A stretch of DNA of 64,000 bases, taken from assembly GCA_947561395.2 (NCBI GenBank), contig OX387188.1, positions 11,062,061 to 11,126,060 of the forward strand. Reading direction: 5' to 3'. The notes under the pieces are model-generated. The model was given only the letters and a program-made list of their open reading frames with translations. It searched no databases and had not been told where the DNA came from. The DNA is from Buxus sempervirens. Its lineage: Eukaryota > Streptophyta > Magnoliopsida > Buxales > Buxaceae. A program made the position numbers and the translations under genes. How positions within the stretch are numbered: position 1 is the first letter of the stretch; every line of letters starts with the position of its first letter. Positions 1 through 64,000 of this stretch are shown one piece after another.

Positions 1-1
1 C

Positions 2-433
2 ATGATTAGGGATTTTTATAGTAATATCGGTACGGTTCTACCTGATAAATCCTTATTTCAGGGGTATGTGAGAGGCACACACTTCCCTGTTACACCTATC
101 TGTCTTGCCTCTCGCCTTGGTATTCCATATGTGGAAAACCCTGTCTACCCTTACACTACTCCCCCTGACTTTTCTACCATTGCCACCTACCTCATGGACC
201 AGGAGTGTGACTATGACGGGGTGAGACCCTTTACCACCTCTCACCTTCCTACTAACACCCATATTCTCCAAAGGATTACTTTTACTAACCTCTGGCCTGT
301 TTCTCACTTCTCTTCCCTTCCTAGTTCCAAACTCCTCTTTCTCTACGCCCTCAAGAAGGGTGATTGTATTGATCTAACCTCTCATATCATCTCAGTCATT
401 CTTGGGATTCTTGATGATCCCAAGAAATCTTGT
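2..433 (+). pseudogene. Retroelement-associated plant transposon-protein gene, left piece
   Basis: About 140 residues resembling the 'putative plant transposon protein' family that accompanies Athila/Tat-type retroelements. Visible cues are a FYSN motif near the start, a YVRG motif, a 'P..I...LGIP' stretch and a late leucine-rich segment. The reading runs in from outside the window. A solo LTR begins at 434, and material of the same family resumes at 3386. It is most likely part of a larger degraded retroelement rather than a host gene. The molecular role of the family is not known to me, and the family call rests on remembered similarity only. Confidence 0.5.
429..433. repeat. Target-site duplication CTTGT (left)
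   Basis: Identical to 3381-3385 on the other side of solo LTR 1; both abut TG/CA ends. Confidence 0.88.
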
Positions 434-1423
434 TGTGCACATGGTTGCACGGGTGGGCGTGCCTTCTAAAGGGAAATTCGGGAAAGTTGGAGTTGCCACT
501 GCCTGATGGGGTGCAGGCAGACACCTGGGTGCCTAGGTTTGTCTAGTAGGCAGTTTGTGGCTTGAGATTCTAAGTAGGGTCTCGGTTACGGTCCGAGGAA
601 GTCCATCGACACCCCGATCTACCCCGTCGAATGACGGGTCCCATAGGTTTCCTAGTTATGAGTCAACTTGGCTCTACACTCACCTGATTCCTAAGTCAAA
701 GCATGCACAGTTCGGTTAAGTCTAGTGGGACCACCTGAGTGGTGTGGGTCCCTTTACTTGATTTTATCTTGCTTAGTTAAGCGGTCTGAGTTTGATTGGG
801 TGGGCCCCGTTGGAAGGCCCACGGATTCCTTGGTGGGCTTGGTTAAGCCTGCATTCCCTTGGTGGGCCTCAGTCTAGCCTGAGAGGCCCTTTGGGTTTTG
901 GTTCAAGTGATTTAATCTTATTTAGAGTTCAAGTTGGAGATTAAGTGATTTTCATGCAAAAGTGAGCCTAGAAATGGTTTGTGGGCCACATAATGGTAAC
1001 CAAGTGACTTGAGTTATCTTTATTAAATTTGTCCTTTGGTGGGCCAGGATTGGGCTTGGGGCCCGTATCCTAGACTTAGGCTTGAAAGCCCAAGATTTTG
1101 GGAGGATAGGGTTTGAACCCTTTCCTTGTTTGGTTCAATGGGATTAGTGGGCCCGATAGGCCCTTGCCCGCGGTCTCGGCCAAACCAGTCCTAACTAAGC
1201 ATACACCCGGTTTAATTAGGTTGCTTATTTACATTCCAAAGGGCTCATTGGGCTTGGTGGGCCCCGTTGGAAGGCCCACAAGTGTATCTGGTTGGACCGG
1301 GTTGGTCCAAGTCCCATCTTGGGTTCCCGGTTGACCCGGAAACCCTGCTGGCTCGATTGGTTTAATTGAAACAAGTTGCAAAAAACAAAAAGGGGTTAAA
1401 ACCCTAAAATCTGAATTTACAAG

Positions 1424-1530
1424 GTGTATCTGAAATTAATTTTCGGATACACAGAAAACATAGTGTAGCTGAAATCTAATTTCGGCTACACAGCAACATA
1501 TGCTGATCCGACCTGAGTTGTCGGATCAGC
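1424..1530. repeat. Cluster of three TATCCGA-type palindromes in solo LTR 1
   Basis: Palindromes lie at 1424-1452, 1463-1491 and 1502-1530. Arms are GTATCTGAAA/TTTCGGATAC, GTAGCTGAAA/TTTCGGCTAC and GCTGATCCGAC/GTCGGATCAGC. The spacing is regular at about 39 bp. In the LTR's own (reverse) direction the cluster lies about 1 kb downstream of the TATA box, so it would be in transcribed sequence, unlike the second cluster. Confidence 0.85.
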
Positions 1531-2520
1531 TCAAGAAATGGCTTTTTCTGATTTCTCCAAGGGGCTCGGGTTTCTAGACTTTCTGTGATGCTCCGGTAGC
1601 TGTGTGGGTCCACAGTGGTACAAAAAGGCAGGGAAGACCCCATTTTGGCCTTCTTTAGGCTTTAGGATCCAAACAAAGGGGGTGAGGGCTAGTGTGCTTT
1701 CTAGTCAGGCACACATGGGTCGAACTAGGAACGTGCAAGAGCAGCACCTATTCAAGAGGGAAAGATGGCATGCTAAGGGTACCACACAGCAGACAAATGC
1801 ATAGGGGATGGGAAACATGTATTGGGGCTTCATATATTTGCACACATGCTTCATCACCCTCAAAAGCAAGCATAAAAATCATCTAGACACAAATATTTTA
1901 AGAAGGGAAAGAAGGGGGGTTAATATGGGATACAAAAGAATCGTAACGTAGGGGAACAACCTCCCCATTCGAATAAGGCAAATCTCTAGCAAACAACATG
2001 TAAAAGGGATCCTAAAAGTGAGTAAAACCACTTACTCATCCTCTCATGGAATCATCCATGTGCCCTCCCCTTATCATGGGAGTTTTCTCGTTGGAAACGG
2101 AGAAGAAAAGGAAAGAAGATAGACACTAATCATGCCATCAAAGAGAAGGACAACATAATAAAAGATGGAGAACACCATGACATGCTTGGAATGTGCTCAT
2201 ATCCAGATATGACGAACAAAATACATAGAGAGAGTTTACCTTGGGGCTAAAACCCCTTTTGAGATGTTGTTGAACTTCCTTGAAACACCACAAGGGCTGG
2301 AGAGGCTCCTCCTCGCACCAAGAGCTCCTCTTTGGCCTCTCTCAAGACTTTGGGTGAGGAAGAAAAGAGTATGGAAGGGTGGAAGAGCCTTGAGATGGTG
2401 TTTGGAAGATTTTGGGAACAAGGAAGGGTGGAAAGGAGGGGTTTTGGACCAAGGATGAAGGGGGAGAAGAAGTGGAGAATGACCAAAAGGGAGCCAACCT
2501 CGGCCAAGGGGTTGCTGCCC

Positions 2521-2530
2521 CCTTTTTATA
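2521..2530 (-). promoter_or_regulatory. TATA box of solo LTR 1
   Basis: The minus strand reads CTATAAAAAGG. It is followed downstream by a CT-rich leader and preceded immediately by the palindrome cluster. Confidence 0.6.
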
Positions 2531-2541
2531 GAAAAAAATTT

Positions 2542-2787
2542 GTATCCGACATTTATTGTCGGATACACTAGACCTTGTGTGTATCCGACCATGGAGGTCG
2601 GATACACTAAGTTCTCTTTTTATCCGACATAAAATGTCGGATACAAGACAAAATTATTTCAAAAATTAAATTCTGTCAGCGAATCTGTCGGAGAATATGA
2701 CAAATCCGATGAGCAAATCTTTTGTATCCGAAATATAATTTCGGATATGAAGGAAAACATGTGTATCCGACAATACATGTTGGATAC
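2542..2787. repeat. Cluster of five TATCCGA-type palindromes upstream of an antisense TATA box
   Basis: Palindromes at 2542-2566, 2579-2607, 2621-2643, 2725-2747 and 2763-2787 share the arms TATCCGA/TCGGATA with differing centres. In the LTR's direction (minus) the nearest palindrome ends 12 bp upstream of the TATA box at 2521-2530. The cluster therefore sits where an LTR's U3 enhancer or promoter would be. Confidence 0.88.
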
Positions 2788-3380
2788 AAAAAGGTGAATT
2801 TTTTATATTTACAGATTGCCCCCCGGATTTGACCGATTTTATTGATTTGACAACCGAGATAATTGCAAATTTCCCCCTGACTATTTACGGATTAATCCCT
2901 GAGATATTTTTAGCATTTTGGATATTTACGGATTCACCCCTGAGATATTTTTTTGCTTTTCTCACCACGTGTGCTGCTCTTTTGCCACGTGTGCAGTTTC
3001 TGGCATTGCTGCCCGGAAACTTCAACTACTCATATCTTCTTCATCCGGACTCCGATTCTTGAAAACTCAGTTACGTTAGAACCATATTGGAGTCCTCTAT
3101 CCATTGGGATAGGGTTAAGCAATTGATCCGGGGTTTAGCAAAAAGTCAATTTCCGCTCCCCCTCAAGTTTGACCGGCTCATATCTTCTTCATCCAGACTC
3201 CGATTTGAGCAAACTCAGTTGCGTTAGAATCATGTTTGAATTTCCTAATCATTAGGAAGATGTATGGTGGCCAATTAGTACTTGATCAAAAAGTCAACTT
3301 TTGTCCCCTTAGGGTTTGACTTTTCAGCTAGGGTTTTCATTTTAGTACATTTTGGTTTGATCAAAATTTGGGTGCTTACA

Positions 3381-3385
3381 CTTGT
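3381..3385. repeat. Target-site duplication CTTGT (right)
   Basis: Right copy of the 5-bp duplication made when the parent of solo LTR 1 inserted. Confidence 0.88.
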
Positions 3386-3928
3386 GCTCTCCCTTTAGGT
3401 TGTTTGATTGCTCGACTTATTCGCTCTTTTTCCGTTGTGTATCCACCTTACATTCCTATGATTCCAAGGAAACCTATTAATAAAAGGACTATGGAGTCGA
3501 GTATAGCCCACTCTAGGAGAGTTCGGATTGAGTGTTATGCTCCTCTTTCTAGGTCTCGGCGACGATCAGCCCTTATTCCTAGTGTTTCTTCCACTTCCTC
3601 TACTCCTGCTTTTTCTTCTACTCCTACAGGTGACATCACAGCTCTTCAGGAGCAGATTTCACAAATGGCTCTCAGCCAGGGTCGCATGGAGGAAATGATG
3701 ACAGGGATGCAGCAGCAGCTGTCTAGGCTTTATGAGGAGTTCCACACCTACATGGGGTATCCAGACACACCCGGACATGGTGCTGGACCATCTGCTACAG
3801 CAGCGGCTGAGGAGAAGGAGGGAGCTGATGATGAGGAGCCTGATGATGATGGAGATGCGGGGGAGGATGCTGGTGAGGGTGATGAGATGGAGGATGAGGG
3901 CGGCGATGGTGCTGGACCATCGAGCTGA
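3386..3928 (+). pseudogene. Retroelement-associated plant transposon-protein gene, right piece
   Basis: About 180 residues continuing the same family beyond solo LTR 1. An arginine/serine-rich stretch is followed by a glutamine/methionine-rich coiled coil ('EEMMTGMQQQLSRL') and a long Asp/Glu/Gly-rich acidic tail ending in GPSS. A coiled coil plus acidic tail is common at the C terminus of these retroelement genes. It is read as a fossil part; no enzyme motif is visible. Confidence 0.5.
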
Positions 3929-4109
3929 TGTATCAATTGTTCTTGTTTTTGTTTTGATCATGGGTGGGGGAAAAGGAAAACACATGTATTTAATGTTATT
4001 TTGTTTACTTTTTGGAACCAAGGATGTAATTTTTTTTGTCTCTCTTATATATTTATCATGATCTTCTTGGTTCTCTTATTTTTGTGTTAATTTATTTTCT
4101 TTACAATAA
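3929..4109. other. T-rich 3' flank, no gene seen
   Basis: AT-rich sequence with T runs, probably the untranslated tail of the preceding retroelement gene up to an unclear junction with the antisense Tekay leader. No coding or repeat signal recognised. Confidence 0.4.
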
Positions 4110-4331
4110 TATTCAGATTAGTAGTCTCGCTAATATTTGTAATTTTAAACATGGAAATCAAGATAAACAAGCAATATAACACAATCATGAAATCAGACAG
4201 CAACAAATATGAAAATCTCGATAAAAGCTTTGGATCTCTCATCCTAATATGGTCCTATAATTCCTAACTAACAAGCACACAGTCCCAATACCCACCTAAG
4301 ATTAGACTTCCTAGGTTTAGGGATCCTATAT

Positions 4332-4343
4332 GCTCTGATACCA
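4332..4343 (-). promoter_or_regulatory. Primer binding site, initiator tRNA-Met type
   Basis: The minus strand reads TGGTATCAGAGC, the classic primer site of Tekay and many other plant LTR elements, three bases beyond the LTR end at 4347. Confidence 0.85.
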
Positions 4344-6175
4344 CCTTGTAATGCCCCGGTTCCAGGTCCAATTTCCAAAACCCGAGGTGTTATGGTAAGT
4401 AACAAAAGCAACTAAAATATGGAATAATTTAAAACTTTTTCTAACTTTATAATCAGAGTAAATGCGGAAACTTGAATTCAAATTCTCTTTATTAATCAAC
4501 TATTATGATATACAAGGATTTCAATTACATGAGCAACCTACATCTATATAAACTACCTAGCTACAACTAGCCCACAACTTGACGTCCTTGCCAAGAGTAC
4601 CTGAAAAAGGGGAGAAACCGGAGTGAGAATAAATCTCAACAAGTAGCAGGTGCATGAAGTAAAAACAGTCCATAATGATTTACAAAGATAGTCATGGGGT
4701 GATCGATAAAACCAAAATCACTATAATACGATGATATAACAATAACAATTACCAATCCAAAACAACCATGTGTGACATAGTAGGACTCATGATCTGAAAG
4801 CACTTAATAAGATATTCCTGCCCCCATATTTCGCCACATCATGACTTACATGATAGATGGAGCCTGCACCTGCAGTCACTGCCATCTCCTCCGTCAACCA
4901 CCAACGCGGATCACCCACGAATGGGTTGGCGAGTACAATCCCCAGTCCAAATAACAACAAATCTGCTTCCACGGAAATAACAAACCAGGGGAATACCAAT
5001 CCAATCAAAGATAAATGGACCCACGACAACATGACTAATACCAATGCAAGTGCAAGTCATGAGTGAACTTCAAGCACGGCCAAATCATAGCTCCAATGTG
5101 CGAGTCACAAGTAACCTATCAACATGACCAATATAAAGCTCGTGAAAGTCGATGTCTCATTGAAGCACACGGTGGTAACCCAAATAACCAATAAAATCCG
5201 TTGCCAGTCGACAAGCTCGGCTAAGACCAGGCCGCATCTACAGCGATCAAGGATTGCTGCATTCGTCGCACCGCACCTTGCAAGCACGACGGACCGCATA
5301 CTGGTGAGTTCCGAACAAGAATAACTTACCAGCCAATTCCATTTCACTTCCTAGCTAAGCTATGGATCCATACAAAGCATTGCCTACTAGACACAACTCT
5401 CATTCAAAACATTGAATAACTCAAAGGTGCAATATTCAGTGATAAACCTCGTACAAATAATCATAAACATATCCCAATTGATGTATCCAACAGTAATTTT
5501 CAAAACCACGGTGTTGAACCAAAAGATAATTAAAGTAACCATTAAACAGCTCTTAAACAGAGTTCCAGGTCCGTTGATAAGAAAAGTATAAGAGCATATA
5601 CAAATTCTTAATAATAAGGTTCATATTTGAGTTGTGTTAGTGTGGGCATACTAGTTTATCTTTCTAAATTAGTATTCGTGTTAATATTTATTTCCTACAA
5701 TTTTACCCCAAATCCCACACTTTGGTCCATCCTAAAATCCTTATTTTAGAATCCTCATTTACCAATTGATACCCTAAATCTTCAAACCTTATGGTTTATG
5801 TTATGGGATCTTTCCTGAAGATAATTTAGGTCTATTAAAGTTTATTAAACAAGATTTCCTACATAGATTTTCAATGAAAATTATCTAGGTGCATAGGTTT
5901 CACCTTAACTAGACTACTTTGATTCTAATTGCATTCATTGTCCCAAATAATTATCCTTTAATCCAAATTTAATTCTGTCACTTCCTACGGCTCAAATTAC
6001 CCTATTTACAGGTGTTATAACCTTAAAATTTCAAGAAAAAAATCATTAAAAATTAAATTTGGGTACAAATCCCAAGTTTCCAAATTCTGATAGATGGTTG
6101 CTCGAAGGAGTGCTTGGGTGACTATTCTAGCAGCTGAGTTTCCAAGTTTTGTTAAGTTTCACAAGCCTAACGCCT

Positions 6176-6215
6176 GATGTAGCGCTCGAGCGGTGTCTCG
6201 AGTGCTCCGACTATA
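6176..6215. repeat. CTCGAG word island in LTR A
   Basis: A short CpG-rich stretch containing GCGCTCGAGCGG and TCTCGAGTGC in otherwise AT-rich DNA. It lies at the position equivalent to the larger islands in solo LTRs B, C and D. Confidence 0.6.
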
Positions 6216-6915
6216 ACACTGTTTTTCTTCTCTTTGCGGAAATTTTGATCTTTCTATACATAATATTAAATTGATATTATTCTAAACATCTGATTACCAT
6301 CCAAAACTAGTTCTGCGACAACCCTAAACTAATCTCATCATCTTTTTACTTATCTTGAGTTTCTTTCTAAGTTTAAAATCACCATGATCAATTCTTTTTT
6401 GGTTTTTAAAGAAAGTAGCACATCAAAACAAATCTTTATAAACCATTAAGCTTTTCCCAATGAAATCCAACTTAAAGAACAATACAATCAAACATCAAAA
6501 TCACGAGAAAACATGTAGTTCCTCTAGTTTCAAGGGTTTAATACTTGCCTTTTTGATGAACCCAGATTTTTCAAAAACTTCTTCTATGCCCATTTTTGGC
6601 GCTCGACTACACCCCTTTAGACTACTCCAATTAAGATCTCCACGGTTCAGTTTGAAGTCTTCCATGAGTAGATCAAAACCTTAAAATTTCAGCCCATTCC
6701 AACAGTTGGATCTTCCTATCTTGCTGTTCGAAGTTGGATGGTTGGCCATCTCTGAAACTCTTCTTCTTTCTAATTTTTCTCCTTTATAATGAGCAAACCT
6801 TAAGTTATAGATCCATAAATATTAAGTGGGTAAGTTTGTATATAGTGCCATAACCTTGTTACTGTTGGTTCTAGTATTACATTTCTTATTCTGGCACTAA
6901 GCAACATCAGTGGCA

Positions 6916-7020
6916 GATGCCCACTGTCACGGGAAATCGGCGTGGATGCCCAACATCAAGGGTAATCGGCGTATGGATGCCTAACATCAAGGGGAATCTA
7001 TTTTGGATGCCTAACCCACC
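6916..7020 (+). repeat. Short tandem repeat, about 30 bp x 4, in LTR E
   Basis: Diverged units beginning GGATGCC(C/T)AACATCAAGGG with AATCGGCGT recur at about 30-bp spacing. Other Tekay LTRs have a different short repeat at a similar place, for example 59,223-59,340 in LTR N. Confidence 0.65.
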
Positions 7021-7500
7021 ACATGGAATTTATGGAGTCAGATGTAGTCATGAGCGCTATATATTAAACTGCCTAAATAAATTTATATTTGTTGAAATAT
7101 TGTTTATTGATTGATTGACTTGTTCACTTAAGCATGGAATCATACCATTTTGATTAATATTGAAATGTCAACGATTTAAATATTCTAATTATCCACATGT
7201 CATGGTTTATTCCGAATGATATTAGCATGAACTGTGTTTTCACGAACCTGCATGTGTTGCATACTGGGACCTTTGTCTCATAAGTTGTTTTAGCAGTTTT
7301 GTTTTAGAGCCATCGATTTCCGGTGAGAAGGACCAGAGTGGGGAGAAAGGAAAAGAAAAGGCACCTGGGTATAGAGAGGAGGACTATTATCATCCCAAAT
7401 AGAGTCTCATTTATATGTATGGTTTAGTTGCATTTTTGGACTTTTAGCACTTTGGAACTGAGATGAGTGGTTAGATGCCCCATTTTGTAATAGCCAAGTA

Positions 7501-7505
7501 GTATG
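7501..7505. repeat. Target-site duplication GTATG (left)
   Basis: Pairs with 10,041-10,045 around solo LTR B. Confidence 0.9.
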
Positions 7506-10040
7506 TGTAACGCCCTGGATCCAGGTTTATTTAAAAACATAAGCTCAAATCTAGTTCGTTAGTATAATGGCCCAAAACCACTAATCCAGACTTGAACAAT
7601 TTCATTAAATATATCAAAGTGCGGAAATAAAAGACAATTCTTCAAGAAGCATGGAATTAAACCACCAATAATAATCCAATATTAGTATATTCATAAAGTC
7701 TGGAAAGGGTTCAACTAAATAAATAAATAACATCCACTGTAGTTGTGTAAATAAAATTTCCAAATAATCCCTTTAATAACATCAAAATCCTCAAATAAAA
7801 TAACTAATGTCAATCCCTAAACAAAAACTAAGTCAAATCCATATCCTCTTGAACCTATACAGGAATGAAATAATCTTCTTCCTGGTAATCACAGTAATCC
7901 CTCGGAGTCTCTACCCCAGCAACGTCCTCTCTAGGAATATCTGAAAACAAAACCGATAAAACAATAATGTGAGAAACAACATCTCAGTAAGTAGTCATCC
8001 AAATAGTTGACCACAATAAAATATGCAACGCTTAATCAGGATAACCACAATAAATATAGATCAGCAACAATTTAATGAAAATAGATCAAACATAGTTGTT
8101 CACCTCATGCGACTCATGAAACAGTAAACTAGAGAATGAGAGTAGACATGCACCAATATGCTACCTAACCGAATTACAAATGGACCAGCCGCCCTGCAGT
8201 CTGGCTATTCAACACCAACGGAAGAACCCAACCATGGGTTAGCATGTACGGCCTAACCTATCCAGGAGTGGGTAACATAGCAACCGACCTATCCAGGAGC
8301 AGTACCACCCTCGAGATAATGGAATGCCTATGACATAAAATTCAAACCCCTTTAATAAACATTTCACTTACTAGCTATTCTATGGATCCATATAACTGCT
8401 AAACCCACTCAATAGTGGAAAAACAAACCAAGGAATGGACATACTTCTCAATAACACCCACAAATAAAGAACCTCATCTACATAAAAATAAACAAATCCG
8501 CCTTGTGGAAATAAGAAACCAGGCACCTGCCTTGTCACAACTTTGACCCAAAAACCAAAACAGAATGCCCCAAGTCATATGTCCAAACTCCAGGGTTCAA
8601 CGGGCAAATATGTCCCGAACGTGTATCGACTCCATCAATGCACAAAACACCTTCATATCACCCAAATACAGGTGTATGAAGTCACAAAATCAGCTTTGGT
8701 TAAAAATAGAATCATTTGGAACAATGGTATTAAGTAAAAGTACCTCTTTGGCAAAATCTACCCAAAATATTTATAAAATTGAATTTTAAACATCCGCCAG
8801 TGCAAACAATCACCAAATACCTTAAATTTGATGGTACATAGGTTAAAATTGGATAAAACCACTTTCGTAGTGAAAACTAGACTGAAAGGTCAATTTACAA
8901 AAATCTGATAGACAGGGTGCTCGAGCGGCCAAGGGCGCTCGAATGACCTTACACTTTGGTCGTTTCAGGGTTGGTCGCTCGATAGATCGCTCGAGCGACT
9001 GTTCGGGCGATAGTTCATTCTAGAAAAATTGCTCTAGGGTTTTGACAACACACAAAGGCCGCTCGAGCGACTGCTCAAGCGGCCTGATACGAAGAAAATC
9101 CAAAAAGTTATGAAATTCAATAAAAATTCCTCAACTCAATATCCAATGTATCAAATCCATTCTAAATCATTCTAAAATACTTTATAAATATGTTAGAATA
9201 ATGTCCAACAAGTAAAACATTATAAATAGCGAATACAACTCATCAAATCACCGAATAACCATGAATATCGAATAAACACGAATTTATTTTTGTGCAAGAT
9301 TTAAATGGACTACTTACCTGTTTTTAAGAACTTAAACCTTCTCTAAAAGCAACGAAAATCACTCCTAAGATCGCCAAACGATCACAACAAGCCTCGATCA
9401 CTTCTGTGTTAAGAAAATCATGTTTTTAGAAATCTAACAACACATCTATCTCTCAAAAACAGAACTTTCTATCCTGGTTTGATCATACCTGAGTTTTTGT
9501 GCATGAAAATTCTCCTTCTTCCTTCTCTAAGACTGCTCCAACAAATTCTGGAGTACTAGGGTTTGACTTCAGGAAGAAGAGAGAAGAATAAGGGAAGAAT
9601 AGAAACGTACGGCTGCTCTTTCTTTTGTTTTGTTCTTAACGTGAATAGCCTATTTTTTTGCATGCACATTAGGTTATTTAATTAATTTGTTTCATTTTAC
9701 CTATTTGTCCTCCTTCTTTAAGCCAACCCATTATCAAGCCATTAAATCTCAAACCAACCCAATTTTTGGGTCAACCCATTCTATTAGGGTTCGACCAACT
9801 CTCTTAGTTCTTTATTTTAATTAGTTCTTACTAATATACCATAGCACATCTACAAAATATTTATATTAAAATTATAATTTGCCTAAAATCATGAACTCAC
9901 CTTATATAGGCTCTCCCATCTCCTCCGGTTCACTTTGAACTCCTCTGGTTTGAACCAATATCTGATCTCTTGCATATTATTAAACCAATTAGTCTATTTA
10001 ATAATTAGTTTTATTTATTACTAAAATCTAGGATTTTACA
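7506..10040 (-). mobile_element. Solo LTR B, Tekay-type, antisense
   Basis: A 2,535-bp LTR with plus-strand ends TGTAACGCCC and GGATTTTACA, flanked by the duplication GTATG (7501-7505, 10,041-10,045). It is a close sister of solo LTR C, which has almost exactly the same length once its insertion is subtracted. No coding sequence or primer site is present. It carries a CTCGAG island (8918-9095). Confidence 0.92.
8918..9095. repeat. CTCGAG word island in LTR B
   Basis: Multiple copies of (C)GCTCGAGCG and variants (GCGCTCGAATG, GATCGCTCGAGCGACTG, GCCGCTCGAGCGACTGCTC) within about 180 bp. They are strongly CpG-rich and self-complementary against AT-rich surroundings. Confidence 0.85.
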
Positions 10041-10045
10041 GTATG
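10041..10045. repeat. Target-site duplication GTATG (right)
   Basis: Right copy, directly after GGATTTTACA. Confidence 0.9.
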
Positions 10046-10228
10046 AGTACAAAAGCTTGTAGTCCACCACGGGACTTTCTATGCACATGTATAAATTGTT
10101 CCATCACTGTTGCCTCTACAGGGAAAGTGTTAAATTACCAGTGTTTTATTAGGTCAACAAGACCTACATGTAAGGATCAAGGATAGGATAGTGCCTTGGA
10201 TGGGCAGACCTAGTTCCAGGTCATTACA

Positions 10229-10457
10229 TTGGGTGCAATCACTTTGCAAAAAAATTTTAGAGATTACGTGTGTCTTTCAATTTGTCCCTCCAAAACCCAG
10301 TTTTTGTAGAAGCTACACTTATTTATGGACTTATTACGAAGACTTATGAGTTATTTCTTGATCTCCACGAGATGAAAATCTTGTATGACGTCTTTGTATA
10401 GTGATTTGCTTACGAACAAGCTCTGCTAAGAAGTGGCAGGAGGGCAGTTGCATCTAA
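10229..10457. other. Unassigned sequence left of solo LTR C
   Basis: About 230 bp with no gene or repeat recognised; it continues at 16,402 on the other side of LTR C. It may be host DNA or the body of an unrecognised element. Confidence 0.4.
10453..10457. repeat. Target-site duplication TCTAA (left)
   Basis: Pairs with 16,402-16,406 around LTR C. Confidence 0.9.
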
Positions 10458-11929
10458 TGTAACGCCCCAGATCCAGGTTTATACAGAAACATAAACCCAA
10501 ACCCGATTCGTTAGGATAAGGCCCAGACAACACTAATCCAGACTTATACAATTTCATTAATTATATCAGAGTGCGGAATTAAAAGACATTTCTTCAAGAA
10601 GCGCGGAATTAAACCACCAAAAATAATTCATTATTAATTCATCCATAAAGTCTGGAAATGGTCAACTAAATAAAATAAGCAACATCCACTAAAGATGTAT
10701 AATTAAAGTATCCAATAATCCTTCTAATACCATCAAAATCCTCAAAATAAAATAAACTAATGTCAATCCCTCAACAAAAAGCTAAATCAGATCTCCATGA
10801 CCTCCTTAACCTACACAGGAATGAAATAATCCTCTTCTTAGTAATCACAGTAATCCCTCGGAGTCTTTACCCTAGTAACGTCCTCTCCAGGAATATCTGA
10901 AAACAAAACCGATAAAACAATAATGTGAGAAACAACATCTCAGTAAGTAGTTATGCAAATAGTTGATCACAATAAAATATGCAACGCTTAATTAGGATAA
11001 CCACAATAAATACAGACCAGTAACAATTTAATGAAAATAGTTCAAACACAATTGTTCACTTCATAGGACTCATGAAATAGTAAACCAAAGAAAGAGAGTA
11101 GACATGCGCCAATATGCTACCTTACCGAATTGCAAATGGACCAGCCGCCCTGTAGTCTGGCTATTCAGCACCAATGAAAGAACCCAACCATGGGTTAGCA
11201 TGTATGGCCCAACTTATCCAAGAGTGGGTAACGTAGCAACCGACCTATCCAGGAGTGGTACCACCCTCGAGATGATGTAATGCCTATGACACAAAATTCA
11301 AACCCCTATAATGAACATTTCACTTACTAGCTATTCTATGGATCCATATAACTGCTAAGCCCATTCAACAATGGAAAAACAAACCAAGGAATGGACATAC
11401 TTTCCAATAACACCCACAAATACAAAACCTCATCTGTACTAACAATAATTAAATCCGCCTTGCTGAAATAATAAACCAGGCACCTGCCTTGTCACAACTG
11501 TGACCCAAAACCAAAACAAAATGTACCAAGTCATATGTCCAAACTCCAGGTTTCAACAGGCAAATATGTCCGGAATGTGTATCGATTCCATAGATGCACA
11601 AAATACCTTCATATCACCCTAATACAGGTGTAGGATTCCATAAAATCAACTTTGGTTAAAAATAGAATCATTTGGAACAATGGTATTAAGTAAAAGTGCC
11701 TCTTTGGTAAAATCTACCCAAAATCTTTATAAAAATGAATTTTAAACATCTGCCAGTGCAAACTATCTCTAAATACCCTAAACTTGATAGTACATAGGTT
11801 AAAAATGGATAAAAACAATTCCGTAGTGAAAAACTAGGCTATTTGGCAAGTTTCAAAATTCTGACAGACAGGGCGCTCGAGCGGCCAAGGGGCGCTTGAA
11901 CGGCCTTATACTTAGGTTGTTTTAGGGGT

Positions 11930-11934
11930 GGGTC
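11930..11934. repeat. Target-site duplication GGGTC (left)
   Basis: Pairs with 15,340-15,344 around LTR D. Confidence 0.9.
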
Positions 11935-12670
11935 TGTAAAATCCAGGATTTTCCTAAAATAAAGTAAATAAAATAAGCCTAAATATTGAGAAGTTAAGAT
12001 TTAATTTAGGCATTGGAGGAATAACATTATGATCCAAAGAGATATAAGAAACTAAATAAATAAATAATAATTTTGAGTAATTAGGAATTTAAATAGTGGC
12101 TTCATTTAAATAGGAAAGAGCATGGTTGATTTAGATAAATTGGGAAAGTGACTTAAATATGAATGTTGGAGAAGATAGGTATTAATCCAAGTGCATTATA
12201 TAGTTAAGATTGATGTGAGGAATAAAGAGGAAAATATTTGGAAGAAGATTCAAAGGTTAAGTATGGAATTCCAAGAAAAGGGTATTTTAGTCATTTTTCA
12301 ATTAGCCAAATTAAGATATTGAGTAAGTAAATAATTATTAGACTTGAAATATTTAACTAGACTTAATTTGGGTTAGGTTTGGATTTAAATAGCAAATTAC
12401 GGCTTAAAAGTAGGAAAAAGGGTATATTGGTGATTATGGTTGATAAGGAGCCTTAAATTTGAGGATAAGATGAGCTTTGGGGTGTTTTAGTAATATTTTA
12501 AAATAAGAAATTAAATTAGCACGAAAATAAATTAAAATAAATCCTTATTTTGTATGAGATACTTAAAAGAGGAATTAGAAGGAAGGATAAGATAAGAAGG
12601 TTTCCACTTAAGAGTGGGAATCCTATTTAGAAGGACTCCTAAATCTATTAGGACTTCTAATTAAGATAGC

Positions 12671-12680
12671 TTATAAAAGG
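12671..12680 (+). promoter_or_regulatory. TATA box of LTR D
   Basis: TTATAAAAGG about 740 bp into the LTR, followed by a purine-rich leader. It is the best TATA-like site in this LTR. Confidence 0.55.
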
Positions 12681-13568
12681 GAAGGCTTAGGGAAGGTTTA
12701 GGGTTTGGAAAGTAAGCCAAAATAAGAGGGAAAAGGGAAGGAATTCGTGCTTGGGCTTGGGAGAAAAATAAAGGGGAGAAGAGAATAAGAGAAAAGAGAG
12801 GAAAGAAAAGAAAAGGGAGGTGTTGCAGAGGTCCGATCAGTAGACTTTCAACGATGATCCCCGGAAATCCAGTCGTTGGATCGTCATGAAATTTGGAGGT
12901 TATGATCTATACATGAGATACTTTAATCTGAATGGTAGAGATCGGATTTGGAGGAGTCTAAGGTGGTTTGAATTAACCCAGAAGTTGGTGGAAAATCAGA
13001 TTTAGAAAGAAAAAGGAGTTGCAGAGATGGCTGACTATCCAACTTCGAACGCAGAGATAGGAAGATCCAACCATTGGAATGCGCTGAAATTTTATGGTTT
13101 TGATGTACGCATGAAGGACTTCAAACTGAATGGTGGAGATTTTAATTGAAGAAGTCTAGAGGGGTGATATCGAAATCATAAAATGGGCACAGAAGGAGTT
13201 TTCAACAAATCTGGGTTCATAAAAAAGACAAGTAGCAAACCCTTGAAACTGGAGGAACTGCATGTTTTCTTGTAATTTTGATGTGTGATCGTATTGGGTT
13301 TTAAGGTGGATTTCATTGGAAAAGTTAGATGATTATAAAGTTTTAATTTGGTGATTTAAATCTCTCTTTAAGAATCAAGAAAAGTGTTGTTCATGGGTGG
13401 TTTAATTTAGAAAGAAATCTTAGATAAATTTTAATCACTAAGATTTGATTAGGATTGTCTTAGAAGTAATTTGGAATGAAATTTAGATGTTTAGAAACAA
13501 TTTAAAACCATAGGAATTTGAGAAGTTTCAGAAATTATGAAAAACCCAGAAAAATTGAGTTTTGGGTA

Positions 13569-13735
13569 GAGCGCCCGAAAGGCCGCTCGAGCGGGATCTG
13601 TATACCTTAAATCAGAACATGAAAACAAGTGGCTTGATACACCGTTCGAGTGCAACCATGGGCGACCTACCTGTGTATCTAAAATAGAACCTGAAATTAT
13701 AGCCGCTAGAACAGTCGCTCGAGCGCCTCTTCGAA
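13569..13735. repeat. CTCGAG word island in LTR D
   Basis: Repeated GCTCGAGCG words and variants about 0.9-1.05 kb downstream of the TATA box, so probably transcribed as part of the leader. Confidence 0.8.
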
Positions 13736-15339
13736 CGATCCATGTCAAAAATTCCAGATTTTGGGATTTGTGCCCAGATTTAATTTTTAATGATTTTTCT
13801 ATAAATCCTAAAGTTGTAACACCTGTAACTAGGTTAATTTGAGATGTAGGAAGTGGAGGAATTAAATTTGAATTAAACAATAGTAATTTGGGACGATGAT
13901 TGTAAATATGAAACTTTTGGAGATATTTTAAGTAAAAAGAGGTCACAACCTATTTAGATATGATTTTGGGTAACTTAACCTATTCTTAAACTTCAATATA
14001 GACCTAAGTTACCTTCTAAAAGTACTGAATAACAGAGTTAATAAGTTTTGACACCTTGGGTTCTAAATGAGGGAAAGTTGGATGTTAATAGATAATACAA
14101 ATAGAGAAGTTTTAATCAAGAGTTAGGAACATTGTTAATGTCTTGATTTATTTCCTTTTAAACAAAACTTGATTTTAGAAGTTCCTACACCTGTATTTGA
14201 ACTATCTGAGCATGCTTTGAGCTCCGTATGATTTATGTATATACTTGGATTATTTTGCTGTTGAAACTTGGAGTTTGGACATATGACTTGGTACATCTTG
14301 TGTTGGATTTTGGGTCACAGTTGTGACAAGGCAGGTGCCAGGTTTATTGGTTCCGCAGGGCGGATTTGGTTATTGTTGTACAGATGAGGTTATGTATTTG
14401 GTGGGTGTTATTGAGAAGTATGTCCATTCCCTGGTTTGGTTTTACACAATCGTGTGGTTTCGCAATTACATTATTAATCGTATGGGTTTTGCAATTACAT
14501 TATTAATTGATATGTTATTAAGTTATTTAGAGTTTTTGATTGTGAGTTGTGTCTAGCAGGCTTAGCTCTTACATGGATCCATTAGAGTAGCTAGTAAATG
14601 AAATTGTTTTCTTGAGTTTCATATTCTGTGTCATAGGCATTCCATCTTCTCAAGGATAGTACTGTTCCTGGATTGGTCGGTCGCTACGTTACCCACTCTT
14701 GGATTGGTTGGGCCATGCATGCTAACCCATTTGGAATAGCTAGTCTGCAGGGCAGCTGGTTGTTGGTTTTTTTAGTTGTTCGTGGGTTCTTCCGTCTGTG
14801 TTGAATAGCTAGACTGCAGGGCAGCTAGTCCATTTGTAATTCGGAAGGTAGCATATTGGCACATGTCTATAGGACTCTGTTTATGATTCCATTAGTCCTG
14901 TGATGTCACAGACGTGGTATGCTGTTTGCCGTGATTTCTCTATATTATCGTTTTTCTTGTTGATGCTGTTGTTGGTTTAATCGTACACCTCATGACATAT
15001 TTTATATAAACATGGACTGATTTCATGCATGCACCTTGCTATTTGTTGAGATTTATTCTCACTTCGGTTTCTCCCATTTTTCAAGTACTCTTGGTGAGGT
15101 CGTCAAGTTGTGGGCTAGTTGTAGCTGGATAGTTAGTTTAGTTGTAGATTAGTTTTCCTAAGATTAAGAACATTATAATTGTTAAAGTTTATTTGCTAAT
15201 GGATATTAATTCAAGTTTCCGCATTTACTCTAATTGTAAAGTTAGAAAAAGTTTTAAATTATTCCATATTTTAGTTGCTTTTGTTACTTACCATACCACA
15301 TCGGGTTTTGGGAATTGGACCCGGAACTAGGGTGTTACA

Positions 15340-15344
15340 GGGTC
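15340..15344. repeat. Target-site duplication GGGTC (right)
   Basis: Right copy for LTR D, inside the CTCGAG island of LTR C. Confidence 0.9.
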
Positions 15345-16401
15345 GCTCAATAGATCGCTCGAGTGACTGTTCGAGTGACAATGCTTCTGAGTATTAATTG
15401 CTCTCGGGTTTGAACAAATAGACAGGGGCGCTCGAGCAACTGTTCAGAAGGCCTGTCGCGACAACAACTTACGAAAAATTGCGTAAATCACTAAAAATTC
15501 AACAACTCAATAGCCAATGCATCAAATCCATTCTAAATCATTCTAAAGTACTTTATAAACATGCTAGAACAATTTCCAACAAATAAAACATCATAAAACA
15601 AGCAAACAAGTAATCAAATATCCGAATAAACATGAATATCGACTAAACCCGAAATCTATTTGTGCAAGTTTTAAAGGGACTACTTACCTATTTTTGGGGC
15701 TAAAATCCTTCCTAACAACAACCCAAGATCACTCCTAAGAATGCAAAATGATCACAGCAAGCCTCTATCTCTTTTGGATTCAAAAATCACAACTTTAAGA
15801 ACTCTAAACACATCTAAACTTCCCAAAACAGAAACTCTTTCTAGTTTACTTCTTACCTGAGTTTTTATGCACGAAAATACTCCTTCCTCCTCTAAAACTG
15901 CTCCAACAAGTTCTTGAGTATTAGGGTTTGATCCTTGGAAGAAGAAAGAAGAATAGAGGAAAGAATAGTGAACGTGTGGCTGTTTCCTTTGGGCTTATAC
16001 GTGAATAGCCTCATGCAAATTTTAGGTTATTTTATTATTTTAGTTATTTTACCTAATTACCCTCTTTCTTTAAACCAACTCAATCAAGCCATTAAACCTC
16101 AAACCAAACCAATCCTTTGGGTCAACCCACTTTATTAGGGTTCAACCAACTCCTTTAGATCCTTATATTTACTTTTAATTAGTTCTTACTAATATAAACC
16201 ACAGCAATAACTAAAAATTATTATATTAAAATTATATTTGGCCTAAAATCATGAACTCACCTTAGATAGATTCCCCAATTTCCTCTGGTTCACTTTGGTC
16301 TTCTCCAGGTTGAACCAAATCCTCAACCACTGCATATTTTTAATAACTCAGTTAGTTTATTTAATAATTATTATTGCATTAATAAAATCGGGGATTTTAC
16401 A

Positions 16402-16406
16402 TCTAA
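16402..16406. repeat. Target-site duplication TCTAA (right)
   Basis: Right copy for LTR C. Confidence 0.9.
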
Positions 16407-16600
16407 GCTGCACGGCACATTAGTGTGGTGCAGCGAGTTGTCTTTTTGCACAAGCAAAGATTACCGGTGTAAAGGAGTTATCCTCTGCACCAAGTACGAT
16501 GCTAACTCCTTTGTACCATGTAAAATGCTGTACCAATCTATATACATAGTGCAGCTGGGTAGAAACCTAAAAAAAAACTAAATTTTAAAACAAATTAAAT
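16407..16600. other. Unassigned sequence with a small inverted repeat
   Basis: Contains an inverted repeat near 16,466-16,516 (arms like TAAAGGAGTTA and TAACTCCTTT) and several GTGCAGC words. It could be a small MITE-like remnant or host DNA; no gene is seen. Confidence 0.35.
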
Positions 16601-17096
16601 AGTTCCCGAATCCTAATTTGGCAGGGGCTTCATTATAATCCCAAAATGGAGTGGTAGGCTTTCCAGTGAAGCTCACCCAAATAGACTAACTTTATTGGGT
16701 TTATAATAAAATAAAGTAAATAGAATTAGGTCAAACCCGTGGAGACCCAAAAAGCAGCCCAAAAATACTTCAAGCTAGAATAGGAGGGTGACCCAAATTA
16801 AGTCGAGATGTCCAAACCAGGTTTAAATGAGGGAAACCACTGAAAAGCAGGGTGAACTGTGGTGTCGACGGACTTCCGAGGGTTTGCAACTTGATTACTT
16901 ACCCAAATTCTTAAAAATCAAACCAACCTTAGCCTAATTTTAGGACTGGTGTCTATCCATACCTAAACAGGCAATGGCGATTCCATACTTTTTGTGTGGA
17001 CCCCGTGTGTGCACAACATGGTGACTCCGCTAGGGACCTAATCCCAACCCAGTAGAAATCCAATTTGGACTAATGCGACTCGACACACCCAGATAG
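16600..17096 (+). mobile_element. Element K: tail of a Tat-like LTR with primer site
   Basis: The sequence leading up to GTGTGCACAACA (17,018) looks like an LTR end, because it is followed at once by TGGTGACTCCGCTAGGGAC (17,019-17,037). That matches the Arg-like primer site of Tat/Ogre elements, seen in G as TGGCGACTCCACTGGGGAC. About 60 bp of leader follow before element H interrupts. The left limit of the LTR is not defined. This is the outermost layer of the nest. Confidence 0.6.
17019..17037 (+). promoter_or_regulatory. Primer binding site of K
   Basis: TGGTGACTCCGCTAGGGAC is nearly identical to the primer site of G at 22,763 and directly follows an LTR-like end. Confidence 0.7.
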
Positions 17097-17601
17097 TGTG
17101 AGACATGGAAAATCAATCTAATGACTTCCTATCATCACATGGGAATAATAAAAAGGAGGAGTCGCCACCATTCAATTTTAGGTGTGAATGGACACCAAAA
17201 TAATCAAATAAAATAAATAATTAAAAAACAAAATTAGAGTAAAAATAACTCTAATAAAAAATAAACCAGAGATGGGTAAGGAGATTAGGTTATGAATAGG
17301 GGAAGTTGTTAGGCACCCCTATTCATCTACACAAGGTAGTTGCCAAATATTTGTTCATGCTAAAAAAATTGCATGCTAATAAAAACCAAATTAAAAGTAT
17401 GAAAAAGAACAAAAAGATGTATGGCCTTTTTTTTATATGAATGGCCCAATTAATTATGGGCCCTCCATATGAATATACCATTTTGAGGGTTTCATGATTG
17501 AGGAAAAAAAAACAAGATAAAAATCAAAGAAAGCAAACCTAAAGTAAAACACCAAAAATGCTAGATTTAAGTTAAATCCTTGAAATAAAAATTAAAATCA
17601 G

Positions 17602-18258
17602 AATATTGAGGAATTAAACCTGAACAATCTAGGGTATAGATCTGGTCCAAATCTCTCATTAATTGAGGGATCTAAATAGAATACACCCATGTTGATGAAA
17701 AAACATCAAAAGGGAGAGTTTAGACCATAAGATCTCTCAAAAATTAAAATAACTCAAAAATAATCTCCTAATATTGAAGAATCAATCCAAATAGTTCTAG
17801 GGTACAGATTTGGTACAGATTTCCCATTGGTTGAGAGATCTAAACCAGATTCACCCGAAAAACATCAAAAGGGAGAGTTTAGACCATAGGGTCTTCTCTC
17901 AAAAATTAAAATAACACAAAAAATCATCTCATAATATTGGAAAATAAATCCAAATCATCTGGGGTACGGATCTAGTCCAGATTTCCCATTGGTTAAGAGA
18001 CCTAAACCAGATTCACCCAAAAAAAAATCAAAAGGGAGAGTTTAGACCATAGGGTCTTCTCTCAAAAAATTAAAATAACACAAAAATCATCTCATAATAT
18101 TGGAAAATAAATCCGAATCATCTATGGTACAGATCTAGTCCAGATTTCCCATTGGTTGAAAGACCTAAACCAAATACACCCAAAAAACATCAAAAGGGAG
18201 AGTTTAGACCATAGGGTCTTCTCTCAAAAATTAAAATAACACAAAAATCACCTTGTGA
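17602..18258. repeat. Tandem array, 163-168 bp x 4, in H 3' LTR
   Basis: Units begin AATATTG at 17,602, 17,770, 17,933 and 18,096, giving spacings of 168, 163 and 163 bp. Each holds GGGAGAGTTTAGACCATA and CTCAAAAATTAAAATAAC. The two right-hand units are the most alike, which suggests recent expansion there. The array lies in the transcribed part of the LTR. Confidence 0.88.
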
Positions 18259-18810
18259 AACCCTCGAGGTTACTTTAAGGCTTCTGATTCCAGATCTACC
18301 ATATTAATCATGATAGATCCAAAATCTTAGCCTAGTAATAACCAAAAGAAAGAAAGTCATATAAAAAAACAAAAAAACTAGACTCTAGGAGGAAAATAAG
18401 ATCTAATGCTATGAACAGCATAGATCCATGGTATTCCTCCATATTTCAGAAATAAACCATCACATATACACACAAAGTATCCTAAAGACTCATATCAACA
18501 GATTACAACAAAAGGGGTCTATCCTACGGATCCACTTGTCCCCCTTTCCCCTAAATCTCTCTTCACATTTTACGTCTAGAGAGTAGTCTTGAGATACTTG
18601 GAAGTAGGTTTGGGTAACAACCACACATAGGCCTTATTCTACCGAAGAAAGTAGAAGACAGAATAACCCTAGAATTAAAAAAAAGAAAAGAAAAGAAGAG
18701 AAGAGAAGAGACATACCTGGATTTCTGAAAGTAGAGAGGCAGGGGTCCCCTTCTTCACTTGGAGCTCTTCAATCTCCACTTTCTGGCCATTTTCTTGAGG
18801 AGAGGCCCTC

Positions 18811-18820
18811 TATTTATAGG
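18811..18820 (-). promoter_or_regulatory. TATA box of H 3' LTR
   Basis: The minus strand reads CCTATAAATAGAGGGCC, matching G's CCTATAAATAGGAGG. Its palindrome cluster is now 33 kb away at 51,969-52,109 because solo LTR I and its passengers landed between them. Confidence 0.7.
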
Positions 18821-19005
18821 CAAACTCAAGGGTAATGAAGCCCTAATGGTAGACACAAAAAATGTGTCTAGAACCCTCTAACTTAACCGTAATGCATGTG
18901 TGCACAGTGAAATCGTAGGGCGAGGCGCACGGGTCGTGTGCTTGCCTCCTAAAAAAACTGAATATCGAAGTCGCCACTGCCTAATGGGTGCAGGCGGACA
19001 CAAGG

Positions 19006-20370
19006 TGTAAAACCCCGAATTTTCCTTAAATAATAAATTAAATTAATGAATAATATTATTGAGAGTTATAATTGATGGAAATATTTTATTATTGTAGGGG
19101 ATGATCTAATTAGTGGAGATCCAGAATTAGACGCAGATCTGACCGTCCGATCATGAGATATCGAGGTATGTATTCTGATTGGGCAGGGTGTATAGGGAAG
19201 TTATAGGTGAGATGCATGTGATCAAAGAGTATAAATACCTATTAAAATAACCTAAACGTATTCTTTGTAATTCGCTCGTATTGACTAGCGGCAAGCGACA
19301 ATCTTGAACGAACGAGCGACCGAAGGAGAAGAAGAAGAAGAGGAAGAAGGAAGGGCGCTGGGTTGAGTTCTTCATCGTTCAAGGATTACCTCGCGCCTGT
19401 GAGAACTCTTGTTTGGAGAAGAAGGAGAGAAACCAGCGTAGAAGAGGTAGGTGACACTGTTTTATTCGATTGATTTGTATTTACGTCCGTTTAATCGCAA
19501 AAGCATGTTTTTATGATATGTAATGATGTGTATAGTTAGATAATCATGTTATAAATATGTTAGAATGAGTTTAGACGAGAAAAATCATGTTTTGGAACTG
19601 ATTCTGTTCGTTTTCGAACGACCGCCGACCTCGACTGTGCTCGGCGATCGTAGGTGCTCGTTATAAACTGTAGACCGCCGTAGACCGCTTGAAGACGTAC
19701 CGTCGGCGTTCGATTTTGAACTACCGCCCACCACAGACCGCGGGGGCGATCCTGAGCGATCCTAGGCGCTCTGTTCAGATTTTGCAGATTTTCGTAATTT
19801 CACATCCTGATTCAATTCCAAACTATTTTTATACAATTTTAATGATTAAATAAGATGTTTTAAGACTAAAATAAATTATCTAATTCCCTGTTTTACAGAA
19901 AAATAAATTAGGAAGGTATTTAGGACATTAGTCGCCAAACTTTGAAAGAAATGGAGAAACCTAGTTTTTGGAAAACCTAACTAATATTTAATTACTAGAA
20001 CATCTTCTAAATGACATTATAAACCCGAAAACTTTATAAAGAGAATTTAGAATTCAGATGACTGAATATTGAAGTAATTGACAGATTTAACCTTTATATG
20101 CCGCTAGGCACCAACCCTTATAGAAATATTATATTTTAGGGAATTTTGGAGTCTAGTGGGCATAGCTGGTTATGAATCCATAGTTGTAGCTAGATAGCTG
20201 AGGGATATGTCATTTGGGTTGAGTTACTCCTATATGCGACGCACTTCCTTTGCAAGTTAGTTTGTCTGGGAAGGTCCTATGTTTGGAGGGACACCTCGGT
20301 GAGCCGCTGGTGATTCCCTGTACATATGGATAAGCGACCATCTCCATGTATTGATTCTGGTGCTGCATGC
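19006..20370 (+). mobile_element. F 5' LTR, left part
   Basis: Matches 46,365-47,739 of the 3' LTR almost base for base. A TATA box (GTATAAATACC) lies near 19,228, and a CpG-rich word island at 19,613-19,775. Confidence 0.92.
19613..19775. repeat. CpG-rich word island in F 5' LTR
   Basis: Words such as CGACCGCCGACC, CGGCGATCGTAGG, GACCGCCGTAGACCGC and GCGATCCTGAGCGATCCTAGGCGC recur in about 160 bp, some 390-550 bp downstream of the TATA box. The 3' LTR has the same island at 46,973-47,140. Confidence 0.8.
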
Positions 20371-20469
20371 TGTAGACACCCCAAATTGCACAATAAAAAT
20401 GAAGAATAATTAGCAAAAATATTATCTCCTTTGAAGCCAGCACAGAATTTGAGAAAACAAGCTTTTTTC

Positions 20470-20616
20470 TTGTATCCGACAACTCAGGTGGGATACAAGC
20501 ACTCTTCTTCGTATCCGACATAAGTTGTCGGATACAAGCAGCCTTTAGTGTATCCGACATCATATGCCGGATACATTAAGGTGCTCATGTATCCGACCTG
20601 ACATGTCGGATACATG
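20470..20616. repeat. Cluster of four TATCCGA palindromes in G 5' LTR
   Basis: Palindromes at 20,470-20,498, 20,511-20,535, 20,550-20,574 and 20,586-20,616. Outer arms also match within units (TTG..CAA, CATG..CATG). They lie about 100 bp into the LTR and 165 bp upstream of the TATA box. Confidence 0.9.
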
Positions 20617-20780
20617 CTTTTTTGCTCAAAATTAGGGTTTTCTGAGAGTTTTCACCTTTTACCATCATATCCTTCATTAAAGGAATGGAAATCTTGGAAA
20701 TAGCCTTAGGGTTAAGGTTGGTGGGCTATAGACATTATATTGTGTCTACCATCCCACCAACCCTAACCCTAGCCATTGCC

Positions 20781-20790
20781 TATAAATAGG
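20781..20790 (+). promoter_or_regulatory. TATA box of G 5' LTR
   Basis: GCCTATAAATAGGAGGC, repeated in the 3' LTR at 41,758-41,765. Transcription of the element probably starts some 30 bp downstream. Confidence 0.75.
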
Positions 20791-22762
20791 AGGCTCCTCC
20801 TTAAGCAAATGGCCATTAATTCTTGTCATTAACTCTTGAGATCAAAGAGCTCCGAGTGAAGAGGGAAACCGTTGCAGTCTTGCTCCCAGAAGCCCAGGTA
20901 AGCCTCAAACCTCTCTTTATTTTTCTGTCTTTACATTCTAGATCTAGATCTCTTCTTCTACCTTTCTGTAGAATAAGGCCTCTTCTATGTGTGTGAAAAC
21001 CCTTCCCCTACTCAAAGTACCTCGAGACTCCCCCTAGCCGTAAAACGTGAACGCGGGATCTAGGGGAAATGAGACTGAGGATTGATCATAGTATTAGAAC
21101 CTCTTTTGAATGAGCCTTGCGATTCTATGAAAACCGTTCCATATTCAAAGTACCCCAAGATTATCTTGAAGAACCGTGTTTAACGGGGAGAGAGAACTAA
21201 GGGAAACGGTAATGGGACGGAACCCTAGGTTGTTCTAGAACCCTTTTGATTAATCTAAATGCATGCTATGTGTTATCATAAGCCTTGTGATTCTATGCAA
21301 ACCGTTCCATGTTGAAAGTACCCCAAGATTATGTTGAAGAACCGTGTTTAACGGGGAGAGAGAACTAAGGGAAACGATAATGGAACGGAACCCTAGGTTG
21401 TTTTTAGAACCCTATTTTGATTGATATGAATGCATGCTATCTTTGCTATGTTGTTGGAATGGTTCTTACATCTACACATACATAGCACGTGATTTTGGCG
21501 GGATAGGCTCATATTTCGGATTTATTGCATTTATTGTGATAAATCTGAAATAAATAGCCCCAAGCAATTCTGGGATGTTTTTAAATGATTTTCAAAGGAT
21601 TTTGATCTATCTTGCACGGATCACACACCTTTTATCACTGTTTTGAGTTATTTTTATTCAAAAAAGGCTTAACTTGACAGCAACTGTACCCCAACTTCGG
21701 ACACTCGTAACTTCATCGTCCGGATGAATTTTGGAGTGATTCCAGAGCCATGGGAAAGGTGGAGCTGTATAGTTTATGCCTGTAAAATTTCATGAATTTC
21801 TATCAAGCGGATTTTTGACACCTCTCTGTCGAAGTTGATAGGTCAGTTCAGGTCTGAATACGGAACTTGTCACTTCGACTGAGCGCCATGTGTTCGTTTT
21901 AAGTCCGATTCGAGTGATTCTTGTTTCTGCGTTTTCCTTTGGAAGTCTAGTTTCAAATTCAGTTCGTTTCATAATTTTTTGGCTCCATTTTCGTTGTTGG
22001 TAACAGATTTACTCAGAGCTGTTCAACAGCACTTTTCTGGGTAAATCTGTGATCTTTGGGGCCTGTTCAGGAGATCACCCAAGGCACATCCAAATGAATT
22101 TTTGTATGAGGCTAGTTTCATCTGAAGATGGCCATACATACTTCATTCACACCAAATTTCATGGATGTATATGAAGCTAATTTTTCTAAATGATTTTCCA
22201 AAGTTGCCCACTTATCACTTTTAACCATCTCCAGCAGCAGATTTTAAAGGAGCATAACTCCTTGGATTTCAACCGGATTTAATTGAAATTTTGCATGAGT
22301 CTCTTATTTACCATAATCTTTCAAATGGATTTGGTTTGAGTCAATTTAAAATTGGATTTGAATGATTTCAAGACAAATGGTTCTTGCTTTTACCGAATTC
22401 TCCGGATTAAACTCAACTTGGTTTTGTTCAACTTTTGCCTTGATTTCCATCTTTTGGTGATATTCCAGAAGTGATATTGACGTAAAAGAAGATCTGGAAT
22501 TCATTTGGATTTTCATGTGAAGATATCATACATTTGTCCCCGTTCATAATCTAATCCCCTTACCCATCTCTGGATTTGATTTTCAAGTAGAGTTATTTTT
22601 ACTCTAGTATTTGCCTTTTAGCTCTTTTTGATTATTTTTGAATCTTTTGGTGTCCATTCACACCCCAAAAATCTGAATGGTGGCGACTCTTCCACATTTT
22701 ACGTTGAGCCCGTGTGTTGACGGAGGGAAATCCTCCCAGTGATTTTTCCCATGTCTCACAAC

Positions 22763-22781
22763 TGGCGACTCCACTGGGGAC
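22763..22781 (+). promoter_or_regulatory. Primer binding site of G
   Basis: TGGCGACTCCACTGGGGAC, two bases after the LTR end. This is the tRNA-Arg-type primer site reported for Ogre/Tat elements. Confidence 0.8.
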
Positions 22782-23039
22782 TTGTGGATTTAAGCCATTT
22801 TGGTGTTTTGTTTATGCTTTTCGTTACTTTTGAATGCTTGCTATTTTTATTTTTATTTTTCTTGCATGTTCGATGTGCCTTAGATCTGATTCAAATACTG
22901 AGAAATTCATATGAATAGAGGCATGTATGTATTGTGTGGTTATGGCTAAAATCATGTTTGAGTGCCTTATCGTGTCACATATGTTTGCTTATTACATTGT
23001 TAAGAGAGCATGCTTGGTTTTGGGGATATATGAACATGT

Positions 23040-23715
23040 TTTGATCATGAGCATAAGGTCTGGAAATTCAGTGTAGTTTTTTGGTTCCCAAGCATGTCTT
23101 CCATGATCAATTATTGCTTGTACCATATGATTGATTACTTACTGTTTTTTTTTATGGCATGCCTTAAATTTGGGGTATGGGATGACATGATTTGAGCATG
23201 AAAACAATGAGCAGAAATTCTAAAATGCTTGGTGGGAATTTTTGGGATTTTCAAGCATATTTTCCCTAGCTAAAAGGCTTCTTGTATCATATTGTTAGGT
23301 GCTGTATTTTTAGGCTTGGATTTGGGCATAAAACAATGTCACTTGAGCACAAAAGACGAAGAATACAAAATCTGGAAATTCAGTAGCTATTTGGAGGGTT
23401 TTCAAGCATATTTTCACCAACAAAACCTTTCTTGTACCATGTTAAGTAGTTGCTGTATTTTAGGCTTCAATTTGGGGTATAAACAATGCAATTTGAGCAT
23501 GAAAATGAGACCATAAACCCAGGATTCAGTAGAGGTTTTTGTGGGTTTTTTTTAAGCATGTTTCCCTGGTTAAAAGATTCTTGTACAATGCATATAGTTG
23601 CTGAATTTTTAGGCTTCAATTTGGGTAAAAATAATGCACTTTTGAGCATGAAAAAAAGAGCATGAAATCTGGAAATTTAAGGGATGTTTTGAATTTTACA
23701 AGCATGCTTTTCATG
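23040..23715 (+). repeat. Diverged tandem repeat, about 150-160 bp x 4, in G leader
   Basis: AAGCAT(A/G)TTTTCC... followed by CTTCTTGTA, GTTGCTGTATTTTTAGGCTT, AATTTGGG and TTGAGCATGAAAA recurs from about 23,091, 23,252, 23,402, 23,553 and 23,700. It is old and imperfect. The function is unknown; Ogre untranslated regions are known to breed tandem repeats. Confidence 0.75.
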
Positions 23716-24676
23716 AGCTAATGGTGATTTGTGCAATATAATGCCATGCTTGTATGCTACTTTGTGGGCATGTAACACTTGTGTGTATATTTGGTTGCTT
23801 TGGGTTAGCTTGCTTGCTTATGTTTTGCTTTCAATATAATGTCATATGCCTTGGCTTGAAATTGTATACATGGCTACGAAAAAGAGTGGCAAAGGGGCTG
23901 GGACGTTATGAATGCACCTTGAATTTCAAATGCACTTGAGCACTTTAAACTATTTGCACAACCTACCCATTACCTATAGGAAGTTGAACCATGAATGTGG
24001 GTAGCTTGGCGCACCGAGGTCGATTACTTCGGAAAGCGAAAGTGAAAACATTCACCTTAGAATTTGAGTCAATGATGTGATGACAATGGGATCTGTGATT
24101 CGATTCCGGGCATCACTAGACTTGAGTTTTAAGTTGCCAATTAAGCCAAAACCCAAAAACCATACGCTTGAAGGTGGAGAAACACGTTTTCAGCTAAAAG
24201 TACACAATTGCGTTTGGGGAATTGGGTGTAAATGTGGGAAGGCCGTTTGCATGTTCACAAACCAATGTATAATATGAATACCATATTGAAGGTAACACAA
24301 GGTGGCAAGGTAAAGCCATGTATTCTTTTATCTTCATGTAAATTAAAAAAACATGGTGTCCTTATGCTTGGGGTGAAATTTTTCCCAAAAATGTATATAG
24401 CCTAAGGTTGGTGTAACCTATAGGATGAGTTTCCAACTCAATTTAATAGGCATCCTACCCACAGTCCATGTAAGAGGCAACCGAGTGTACAAAATCAAAG
24501 GATTGGTGCATAACTTTGGCGGGTACAAGTACCCTCATGAATTTGTGAATTTTGCAAGTATAGTGTCAAAGCCCAGTTTGGGGCTGGATTTAAAGGCCAA
24601 GTCAAGGTGAACATCAAGTGGGATTGAAAATAACATAATCTGGTGAAAAAATGAGTCAAAAAAGGCCATTTCGGCA
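23716..24676 (+). other. G leader, no gene recognised
   Basis: Non-coding leader of the Tat element between the two repeat regions. Short open stretches here have no recognisable similarity. There is a possible unit boundary but no clear motif. Confidence 0.5.
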
Positions 24677-24817
24677 TTAACCGACAACTCAGGTCGGTTA
24701 AACAGAGTTTTATTCATATCCGATATACTTCGTCGGTTACAAGGGCTTATGCGTGTATCCGATCATTTGTATCGGATACAATAAGACATAGCCTTAGCCG
24801 ACATATTATGTCGGATA
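24677..24817. repeat. Cluster of four TATCCGA palindromes in G leader
   Basis: Palindromes at 24,677-24,701, 24,717-24,739, 24,754-24,780 and 24,795-24,817. The first has changed arms that still pair (TTAACCGA/TCGGTTAA), and the third has ATCCGAT/ATCGGAT. This is the only cluster without an obvious TATA box beside it; it precedes the minisatellite and gag. Confidence 0.85.
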
Positions 24818-25104
24818 CATTCAAAAAATGCACAAATTGGCTTTTCAGCCCAAATTTTCAGAATAAAATGCCTAAAATACTGTGGATAATCCTTAGGCAC
24901 CCTAGAAAAGAACATAAAAATGTTCCAAAAATACAAAATGAAAATAAATAAATAAATAAAATATTCTTTCATGATTTAACCTAATTTTGAAATTCATGAA
25001 GGCAAACTAAGGTGTCATATTTTTTGATACCAATTCAATTCAAACATGTTTCAATCAAGCTTTTGAACTTGAAAACTGAGAAAATTCAGAAGAAAAAAAG
25101 AACC

Positions 25105-25931
25105 TTTGGTTGGTTATTTTTATCAATCAAAATCAAAAAAATTTGTGGGACACTTGGAAGCCCTAGAATATTCCAAGAAACCTTTAGTTGGTTATTTTTA
25201 TCAATCAAATCAAAACATTTGTGGGACACTTGGAAGCCCTAGAATATTCCAAGAAACCTTTGGTTGGTTATTTTTATCAATCAAATCAAAACATTTGTGA
25301 GACACTTGGAAGCCCTAGAATATTCCAAGAAACCTTTGGTTGGTTATTTTTATCAATCAAATCGAAACATTTGTGAGACACTTGGAAGCCCTAGAATATT
25401 CCAAGAAACCTTTGGTTGGTTATTTTTATCAATCAAATCAAAACATTTGTGGGACACTTGGAAGCCCTAGAATATCCCAAGAAACCTTTGGTTGGTTATT
25501 TTTATCAATCAAATCAAAACATTTGTGGGACACTTGGAAGCCCTAGAATATTCCAAGAACCTTTGGTTGGTTATTTTTATCAATCAAATCAAAACATTTG
25601 TGGGACACTTGGAAGCCCTAGAATATCCCAAGAAACCTTTGGTTGGTTATTTTTATCAATCAAATCAAAACATTTGTGGGACACTTGGAAGCCCTAGAAT
25701 ATTCCAAGAAACCTTTGGTTGGTTATTTTTATCAATCAAATCGAAACATTTGTGGGACACTTGGAAGCCTTAGAATATTCCAAGAAACCTTTGGTTGTTT
25801 TTATCAATCAAATCAAAACATTTGTGGGACACTTGGAAGCCCTAGAATATTCCAAGAAACCTTTGGTTGGATATTTTTTCCAATCAAATCAAAACATTTG
25901 TGGGACACTTGGAAGCCCTAAAATATTCCAA
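25105..25931 (+). repeat. 76-bp minisatellite, 11 copies
   Basis: The unit runs from TTTGGTTGGTTATTTTTATC through AACATTTGTGGGACACTTGG to CCAAGAAACC. Copies start at 25,105, 25,182, 25,258, and so on to 25,862. Most are over 95% alike; the first and last are the most diverged. The unit length is not a multiple of three, yet the array is open in several frames; the predicted repeats look like nothing known and are probably not protein. It lies in the leader just upstream of gag. Confidence 0.97.
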
Positions 25932-26106
25932 CAAAAACAAAAAAAAAATAGAAAAAAATAAAAAAAATAAATCTGGACTTGTGTTCACCTAACCTACTTG
26001 TCTACATTTATAGGGGTGTGACTCAAGTTAAATGGAAGCTGACATGTGTCTTTGCTTTTCCTTCCCAGGTACATTCACTTGCAATCATTGCTCCCGTGAC
26101 CAGATC

Positions 26107-27520
26107 CAAAGCCCGCACCATGAATACTAAAGAGAACCAAGCTTAAGCCACCGTACCCGCTCAGGATTTTGCTCAGCTGCAGGAGCAAGTGGCTGGTCTG
26201 GCCAAAATGCTGCGGGACTTACTGGCGGCTCAGGCCCAGGCCCAAAACCAAGCCTCTACTTCCCATCAAGCACCACCACCTCAAGCCTACATTCCGCCTC
26301 CGGCTGAACCCATGCCTGAGCCCATTTCTGAACCGGTCCCTGAGCCTATCCTGATAAGGGAAAACACTGTAGAATCTGAGAAAGAAATAGAGAAGGAAAA
26401 AGCCAGGGAAGAGATGGAAAGAAAACTCCTGCACAAGATAGAAAGAATCCAGGAAGAACTCAAGGAAGTAAATGGGGGAAACAGCTACGGAGGTACCACC
26501 TTCGACGACTTATGCATCTACCCAGATGTATGTCTACCGGCCAAGTTCAAGTGCCCGGACTTCGACAAATACGATGGCACAGGCTGCCCTATGAGCCACT
26601 TGAAACTATACTGCGGGGCTCTATGCCAGTTTGGCCGGGATGACGGCATACTGATCCAACTCTTCCAGAGGAGTTTGGCAGGGTCAGCTCTTAGGTGGTT
26701 CGCCACAGTGGACCATGAAGGGATCAGGAGGTGGAAGGACTTGGCTGACGCCTTCTTGGACCAGTACAAGTTCAACTCGGAGATCGTGCCCGACCGATAC
26801 GACATTATGAGAATGAGCAAGGGGAAAGATGAGCCTGTACGGCAGTATGCCAAGAGGTGGAGAGAGGCCGCCTCCCAGGTCAGGCCGCCTATGCTAGAAC
26901 CTGAAATGATCTCAACGTTTATGGGCACACTGGGGCAGCCTTTCTACAACCATTTGGTGGGGCAGATCACCACCAATTTTGCAGCCCTAGTACACGTGGC
27001 AGACCGGATAGAGGAAGGGGTCAGGTCAGGAAGGCTCATTGACTACTCTACTTTGACTGGGCAGTCTGATTCTTCCGCTTCCCTGGCACAGAAGAAGGGA
27101 ACTGGGTTCAAGAAGAACGGAGCCAAGAAAGAAGGAGAAGTAAACCTGGTCCGGGCTCCTCCCGCCAAGAAACCACTCCATGTGAACATCTCTGCACCCC
27201 AGCAGGCCCAACACTCTTATCAGACCCACTCAATGTCAATTTCTCCCCCTCCGTGCCTGCAAACTCGAGGAGGACTTTTACCACGGAAGAGAGGGAGGCC
27301 TGGTTAGCTGCAAGAAGGAACAGAGCTTTTACACCTCTCCCGGTATCTCTCTCCCAACTGCTACCAACCCTGCTGAAAGGGGAATATGTGACTTTGAAGG
27401 AACCAAGCCCGAATGCTACAAAGGGGAGGAATTTCGATCCGGCAGTCACTTGTGACTTCCACATGGGTGCACCAGGGCACTTTACAGATGCTTGCTGGGT
27501 TCTGAAGCACGCGGTCTAGG
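26107..27520 (+). pseudogene. G gag region
   Basis: The capsid-type gag of Tat/Ogre elements. A proline/glutamine-rich N-terminal part and a charged coiled coil (EKEIEKEKAREEMERK) are followed by the retrotransposon gag domain, with 'LYCGAL', 'LAGSALRWF', 'W.DLADAFLDQYKFN' and 'RQYAKRWREAASQVRPP' visible. A basic tail follows. The motif set is typical for plant Ty3/gypsy gag. The region continues downstream into a proline-rich linker before the protease. It is a fossil, broken in its later part. Confidence 0.88.
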
Positions 27521-27525
27521 ATCTG

Positions 27526-28160
27526 TTGGATCAGAAGGCCTTGGTTTTCAACACCATTGCACCTGCCCCATCGGGAAATGATATCGGACAGAACCCTCTG
27601 CCCTACCATAATGGGGCAAGCCCGTCCAACTCCATCACTGCAATATCCGCTACGAGAAGGGCCTTCTACCCATCTCAACTAATAGCTCCCATGGGGACCT
27701 CGGTCAAGGTCTATTTCTTCCAAGAGAAAGAAGAGGATGAGGTCAATGTGGTCTCCCAAAAAAATGATCATACTGCTGAGGACATTAGCTCCTCTCTGAA
27801 CCGGGTCTCCTCCCTCATGGCCCAAATAAATATTGCAAGGCCTCCATTGGTCTTCAATTGCGGTCCGCCCGCTTGTTCACCATCCAAGATATCAAAAGCT
27901 CCATTGGTCATCAACCTCGACCCTCCCATTGCATCCATCACCTCTTCAGTTCCACCAACCACATCTGGGTCCAAACTCCAACCCATGGTTGTAAACATTC
28001 CTGCTTCATACAGTGTCCCAAGACCGGCCCATACATCCCGGTCCAAACTCCAACAGTTGGTAGTCAATGTCCCTAAACTAGCCTATTCTGAGGCTGCTGT
28101 ACCATAGAATTACAGCGAAGGGGTCACGGCTACGGTTCCAGTGGACAGGAACTAGAACCA
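27526..28160 (+). pseudogene. G gag-protease linker
   Basis: About 190 residues rich in proline and serine, with repeated 'PPLVFNCGPPA', 'PLVINLDPPI' and 'QPMVVNIP' phrases. Such VNxP repeats are usual between gag and protease in Tat elements. No catalytic motif is present. Confidence 0.65.
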
Positions 28161-28167
28161 GGAGGAG

Positions 28168-28962
28168 GTGAACCTCATGACGAGGTTGGGAAAATATGTA
28201 GAGGGAGTAGAGAAAGAAAAGGAGACAAAGGTGGAGAGAAAGAAAAAAGAAACAGAAGAAAAAAGAAAGTTGAAAGGAAAAACAAAAGTGGGAGAAGACA
28301 CCCCCCAGGGTATAGAAAATGAGGCAGCAGACCTCATAAAAATAATAAAAAAAAGTGAATTCAATCTTGTTGATCAACTGAACAAAGTCCCGGCCCAGAT
28401 TTCAATACTGGGTCTTCTGCTGAATTCTGAAAAGCATAGGGACGCATTGTTAAGGGTGCTACAGAGTGCACATGTATCCCAGACCATCGATCCAGACCAA
28501 CTAGGCAAAATGGTTGGTCAAATCTTGTCACATAATGTGATAAGTTTCTTCGAAAGTGAGATAAGCCCAGGTGGGTGTTATCATGTTGACCCTTTGCACA
28601 TCACAGTGCTTTGTAAGGGCAGTATGATCGCACGGGTTTTAATTGACAACGGGTCGGCGTTAAACATCTGCCCGCTAATCACTTTTGTCAAGCTTGGTCT
28701 GGATCAGTCGAAGATTAAGCAAAATGGGAGGATAGTGAGAGCTTTTGACAGCTCTAAGACACACTCCCTAGGGGAGATTGAACTGCCGGTCACAATTGGA
28801 CCGAATATTTTCAACATCACATTTGAAGTGATGGATATTCCCGCAGCCTTCAATCTGCTCCTAGGAAGGCCGTGGATACACTCGGCTAGGGCAATACCAT
28901 CTACGCTCCACCAAAGGGTGAAATACATAAGAGGGCAAAGGGTGATAACAGTCCTAGCTTAG
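28168..28962 (+). pseudogene. G aspartic protease region
   Basis: A highly charged lysine-rich start is followed by the aspartic protease signature 'VLIDNGSALNICP' and a later 'FNLLLGRPWIHSARAIPSTLHQ'. The latter is the conserved end of protease in Tat/Athila elements. In the living family this enzyme cleaves the gag-pol polyprotein inside the virus-like particle. Confidence 0.85.
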
Positions 28963-28965
28963 AAT

Positions 28966-30159
28966 TTGGTGCCTCCCATTGTGTCACCTGATGTACCCTT
29001 AATAAATGTGGACTTAACTGTCGACAAGATTGCATTTCACTCATTTCAGTTTGAGACGGTTAATTTCATACCTGGGGGGTGTGAGAAAAAAGAAAAAAAT
29101 GGGACAACTGCTGAAGAAATGGTGAAGAAAGTGATGGAAAATACCACTTTCACCCGGGGAAAGGCCTGGGAATAAACTTGCAGGGAATGGTGGAGCCAAT
29201 CAGGGCTACGAAGCTAATCCCTAAAGTAGGGTTGGGGTTTAAACCCAAAGGATGGAGAAGAATGAAGCACGAAGACGGAGAGAAAAGGAGTAAAGGAAAA
29301 ATCCCTCATTTAAGGGAGAATTTTCCAAAACCCTCTTGCATCATCCAATTGTCTCCCCCCATGGACCAGTCCAAACCTCCCTACCGAAATGTCAATCCTT
29401 ACCAAAGGCCCTCTGTTCCAACCCTGCAACTCTATAACCCATCTCCTACAGTTGAAGCAGCGGATGGGCCTGGGCCACAGCCAGAGCAGCAGACAGACTT
29501 CTCTGAAGATGTTGGGGCTTTCTTCGCCATGACTGAGGGCGATAAGACAGGAGCAGACATGGACCTGCCTTTCATTGACTGGGCAGCAGTGAAAATTCCA
29601 AATGAGGTCATCTCTGGACTGGGCCCCGTAGCAGAAAAGGGCAGTACCCACCCGGTGATGATGGCATCGGATTCTGGGTTTGAGGAGCAGGCTTGCACAA
29701 TTTCCCCTGCTCCCGAAAATTTTATATTGAACAATTGGGAGGAAACTCCCCTTACCTTTGAAGCAGCGTTTGTTTGGCAAACTGACGCGGCTTCCAAAAA
29801 AAACTCCAATAGTGGAATGCCATTTCCCTGAAGGTCCGAATGAGCCTTCGTCTTCAGGGGAATTATATTTAGAAGGCTCACAAAAAACCCAAAAAGATTT
29901 TTCTATTTTTTCTAGAAACTTTAATTTCTTCAAAAAGGTCCAAACCACTTATAAACCATATAATCAAACTAAATTGGACCAGGTTAAATATGACTTCGAC
30001 TTCGAGCTTGACTTTGATCTCATGGGGATCGAAGAAGAGACCGAGGTTGAAGAAGAAGACGTTCCAAAAGAAATTGAGTATCAATTGGAACATCATGAAA
30101 AGGGGGTCCAACCTAATATTGAGGAGACCATTTCAATTAATCTGGGGGACCGAAGATGA
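28966..30159 (+). pseudogene. G protease-RT spacer
   Basis: Low-complexity polypeptide stretches with acidic clusters. The phrase 'KVGLGFKPKGWRRMK' is typical of the segment upstream of RT in this lineage. Ogre elements are known to splice an intron in the protease-RT region; candidate sites could lie here, but I cannot fix them. Confidence 0.55.
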
Positions 30160-31129
30160 CCCAAAAATAGTGAAAATCGGGGCATGTTTATCTAATGTGC
30201 AGCGTGTTGAAATGACACAGTTCTTGGCAGACTATAAGGATGTATTTGCTTGGTCATATCGGGATATGCCAGGGTTGGACACTGACATGGTGGTGCACAA
30301 GTTGCCGATTTTGCCAGGGGTTAAGCCAATCAAGCAAAAGCTGAGAAGATTGAAACCTGAATGGACCTTGAAGGTCAAGGACGAAGTGGTCAAGCAATTT
30401 CAAGCCAGATTTTTGGTAGTCTCTACGTACCCTGAGTGGCTTGCAAACATAGTGCCGGTACCAAAGAAGGACGGGAAAGTCAGAATGTGCGTGGACTACA
30501 GAGATCTGAATAAGGCAAGCCCAAAGGATGATTTTCCACTTCTACACATCGACATTCTGGTCGATAATACTGCGGTACATAACCTATTTTCGTTCATGGA
30601 TGGTTTCTCGGGATACAATCAAATCAAAATGGCTAAGGAAGATCAAGAGAAAACAACGTTTATCACACCTTGGGGCACCTTCCACTATACAGTCATGCCA
30701 TTTGGGCTTAAAAACACTGGGGCAACATACCAGCGGGCCATGATCGCACTATTCCATGACATGATCCATAAGGAGATGGAGGTCTACGTGGATGATATGA
30801 TTGCCAAATTGTGCAAAGAGGAGGACCACTTGATCAATCTGAAGAAAGTGTTTGATCGACTCAGAAAGTACAGTCTACAGCTTAACCCGGCTAAATGCGT
30901 CTTTGGGGCTACATCAGGGAAGTTGCTGGGATTTATTGTGAGCAGGAGAGGAATTGAAATCGACCCGGCTAAAGCCAAGGTCATAATTGAAATGCTATCA
31001 CCCAGAACAAAGAAGGAAGTCAGGGGCTTTCTTGGAAGAATTCAGTACATAAGTCGGTTCATAGCACAACTCACGGCTATTTGTGAACCAATTTTCAAAC
31101 TTCTGAGGAAAGATAACCCAACGGTCTAG
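30160..31129 (+). pseudogene. G reverse transcriptase region
   Basis: Clear RT motifs in order: 'VPVPKKDGKVRMCVDYRDLNKA', 'FSFMDGFSGYNQI', 'TTFITPWGTFHYTVMPFGLKN' and 'YVDDMIAK' (catalytic YVDD), ending with 'VRGFLGRIQYISRFIAQLT'. Ty3/gypsy, Tat/Ogre type. A few family positions are unusual (for example 'KNTGATYQ'). Confidence 0.95.
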
Positions 31130-31440
31130 AATGAGGATTGCCAGCAAGCCTTTGATACAATAAAGAAATATTTGCTGAATCCACCTGTGCTAGTGCCACC
31201 AACTCCGGGAAGATCGCTGATCGTGTACTTATCAGTGTTGGAAATATCGATGGGATGTGTCTTAGGGTAGCATGATGAGACTGGTAGAAAAGAAAGGGCA
31301 ATTTACCATCTGAGTAAAAAATTCACAGAATATGAGGCCAAGTACTCACCGTTGGAAAAGACTTGCTGTGCTCTAGTGTGGGCAACTTAGAGGCTAAGGC
31401 ATTACTTCCTTAGTCACTCCACATTATTGATATCCCGGAT
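31130..31440 (+). pseudogene. G RNase H (gypsy-type) region
   Basis: After the RT there are recognisable RNase H phrases: 'AFDTIKKYLLNPPVLVPP', 'LIVYLSV', 'HLSKKFTEYEAKYSPLEK' and 'ALVWA'. This is the ordinary gypsy RNase H domain; it reads as degraded. Confidence 0.8.
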
Positions 31441-31639
31441 GGACCCATTGAAGTATTTATTTGAGAAACCGGCACTGACTGGCAGAACAGCAAAGTGGCA
31501 ACTACTTCTTTCCGAGTTTGACCTTACTTACGTCACTCAGAAGGCGATTAAGGGTCAAGCCATAGCTGATCACCTGGCTACACATCCTTTGCCAGAATAC
31601 CAACCGTTGAAGGCCAACTTTCCTGATGAGGCAATTTTG

Positions 31640-32060
31640 TTTACTGAAGAAGAGGAAAGTGAAAGTTCTTGGCAAATGTTCTTCAATGGGGCCGCCAACA
31701 TGAATGGAAATGGAATAGGGGCAGTTTTGGTCAAGCCAGATGGGTCCCACATCCGGATTGCAGTGAAGCTTAGATTCTAGTGCACCAATAATATTGCAGA
31801 GTATGAAGCATGCATAATTGGGTTGCAAGCCGCCATAGATCATGAAGTGGAGGAACTTGAGGTATACGGAGATTCGAGTCTTATCATCTTCCAAACAACT
31901 GGTGAATGGAAAACCAAGGATCACAAATTGATCCCCTATCACCAATATTTGGAAGAAATAAGCACAAATTTTACTCGAATTTCCTTTAACTATATGCCAA
32001 GGGCCAAGAATCAGTTCGCGGATGCTCTAGCAACATTGGCTTCCATGGTCAGCATGCCAC
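31640..32060 (+). pseudogene. G second, archaeal-type RNase H
   Basis: 'MFFNGAANMNGNGIGAVLVKP', 'NNIAEYEACIIGLQAA', 'VYGDSSLIIFQ', 'GEWKTKDHKLIPYH' and 'ADALATLASM' match the additional archaeal-type RNase H acquired by the Tat lineage. The acidic positions expected (D/E/D/D type) are mostly visible, although the first D of 'FDGA' is N here. Its presence places G in Tat rather than Athila or the chromoviruses. Confidence 0.85.
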
Positions 32061-32176
32061 AAGGGGTAGACATCAAACCACTGGAAATTGAGTTCAGGGA
32101 TGAACCGGCTTATTTCCTTGTTCTAGAGGGAGCACCCAAAGAAGAAGCACCCTAGTTTCAAGACATCAAAAATTTC

Positions 32177-33400
32177 TTGAATAATAGGAGTTTGCCAGAA
32201 AATGCGACTTCTACTGAGAAGAGGACAATACAGAGATTAGCCGGTCAGCTCCTGCTAAGTGGTGGACATCTGTACAAGAGATCACACAACGATATTCTGC
32301 TCAGATGTGTTGCTAAGGTTGAGTCAGAAAGGTTAATCAAGACTGTACATGGAGGAGTCTGTGGACCCCATATGAACGGACACATGCTTGCAAAGAAGAT
32401 CCTGCGGTTGGGATACTACTGGTCGACGATGGAACATGATTGCTGTATACATGTCAGGAGGTGTCACCAATGTCAGATATATGTAGATAATAAGCATGCA
32501 CCCTCAAGTGAGTTGCACAACATGACATCACCATGGCCCTTCTCCATGTGGGGCATAGACGTCATTGGCATGATTTCCCCTAAGGCATCGAACGGGTACA
32601 GATTCATCCTGGTGGCAATTGATTATTTCACTAAGTGGGTAGAAGCAGCCTCATATGCAAATATCACAAGCAACCATGTTATTAAATTTTTTAAGCACAA
32701 TATCATTTTTCGCTATGGACTGCCAAGTGCCATAGTATCAGACAACGCTTCAAATATTAAGAACAAGGACATGAAGAAGATGTGTGAGCAGTTTCAGATC
32801 ACCCACCATAAGTCAGCTCCATATAGGCCAAAGATGAATGGGGCAGTGGAATCAGCAAACAAGAACATAAAGAAAATCATTCAGAAGATGGTAATGAGCT
32901 ACAAGGATTGGCATGAAATGCTGCCACTTGCTCTACATGCCTACAGAACCTCAATCCGGACTTCGACTGGGGCAACCCCGTATTCCCTAGTCTATGGAAT
33001 GGAAGTAGTTCTACCAGTGGAAGTAGAAATCCCATCACTCAGAGTGCTCATGGAGGCTGAATTAGAAGAAGCTGAATGGATATAGTCAAGAAGTGATCAA
33101 CTCAACCTGATAGAAGAGAAGCGATTGAAAGCACTATGTCATGGCCAATTGTACCAGAGGAGAATGGCCCGGGCCTACAATAAGAAAGTGAAGCCTAGAA
33201 CTTTCCAAGAGGGAAACTTGGTGCTAAAGAAAATCTTACCATTTTTGGAAGATCCTCGTGGTAAGTTCAAGCCAACTTGGAAGGGGCCGTATGTCGTCAA
33301 GAAGGTTCTGTCAGGGGGTGCACTTATCTTGACAGAAATGGATGGGATAGATTTTCCTGAGCCGATTAAGTCGGATGTGGTAAAAAGGTATTTTCCTTGA
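32177..33400 (+). pseudogene. G integrase region
   Basis: A zinc-binding HHCC region ('VHGGVCGPHMNGHML', 'CIHVRRCHQCQIY') is followed by the DDE core: 'WGIDVIGMI', 'VSDNASNIKN', then 'GAVESANKNIKKII' with the catalytic E. The C-terminal part ('KKVKPRTFQEGNLVLKKI', 'GKFKPTWKGPYVV') ends near 33,400. No chromodomain is present, as expected for Tat. Confidence 0.93.
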
Positions 33401-34467
33401 TTGAATATTACTAGGAAATGATCCGAGGCCATTTTTCTTTATTTCCCTACATATTTTAATCCCTAGTCTAGCCAAGTTGAGCCGGTTCGTTTCCTTGATA
33501 AACCTAAACCGGACTTACAGTCTCATATTGGGGCAAAACAAATTGGGGCAAGGCCAATTGGGGCAAAAATGAGGAAAAAAGAAAAAAAAGAGTGAAAAAG
33601 CAATTAAAAATGGCAAATGAAAGCCAAGTGTGAAAAGAGATGCAAAGAATGCAAATTGGGGAAATGGGGTTAAATTCATCATGACTGTAAGTCCGGTTAA
33701 CCTATTTCCACATTTGAAAGATTTTGAGCCTTTAACACCTTTTCTTTCATAAACCAAGCCTAGCCTTTGTTTCATCCTATTCCTAAGCCCTCGGTGATCT
33801 TAGTATGTTCATTCAAATTTCAGAGTAAGATTGGTGATGACGGAATGCAGAAGCCGGCCCTAATGAAAATCGTAACTGGCGCTAGGGGCAATATTGGCAA
33901 GAAGAAAAGAAAAAAAAATTAGTGGTTGAGTTGATCATGGCGATCCAAGCTTGAAGAGAAATCAACACGAGTACTGAGACTGAGCAGATTGAGAAGAATG
34001 TGGTCAGAAAAGCATTTTGGGGATGACTCTAAAAGTCCTAAGATGGACAGTTTTTTATCCCTTATTATTACTTGGACTACCCTCTTCATTATTTAACCTG
34101 GTTTTAATTCATTTAATTATGGGTGATTAAGTGTATGGACCAAATTTCAAAAAAACAAAAAAACAAAAAACAAAAAAACAAAAAACAAAAAAACAAAAAA
34201 ACAAAAAAACGAAAAAACAAAAAAACAAAAAAACAAAAAAACAAAAAAATAAAAAAATAAAAAAAAATAATAAAAACTATACTTTGGACAGTGATGATAA
34301 ATCAAATACTTTTCATAAAACCTTTGTTTTTACAAGCATCTGAGCATTCTGAGGCCAATAATATAAAAAATTTATTTTTGAATTAAATCCTTTGTCTTTC
34401 CACTATTGGAGTTTGCTTTTGTACGAAGGTATGAAAAAAAAAAGAAAAAAAATTGCAGGAAATAAGG
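33401..34467 (+). other. G spacer after integrase, with A-rich repeat
   Basis: No gene seen. It includes GGGGCAA repeats near 33,530-33,570 and a (CAAAAAA)n low-complexity run at about 34,147-34,275. The antisense genes end just beyond this spacer, so it probably holds the shared 3' ends of sense and antisense transcripts. Confidence 0.6.
34147..34275 (+). repeat. (CAAAAAA)n simple repeat
   Basis: About 130 bp of A runs separated by single C, G or T bases. It could have grown from an internal A tract. Confidence 0.9.
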
Positions 34468-36236
34468 CTAGTCTCTGTCTCCTAGCTGCTTCTCAAGCTC
34501 CCGAATCCGAGCTGCCTGAGCCGCAATAACTCCAGAAGCCCCCTCTGCAGCGGGATCACTCAAGAAGGAAATAACCTCATCTGAAAGGGTCTGGCTGATC
34601 CTCATGCTCCTAAGGCTGGCTAAAGTATCCTGGTGCTTCTGCCTCAAGCCTCGGACTTCAAGACAGCGAGCCTGCCTCTGCTCCTCAAGTTGCTTTTCCA
34701 TAGCAAGACGGCGGGATACCTACTCTGCAAGTTGCCTCTCCATGTCAAGGCCCCGTATCCTAAGCTCCTGGGCCTCTCGTACCCAAATCTGCTGAAGGCG
34801 CTTGTGAGAAGCTCTCTCGGACTCCAGAATATCTTCATAGGTGGGAGCCAAAACTACAGGAAGATCTTCAGGTACTGGAGCCTGACTCTGTATCTGCTTC
34901 CTGATCCAGAAAAGATAGTCGTTCACATGGGACTTTGAGAAGACCGGGCTCCGCATAAAACGGACATAGGACCACTCCCTCATCAACCAAGTAGTCAGCT
35001 ACATGGTGGCTGGTGAAAGTGGCCCAAGGTGGTCCTCATATCCACTGGGGATTATAATCCCCTGGGTCGCTCTGAACTGACGAAGTACCCGCAAAGGAAG
35101 GTAAAGCACAGCATGCCCCAATCCAGCCAGGACCAAAAAATTGCGGTCTCAAAAGCTGATCACCGTCTCAGCATTAGGCTGATAAGTACTAGGCCACCTC
35201 ACCTGATCATCCTGAAGTGTAGCCAAGAAAGAAAACCAGCCCTGTTTACCCCCTGGAATGTCAAGACACCCCAGGTTGCTCATCAAGATGGGAACTTTTC
35301 AAGCTTGGGAAGAAGTGTCGATTGATCTCCTCAATCTGACTCAGGTGGTCAAGTAGCCAAAGCTGCAAAGGAGGAGGGATATTTCAGTATATTGTAAAAA
35401 AGAAAAAAAACGAAAAGCAAAAAAAAAAAGCAAAAAGCAAAAAAAAAAAAAAATACCTGCAGGATAGGTGCACATGACAGGAAACGCTTCTTCTTCCTGT
35501 AGTAACAGTCAGTCAGAGCCTGGTACATCCCTGCCAAAATCATAGGGGCCAATCTCTCCCGCTCCCTAACCTGGCATACAACTGAGATAAGGGCCAAGTC
35601 TACCTCATCGTCATCCCGGGGGAAAAGCAGTTGATTAACCACTATCAGGGTCAGGGCATTGAACCTAGCTTCCTTGTTCTCCCCCCTCAAGAGCTTCTCA
35701 GTCATAAAAGACTTAGACAGAGTCAAAAGGGTGTCAGAATCCCCTAAATCCTTCTTCCTTATGCCTAAGAAAGTAGAAGCCTCTTTTTTGTAACTGGGCT
35801 TAAGGGGTGGGTTCACTACCCTCTCTGCAAACCTCAAGCCCAAAATGGTTTCAACCTCTTCAATGGTGGGGGTCATCTCATGGTCGCCAAAACGAAAAAG
35901 GTTTAGGTCCGGTACCCAGTGGCCAATCATGGCTTCAATAATTTCCCACTTGAATGGGATGGAGGGGATAAGCAAAGTGTGGCCTAATTAAATAGAACCC
36001 CATCCAATCTCTTCATCAAGGGTCATGGAGTTGACCCACCTAGTGTAGAATGAATCTGCAGGGCTGTACCTAGTGAGATTAGGGGGTTTTGCTCTAAAAG
36101 GTTGTTTTGCAGGGGAGGCTGCGTGGACAGACAATGGTAGGGCAGAAGATGATCCGGAATCCATTGGAGGTGATGGGAGCAAGCTAAGAATCAATGGGAG
36201 GAAGAAAAAAGCGAAAAAGGGGTTTTCTAAACTCAA
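34468..36236 (-). pseudogene. Antisense DUF7745-like gene within G
   Basis: Read right to left, a short variable N-terminal region (serine/proline-rich) is followed by a domain with 'FKWEIIEAMIGHWVPDLNLFRFGDHEMTPTIEEVETILGL'. That is the hallmark of the plant DUF7745 family, often found in and near retroelements. A 94-bp GT-AG intron (35,363-35,456) precedes 'LWLLDHLSQIEEINRHFFP'. The C terminus is a coiled coil ('MEKQLEEQRQARCLEVRGLRQKH', 'AARIRELEKQLGDRD'). The start lies about 60 bp downstream of a palindrome/TATA module, so it appears to have its own promoter. It is broken a few times. Function unknown. Confidence 0.7.
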
Positions 36237-36274
36237 AAACTCGTAAAAAATACGTAAATCCTGAGGCTGGTTGC

Positions 36275-36282
36275 ATTTATAG
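36275..36282 (-). promoter_or_regulatory. TATA box of the antisense DUF7745-like gene
   Basis: The minus strand reads GCTATAAATGC, 11 bp downstream of the palindrome cluster and about 40 bp upstream of the likely first ATG. Confidence 0.65.
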
Positions 36283-36292
36283 CATTTTTTAA

Positions 36293-36435
36293 TGTATCCG
36301 ACAACTCAGATCGGATACAAAAGATTCTATTCATATCCGATGAAGTATGCCGGATACAAGGAGATGTTAATGTATCCGACATATCATATTGGATACAAAG
36401 AAATATCAATGTATCCGGTCTGATATGCCGGATAC
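36293..36435. repeat. Cluster of four TATCCGA palindromes before the DUF7745-like gene
   Basis: Palindromes at 36,293-36,319, 36,334-36,356, 36,371-36,397 and 36,410-36,435. The last has changed on both sides to TATCCGG/CCGGATA and so stays self-complementary. Spacing is about 38-39 bp. Confidence 0.88.
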
Positions 36436-36624
36436 AAAGAAAAATGCAAAAAAAAGAGAAAATGGAGAAAAATCCGAATTTTTTACCTATTTCACCTGTG
36501 TACAAGTTATAATTGCATGAAATTGAAAAGAAAAGAGAGCTAGATAAGAGAGAATGAATAAAAAGGTCTTTTCATATATATAAGTCTCGTTTGTACAGTG
36601 ATAATGAAAAACGGAAATCCTAAT

Positions 36625-39428
36625 CTACTGCTCCTGTGCAGGATCACCCCCGCGTCCTCTGCCACGCGCTCTGCGGCCTCTACCTCGAGGTGACAGGCGC
36701 CTAGAATATGCAATGAGGCACTCGGCCATGTAGCGCGGTCTCCGACCCACAATGGACTGAAGCTGGTACTCCCAGCAATAATCCTCGAGGTCAGGAGGCG
36801 GATCAGGAGCAGAATCTGGCGAAGAAGCCTCAGGCCCAGCAGGAACAGGCTCGGCAGGCTGGGGAGCCACCTCCGTCGCAGCTGAATCCTCAGCCGCGGC
36901 AGTCTCAAATCCTGCAGCTCCAGAAGGCTCGGCAGCAGTAGAGGAAGGACCAGGAACAGAAGTATCTGGGTCAACAGAAAGGGTCAGAAGCAGAAACATC
37001 AAAATAAACCAAGGAGAGGAAACTAAAGAAGACTTACCAGGGATCTCAGGAGCAAGATCAGGAGCCGCTATAGGAGATGAGGTGCCGACAGGGTCTGCAG
37101 GAGCCATAGGAATGGCGAGTACAAGAGATGCGACTGGATCAGGGTCAGCAACAGGGATGTCCTCTGGCTCGGGAACCACCACTGAAGAGGAAGGGCCCAC
37201 AGAATCCGCAGGAGCAGCCACCACCGAGTCAGCAGCTGGGGCATCCATAGGATCAGCAGCCCGAACTGGAGATGGATCAGGAACAGGGAAACCGGGCTCA
37301 AAGGCAGCATCCTGATCTAGGACTGGGCCCTGCAAAAGCCAAAACAGTTTATATCAGAACAACAGAAACATGGAAATGAAAGAGATGAAATTATAAACCA
37401 GATACCTGTCTAGCCTGAAGCTCAGCAACCAGAGCCTCCAGCTCTCTAATCCGGGCATCCCTCTGGGCCATGACCGCATCATGCTCTGCGATCATATCAT
37501 CCACTGCGGCCCGCTGACTCAGGAACCGATCCCGGAGAGCATTCAACTCATGTACCTGCCAATAAGAACCGAATCAGAGTAAAAAATACAGGATTGAAGG
37601 AAATGGGATAAAAAAATGAAAATCATAAAACTCACAGTATCATCATGAACCCGGATGTAGATCCCGCCGATCTTTGTCACTCCAGCACGGGTGGGTCGAT
37701 CCATCAAGCACCCAATGGATACTCTCTGGATCCACTCGTCGTAATAACCCGCAGCAGTAAGTAACTCCGCATCCTCCCACTGATCAAACTGGGCCACGTC
37801 AAATCCGGGCAAGAGAATGGTAAGGCCAACGGGTGGTGGAGGAACCGGGATACGGAGGACGCCAGTGTGCTGGAAGTACAGGCGCTCGCCTAAGTACACA
37901 ATCCTACCAAGTCTCCCAATGAAACACTGGTAGGACTGGCATCGTGCATCTAGCTCAAAGGCATCCTGCACCATCTCCTGACGAGCAACCTCGTCATCCA
38001 CATCGTTGAAGCGGGCCAGTATCAGCTGCAATCACAATAAAAAGTGTCAGATGCAAAGGCGGTATAAAAGAATGGAGAATATTGAAGGGAAAAGAAAATT
38101 TACATCAGAGCGGCGAGAGCGGTCTAAATGCGCCCGGGTCGACCGCGGCTAGCTCTTGTCTGCATCTCTGTCCAAGACAGACCATCATATAGCTACGGGA
38201 AACTCTGCGGCGCCAGGCACAGGAGAAGGGCGGAAATAGGTCATGTATGAATACATGAATATCTGGCAAAGAAAGAAAACAAGTTAGAAAGAGATAAAAG
38301 AATTTCAAGGAATTAAGTCAAAATATTCCTTACCTGCAAGATCTGCTAGAAAAATCGGCAGCTGATACCATCTCCCCTCGGAGCAACTAGACCTCGGATG
38401 ACTCGGCTCAGACCGGCTAATATAGTCCCATATATCAATCGACCCCAAGCTAGCCGCCTGGTCTGCCGAAGGTCCCTCAGGGCATCCAAGAAGACAGGAC
38501 TGACCGACGTCATATCCTCCTGGAAAAAGCAGCTGCCCAACATCAACAGGAAGACCCGTCGAAATAGAGGGACGAAACCGTCATCAGCCTCGGTAATAAT
38601 AGCATGCCTCCGGTCAGGATGATCAACAATGCTGCCGCGCAACCAACTAATAGAAATCCGGCCACTCCTGCCATCCCAAGCAGTCTCAGGAAGATCCTCA
38701 TACCCTAGGAGGGTGCCAATGTCCGCAGCACGCTCCATCTCTATGGTCCTACCCGTCAAGGGGATGCCAGTAAGCATGACAAAATCTGACGGACGAATCC
38801 CCAGCTCAACATCCGGCAGATGGAAAGTCTGTGTGTCGGGGAAGTACCGCTCCAGCATGGCAAAGATGAGAGGGCGGTCAGCTCGAAATGATGATATAAG
38901 CAGGAAATGGTCAAAACGACATCTGCGGAACTCCCGTCTGAGTCCGGGAGATAGGGTCTGATACAGCTCGCAAAACTTTCCCCAACTACCTCTCAGGTGA
39001 GAAGGGGGATACTGAAGGGGAAGATCTGCTCGGACACACATCGAAGGATGATGATCCAATCCACTAAGAAGCTCGGTGTCCTGAACAGATGCCCTCAAAT
39101 CCGCAGGAAAAGCCAAACGGAATCCCCTAGCATCACCTCCAATGATCGGATCCTGAGCCGCACCTCTGGCTCTGCCACGTCCTCGGCCTCCCTCACCCTC
39201 AAGGGCCTGATCCTAAACTCTGCCTCGGCCTCTGCCCTGACCTCGAGCAGGAGCAACAATGGGCTAAAATTCAAAGGAGAAGTGTGAAGGTTGGTGTATA
39301 AAGAGAATAGAAGGAGGGAAAGGAAAATAGGGAAAGCCTACCTCAGCAGAACCCTCTCCAGAGCTCTCTCTGGAAACATCTAACGGCTCTGACAGGGTGG
39401 CGCTAGCTCGGGAACGACTCCTAGCCAT
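36625..39428 (-). pseudogene. Antisense Plant Mobile Domain gene within G
   Basis: A multi-exon gene on the minus strand with about seven exon-like blocks between 39,428 and 36,625, bounded by GT-AG introns that keep a common phase. An N-terminal arginine/glycine-rich stretch precedes the PMD ('aminotransferase-like, plant mobile domain'), visible as 'LRGSWGKFCELYQTL', 'RCRFDHFLLISSFRADRPLIFAMLERYFPDTQTFHLPDVELGI', 'DFVMLTGIPLTGRTI' and 'WLRGSIVD'. Then come a helical block, a coiled coil ('DARIRELEALVAELQARQ'), a Pro/Ala/Ser/Asp-rich region and an RGG-like tail ('RGRGRRARGRGRGG'). PMD occurs in host proteins MAIN and MAIL1 and in transposons. The element probably captured it. At least one break is present. 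It has its own upstream promoter module. Confidence 0.8.
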
Positions 39429-40705
39429 CTATAGACAACAGGGCAGTATTTTAAGTTTCTGTTTAATGTTAAAAGATTTATCGGAAATTTAGACCACTAG
39501 GTGTTCTCACTTCTAATATTTTCTAATCCTAAGAATACCTGCAAGATTTAATCCTTAATTATTTTGTTGTGATTTCAGGATATACTCATGGAGGTAGAAT
39601 AAAAGCAAAAGTGAGGATTGAAAAAACAGAAATGGCAAGCCAGGTCGGAAAGTCAAGATGAATTGGAAAAATTTCACAGCAGGGTATGGTGATGGGCAGT
39701 CCACCATCAATAATTGGCAAAATCTGAAAATCATGCCGACGATGCATAAGCAAGAGATATAATCAGCAATATCAGCAATAAACCATCTGAAGGTATCAGA
39801 TAATGCCAGTAAAAAGTGAAGCTACTATTAAGTGATCAATCTTGTGGAATTATTAATCGTGGATAGAAAAAGAAAAAAAAGAACAACAAATAGCATGGCA
39901 TCGGAAAACTCCACTATCATTGATAAAAACTGTTGAAGGACAGCAATTCGGGTGGAAATCAATATCCTCAGTGTACGGGCAATCGATTGTTCAGGAGTTT
40001 AACACAGTAAAAATGTGCTTGCTTACCCGGTCCGATCGACAAAAGCTATCAAAAAGCACAAACAAGCAATGCAACATTCTCAGTTACTCCCAATTGGAAA
40101 GCATGGTTGCAAGCCTCAAGGCATCATACTCAGCAGTAAACAAATGAAGTGCACGATTAAATTAAAGCCACTGTTAACAGTTCCAAGGGAGAATGGGCCA
40201 GGAATTTACCGAATCAAAGCAAGCTACATGGCATGTCACTAAGTCTGAAAGCTTTACTATCAACAGAATTGAAAATGCAAAATTAGAGAATCATGGCATG
40301 ATTGATTTGGGGATTTAATCGCAAAGTGCAAAACAGAAAAAAAAATCTCTGAAGGTAAGCATGCTGACCCGGTTGATGGATGCACAGTGTGGTATGGCAG
40401 GAGCAAATGTGGAATCAATGTGAAGAAGGGCAGGCCGTCGGAATCCAGAGACGATCACCGGAGATCAGCACTCCGACGCCAAATCGTGGATTCACCGGAG
40501 ATCAGCAAATTCGAAACGAGCTAGGGCTCGCCCACCACATCAAATGAACAATTGCCAGGGGGTTTAGTCCTCGCCGGAGTCAATAGAAGTCGCCGGAGTT
40601 GGTGGAAATAGTCGGAAGTCGCCGGAGAAGAAAGGAGAGTCGTCGGGGACGAAGGAGAATGAAGACGTACCTTGGGTTTGCAATCGGAGAAGAAGAAAAG
40701 AAGAG
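39429..40705 (-). other. Leader exon and first intron of the antisense PMD gene
   Basis: A short untranslated exon (about 40,671-40,705) ends in CCCAAG|GTACGTC. An intron of about 1.24 kb ends at 39,429 with TATAG immediately before the first ATG. H has the same arrangement (intron 53,050-53,911 ending GTAG|ATG). No other coding signal is seen in this stretch. Confidence 0.6.
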
Positions 40706-40710
40706 GAAAA

Positions 40711-40737
40711 GTCGCGGTCGCGCGCGACTTATATAAA
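40711..40737 (-). promoter_or_regulatory. Core promoter of the antisense PMD gene (TATA plus CG motif)
   Basis: On the minus strand TTTATATAAG (around 40,730-40,737) is followed by GTCGCGCGCGACCGCGAC (40,728-40,711). The H copy has CTATAATAC followed by GCGCGCGCGACCGCGAC at 52,663-52,690, so this CG motif near the expected start site is conserved between elements. Confidence 0.7.
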
Positions 40738-40741
40738 CAGG

Positions 40742-40805
40742 TGTATCCGACGAAGTATGTCAGATACACAGGAGTTATCTCTTATCCGACATCCTACGTC
40801 GGATA
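40742..40805. repeat. Pair of TATCCGA palindromes before the PMD gene
   Basis: Palindromes at 40,742-40,768 and 40,783-40,805 lie about 4 bp upstream (minus strand) of the TATA box. Confidence 0.85.
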
Positions 40806-40945
40806 CAAAAGAAAAAACAGAAAAAAAAGAAAAAAAAGGAGAAAAGAGAAAAAGAAAAGAAAAAAGGAAAGAAGAGAAAAAGAAAAAGGAAAAAAGGAGA
40901 AAAGAAAAAAAAAGAAAAAAAGAGAAAAAGAAAAAAAAAGGAGCA
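40806..40945. repeat. Purine-rich low-complexity tract (GAAAA)n
   Basis: About 140 bp of A/G on the plus strand, that is, pyrimidine-rich in the PMD gene's direction. H has a comparable pyrimidine tract at 52,510-52,595 in front of its PMD promoter, so the tract is a shared part of the upstream region. Confidence 0.85.
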
Positions 40946-41346
40946 AATGTGCTGCAAAGTCTGCTATTTTCACAAAAAACCCCTATTTTGCCTTAAAATC
41001 CACTTCATAGCCACGAGAGCTCAATGGAATTTGGAACAACTTGGGGAAATGTGTTGGTCAAAAAGGAAGATATTCACTCAATTTTTAACTTGGTTTGATG
41101 AAAAAATCAGTTTTCAAAATCATATTTTTGGGCTTAAAATCCACTTCATAGCCACGAGAGCTCAGTGGAATTTAAGACCTCTTGGAGAAATGCCCCCTTA
41201 AATTTAGGGCTTTTTGGCAGATCTTCACCCAAAAATTATTTTACAAAATTGAATTGCACCAAGCAAATCATGGTTAAGGGAGTGCAATTTGGGCTTGTCT
41301 AATCTTTGCAGCTTATTGCTTCGCAACTCCCGCAAAGAGGGGCAGT
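40946..41346 (+). other. G 3' untranslated end with polypurine tract
   Basis: Contains two copies of 'AAAATCCACTTCATAGCCACG' (about 40,996 and 41,138), then the polypurine tract AAAGAGGGGCAG at 41,334-41,345 right before the 3' LTR. The polypurine tract primes plus-strand DNA synthesis in the living family. Confidence 0.75.
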
Positions 41347-43389
41347 TGTAGACACCCCAAATTGCACAGTAAAAATGAAGAATAATTAGCAAAAATCATT
41401 ATCTCCTTTGAAGCCAGCACAGAATTTGAGAAAACAAGCTTTTTTCTTGTATCCGACAACTCAGGTCGGATACAAGCACTCTTCTTCGTATCCGACATAA
41501 GTTGTCAGATACAAGCAGCCTTTAGTGTATCCGACATCATATGCCGGATACATTAAGGTGCTCATGTATCCGACCTGACATGTCGGATACATGCTTTTTT
41601 GCTCAAAATTAGGGTTTTCAGAGAGTTTTCACCTTTTACCATCATATCCTTCATTAAAGGAATGGAAATCTCGGAAATAGCCTTGGGGTTAAGGTTGGTG
41701 GGCTATAGACATTATGTTGTGTCTACCATCCCACCAACCCTAACCCTAGCCTTTGCCTATAAATAGGAGGCTCCTCCTTAAGCAAATGGCCATTAATTCT
41801 TATCATTAACTCTTGAGATCAAAAAGCTCCAAGTGAAGAGGGAAACCGCTGCAGTCTTGCTCCCAGAAGCCCAGGTAAGCCTCAAACCTCTCTTTATTTT
41901 TCTGTTTTTACATTCTAGATCTAGATCTCTTCTTCTACCTTTCTGTAGAATAAGGCCTCTTCTATGTGTGTGAAAACCCTTCTCCTACTCAAAGTACCTC
42001 GAGACTTCCCCTAGCCGTAAAACGTGAAGGCGGGATCTAGGGGAAACGAGACTGGGGATTGATCCTAGTATTAGAACCTCTTTTGAATAAGCCTTGCGAT
42101 TCTATGAAAACCGTTCCATATTCAAATTACCCCAAGATTATCTTGAAGAACCGTGTTTAACGGAGAGAGAGAACTAAGGGAAACGATAATGGGACGGAAC
42201 CCTAAGTTGTTCTAGAACCCTTTTGATTAATCTAAATGCATGCTATGTGTTATCATAAGCCTTGTGATTCTATGAAAACCGTTCCATGTTCAAAGTACCC
42301 CAAGATTATCTTGAAGAACCGTGTTTAACGGGGAGAGAGAACTAAGAGAAACGATAATGGAACGGAACCCTAGGTTGTTTTTAGAACCCTATTTTGATTG
42401 ATATGAATTCATGCTATCTTTGCTATGTTGTTGGAATGGTTCCTACACCTACACATACATAGCACGTGATTTTGGCGGGATAGGCTCATATTTTGGATTT
42501 ATTGCATTTATTGTGATAAATCTGAAATAAATAGCCCCAAGCAATTCTGGGATGTTTTTAAATGATTTTCAAAAGATTTTGATCTATCTTGCACGGATCA
42601 CACACCTCTTATCACTGTTTTGAGTTATTTTTATTCAAAAAAGGCTTAACTTAACAGCAACTGTACCCCAACTTCGGACACAAGTAACTTCATCGTCCGG
42701 ATGAATTTTGGAGTGATTCTAGAGCCATAGGAAAGGTGGGGCTGTATAGTTTATGCCTGTAAAATTTCATGAATTTCTATCAAGCGGATTTTGGACACCT
42801 CTCTGTCGAAGTTGATAGGTTAGATCAGGTCTGAATACGGAACTTGTCACTTCGACTGAGCGCCATGTGTTCGTTTTAAGTCCGATTCGAGTGATTCTTG
42901 TTTCTGAGTTTTCATTTGGAAGTCTAGTTTCAAATCCAGTTGGTTTCATAATTGTTTGACTCTATTTACGTTGTTGGTAACAGATTTACTCAGAGCTGTT
43001 CAACAGCACTTTTCTGGGTAAATCTATGATCTTTGGGGCCTGTTCGGGAGATCACCCAAGGCACATCCGAATGAATTTTTGTATGAGGATAGTTTCATCT
43101 GAACGATGGCCATAAAAACTTCATTCACACCAAATTTCATGGATTTATATGAAGCCGATTTTTCTAAATGATTTTCCAAAGTTGCCCACTTATCACTTTT
43201 AACCATCTCCAGCAGCAGATTTTAAAGGAGCATAACTCCTAGGATTTCAACCGGATTTAATTGAAATTTTGCATGAATCTCTTATTTACCATAATCTTTC
43301 AAATGGATTTGGTTTGAGTCAATTTAAAATTGGATTTGAATGATTTCAAGATAAATGGTTCTTGCTTTTACCGAATTCTCCGTATTAAA
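41347..43389 (+). mobile_element. G 3' LTR
   Basis: Starts TGTAGACACCCC and matches the 5' LTR up to about 43,389, where F's LTR sequence resumes. It is shorter than the 5' LTR (about 2.04 kb against 2.39 kb). Its TATA box is at 41,758-41,765. Confidence 0.9.
41446..41593. repeat. Cluster of four TATCCGA palindromes in G 3' LTR
   Basis: Same four units as in the 5' LTR. The first is a perfect palindrome here (CTTGTATCCGAC/GTCGGATACAAG, 41,446-41,476), and the last spans 41,563-41,593. Confidence 0.92.
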
Positions 43390-43621
43390 TGTTTATTGAG
43401 GATTTTAGACTACACTTCCGCACATACTTGTTTCCGCAACTCTGATAGTATAATAAAGCAATGGATTTTATTACTTTGGTCTGGTATATTATTGATGATG
43501 TATTTGATATGGGCTGGTAACACCTCGGATTTGGTTGTTGAGCTAAATTCAGGTTGTTACAGTAGCGAACCGGGTTCGGGTCGGGTGCCGGTTTGGACTG
43601 ACCCGGGTTCAGGGCGTTACA
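43390..43621 (+). mobile_element. F 5' LTR, right end
   Basis: Matches 48,481-48,715 of the 3' LTR and ends AGGGCGTTACA at the primer site. Part of the LTR found in the 3' copy is not represented on either side of G. Confidence 0.9.
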
Positions 43622-43625
43622 GAGA

Positions 43626-43637
43626 TGATATCAAAGC
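43626..43637 (+). promoter_or_regulatory. Primer binding site of F (degenerate)
   Basis: TGATATCAAAGC resembles the initiator-Met site TGGTATCAGAGC, just after the LTR end. Confidence 0.65.
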
Positions 43638-43746
43638 AATGGTCCTAACCTTAGATTAGCTAGCTTTAGGGGAATGGGATTGTGAGTACGCTAGATAGAA
43701 CCCCTAGAATTATTGGATTCTGACAAGTGAATTTGTAATTTTGCAG

Positions 43747-44490
43747 ATGGCTGGTAAAGGAAGACGTGCTAGAGCTGATCCTATTGAGGAGGAGCAGCAG
43801 GATGTTCCATTACCTCCACCACCTCCAGGGGGTGATGTGTGGACTGTTGTTAGCAGCTTGGCAAAGCTTCTTGCCAAGGAAAGGGTGGAGAGACTGAGCC
43901 AGCACGGCAATGGTGGAAATGGTGGCAATGGTCACGGAGATGAGCCTGTACATGAGAGGGCCATACATACGGCCAAGGATCTTGAGCAGTTCAGGAAATT
44001 GGATCCACCTATCTTCATTGGACGTCCAGATCCTATGGAGGCTGAGAGATGGCTGATGCGAGTCGAGTGGATTTTTGAGGCTATGGGATGCCCGATGGAC
44101 CAGAGAGTGCGCTTGGTAGCATTCTTGTTTGAGGGAGAGGCAGTTCACTGGTGGACAGCCAGGAAGAGGCAGGATCCACAGGCTACGTACATGACATGGG
44201 ATAGATTCCGAGAGGTCTTCTATGACCAATACTTTTCTGAGGAAGTCCGACTTAAGAAGTAGCGGGAATTCATGGAGATTACTCAGGGAAGCCAGACAAT
44301 GGCTCAGTACGAGGCTAGATTTGCAGCCTTGTCCCGATTTGCACCCCACATGACACAGGATGAGAGAAGGCTGACTTCACACTTTGAGCGAGGTCTGAAG
44401 CTTGAGATTAAGAGTATACTGACAGTACTCTTGTGCACCGAACTGAAAGATGTGGTGCGTAGAGCCACCAGAGCAGAGCTAGACCACCCA
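43747..44490 (+). pseudogene. F gag region
   Basis: Tekay-type gag. A variable start is followed by 'FRKLDPPIFIGRPDPMEAERWLMRVEWIFEAM', 'RVRLVAFLFEGEAVHWWTA', 'TWDRFREVFYDQYF', and then 'ITQGSQTMAQYEARFAALSRFAP' and 'EDERRLTSHFERGL'-like phrases. It is preceded by the short leader after the primer site. It is a fossil with breaks. Confidence 0.9.
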
Positions 44491-45275
44491 TGAGGCCGGC
44501 AGATCAGAGAGGTTTCCTTGGTGGAAACAAGAGGCCCAGAGACTGGACTAGGGCGGAGCCTGCAGGAGAACAGTATAGGCCATCTTCGAAGGTATGTGCC
44601 AGTTGTGGCAGATACCATGTACCTGGACCGTGTGTCGCAGCACCGGGCACTTGTTACAGATGCGGAAGGGCGGGTCACAGGATCACGGATTGTCGGTTCT
44701 CTCCTAGTTATCAGCCGTTAGCAGTGCCACGACCAGCATTACCACAGCTAGAGATCGTGCCTGCTTTCCCACAGAGGCCATAGTTTCAGCAACCAGCTCA
44801 GAGGGCACCGGTTGGGCAAAAGCCCCAGGGCAGAGGACCAGTTCAGAGAGGAGGCCAGAGGCAGGCAGTACCTGCTCAGCAGCCGCAGCCAGTGAGGGTA
44901 TATGCAGTGGATGCACATGAGGAGCATGAGCCCGATCGTATGGAGGATATCGAGGTTGATCACGAGGCACCTGAGCTGATTGGAGGTATTCTTTTCATCT
45001 CTGGTAGATCAGCATGTGTTTTGTTTGATTCTGGTGCTTCCCATTCATTTATATCACCTGCTTGTGCACAACGGATTGGTTTGTCACCCACTGAATTGGA
45101 TGTTGCATTGTCTGTACACACACCTTTGGGAGAGTCTACTAGAGTCGAACAAATGTATAGCGACTGCATGATTAGATTGGGTAGATTGGAGTTGTCTGGC
45201 AATTTGATTGCCTTAGACATTAGAGGTTTTGATGTGATATTGGGGATGGACTGGCTATGTAGACACCATGTGACC
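44491..45275 (+). pseudogene. F zinc knuckle and protease region
   Basis: A CCHC knuckle (CYRCGRAGHRITDC) follows basic, Gln/Pro-rich sequence. After that the aspartic protease is seen as 'LFDSGASHSFISPACAQRIGL', 'RLGRLELSGNLIALDIRGFDVILGMDWL'. The order is that of Tekay chromoviruses. Confidence 0.9.
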
Positions 45276-46142
45276 ATGGATTTTGTATCTGGGTTACCAT
45301 TGACAGCAAAGAAATAAGATGCTATTTGGGTTGTTGTGGATAGACTGACTAAGTCAGCACATTTCTTGCTTATGAGCACTACATAGCCGTTGAAGTCTTT
45401 AGCTGAGTTATATGTCAAGGAGATAGTGAGACTTCATGGAGTACCAGTTTCCATAGTGTCTGACAGAGATGCACGATTCACGGCACGCTTTTGGCTTGCA
45501 TTTCAGGCAACCTTAAGAACTAAGCTTAATTTCAGCACTAGCTATCATCCTTAGACAGATGGACAGTCTGAGCGTACCATTCAGACATTGGAAGACATGC
45601 TGAGATGTTGTGTTATGGATTGGGGAGGCAGTTGGAATCAGCACCTACCATTGGTGGAGTTTGCCTATAATAACAGCTATCAGGCGAGTATTCAGATGGC
45701 ACCATTTGAGGCACTTTATGGCAGATCGTGTAGATCCCCAGTGTGCTGGGTGGAGGTTGGAGAAAGACAACTTATTGGGCCTCAGATTGTACAGGATAGC
45801 ATTGAGAAGGTGAATCAGATTAGGCAGAATATGCTTACAGCCCAGAGTCGTCAGAAGAGCTATGCAGATACCAGAAGAAGAGACTTGCATTTTGAAGTTG
45901 GTGATTTGGTATTTCTGAAGATATCACCATCTTGTGGGATTAAGAGATTTGGAAAGAAAGGCAAGTTGGCTCCAAGATATATAGGTCCATTTGAGATTAA
46001 GGGTACAATTAGACCAGTAGCATACAGATTGGCTTTGCCTACACAGCTGGAAGGAGTTCATGATGTATTCCATGTTTCTATGTTGAGAAAGTACGTGCAT
46101 GACCCTACTCATATCATTCAGCATGAGCTGATAGTAGTGTGA
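45276..46142 (+). pseudogene. F integrase region
   Basis: Integrase core and C-terminal part: 'MDFVSGLPLTAKK', 'WVVVDRLTKSAHFL', '[18 protein letters not shown]', '[42 protein letters not shown]', and '[11 protein letters not shown]'. RT and RNase H are not recognised anywhere in F. Confidence 0.9.
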
Positions 46143-46320
46143 GGGGACTTGACTTATGAGGAGCATCCAATTGAGATTTTGGACATGAAGGAACAGGGTC
46201 TTCGTACTAAGGTGATTCCACTTGTGAAAGTACTTTGGCAGAATCACACAACTGAGGAAGCTATTTGGGAATTGGAATCGGAAATGCAGAGAAAGTATCC
46301 TAACCTATTTTCAGAACCAC
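46143..46320 (+). pseudogene. F chromodomain
   Basis: 'ILDMKEQGLRTKVIPLVKVLWQNHTTEEAIWELESEMQRKYPNLF' is the chromodomain-type tail that defines chromoviruses. In living elements it helps target insertion to modified histones. Confidence 0.88.
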
Positions 46321-46350
46321 AAGGTAAATTTCGAGGACGAAATTTTTCTT

Positions 46351-46364
46351 TTAAGAGGGGAGGA
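46351..46364 (+). promoter_or_regulatory. Polypurine tract of F
   Basis: TTAAGAGGGGAGGA directly before the 3' LTR; the same tract occurs in M at 58,569-58,582 (minus strand). Confidence 0.85.
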
Positions 46365-48715
46365 TGTAAAACCCCGAATTTTCCTTAAATAATAAATTAA
46401 ATTAATAAATAATATTATTGAGAGTTATAATTGATGGAAATATTTTATTATTGTAGGGGATGATCTAATTAGTGGAGATCCAGAATTAGACGCAGATCTG
46501 ACCGTCCGATCATGAGATATCGAGGTATGTATTCTGATTGGGCAGGGTGTATAGGGAAGTTATAGGTGAGATGCATGTGATCAAAGAGTATAAATACCTA
46601 TTAAAATAACCTAAACGTATTCTTTGTAATTTGCTCGTATTGACTAGCCGCAAGCGACAACCTTGAACAAACGAGCGACCGAAGGAGAAGAAGAAGAAGA
46701 GGAAGAAGGAAGGGTGCTGGGTTGAGTTCTTCATCGTCCAGGGATTACCTCGTGCCTGTGAGAACTCTTGTTTGGAGAAGAAGGAGAGAAACCAGCATAG
46801 AAGAGGTAGGTGACACTGTTTTATTCGATTGATTTGTATTTACGTCCGTTTAATCGCAAAAGCATGTTTTTATGATATGTAATGATGTGTATAGTTAGAT
46901 AATCATGTTATAAATATGTTAGAATGAGTTTAGACGAGAAAAATCATGTTTTGGAACTGATTATGTTCGTTTTCGAACGACCGCCGACCTCGACTGTGCT
47001 CGGTGATCGTCGGCGATCGTAGGTGCTCGTTATAAACTGTAGACTGCCGTAGACCGCTTGAAGACGTACCGTCGGCGTTCGATTTTGAACTACCGCCCAC
47101 CACAGACTGCGGGGGCGATCCTGAGCGATCCTAGGCGCTCTGTTCAGATTTTGCAGATTTTCGTAATTTCACATCCTGATTCAATTCCAAACTATTTTTA
47201 GACAATTTTAATGATTAAATAAGATGTTTTAAGACTAAAATAAATTATCTAATTCCCTGTTTTACAGAAAAATAAATTAGGAAGGTATTTAGGACATTAG
47301 TCGCCAAACTTTGAAAGAAATGGAGAAACCTAGTTTTTGGAAAACCTAACTAGTATTTCATTACTAGAACATCTTCTAAATGACATTATAAACCCGAAAA
47401 CTTTATAAAGAGAATTTAGAATTCAGATGACTGAATATTGAAGTAATTGACAGATTTAACCTTTATATGCCACTAGGCACCAACCCTTATAGAAATATTA
47501 TATTTTAGGGAATTTTGGAGTCTAGTGGGCATAGCTGGTTATGGATCCATAGTTGTAGCTAGATAGCTGAGGGATATGTCATTTGGGTTGAGTTACTCCT
47601 ATATGCGACGCACTTTCTTTGCAAGTTAGTTTGTCTAGGAAGGTCCTATGTCTGGAGGGACACCCCGGTGAGCCGCTGGTGATTCCCTGTACATATGGAT
47701 AAGCGACCATCTCCATGTATTGATTCTGGTGCTGCATGCTGGTGGTACATGCCAACTCTGATGGGTACGTGTGCAATAAGTCAGTGACTACGGCTCTTGT
47801 CTAAGCTGCGCTGCATGGGACTTGAGTATCATTAGTAGCATTGCTCCTAAGTCGCACGGTAGTATAGCAATTGGTTGAGAATCATCTCAAAAGGTTTATC
47901 TATCTTTGTGAGTCCTATAATGACATTGAAATCACAATACTTGATATTATTAGTGTATACATGCTGGAGGCATGTGATTGAGATATTGGCTGGATGCGAC
48001 TGCTTAGTGCATCCTAGCAAAGTATGAATTATGTTATCGATCTTGATATTGGATTCTTATATTATAACATGCTGAAATTCGTTTCTAGAACTGTTTATCA
48101 AACTGTTTTGTATTCATGAATGATTATACGAGCCTGATTAGTCGATATTGCTTAATCGTGCATGAACTGTTACTTTACTTATATTAACTGTTTAATCATG
48201 CATGTGTTACCTACTGGGATATTCGTATCTCACCCTACTTTTATTTCATTTTTCAGCTGATACGCGAGAAGGGGATCTTAGTGATTTCCAGGGAGAGGTA
48301 GCTGATTATACACCAGAGGATTACTATTATCCGGATCTTGTTTGAGGTGGATGATTGATATAGACTTAGTACTTTTGATTGGATTATTATTCATTTGGAT
48401 TCAATGTACTAGAGAGATGATAGAGATAGTAACCAGTTTATTTTACCAGACTTTGATATTAACGATTGATGATCAACTTAAATGTTTATTGAGGATTTTA
48501 GACTACACTTCCGCACATACTTGTTTCCGCAACTCTGATAGTATAATAAAGTGAATGGATTTTATTTCTTTGGTCTGGTATATTATTGATGACGTATTTG
48601 ATATGGGCCAGTAACACCTTGGATTTGGTTGTTGAGCTAAATTCGGGTTGTTACAGTAGCGAACCGGGTTAGAGTTGGGTGCCGGTTTGAACTGACCCGG
48701 GTTCGGGGCATTACA
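46365..48715 (+). mobile_element. F 3' LTR
   Basis: 2,351 bp from TGTAAAACCCCG to GGGGCATTACA. It is uninterrupted and serves as reference for the split 5' LTR and for LTR L of M. The CpG word island is at 46,973-47,140. Confidence 0.93.
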
Positions 48716-49375
48716 CAGGGTAACCTAACCAGGTCTATTTTGGTCTACGGCTTGAGATTCTAGCTAAGTGCTCGGTTACGGTACCGGGAAGTCCGAAGAC
48801 TCCCCGGTCCACCCTCCCGGTTCGGCGGGTCCCTTGGGTCACCCTAGTTTGAGTCAACTATACTCACCCTTATCCTATTCTAGCATGTATCAGATTAAGT
48901 TTGGTGGGACTTTCCGTAAGTCCCTTTTTATTTTGATTTTATCTTATTAACCTCTTATTAAGTGGGTCGGGTATGGGCCCTGTTGGAAGACCCATGGGTA
49001 GCCAAGTTGGGCTTTTAAGTCAAGCCTATGGCCCATTAGGGTTATTGGGTAACCCTTGTTGAATTTGGTTAATTTGGTTTTGAATTATTTTAATCATGCA
49101 AATTAGGCGGGTTTAAGATTTTTAAGGCCCAACAGGTTTGGATTGACCCATGGGTAATTATCCAAGTGACCCATGACCCATTTATGAGAAATGGGCTTTG
49201 GTGTGGGCCGGGCTGATGGTGGGCCCTGTTGGAGGGCCCACTAAAGCTTTGATGGGTCCAAATGGACCCAAGTCTAAAATGTGCTTAGAATGATCTAAAA
49301 GCCCAATGGGTTTAGCTTGTATCAAAATGGGTCGAATTAGTCCGACTCAGTCCATGAAGGGGGTTTAAGGGTATG

Positions 49376-49422
49376 ACCGTAGTATGTTTGCGGTTTGGGT
49401 CTGACCGCAGACATAGTGCGGT
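49376..49422. repeat. GCGGT palindromes, downstream cluster of LTR I
   Basis: ACCGTA/TGCGGT (49,376-49,394) and ACCGCA/TGCGGT (49,404-49,422) sit in the position equivalent to the 1424-1530 cluster of solo LTR 1. Confidence 0.65.
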
Positions 49423-50724
49423 TCAACCTGGAAACCGAGAACGGACCGGAAAACCACCTGGAATGGATTATCTGCCTCTTTGGGTGTCTACCGACTGCAG
49501 CTGGGTTTTCAAGGTGTTCACAGAAGCCTAAATATTTGATTTTTGTTTTTTGTTTTTTTTGCTGAAATGGCTCTTCTCATGGGGTTTTTTTTATAAGATG
49601 GATCCGTGCTCATGCACTACCAATGAAGTTTCAAATGAGAGTCTTGAAGACCCTTAGTTTGCCTCAAACATGCTCCTTCCGTCCCTCTCTTGGAGTATGA
49701 AAGAAGAACTCAACAGGTCTTATCTCTCATTTTGATCAATCATTTAGGCATCTATTGAGCCATCAAGTCAAAGACAAATAAAACATTTAAAGTTAACAAG
49801 TAGAATAAATGATATGCATGTGAACCATGAAAAACAGTTAGCCGGAAATATCCAAGGGAAAGACTCAACATGTTTTCAAAAGGAAATATTGAAATGCTAA
49901 AAAGTGGTTAAGATCAAAAACAAAGAAGTTAGAGAGCAAATCTTCAAAAGACATGGGCTATAAACACGTCCATATGCATACCAAATATTGGTAAAAAATA
50001 ATACCTTTTATGTAGAGAGATGAAGATTTAAAAACATGGGTAAAAGAAGTGTGTTGTTGTGTGAAGTGTTTCTAGCAAATATCTTAGAAAACAGCAAATG
50101 ATGCATGCTAAATGAAGGGAGAGAGGGAATGGGGAAATATAAGGGTACATCAGATTTCCAAGAGGACAAAACCCCTCTTAAATGTCATGAATCAACAAGA
50201 AAGAAAGGTAGCTTAAAGACATATATCAAGGCTCCTTTCTTTATGTGAAACTCTTCTCTCCTCTCATCTCCTCGTATAAGAGACATCCATCCTTACTAAG
50301 AGAATTTCACTAAACACATAGGAGGTTTAAAATGACGACAAGCAAATAACAATAAACAAACAATAACATTGATAAAAGAATACTTGCTTGGATTGACTTA
50401 ATCAAGTCATATATTAAATAAAAGTTTGATAAAAGTCTCACCCTTGTTTTACCTCTCCTTTAGATCGTATAGTGATCCTCCAAACTGATGATGACAGCAA
50501 TTGTAAAGCTCCCTTTAACTTCAAACGAAGACTTCCTTCTTTTTTACAAAAGGTTGAAAGGGAATGAAAAGGTGAAAATGGATGGCTTTGAGGGGTAATT
50601 TGGGAATGAAGATGAAGTTTACAAGGTGAGGATGGGTGTGGAATCTTGCTGGTCGTAGGAGAGTTGGTGAGGATGAAAGCGATAGCCAAAAAGAAAAAAG
50701 ATGGGCTGAAGGGAAGCGACGGCC

Positions 50725-50732
50725 TATTTATA
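50725..50732 (-). promoter_or_regulatory. TATA box of solo LTR I
   Basis: The minus strand reads GCCTATAAATAGGCC, 26 bp downstream of the palindrome cluster. Confidence 0.7.
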
Positions 50733-50757
50733 GGCAAACAAAGAAATACCATATACT

Positions 50758-50927
50758 AAATGCGGTCACTTGTTGACTGTATTTAAAATGCTGTTCGGCT
50801 TTGACTGCATTTAAATCGTCCAAGATCCGCCAGCTGTCGCCAGCTGGGGACAGCTGGTGGTCTTCTAGAATGTTGTGACTGTAAATACATTGCGGTCAAA
50901 CTTTGACCGCAATGTATTTGCGGTCAA
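50758..50927. repeat. GCGGTCA/CAGCTG palindrome cluster upstream of the LTR I TATA box
   Basis: A partial palindrome at 50,758-50,784 (AAATGCGGTCA/TGACTGTATTT). A perfect one at 50,830-50,857 (CCAGCTGTC/GACAGCTGG). A perfect one with 18-bp arms and a single central base at 50,883-50,919. An overlapping palindrome at 50,903-50,927 (TTGACCGCAA/TTGCGGTCAA) shares an arm with it. Position equals the TATCCGA clusters in related LTRs. Confidence 0.9.
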
Positions 50928-51848
50928 CACGTGCAAAATATGCACGGATGCCAAATTTTATCCAATTTTGTTGATTTTCGGATTTATATCCGATTTTTCA
51001 TTTATTTTAATTTTGAAAAAAAAAGATATTTTTATTATTTTTAATAATAAATGAAAAAAAATTTATTTATTTTGTCCTTTTCTGCTTTTTTGCTGCCGCA
51101 CAGGCAGTTTTCTTGAAACTTTGACTTGCCATAACTTTTCCGTTTGATGTCTAATTTGAGCAAACTCAGTGTCGTTGGGACCAGTGTGAGATTCCCTATC
51201 CACTGAACTTGGGTTTAGCAGCGAACTGAGATTTTTAGCAGAAGTGAAAAACTGTTACCTGGAAGTCAATTTTTCTCATATCTTTTAATCCGGGACTCCG
51301 ATTCCGGCAAACTCAGTTGCGTCGGACTCGTGTCGAGATTCTCCATCCAATGGTATGAAGTTTGGCAGATGAATTGGGATGTATCAGAAAGCTAATTTCT
51401 GTTATTTACAGGTTTGACCAGCCCATAACTTCCTAATCTGGACTCCGATTCCAGCAAATTCAGTTGCGTTGGGATCGTGTCGGAAATCTCTATCGGATTC
51501 TAGCAAATTCAGGACCCCGATTCTAGCAAACTTGATTGCGTTGGAATCGTGTCGAAGTGCTCTCTTTGCTGGGGCCAGGTTAAACAACTGATCTGGGTTT
51601 TAGCAGAAAGTCGATTTCTGCTATTCCCAATTTTGACCACTCCACAACTTCTTTATCTAGACTCCGATTTGGACAAACTTGGTGTCGTCAGAACCATATC
51701 ATAATCCTCTATCCAATGGTATGAAGTTTGGTGGTCAATTCGCACCAGATCCAAAAGTCAAAATTTTGACCCTTTCGGGTTTGACTTTTCAATTAGGATT
51801 TTCATTTTTGGCATTTTCGGTGTGCAAAAATGAGGTGCTGACAACATG

Positions 51849-52184
51849 GACTTGGAAGAATATGGTTAATCTCGGAGGCTAAATTCGGGAATCCCCACTT
51901 CTCAGACAGAGGTATAACAGTAAATAAGTGAAAACTCTCGGGATTTTCCAATTTGCAACAAAACATTAGTATCCGACAAAATAGGTCGGATACAAACAAC
52001 ACTCTTTGTATCCGAAATTAAATTTCGGATACATTGAAAATTGTTTGTATCCAAAAATAGTTTTTGGATACAGAGAACTACTCTTTTATCCGAATTTTAA
52101 TTTCGGCTACAAAAGAAAAACTGTTTTTTAATGCTTTTGGCCAATTATTCCTCATTTTTCACAGTGTAATTTGGGGTGTCTACA
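51849..52184 (-). mobile_element. H 3' LTR, upstream (U3) part
   Basis: Plus-strand end GGGGTGTCTACA at 52,184, the reverse of TGTAGACACCCC. It carries the palindrome cluster 51,969-52,109. It was separated from its TATA box (18,811) by solo LTR I. Confidence 0.88.
51969..52109. repeat. Cluster of four TATCCGA-type palindromes in H 3' LTR
   Basis: At 51,969-51,993, 52,007-52,033, 52,046-52,072 and 52,087-52,109. The second is CCGAAAT/ATTTCGG and the third CCAAAAA/TTTTTGG, both still fully self-complementary; spacing is about 39 bp. Confidence 0.9.
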
Positions 52185-52197
52185 ATTGCCCCTCTTT
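52185..52197 (-). promoter_or_regulatory. Polypurine tract of H
   Basis: The minus strand reads AAAGAGGGGCAAT before TGTAGACACC, like G at 41,334-41,345. Confidence 0.75.
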
Positions 52198-52332
52198 GCT
52201 GGAATTGCAAAACAATGAGTAGCAAAGATTAGACAAACCCAAATTGCACTCCGTTAACCATGATTTGCCTTGTTCAATTTAATTTCGCAAAACAGTTTTG
52301 GGTGAAGATTTGCCAAAAAGCCCTAACTTTAA

Positions 52333-52348
52333 GGGGGGGGGGGGGGGG
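52333..52348. repeat. G16 homopolymer
   Basis: Sixteen consecutive G. The matching place in G (about 41,190) is a short C/T mix, so the run is peculiar to H or is a base-calling artefact. Confidence 0.8.
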
Positions 52349-52631
52349 CATTTCTCCAAGCTGTCTTAAATTCCACTGAGCTCTAATGGCTATGAGGTGG
52401 ATTTTAAGACCAAAATATAAGATTTTTGAAAAATCGATTTTGTAGCAAACTATGTTAAATTATCTCAAAATTGAGTGAATATTCCGTTTGACCAACAATA
52501 TATACATATGTATAAACTTTTTTTTTCTCTCTTTTGTTTCTTTTTTTCTGTTTTCCTTCTCTCTTTTTTTCTTCTTTTTTTTTCTTTTTTATGTATCTGA
52601 AATAGATGTTCGAATATGCAAACCTTTATTT

Positions 52632-52690
52632 GTATCCGACATGAATTGTCGGATACGCCTAGCTATAATACTTGCGCGCGCGACCGCGAC
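52632..52690 (+). promoter_or_regulatory. Promoter module of the PMD gene in H
   Basis: In order: a perfect palindrome (52,632-52,656, TATCCGAC/GTCGGATA), a TATA-like CTATAATAC (52,663) and the CG motif GCGCGCGCGACCGCGAC (52,674-52,690). A pyrimidine tract lies at 52,510-52,595, and a decayed second palindrome near 52,591-52,620. The arrangement matches the PMD promoter in G. Confidence 0.75.
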
Positions 52691-54785
52691 CTTACTCATT
52701 TCTCTTCTTCTCCGAACGCCCAGATCAGATACTGATTTCTTCTCCTTTGGCAGTGACACTCGAATTCTTTCTTCTCTGGCGACTTCCTTTAGCTCCGGCG
52801 GCTTCTCTTGACTCTGGCAACTCTCTGCTAACTCCGGCAACTTCCGATGATCGAGGTTCATTGCCAAGCCCTAGTTCAGTTTTCTTCAAACCCCTTTTTT
52901 CTTGCTCCTAGCGAATTTCTCTGAACTCAGGCAACATCCTCATCATCCAATGGCATCCTTCAAGCTTCTGTTTTCATTTTCTCTCCGTTAGTGCTCGAAT
53001 CAAGGTTCCTCCAGGCGAGATTACACTTTGTCATCGCCAATTAGCATCGGTGAGTAGTAAACTTTTATTTTACTGGCAACCATCTGTGACCACATTGCTT
53101 CCCATTTGTGACAATTTCTGATTGATAGTAGAAACAATAACTGAAATCATTGCACTGCCGAAACATGCACATTGCTTCCCATTTGTTTGGAAACAGTAAC
53201 TGAGAGCATTGAATTGCTTGCCGGTGGTGATTGCTTATTTAAAACTGAATTGCATGATTTTCAAATTGTACATTTCAAATGCTTCTGATATATTTCAAAC
53301 TGAATTTCCAGTGGTGAAATGCTCATTTTCAGATTTAATTCCAAATACCATGCTGTGATTTGTTCTTCTTCTATTCTCTTTTTGTTTCTTTTTTCTTTTT
53401 CTCTTTTTCTACAATTTGCCTTAACTTTCTAATCCAATTTTAGTATACTTCTGATCAAGGTGGTGCTTCAACTGCTAGGATCTTTCCATGATTAATTCCA
53501 CAGTTTGCATGACCACCCAGTTTGCATGATTAATTCAATCTTGGTATCCTGGTAGTCTTTGAAGTATGCTTACAATTCCTGATTTGTATCCTGAAATTCT
53601 TTGAGACTGATTGCATGCAATTCTGGCTTTGATCACTGATCAACTAGGACCTTTTTATTGATCTCTTCACTTCGCTTTTGAACTGCATATTTGTTTTGCT
53701 TCCTTGAGTACACCTTGTACTTTTCTTTTTTCTTTTCTTCTTCTACTTTTTTTTTCATCTGGTAATCCTGAAATCAAAACAAATTAGGAAAGATTAAGCC
53801 TTGCAGAGATTTTCAGGATTAGATCAATATTGGAAGTGAACTTTAAAATCAAAATTTTTGATAAAAAATTGTAATTAAACAGAAATATAAAACACTTCCT
53901 GTTGCATGTAGATGATTAGAGGTTGTTCCCGCGTGCGAGAGGAGGTTGATCCAGCTGATCAGCCTTCTTCTTCTCGAGCTCGGATCGAGTCTGATCAGAG
54001 TGCCACCTTATCCAAGCCATTGGATGATTCCAGAGAGAGCTCTGGAGAGGGTTCTGCTGAGGTAGGCCACTTATTATTCTCTTTTTCTTTCCCTTCCTCT
54101 TCTTTCTCCTTAAACAAACTTTCACCCTTTTCCTTTTGACTTTAGCCCGTTGCAGCTCCCAATCGAGGTCGAGGTAGAGGCCGAGGCCGAGAGAGAGGCC
54201 GTGGCAGAGGTCGAAGCCGAGATGGAGCTTCAGACCAAGCTCAGGAGGACATTGCTCTAGACTTCCGCCTAGAGTTCTCAGAGGAGTTGAGGGCGTCTGT
54301 TCAGGAAACAGAGCTCCTTAGTGGCTTGGATTGCCATCCCTCTATGTGTGTCAGGGCTAATGTTCCTCTTCCATATCCTCATTCTCATCTACGAGGCAGT
54401 TGGGGGAGGTTCAGTGAGCTAGTTCAGACTCTTTTTCCTGCGCTCAGACGAGAGTTTAGTCGGTGCCGCTTCAACCACTTCCTCCTCATTCCCTCATTCC
54501 GAGCCGATCGCCCTCTTGTTTACGCCATGATGGAGCAATATTTCTCCGATACGTAGTCCTTCCATTTTCCAGATGTCGAGCTTGGGATTCATCCCTCTGA
54601 TTTTGTTATGATCACTGGCATCCCTCTAGTGGGGCGGACTATTGTGATGGATCGGCCTTCTGATGCGGATATCAGCTCTCTTCTGGGATATACGATCTTA
54701 CCCGATGATGCTTGGGATGGGAGAAGCGGCCAGATCTCTATCAGTTGGCTATGCCATAGCCTTATTGATCGCTTTAATGGGAGGC
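52691..54785 (+). pseudogene. PMD gene carried antisense by H
   Basis: A non-coding exon ends at 53,049 (ATCG|GTGAGT). An 862-bp intron ends just before the ATG at 53,912. The first coding block (53,912-54,061) ends GCTGAG|GTAGG, and the next starts at 54,146 after TTTAG. The protein has an RG-rich stretch (RGRGRGRGRERGRGRGRS) and then the PMD ('LRGSWGRFSELVQTL', 'RCRFNHFLLIPSFRADRPLVYAMMEQYF', 'ITGIPLVGRTI'). Layout and sequence parallel G's copy. Only the front half of the gene is represented; the integrase region of H adjoins. It is a fossil with breaks. Confidence 0.8.
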
Positions 54786-55700
54786 ATTCAGCTTCTTCCA
54801 ATTCTGCTTCCATTAGCGCTCTCAGTGATGGGATTTCAACTTTAACGAGTAAAACTACTTCCATTCCATAAACAAGGGAATACGGGGTCGCCCCAGTAGA
54901 AGTCCGGATTGAGGTCCTGTAGGCATGTAGAGCAAGTGGTAGCATTTCATGCCAATCTCTATAACTTATTACCATTTTCTGAATTATCTTTTTTATATTG
55001 TTATTTGCTGCTTCTACTGCCTCATTCATCTTTGGTCCATATGGAGCTGACTTGTGATGGATGATCTGAAACTGTTCACACATTTGCTTCATATCCTTGT
55101 TCTTAATGTTTGAAGCGTTGTCTGATACTATGGCATTTGGCAAACAATAGTGACAAATGATGTTGTGCTTCAAAAACTTAAGTACATGATTACTTGTGAT
55201 ATTTGCATACGAAGCTGCTTCAACCCACTTGGTGAAATAATCAATTGCTACAAGAATGAATCTGTGCCCGTTTGATGCCTTTAGGGAGATCATGCCAATG
55301 ACATCTATGCCCCACATATAGAAAGGCCACGGTGATGTCATGTTGTGCAGCTCACTTGGTGGTGCATGCTGTTATCCGCATATATTTGACACATATGACA
55401 CCTTTTGACATGTATACAGCAATCGTGCTCCATCGTTGACCAATAGTATCCCAATCTCAGAATCTTCTTTGCAAGCATGTGCCAGTTCATATGGGGTCCA
55501 CAGACTCCTCCATGTACCATCTCAATCAACCTTTCTTACTTAGCCTTGGCAACACATCTGAGTAGAATATCATTGTGTGATCTCTTGTATAGCTGCCCAC
55601 CACTTAGTAGGAATTGTCCTGCTAATCTCTGTATTGCCCTTTTCTCAGTAGAGGTAGCATTTTCTAGAAGACTCCGATCATTCAAGAATTTCTGAATATC
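54786..55700 (-). pseudogene. H integrase region
   Basis: Reads right to left with the same motifs as G: 'MVHGGVCGPHMNWHML', 'CIHVKRCHMCQIY', 'WGIDVIGMISLKASNGHRF', 'VSDNASNIKNKDMKQMCEQF', 'NEAVEAANNNIKKIIQKM' and 'HAYRTSIRTSTGATPYSLVYGMEVVL'. Clearly the G family, moderately diverged; broken. Confidence 0.92.
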
Positions 55701-56228
55701 ATGGAACCATGGTACTTCTTCTTCTGGTATTCCTTCTAGAACAAGACAATAAGCCGGTTCATCTCTAACTTCAATTTCTAGTTGTTTGATATCTACTCCT
55801 TCTGGAATACTGATCATTGAAGCCAATGTCGCCAAAGCATCTGCAAATTGATTCTTGGCCCTTGGCAGATAGCTGAAGGAAATTCAAGTAAATTTGGTGC
55901 TTATTTCTTCCAAATACTAGTGATATGGGATCAATTTGTGATCTTTGGTTTTCCATTCACCAGTTGTTTGGAAGATGATAAGACTCAAATCTCCGTATAC
56001 GTCAAGTTCCTCTACCTCATGGTCTAGAGCAGCTTGCAACCCAATTATACATGCTTCATACTCTGCAATGTTGTTTGTGCATTGAAATCTCAGCTTTACT
56101 GCGATTGGGATATGTGAACCATCCGGCTTGACCAAAACTACCCCAATTCCATTTCAATTCATGTTTGTGGCCCCGTTGAAGAACATTTGCCAGGAACTTT
56201 CACTTTCCTCTTCCTCAGTAAACAAAAC
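55701..56228 (-). pseudogene. H archaeal-type RNase H region
   Basis: 'VKPDGSHIPIAVKLRFQCTNNIAEYEACIIGLQAALDHEVEELDVYGDLSLIIFQTTGEWKTKDHKLIPYH' and, further left, 'IQKFLNDRSLLENATSTEKRAIQRLAGQ' leading to integrase. The upstream part of H would lie beyond element M. Confidence 0.88.
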
Positions 56229-58568
56229 TATAACGCCCCGAACCCGGGTCAGTGCAAACAGGCACCCGACCTGAACTCGGTTCACTACTGTAGCAACCCG
56301 AATTCAGTTCAACAACCAAATCCGAGGTGTTACTAGCCCATATCAAATATACATCAAGAATATACCAGACTAAAGAATAAATAATCCATTCACTTATTAT
56401 ACTATCAGAGTGTGGAACAAGTATGTTTGGAAGTGTAGTCTAAAATCCTCAATAACCAATATAGTTAATCATCAACATTAATATCAAAGTCTGGTAAAAT
56501 AAAAGGTTACTAATCTCTCATCTCTCTAGTACATCAAACCAAATGAATAATAGTCTATAAAAAAAAACTAAGTCTATGACAATCCACAACCTCAAACAAG
56601 ATCCGGGTAAAAGTAATCCTCCGGTGAATACCCAGCTACCTCTCCCTGGAAATCACTAAGATCCCCCTCTTGTGTATCAGCTGAAAAATGAAATGAAAGT
56701 AGGGTGAGATACGAATATCCCAGTAGGTAACACATGCATGATTAAACAGTTAATATAAGTAAAATAACAGTTCATGCACGATTAAGCAATATCGACTAAT
56801 CAGGCTCGTATAATCATTCGTATCATTCATGAATACAAAACAGTATGATAAACAGTTCTAGAGATGTATTTCAGCAAGTTCTATCATAAGAATCCAACAT
56901 CAAAATCAATAACATAATTCATACTTTGCTAGGATGCACTAAACAGTCACATCCGATCAATATCTCAATCACATGCCTCCAGCATATATACAATAATAAT
57001 AACAAGTATTTGTTTTCAGTGTCATTGTAGGACTCACAAAGATAGATAAACCTTTTGAGATGACTCTCGACCAATAGCTATACCACCGTGCGGCTTAGGA
57101 GCAATGCTACTAATGATACTCAAGTCCCATGCAGCGCAGCTTAAACAAGAGCCGTAGTCACTGACTTATTGCACACGTACCCATCAGAGTTGGTATGTAC
57201 CACCAGCATGCAGCACCAGAATCAATACATGGAGATGGTCGCTTATCCACATGTACAGGGAATCACCAGCAGCTCACCGAGGTGTCCCTCCAGACATAGG
57301 ACCTTCCCAGACAAACTAACTTGCAAAGGAAGCGCGTCGCACAAGGGAGAAACTCAACCCAAATGACATATCCCTCAGCTATCTAGCAACAACTTTGGAT
57401 CCATAACTAACTATGCCCACTAGACTCCAAAATTCCCTAAAATATAATATTTCTATAAGGGTTGGTGCCTAGCGGCATATAAAGGTTAAATCACTTCAAT
57501 ATTCGGATCATCTGAGTTCTGAATTCTCTTTATGTAATCTTCTGGTTTATAGTGTAATTTAAAAGATGTTCTAGTAATTAAATAATAGTTAGGTTTTCCA
57601 AAAACTAGATTTCTCAATTACTTTCAAAGTTTGGCAACTAATGTCCTAAATGTCTTCCTAATTTATTTTTCTGTAAAACAGGGAATTAGATAATTTATTT
57701 TAGTCTTAAAACATCTTAATTAATCATTAAAATTGTGTAAAAATAGTTTGGAATTGAATCAGGTTCGAAATTACGAAAATTGGGAAATTCTGCACAGAGC
57801 ACCTAGGATCGCTCATGATGGCCTCGGCGGTCTGTGGTCGGCGGTAGTGTAAAATAGGTCGCCGGTGATAAGTCTTCCAGCAGTCTTCGGCGGTCTAAGA
57901 TTTATAACTAGCATCGAGGATCGCCAATGATCGCCAAGCACAGTCGAGGTCGGCGGTCTCCCAAAAACAAACAGAACCCGTTTCAAAAAATGATTTTTCT
58001 CATCCAATATTATTCTAACATACTTATAACATGTTTATCAAACTAAATACATCAATATACTTCATGAAAACATGCTTTTGCGAATAAACGAACGTAAATA
58101 AAAATCAACCTATTAAAAACTATGTCACCTACCTCTTGAATGTGCGTTCCTCTTCTGAACATCAACACTCCAACCTCTATACGATTGCAAAACAAGACTC
58201 AGAGCAAGAAGAACCCTGGTCTTCCTCTCTTCTTCTTCTTCTTCTCTTCTCTTCTCGGCTTGGTTTGTGTTTGTCGCTTGTGGCTATTAAATACGAGCGA
58301 AAATACAAACGTATACGTTTTAGGTTATTAAACTAATATATATACCTCTTGATCCCATGTATCTCACATACAACTTTCCTATACACACTGCCCAATCAGA
58401 ACACATACCTCGATATCTTATGATCGGACGGTCAGATCTGTGTCCTACTCTGGATCTCCACTAATTATATCATCCCATACATTAATAAAATATTTCCATC
58501 AATTATAACTCTCAAGAATATTATTTATTAATTTGTATTATTATATAAGGAAAATTCGGGGTTTTACA
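56229..58568 (-). mobile_element. LTR L, 3' LTR of M
   Basis: 2,340 bp. In reverse it starts TGTAAAACCCCG and aligns end to end with F's LTR, with noticeably more differences than between F's own two LTRs. It has a TATA-like GGTATATATATTAG near 58,335-58,347 (minus) and a CpG word island at 57,795-57,965. Confidence 0.92.
57795..57965. repeat. CpG-rich word island in LTR L
   Basis: Words like GGCGGTCTGTGGTCGGCGGTAG and GATCGCCAATGATCGCC, corresponding to the F islands but reshuffled. Confidence 0.75.
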
Positions 58569-58582
58569 TCCTCCCCTCTTAA
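58569..58582 (-). promoter_or_regulatory. Polypurine tract of M
   Basis: The minus strand reads TTAAGAGGGGAGGA, identical to F's tract at 46,351-46,364. Confidence 0.88.
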
Positions 58583-59222
58583 AAGAAAATTTTCATCCTC
58601 GAAATTTACCTTGTGATTCTGGAAATAGGTGTAACGCCCAGGATCCGTGTTGTTCATTAAAGATATAACACGTCTCACGGAGGTTAGGCAAGGATCGTTA
58701 ATCAATTTATGATCGCTGGATAATCATACATCTATAACCTCACAGAGTGCACATTTCCATTTATGCAAAATTGTAACATTTAAACTAAACTGGAATCATA
58801 TGGTTCATCCCCAATTTACTTTAATACATCTCAATTAATTCAAAGTTCTCAAATTCGGAACAGATAACCTACAAGTCTAAGGAAGGTAATAGTAGTCTTC
58901 CTCCCTATATGCCTCAGCAGGATCTACCCCAGTAATCGCCTCACCACGAGTATCTGAAAAACAGAACAACAACAGAGTGAGATACGAATATCTCAGCGAG
59001 TAGCACATGCATGCAGAAATAGTTGAATCACATTTTAAAACTATGCATCGACAACACTACAATACGTTTAAACAACCCACAACAATTTCCCAAGTTCAAA
59101 TCAAACAAATCACATCTCAGTTAAGTACAATAACACATCGATTGGTCAATGTCATGACTATCGTTTAGTTGATAAATTAAACATGCCAAGTAGACACTCC
59201 ACACCTCCATGTACACAGTTCC

Positions 59223-59340
59223 GGCCTACTCAGGGTTTCGGATACTCTGAAATGACGGCCTACTCAGGGTTTCGTCATCCAATGCAGGCCTACTCCCCGG
59301 GTTTCTGCATTGACAACCAGGCCTACTCAGGGTTTTTGGC
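59223..59340 (+). repeat. GGCCTACTCAGGGTTT short repeat in LTR N
   Basis: Four imperfect copies spaced about 30-40 bp apart; this is the position where other Tekay LTRs have their own short repeats. Confidence 0.75.
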
Positions 59341-59947
59341 TGCTCTACACCGGTCGTGGCAACACACAAGGCCATGCAATTCCAACAACCAACAATAACA
59401 TCACATTACTAAGCTTAAACATCTGGATCCAGGACAAGCTAGACCAAAACAGTAAACATCGTATAATCTCAATTTCAATATCAAAACAAAACCATTCATC
59501 CCACATCATGTAAAAACTCATCACAATTCATCACCTGTCCCTCTGGACCAAGCAGTACCTCAAGTACATTCAGTAATTTCTCATTTCCGTAACACAATTC
59601 ATATGGAAGTAAAACTCAATGCATTCATACCAAGGAAATCCTTTCAATACATTTAAAGTTTCCAACAAGCGAAACCAGAAATACAATAACTTCTCAATCA
59701 AAACAGTGTATAGAACAAGGAAAAGCAACTGGTAACTCTTACTAGTTTGGTGTCCGGCACAATACTCATAAGTAACCTAAACTCAACTTAAAAACTCTTA
59801 AGAGGTTCACTAATTTTTCCTCTAATAATTTCATAGGCAAAATGGTTTCTCAGGTTCCTAACCAAGTGAGTAGTGAAGTGGTTTAACCCCTAAGTAATGC
59901 AAATACTCTTGGTCAAATCAGAAATTCCATTTCAGTAAGCAAAATAG

Positions 59948-60225
59948 GTCTGCCGCTCACTTACTGAGGTGGGCGCGAGGTGAGCGCCGGTCGGCGGTGA
60001 AGAAAAAGGGTAAAATCGACCTGCCGCTCACCCGACGCTAGGTGAGCGTGAGATGAGCGCGAGATGGGCGTGAGGTGGGCGCGAGATTCGCGCGAGATGG
60101 GCGCATCGTTTTCCGCTGAGCGCGAGCTGAGAGGCAGCCGGGCGCGAGCTCGGCGGTGGGTCGTTTTTAACGGGGCGCCTACCTCTGAGGTGGGCGCCGG
60201 TGAGCGCGAGGTGAGCGGATACCCC
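59948..60225. repeat. CpG-rich GTGAGCGCGAG word island in LTR N
   Basis: Dense GGTGAGCGC, GGGCGCGAG, TGGGCGTGAGG and GGTGGGCGC words over about 280 bp, the most GC-rich stretch of the right half of the window. Confidence 0.88.
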
Positions 60226-61113
60226 CTGTGATTTTCATTTCTCTGTTATTTTGAGATCTACATGACTGGCCGGTCTGTGAAGCTCTGTAACTACTCCAAT
60301 ACACTCCTAATACTCCCAGAAGACTTCCCAACCATATTTGGAATTAATCTAAACACTTTCATTTTCAAATATAAAATTAAATCCGGAGACTCTGTTCATG
60401 TAATTTCCCGAAAACCAGAAAACCAGAAAAACTCATACTATCAGTTGATATATAAACCATGCATCAGAATAATCTCGAGAGAAACATAAAACACAAAACC
60501 CCAGTTGTAAAACCGTGCTACTCACCTGAGTGCGCTTATTCCCGAATGGTAAAACCTCGGCCGATCACTTCTCCGGCCACGCAAGCGAATGAAAAATCTA
60601 CCGAAACAAATCTTCTCGAGCAGAGAGAAATAACCCACTGAACTTCAGCTCCGAACTCCTTCTTTCAGCACTTGCGATTTATGGTTCTTCACGAATAGAA
60701 GCCCTAGTCGCCCTCCAGCCGAAATCGCTATCTCTCCTGATGTCCAGACTTAACGAAAATGTTTCCCAAATTATGATAAGCGTATTCTCATAAACCCAAC
60801 CCTACTTTCCATTTTAGTACACTTACTTGATACATACGCGCTCGAATACTCTCCCATTTCCTTGATCCTATGCATGCTCGCCCACTGGAAATACTACATG
60901 TTCCGCATCCATTCGCGTTAATAATAACATAACTATACTTTAATAATACAAATGATAATACTACGATTTTTCGAAAAAATGGCATTATAACGCCTGTACA
61001 TACGAGTATGGGCTAAGCCCTCAAACCACAAAATAACTTGATAAACACAGTTTATACATCAGAATAAATAACTAAATAAATAAATAAATAACTCACAAAA
61101 TCAGGGTCTTACA

Positions 61114-61342
61114 TCAAGTTAGGATACTTTCTCTGCATTTCCGATTCCAATTCCCAAGTAGCCTCCTCAGTTGTGTGATTTTGCCAAAGTACTTTCACAA
61201 GTGGAATTACTTTAGTACGAAGAACCTGCTCCTTCCTGTCCAAAATCTCAACTGGATGGTCCTCATAAGTCAAGTCCCCTCGCACTACTATCAGCTCATG
61301 CTGAATGATATGAGTAGGGTCATGCACGTACTTACTCAACAT
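61114..61342 (-). pseudogene. M chromodomain
   Basis: 'VEILDRKEQVLRTKVIPLVKVLWQNHTTEEATWELESEMQRKYPNLM', nearly the same as in F. Confidence 0.9.
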
Positions 61343-62192
61343 AGAAACATGGAATACGTCATGAACTCCTTCCAGCTGTGTAATCTGTATGCTACTGGTC
61401 CCACTGTACCCTTAATCTCAAATGGACCTATATATCTTGGAGCTAATTTGCCTTTCTTTCCAAATCTCTTAATCCCACGAGATGGTGATATCTTCAAAAA
61501 TACCAAATCACCAACTTCAAAATGCAAGTCTCTTCTTCTGGTATCTGCATAACTCTTCTGACGACTCTAGGCTATAAGCATATTCTGCCTAATCTGATTT
61601 ACCTTCTCAATGCTATCCTGTACAATTTGTGGCCCAATAAGTTGTCTTTCTCCAACTTCTACCCAGCACACTGGGGATCTACACGGTCTTCCATAAAGTG
61701 CCTCAAATGGTGCCATCTGAATACTCGCCTAATAGCTATTATTATAGACAAACTCCACCAATGGTAGGTGCTGATTCCAACTACCTCCCCAATCCATAAC
61801 ACAACATCTCAGCATATCTTCCAACGTCTGAATGGTACGCTCAGACTGTCCATCTGTCTGAGGATGATAGCTAGTGCTGAAATTAAGCTTAGTGCCTAAG
61901 GTTGCCTGAAATGCAAGCCAAAAGCGTGCCGTGAATCGTGCATCTCTGTCAAACACTATGGAAACTGGAACTCCATGAAGTCTCACTATCTCCTTGACAT
62001 ATAACTCAGCTAAAGACTTCAACTGTTGTGTAGTGCTAATAGGCAAGAAATGTGTTGACTTAGTCAGTCTATCCACAACAACCCAAATAGCATCTTCTTT
62101 CTTTGCTGTCAATGGTAACCTAGATACAAAATCCATGGTCACATGCTCCCACTTCCATTCTGGAATAGGAAGTGATTGAAGTAAACCAGGTG
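61343..62192 (-). pseudogene. M integrase region, downstream part
   Basis: 'WKWEHVTMDFVSRLPLTAKKEDAIWVVVDRLTKSTHFLPIS', '[57 protein letters not shown]' and the C-terminal '[13 protein letters not shown]'. The catalytic D, D and E regions are visible. Solo LTR O separates it from the upstream zinc-binding part. Confidence 0.93.
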
Positions 62193-62399
62193 TGTAAGTG
62201 TGAAAACTCACACTCCTTATATGGCAAATGTTTGACAAATTATATCTTCTAATAATCTTCAAGATGTGCAGAATCAAAATGTAAGTTCTGTGAATTTAGT
62301 AAAGAGGAAGGTGATGCTGCCACACAGCTACCACTTCACTGGTAGCTCAAGGAAATGTAAGGTTTTCTAAATAAAGAATATTTCGTAAAGGCACTTGCG

Positions 62400-62680
62400 A
62401 GGAACAACGCCGCTACCACTCCGCTGGCAGCGCATAAGTGAAATAGCGCATTGAAAATAAAGAGCGCGCACCTGCGTCGTAAGACGACGCTGATACGCCG
62501 CTGACAGCGCATGAGTCATGCAGTGCTTTGAAAGTAAAGAACGCGCACCTGCGTCGTAAGGCAACACCGACACGCCGCTGGTAGCGCAGAGCAAGATTGA
62601 AGAATCTAAAAAATCAGTTGTGCACATGCCGCGTTCCCTCCCGCTAGCAGCGCGCTGGCAGCGCGCCCTTAACTGGGTCA
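62400..62680. repeat. CpG-rich CCGCTGGCAGCGC word island in LTR O
   Basis: Words CCGCTGGCAGCGC, CGCTGACAGCGC and GCTAGCAGCGCGCTGGCAGCG recur, together with two copies of 'GCGCGCACCTGCGTCGTAAG(A/G)C' (62,472-62,492; 62,544-62,563 in variant form). Confidence 0.8.
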
Positions 62681-63062
62681 ATTTGGATTTGAGCAGGACT
62701 TGAGTTCGCTTCCAGCCGTCTACCCCGATCGCAAGGCGATGCCACCAGCGCTCGATGCGATCTGAGTTTTTCTTCTTTAAATAGACGAGCTGTATTTTTT
62801 TAGAAATGACTTTTTTCTTTTGATCAATTCGATTTGGATCTTGAGGTGTTCGAGATTCAATAAATTCATCTTTAGAGAGTCGGTGATCGAGTGAGGGGGA
62901 GATCTGAGAGAGATCTCCTGGAATTGAAGTTTGAGGATTCTTCTTCATTTCGGAACTTCACATGATCGTATGATCTCCTGGATTGGTGATCGAGCTTGAT
63001 GGATGCATAGGTGGATTCCTATTGCATTGGATCATCTCAGTGGGCTCTGAGGTGATTGTTAC

Positions 63063-63269
63063 GATCTGGATTGATTGTGAATTGCAGCTTGTGGATTCAA
63101 GTTGTGTTACAGTTCGTGGATTCGAGCTGTGGATCTGGATTGATCGTGAATTGCAGCTTGTGGATTCAAGTTGTGTTACAGTTCGTGGATTCGAGCTATG
63201 GATCTGGATTGATCGTGAATTGCAGCTTGTGGATTCAAGTTGTATTACAGTTCGTGGATTCGAGCTGTG
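63063..63269 (+). repeat. 69-bp tandem repeat x 3 in LTR O
   Basis: Units start GATCTGGATTGAT at 63,063, 63,132 and 63,201. Units differ by one or a few bases. 69 is a multiple of three, so an open reading passes through, but the LTR setting argues against a real protein. Confidence 0.95.
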
Positions 63270-63497
63270 GATTGCTGTTGAGTGAGTTCAATTGTAAAGG
63301 TTAAGTGTGTTTTCCTTTGTAATTGCTTTTCATTTAATAGTGGAGATTCTAAGGGTTAGTCGCCTCATATAGACTCGAGGTTTTTCCTGGATCTGGATTC
63401 AGGTTTCCTCGTATAAATTCTGTGTGTATGTTTCCGTATTGTTAAGATCAAAATTGTTGTAGATCGAGGACCTGTAGAGTAGTCTCCTACTCTTTCA

Positions 63498-64000
63498 AGG
63501 TAGCTTCCGATGTTCAGCCTTCACTTGCTGGCATGTCAAACATTTAGCCACATACTCTACAATCTCTCTCTTCATTCCTGACCACCAATAGATTTCTTTC
63601 AAGTTTTTGTACATCTTTGTACTCCCTGGGTGAACTACATAACTCTATCTATGATCCTCTGTCAATATTTTCTCCTTAATCTCCTCATCAGCTGGAACAC
63701 AAATACGGCCTCTATATCTCAATAGCCCATCTCTATATGAAAAGTCTGTAGCTGCCTCAGATCCTCTTCTCATCATCTCCCTAGTCTGAATCAACTGTGA
63801 GTCAGTCAACTATCTCTCCCGAATCAACTGAACCAAATCTGGCTCAATCTGAACACGAGCAACTCTGATCACTCCATCCTGTGGCATTCTAAACTCTCCC
63901 AACCAATCTCTGACTGAATCCACCAATCTACACTGGCTCATCATAAAAGCTGCTAAAGTGGCTACCTGATCATCAACTGCACTTTTTCTGCTCAAAGCAT
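63498..64000 (-). pseudogene. M integrase zinc-binding region and upstream linker
   Basis: Right-to-left reading gives 'VAKCLTCQQVKAEHR'-type HHCC sequence near 63,510-63,560, 'LLRYRGRICVP' near 63,690-63,730, and 'RKSAVDDQVATLAAFMM..MPQDGVIRVARVQIEPDLVQLIRER' up to the edge. This is the usual Tekay linker between RNase H and integrase. Confidence 0.85.

Follow-up and report, generated by a model that had tools for sequence, protein, structure and literature searches.

Phased palindromic arrays beside sense and antisense TATA boxes in Ty3/gypsy retrotransposons of Buxus sempervirens

The 64,000-nucleotide stretch of Buxus sempervirens DNA analyzed here (the window; contig OX387188.1, positions 11,062,061 to 11,126,060) contains a Ty3/gypsy element, G, together with a solo LTR(ii) and a remnant element, H. 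Between its two LTRs, G carries Retrotrans_gag, RVT_1 and rve domains, with the reverse transcriptase preceding the integrase; it presumably belongs to the Tat lineage, a label given in a first-pass annotation and supported by the architecture and the style of the primer site. The end of the 5' LTR(i) was set by reading, ahead of the PBS-like ACTGGCGACTCC. Antisense frames coding for a plant mobile domain (PMD) and DUF7745 are placed between pol and the 3' LTR. When four antisense frames were scanned at an E value of 0.01, two gave PMD or DUF7745 and two gave nothing, and a TRP28 (PF04195) antisense frame, the mark of Retand, was absent among them at the same threshold. NCBIfam returned nothing for three frames, and a PDB sequence comparison of the PMD piece gave no match. 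The features of G are as follows.

20371..22760, plus strand: 5' LTR(i), 97% match to 41347-43389; first letters TGTAGACACCCC
20473..20612: array of four dyads in the 5' LTR, within U3; TATA box 20781-20787 (plus), 168 bp downstream
24678..24817: leader array of four dyads, ~1.3 kb ahead of the gag frame and without a nearby TATA box
35349..35987, minus strand: antisense frame, DUF7745 (3.7e-20) and PMD (4e-13)
36295..36434: array of four dyads for the antisense DUF7745-like gene, 13 bp from TATA box 36281-36275 (minus)
38346..39212, minus strand: antisense PMD frame (7e-12)
40744..40805: array of two dyads for the antisense PMD gene, 8 bp from TATA box 40735-40729 (minus)
41347..43389, plus strand: 3' LTR(i); the 5' LTR match runs up to 43389
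41450..41589: four-dyad array of the 3' LTR; TATA box 41758-41764 (plus), 168 bp

By reading, the ATG of the DUF7745-like gene lies at 36165. Every array of G falls inside its sense genomic RNA. The other arrays belong to the solo LTR(ii) and to H.

434..3380, minus strand: solo LTR(ii), TGTAAGCACC...GTGCACA, with a 5-bp target duplication, ACAAG; ends by reading
1427..1527: three-dyad array C of LTR(ii), arms TAT, TAG and GAT; ~1 kb downstream of the TATA box
2543..2786: five-dyad array B of LTR(ii), 12 bp from TATA box 2530-2524 (minus)
51970..52109: array of four dyads in the H LTR, whose downstream part is displaced by another LTR-like sequence
52594..52655, reading on the plus strand: two-dyad array of the H PMD promoter; TATAATA 52664-52670, 8 bp, by reading

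The core unit of these arrays is TATCCGA-N9-TCGGATA, constantly 23 bp long, of which symmetric arm variants exist. With the gap fixed at 9 and up to two arm mismatches, the window holds 32 such dyads (14 with no mismatch, 12 with one and 6 with two), while shuffling its mononucleotides 20 times yielded four in total. The first-pass annotation had listed about 31 palindromes in nine clusters, and nine clusters were recovered at the same places, with nearly all dyads at an exact spacing of 39 bp. The dyad at 52709 is a weak member of the set. The longer palindromes of 23-31 bp fit a symmetric extension of the arms. In the whole genome (676.5 Mb), 8,620 exact sites were found, compared to 64 for the reversed control pattern; this pattern allowed gaps of 5-20, and the gap was 9 in all matches among those listed. 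Copies were fetched from the listed places on C1 up to 9.36 Mb, and L001-L004, which overlap L005-L007, were omitted from the tallies of gap and interval, arm conservation and TATA distance. A gap of 9 was present in all 86 dyads having at most one mismatch, and the interval between dyads was exactly 39 bp in 75/86. An array usually contains 2-4 dyads, the number being specific to the class (LTR(i), 4; DUF7745, 4; PMD, 2). A literature search found no description in print of such a palindrome array.

A TATA box, located by pattern and by reading, stands at a class-specific distance from 29 of the 39 arrays tallied, one of which gave no TATA call. This distance is ~167 bp in LTR(i), 12-13 bp in LTR(ii), 13 bp in the antisense DUF7745 gene and 8-10 bp in the antisense PMD gene. 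Within the window, seven of the nine arrays had been assigned a TATA box, and the two left over (1427-1527 and 24678-24817) indeed have none within 320 bp by pattern; re-measurement gave 12 bp for the solo LTR, 168 bp for each of the two LTRs of G, 13 bp for the DUF7745-like gene and 8 bp for both PMD copies. The suggestion that one module precedes both sense LTR promoters and separate antisense promoters holds in other copies as well, and palindromes lying mostly away from promoters, which would have spoken against it, were not what these copies displayed. The idea of a shared promoter module is supported by the 29 arrays and does not extend to nine of the 39 (seven downstream LTR(ii) arrays, class C, and two leader arrays), which lack a TATA box at the class distance. 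When DUF7745 promoters were searched for with the array left out of the query, all 20 fetched copies carried four units 39 bp apart and a TATA box 13 bp from the array. Aligned to each other, the LTR and DUF7745 arrays run the same way and have their TATA boxes on opposite sides; they are one module. A two-unit array was undetected in three of 12 divergent PMD copies within the 1.5 kb searched.

The arms are far better conserved than the spacers. In the two classes aligned, the arms differed at.050 and.065 per site and the spacers at.276 and.192, so that spacers are ~5.5 and ~3 times as divergent, with their length unchanged; conservation also extends to the downstream flanks (.077 and.026). 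Among 21 copies of the DUF7745 array no indels occurred, whereas the upstream flank had 31 distinct indels and the downstream flank 6. The difference was modest for LTR(i), with 3 distinct indels in the 140 columns of the array versus 10 in 190 columns downstream. One clean deletion of 39 bp was observed. Since array copies share descent, these counts are non-independent, and the 39-bp spacing may be inherited in part. The CCG core of the half-site hardly varies.

Variation in the arms follows rules of its own. The arm types TAT, TAG, GAT and TAA are symmetric within each unit: mixed T/G arms were seen 471 times versus ~2,481 expected, and 96 units were symmetric among the 100 matches listed with one fixed centre, compared to 37 expected. 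After identical units had been collapsed, strong symmetry was confined to the variable half-site positions 1, 3, 7 and 8. Moreover, the arm type at base 7 (A or G) matches between the LTR array and the PMD-promoter array in 16 of 17 elements, a comparison that excludes L071, L082 and L086, for which the sequence taken contained no LTR array; for the 12 divergent PMD copies, LTR slices were used in six cases, and the sequence of L093 included its own LTR. The sole discordant element, L070, is excluded from the half-site totals; its G-type array lies only 120 bp from an A-type PMD array, unlike the usual LTR distance, and a nested insertion is suspected. This concordance led us to reject the notion that base 7 is simply a tolerated position. 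Likewise rejected were the auxin-response (TGTCGG) and DRE (RCCGAC) elements, since outside the CCG core the positions that these elements require are unconserved. The palindromes recognized in the first-pass annotation are real and more regular than described there; that annotation did not include their phasing at 39 bp, the symmetry of the arm changes, the agreement of arm type within an element or the gag-only relatives.

Judged from sequence, the arrays appear to be a transcription control site. We consider it probable (roughly 0.6) that a dimeric DNA-binding factor uses them as phased sites and serves sense and antisense promoters together. Each array would line up 2-4 sites for a sequence-specific dimer with a half-site of about 8 bp, TATCCGAC, and the 39-bp spacing probably serves cooperative binding. 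Such an array could act as a promoter-proximal module that functions whichever side its TATA box is on, placed before the sense LTR promoter and the TATA promoters of the two antisense genes (DUF7745-like and PMD). With an array before every promoter, all transcription units of the element would answer to one factor. Consistent with this reading, two gag-only relatives that gave no match to PMD showed no dyad in the stretches fetched. Protein binding, activation rather than repression, and joint expression of the units are inferred.

Two other explanations have to be weighed against this. The arrays could lack any function of their own and have arisen through tandem duplication and through mutations in reverse transcription that create palindromes, the TATA distances being simply inherited. 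The units do share an asymmetric centre (923 + 944 sites, control 0) and are therefore homologous, the 39-bp deletion is in its favor too, and hairpin-templated correction, which is able to symmetrise arms, could give the symmetric types. We regard this as improbable, since it does not account for spacers that have changed far more than arms while keeping their length, for a class-specific number of units, for strong symmetry at only four half-site positions, or for an arm type that agrees between separate arrays. Still less credible is the view that the dyads work by forming hairpins, whether in RNA or in single-stranded DNA, with roles such as packaging, reverse transcription or the production of small RNAs. 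The joint change of the two arms, with its deficit of mixed T/G units and excess of symmetric ones, and the location of all G arrays in sense genomic RNA are in its favor. However, pairing alone does not require a near-invariant CCG core, and arm changes that keep G-U pairs in the sense RNA (37) were no commoner than those that break pairs (31). After this count and the finding that strong symmetry is limited to variable positions, symmetric change was rejected as proof of a hairpin. The fixed TATA distances on both strands and the 39-bp phase are left unexplained.

If a dimeric factor does bind the arrays, it might be encoded either by the host or by the element. That elements captured the sites of one host transcription factor, in the way that other LTRs rely on host factors, making the module real with no element protein involved, is a rather doubtful possibility. 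LTR(ii) also carries the array, and the two of its internal regions that were read contain a gag frame and no match to the PMD of G; the PMD piece, in addition, has no PDB sequence match indicating DNA binding. Yet a single host factor leaves unexplained why LTR and PMD arrays are G-type together in some lineages and A-type in others, and why four arm types are each symmetric within the unit. The concordant switching of arm type, as with VANC in VANDAL transposons, favors a factor encoded by the element. Tentatively, the antisense PMD or DUF7745 product may itself be the dimeric regulator, binding the arrays at both the sense and the antisense promoters of its own element.

In the VANC anti-silencing system of the Arabidopsis VANDAL DNA transposons, the portions of the reports available describe an element-encoded binding protein and short motifs, tandemly repeated in non-coding parts, whose targets vary between related elements (PMC5735166, PMC10398659). 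The present dyads are also tandemly repeated in non-coding parts and differ between related elements. However, their host is an LTR retrotransposon and not a MULE-type VANDAL, so that the parallel is one of working rather than membership; each site is a dyad of 23 bp, repeated at a constant 39-bp phase next to TATA boxes, and the binding factor is putative. Membership of the VANC system would also entail motif binding and removal of DNA methylation by an element protein. Retand and Grande carry antisense frames, suggested to be regulatory, between pol and the 3' LTR, a region in which tandem arrays are common, and gene23 of Grande reportedly has its own promoter (PMC11963269, PMC7264820). The antisense frames of G are likewise located, whereas those of Retand and Grande are mostly TRP28 rather than PMD or DUF7745, and the passages available make no mention of an array shared by LTR and antisense promoters (PMC11963269, PMC7264820).

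PMD-A1/A2 genes reside on Ty3/gypsy elements, as does the PMD gene of G; the accessible part of that work concerns phylogeny and host MAIL1/MAIN silencing and names no target site for an element-borne PMD (PMC5418596). The PMD proteins MAIN and MAIL1, with PP7L, have been linked, in what is available of the account, to the DOWN promoter motif without demonstrated binding (PMC7156037), and here too PMD proteins are associated with a promoter motif. As far as the cited texts extend, the role of antisense accessory genes and of element-borne PMD proteins was left open; a dyad at 39-bp phase before all three kinds of unit makes that role testable.

The Tax-responsive 21-bp repeats in U3 of HTLV-1 and the subterminal repeats bound by TnpA in Spm are similarly repeated promoter-region sites, with regulators encoded by the virus or the element. 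In the present elements, by contrast, separate antisense promoters own copies of the array, and the regulator is putative. Should an element-borne regulator prove correct, these would be retrotransposons with a built-in feedback transactivator or anti-silencer, in which the specificity of the regulator would change from lineage to lineage in step with its target sites and whose dyad sites gag-only relatives would exploit in trans. Sequence-specific self-regulation would then extend from VANDAL DNA transposons to LTR retrotransposons, one genome offering thousands of ready-made dyad sites to them and to the gag-only relatives that share these sites.

Beside the Ty3/gypsy-type element G, the window (contig C10, positions 11,062,061-11,126,060, in a genome of 676.5 Mb whose elements mark it as a plant's) contains one solo LTR and, on the opposite strand to G, a remnant, H. 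The parts of G are as follows:

20371-22760, 5' LTR
26147, start of gag
33085, end of integrase, which follows the reverse transcriptase (RT)
35349-35987, antisense DUF7745/PMD frame, between pol and the 3' LTR
38346-39212, antisense PMD frame, between pol and the 3' LTR
41347, start of the 3' LTR

The window carries 32 dyads of the form TATCCGA-N9-TCGGATA with up to two arm mismatches, in nine clusters, and 20 shuffles gave 4 in total. To this sequence we added 20 genome stretches of 10 kb around the first-listed exact dyads on contig C1 (1.39-9.36 Mb). Across this sample the gap between the arms was 9 in 86 of 86 dyads (up to one mismatch; gaps of 0-30 scanned), and neighbour intervals below 200 bp were exactly 39 bp in 75/86 and 78 bp in 4/86. 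A dyad search independent of sequence likewise returned 39, 78 and 117 as the most frequent distances. Genome-wide, exact sites number 8,620, compared with 64 for the reversed pattern. The arrays, or rows of dyads, numbered 39 and fell into four groups by flank; from these groups and further evidence they are read as arrays of LTR(i), the LTR type of G, as arrays B and C of a second LTR class, LTR(ii), and as arrays of leaders and of DUF7745 and PMD promoters.

A TATA box lies at the distance typical of its class in 29 of the 39 arrays, all classes together. Nineteen of the 21 LTR(i) arrays have it 166-169 bp downstream and one more has it at 157 bp, the array of H being left unjudged; all five LTR(ii)-B arrays have it at 12-13 bp, counted from their last in-phase unit (three distances direct; those of L010 and L014 derived from coordinates). 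In G's DUF7745 promoter the box is 13 bp off, in the two PMD promoters of the window 8 bp (that of H by reading), and a TATAA-like sequence stands 10 bp from the PMD array of L015 (by reading). No box at class distance was found at nine of the 39 arrays, seven of them in class C and two in leaders; the leader array of L016 has TATAAAA 94 bp away on one side. At the three loci showing both (window, L009 and L021), 1-1.5 kb separates the LTR(ii) TATA box from the class C array downstream of it. The seven C arrays (window 1427-1527, L005, L006, L009, L019, L020 and L021), in the downstream part of the LTR, mix arm types inside one array, with no TATA box found nearby. Leader arrays occur in two elements (window 24678-24817; L016 4068-4129), about 1.2-1.3 kb upstream of gag.

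The promoter arrays recur in other copies. A DUF7745 promoter query without its array gave 40 scored matches, the window itself included, and each of the 20 copies fetched carried a four-unit array with the 39-bp spacing, its TATA box 13 bp away. A PMD promoter query that included the array gave 40 scored places; all 20 copies fetched carried a two-unit array with this 39-bp spacing, and TATATA, TATAAA or TATTTAA stood 8 bp away in 18 of them. Ten elements were read at both ends, and of these ten had the two-unit PMD array, eight the four-unit LTR array and ten the DUF7745 array, with all four units detected in eight. Shortly after the PMD-promoter TATA box there is a GC-rich near-palindrome, GTCGCGCGCGACCGCGAC (window 40690-40735, minus strand; L045-L064; L083-L090), present in divergent copies too.

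The LTR and DUF7745 arrays of G have one orientation in an alignment of about 152 bp (74%) and have in common an asymmetric first centre, CAACTCAG; the TATA box stands to the right of this module in the LTR and to its left in the antisense DUF7745 gene. Differences from the majority per site, in counts that, like the indel counts below, are not independent because the copies are related, were.050 in arms,.276 in spacers and.188 in centres for 19 LTR(i) copies, and.065,.192 and.138 for 21 DUF7745 promoters; downstream flanks were low too (.077 and.026, respectively). Array length is conserved: the DUF7745 array had 0 distinct indels in 140 columns, while the upstream flank had 31 (207 columns) and the downstream flank 6 (105 columns). 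The LTR(i) array had three in 140 columns, two deletions (14 bp and 39 bp) and an insertion of a single base, against 16 indels in 109 columns upstream and 10 in 190 downstream, the contrast with the downstream side being modest.

Changes in one arm are accompanied by changes in the other. TAGCCGA-N9-TCGGCTA occurs 1,207 times genome-wide (control 1), whereas for mixed T/G arms the count is 224 + 247, compared with about 2,481 expected under arm independence. The fixed centre CAACTCAGG occurs in 923 + 944 units (control 0), and 96 of 100 listed were symmetric, with arms beginning TAT, GAT, TAG, TAA or TGC, compared with 37 expected. Across 60 non-redundant units, positions 1, 3, 7 and 8 were clearly coupled, position -2 weakly so (p.036) and positions 9-11 not at all; the full set of 311 distinct units, whose members are related, showed coupling at some flank positions as well. 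G-U counts (37 versus 31) gave no support for hairpins in the sense RNA.

Twelve divergent PMD copies, 71-79% identical to the PMD of G, were picked from 135 scored matches, and 1.5 kb upstream of each was read. Nine had a two-unit 39-bp array, followed by a strict TATA box in two and by degenerate or unjudged sequence in seven. Seven of these arrays were mainly G-type (TATCCGG/CCGGATA), and those of L082 and L093 were A-type (TATCCGA). In six G-type elements the 3' LTR arrays, which played no part in selection, were likewise G-type. Both arrays were present in 17 elements: 10 A/A, 6 G/G and 1 discordant (L070; Fisher p.0006, ignoring relatedness). G itself and copies retrieved with its own A-type promoter as query make up nine of the ten A/A elements. 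With L070 left out, LTR half-sites were 69 A and 9 G in A-type elements and 39 G and 1 A in G-type elements, and PMD half-sites were A in 40/40 and G in 24/24, respectively. Over PMD fragments of 80 residues, two of the G-type copies were 92% alike, and A-type L082 was 82% and 86% like these two and 76% like G; as far as these few fragments go, arm type does not follow from PMD identity to G alone. Because arrays at separate places of one element share an arm variant though their spacers differ, a trans-acting factor with an altered preference, travelling with the element, would most simply account for it. Concordant arm type may represent only one evolutionary event.

We infer binding, activation and co-expression from these sequence features. 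Most likely, dimers would occupy the half-sites, adjacent dimers would cooperate at the 39-bp phase, and the array would act on TATA promoters on either side. The factor could possibly come from the host or from the element, and concordant arm type favors the latter. In the literature, regulatory roles have been suggested for the antisense genes of Retand/Grande-type elements, one of which, gene23, is described as having its own promoter (PMC11963269, PMC7264820). Also described are PMD genes borne by Gypsy elements (PMC5418596), PMD proteins linked to a promoter motif (PMC7156037), and VANC proteins, whose target motifs lie in tandem repeats of the transposons that encode them (PMC5735166, PMC10398659). 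Among the matches listed from open-licence PubMed Central, none described the dyad motif or a palindromic module shared between promoters.

An LTR(ii)-like end followed by the primer-site-like TGGCGACTC occurs at 904 + 924 sites genome-wide, which suggests many gag-only elements. Two such copies, L065 and L066, were read. Their gag frames are 38% and 49% identical to that of G; its RT, integrase, PMD and DUF7745 pieces found no match in them (threshold E < 0.001), and the stretches fetched, of 10 kb and 9 kb, contained no dyad when up to three mismatches were allowed. About 1.1 kb ahead of the L065 internal start, at the expected place of a 5' LTR array C, are two exact dyads, one GAT and one TAG, at a 78-bp interval (C1:8,422,865 and 8,422,943). 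If the arrays serve promoters, an element without a recognized antisense gene is predicted to have an array in its LTR and none inside, and L065, one of the two copies read, fits this prediction.

Several other features were observed in the window. Both LTRs of G contain a 168-bp tandem duplication (21113-21440 and 42087-42417), and in its leader, between the leader array and gag, a 76-bp unit is repeated in tandem eleven times (25101-25935). At 43390-48718 and 56228-62145, where the window dyad scan found no arrays, lie more retroelement pieces; they have gag and integrase frames and resemble each other over long stretches in inverted orientation. Sequence inserted into the LTR of H includes TCGGATATAAATCCGA (about 50980-51000, minus strand), in which half-site-like arms flank a TATA-like middle. 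Outside the elements studied are tandem repeats of 163 bp (17698-18250) and 69 bp (63063-63272).
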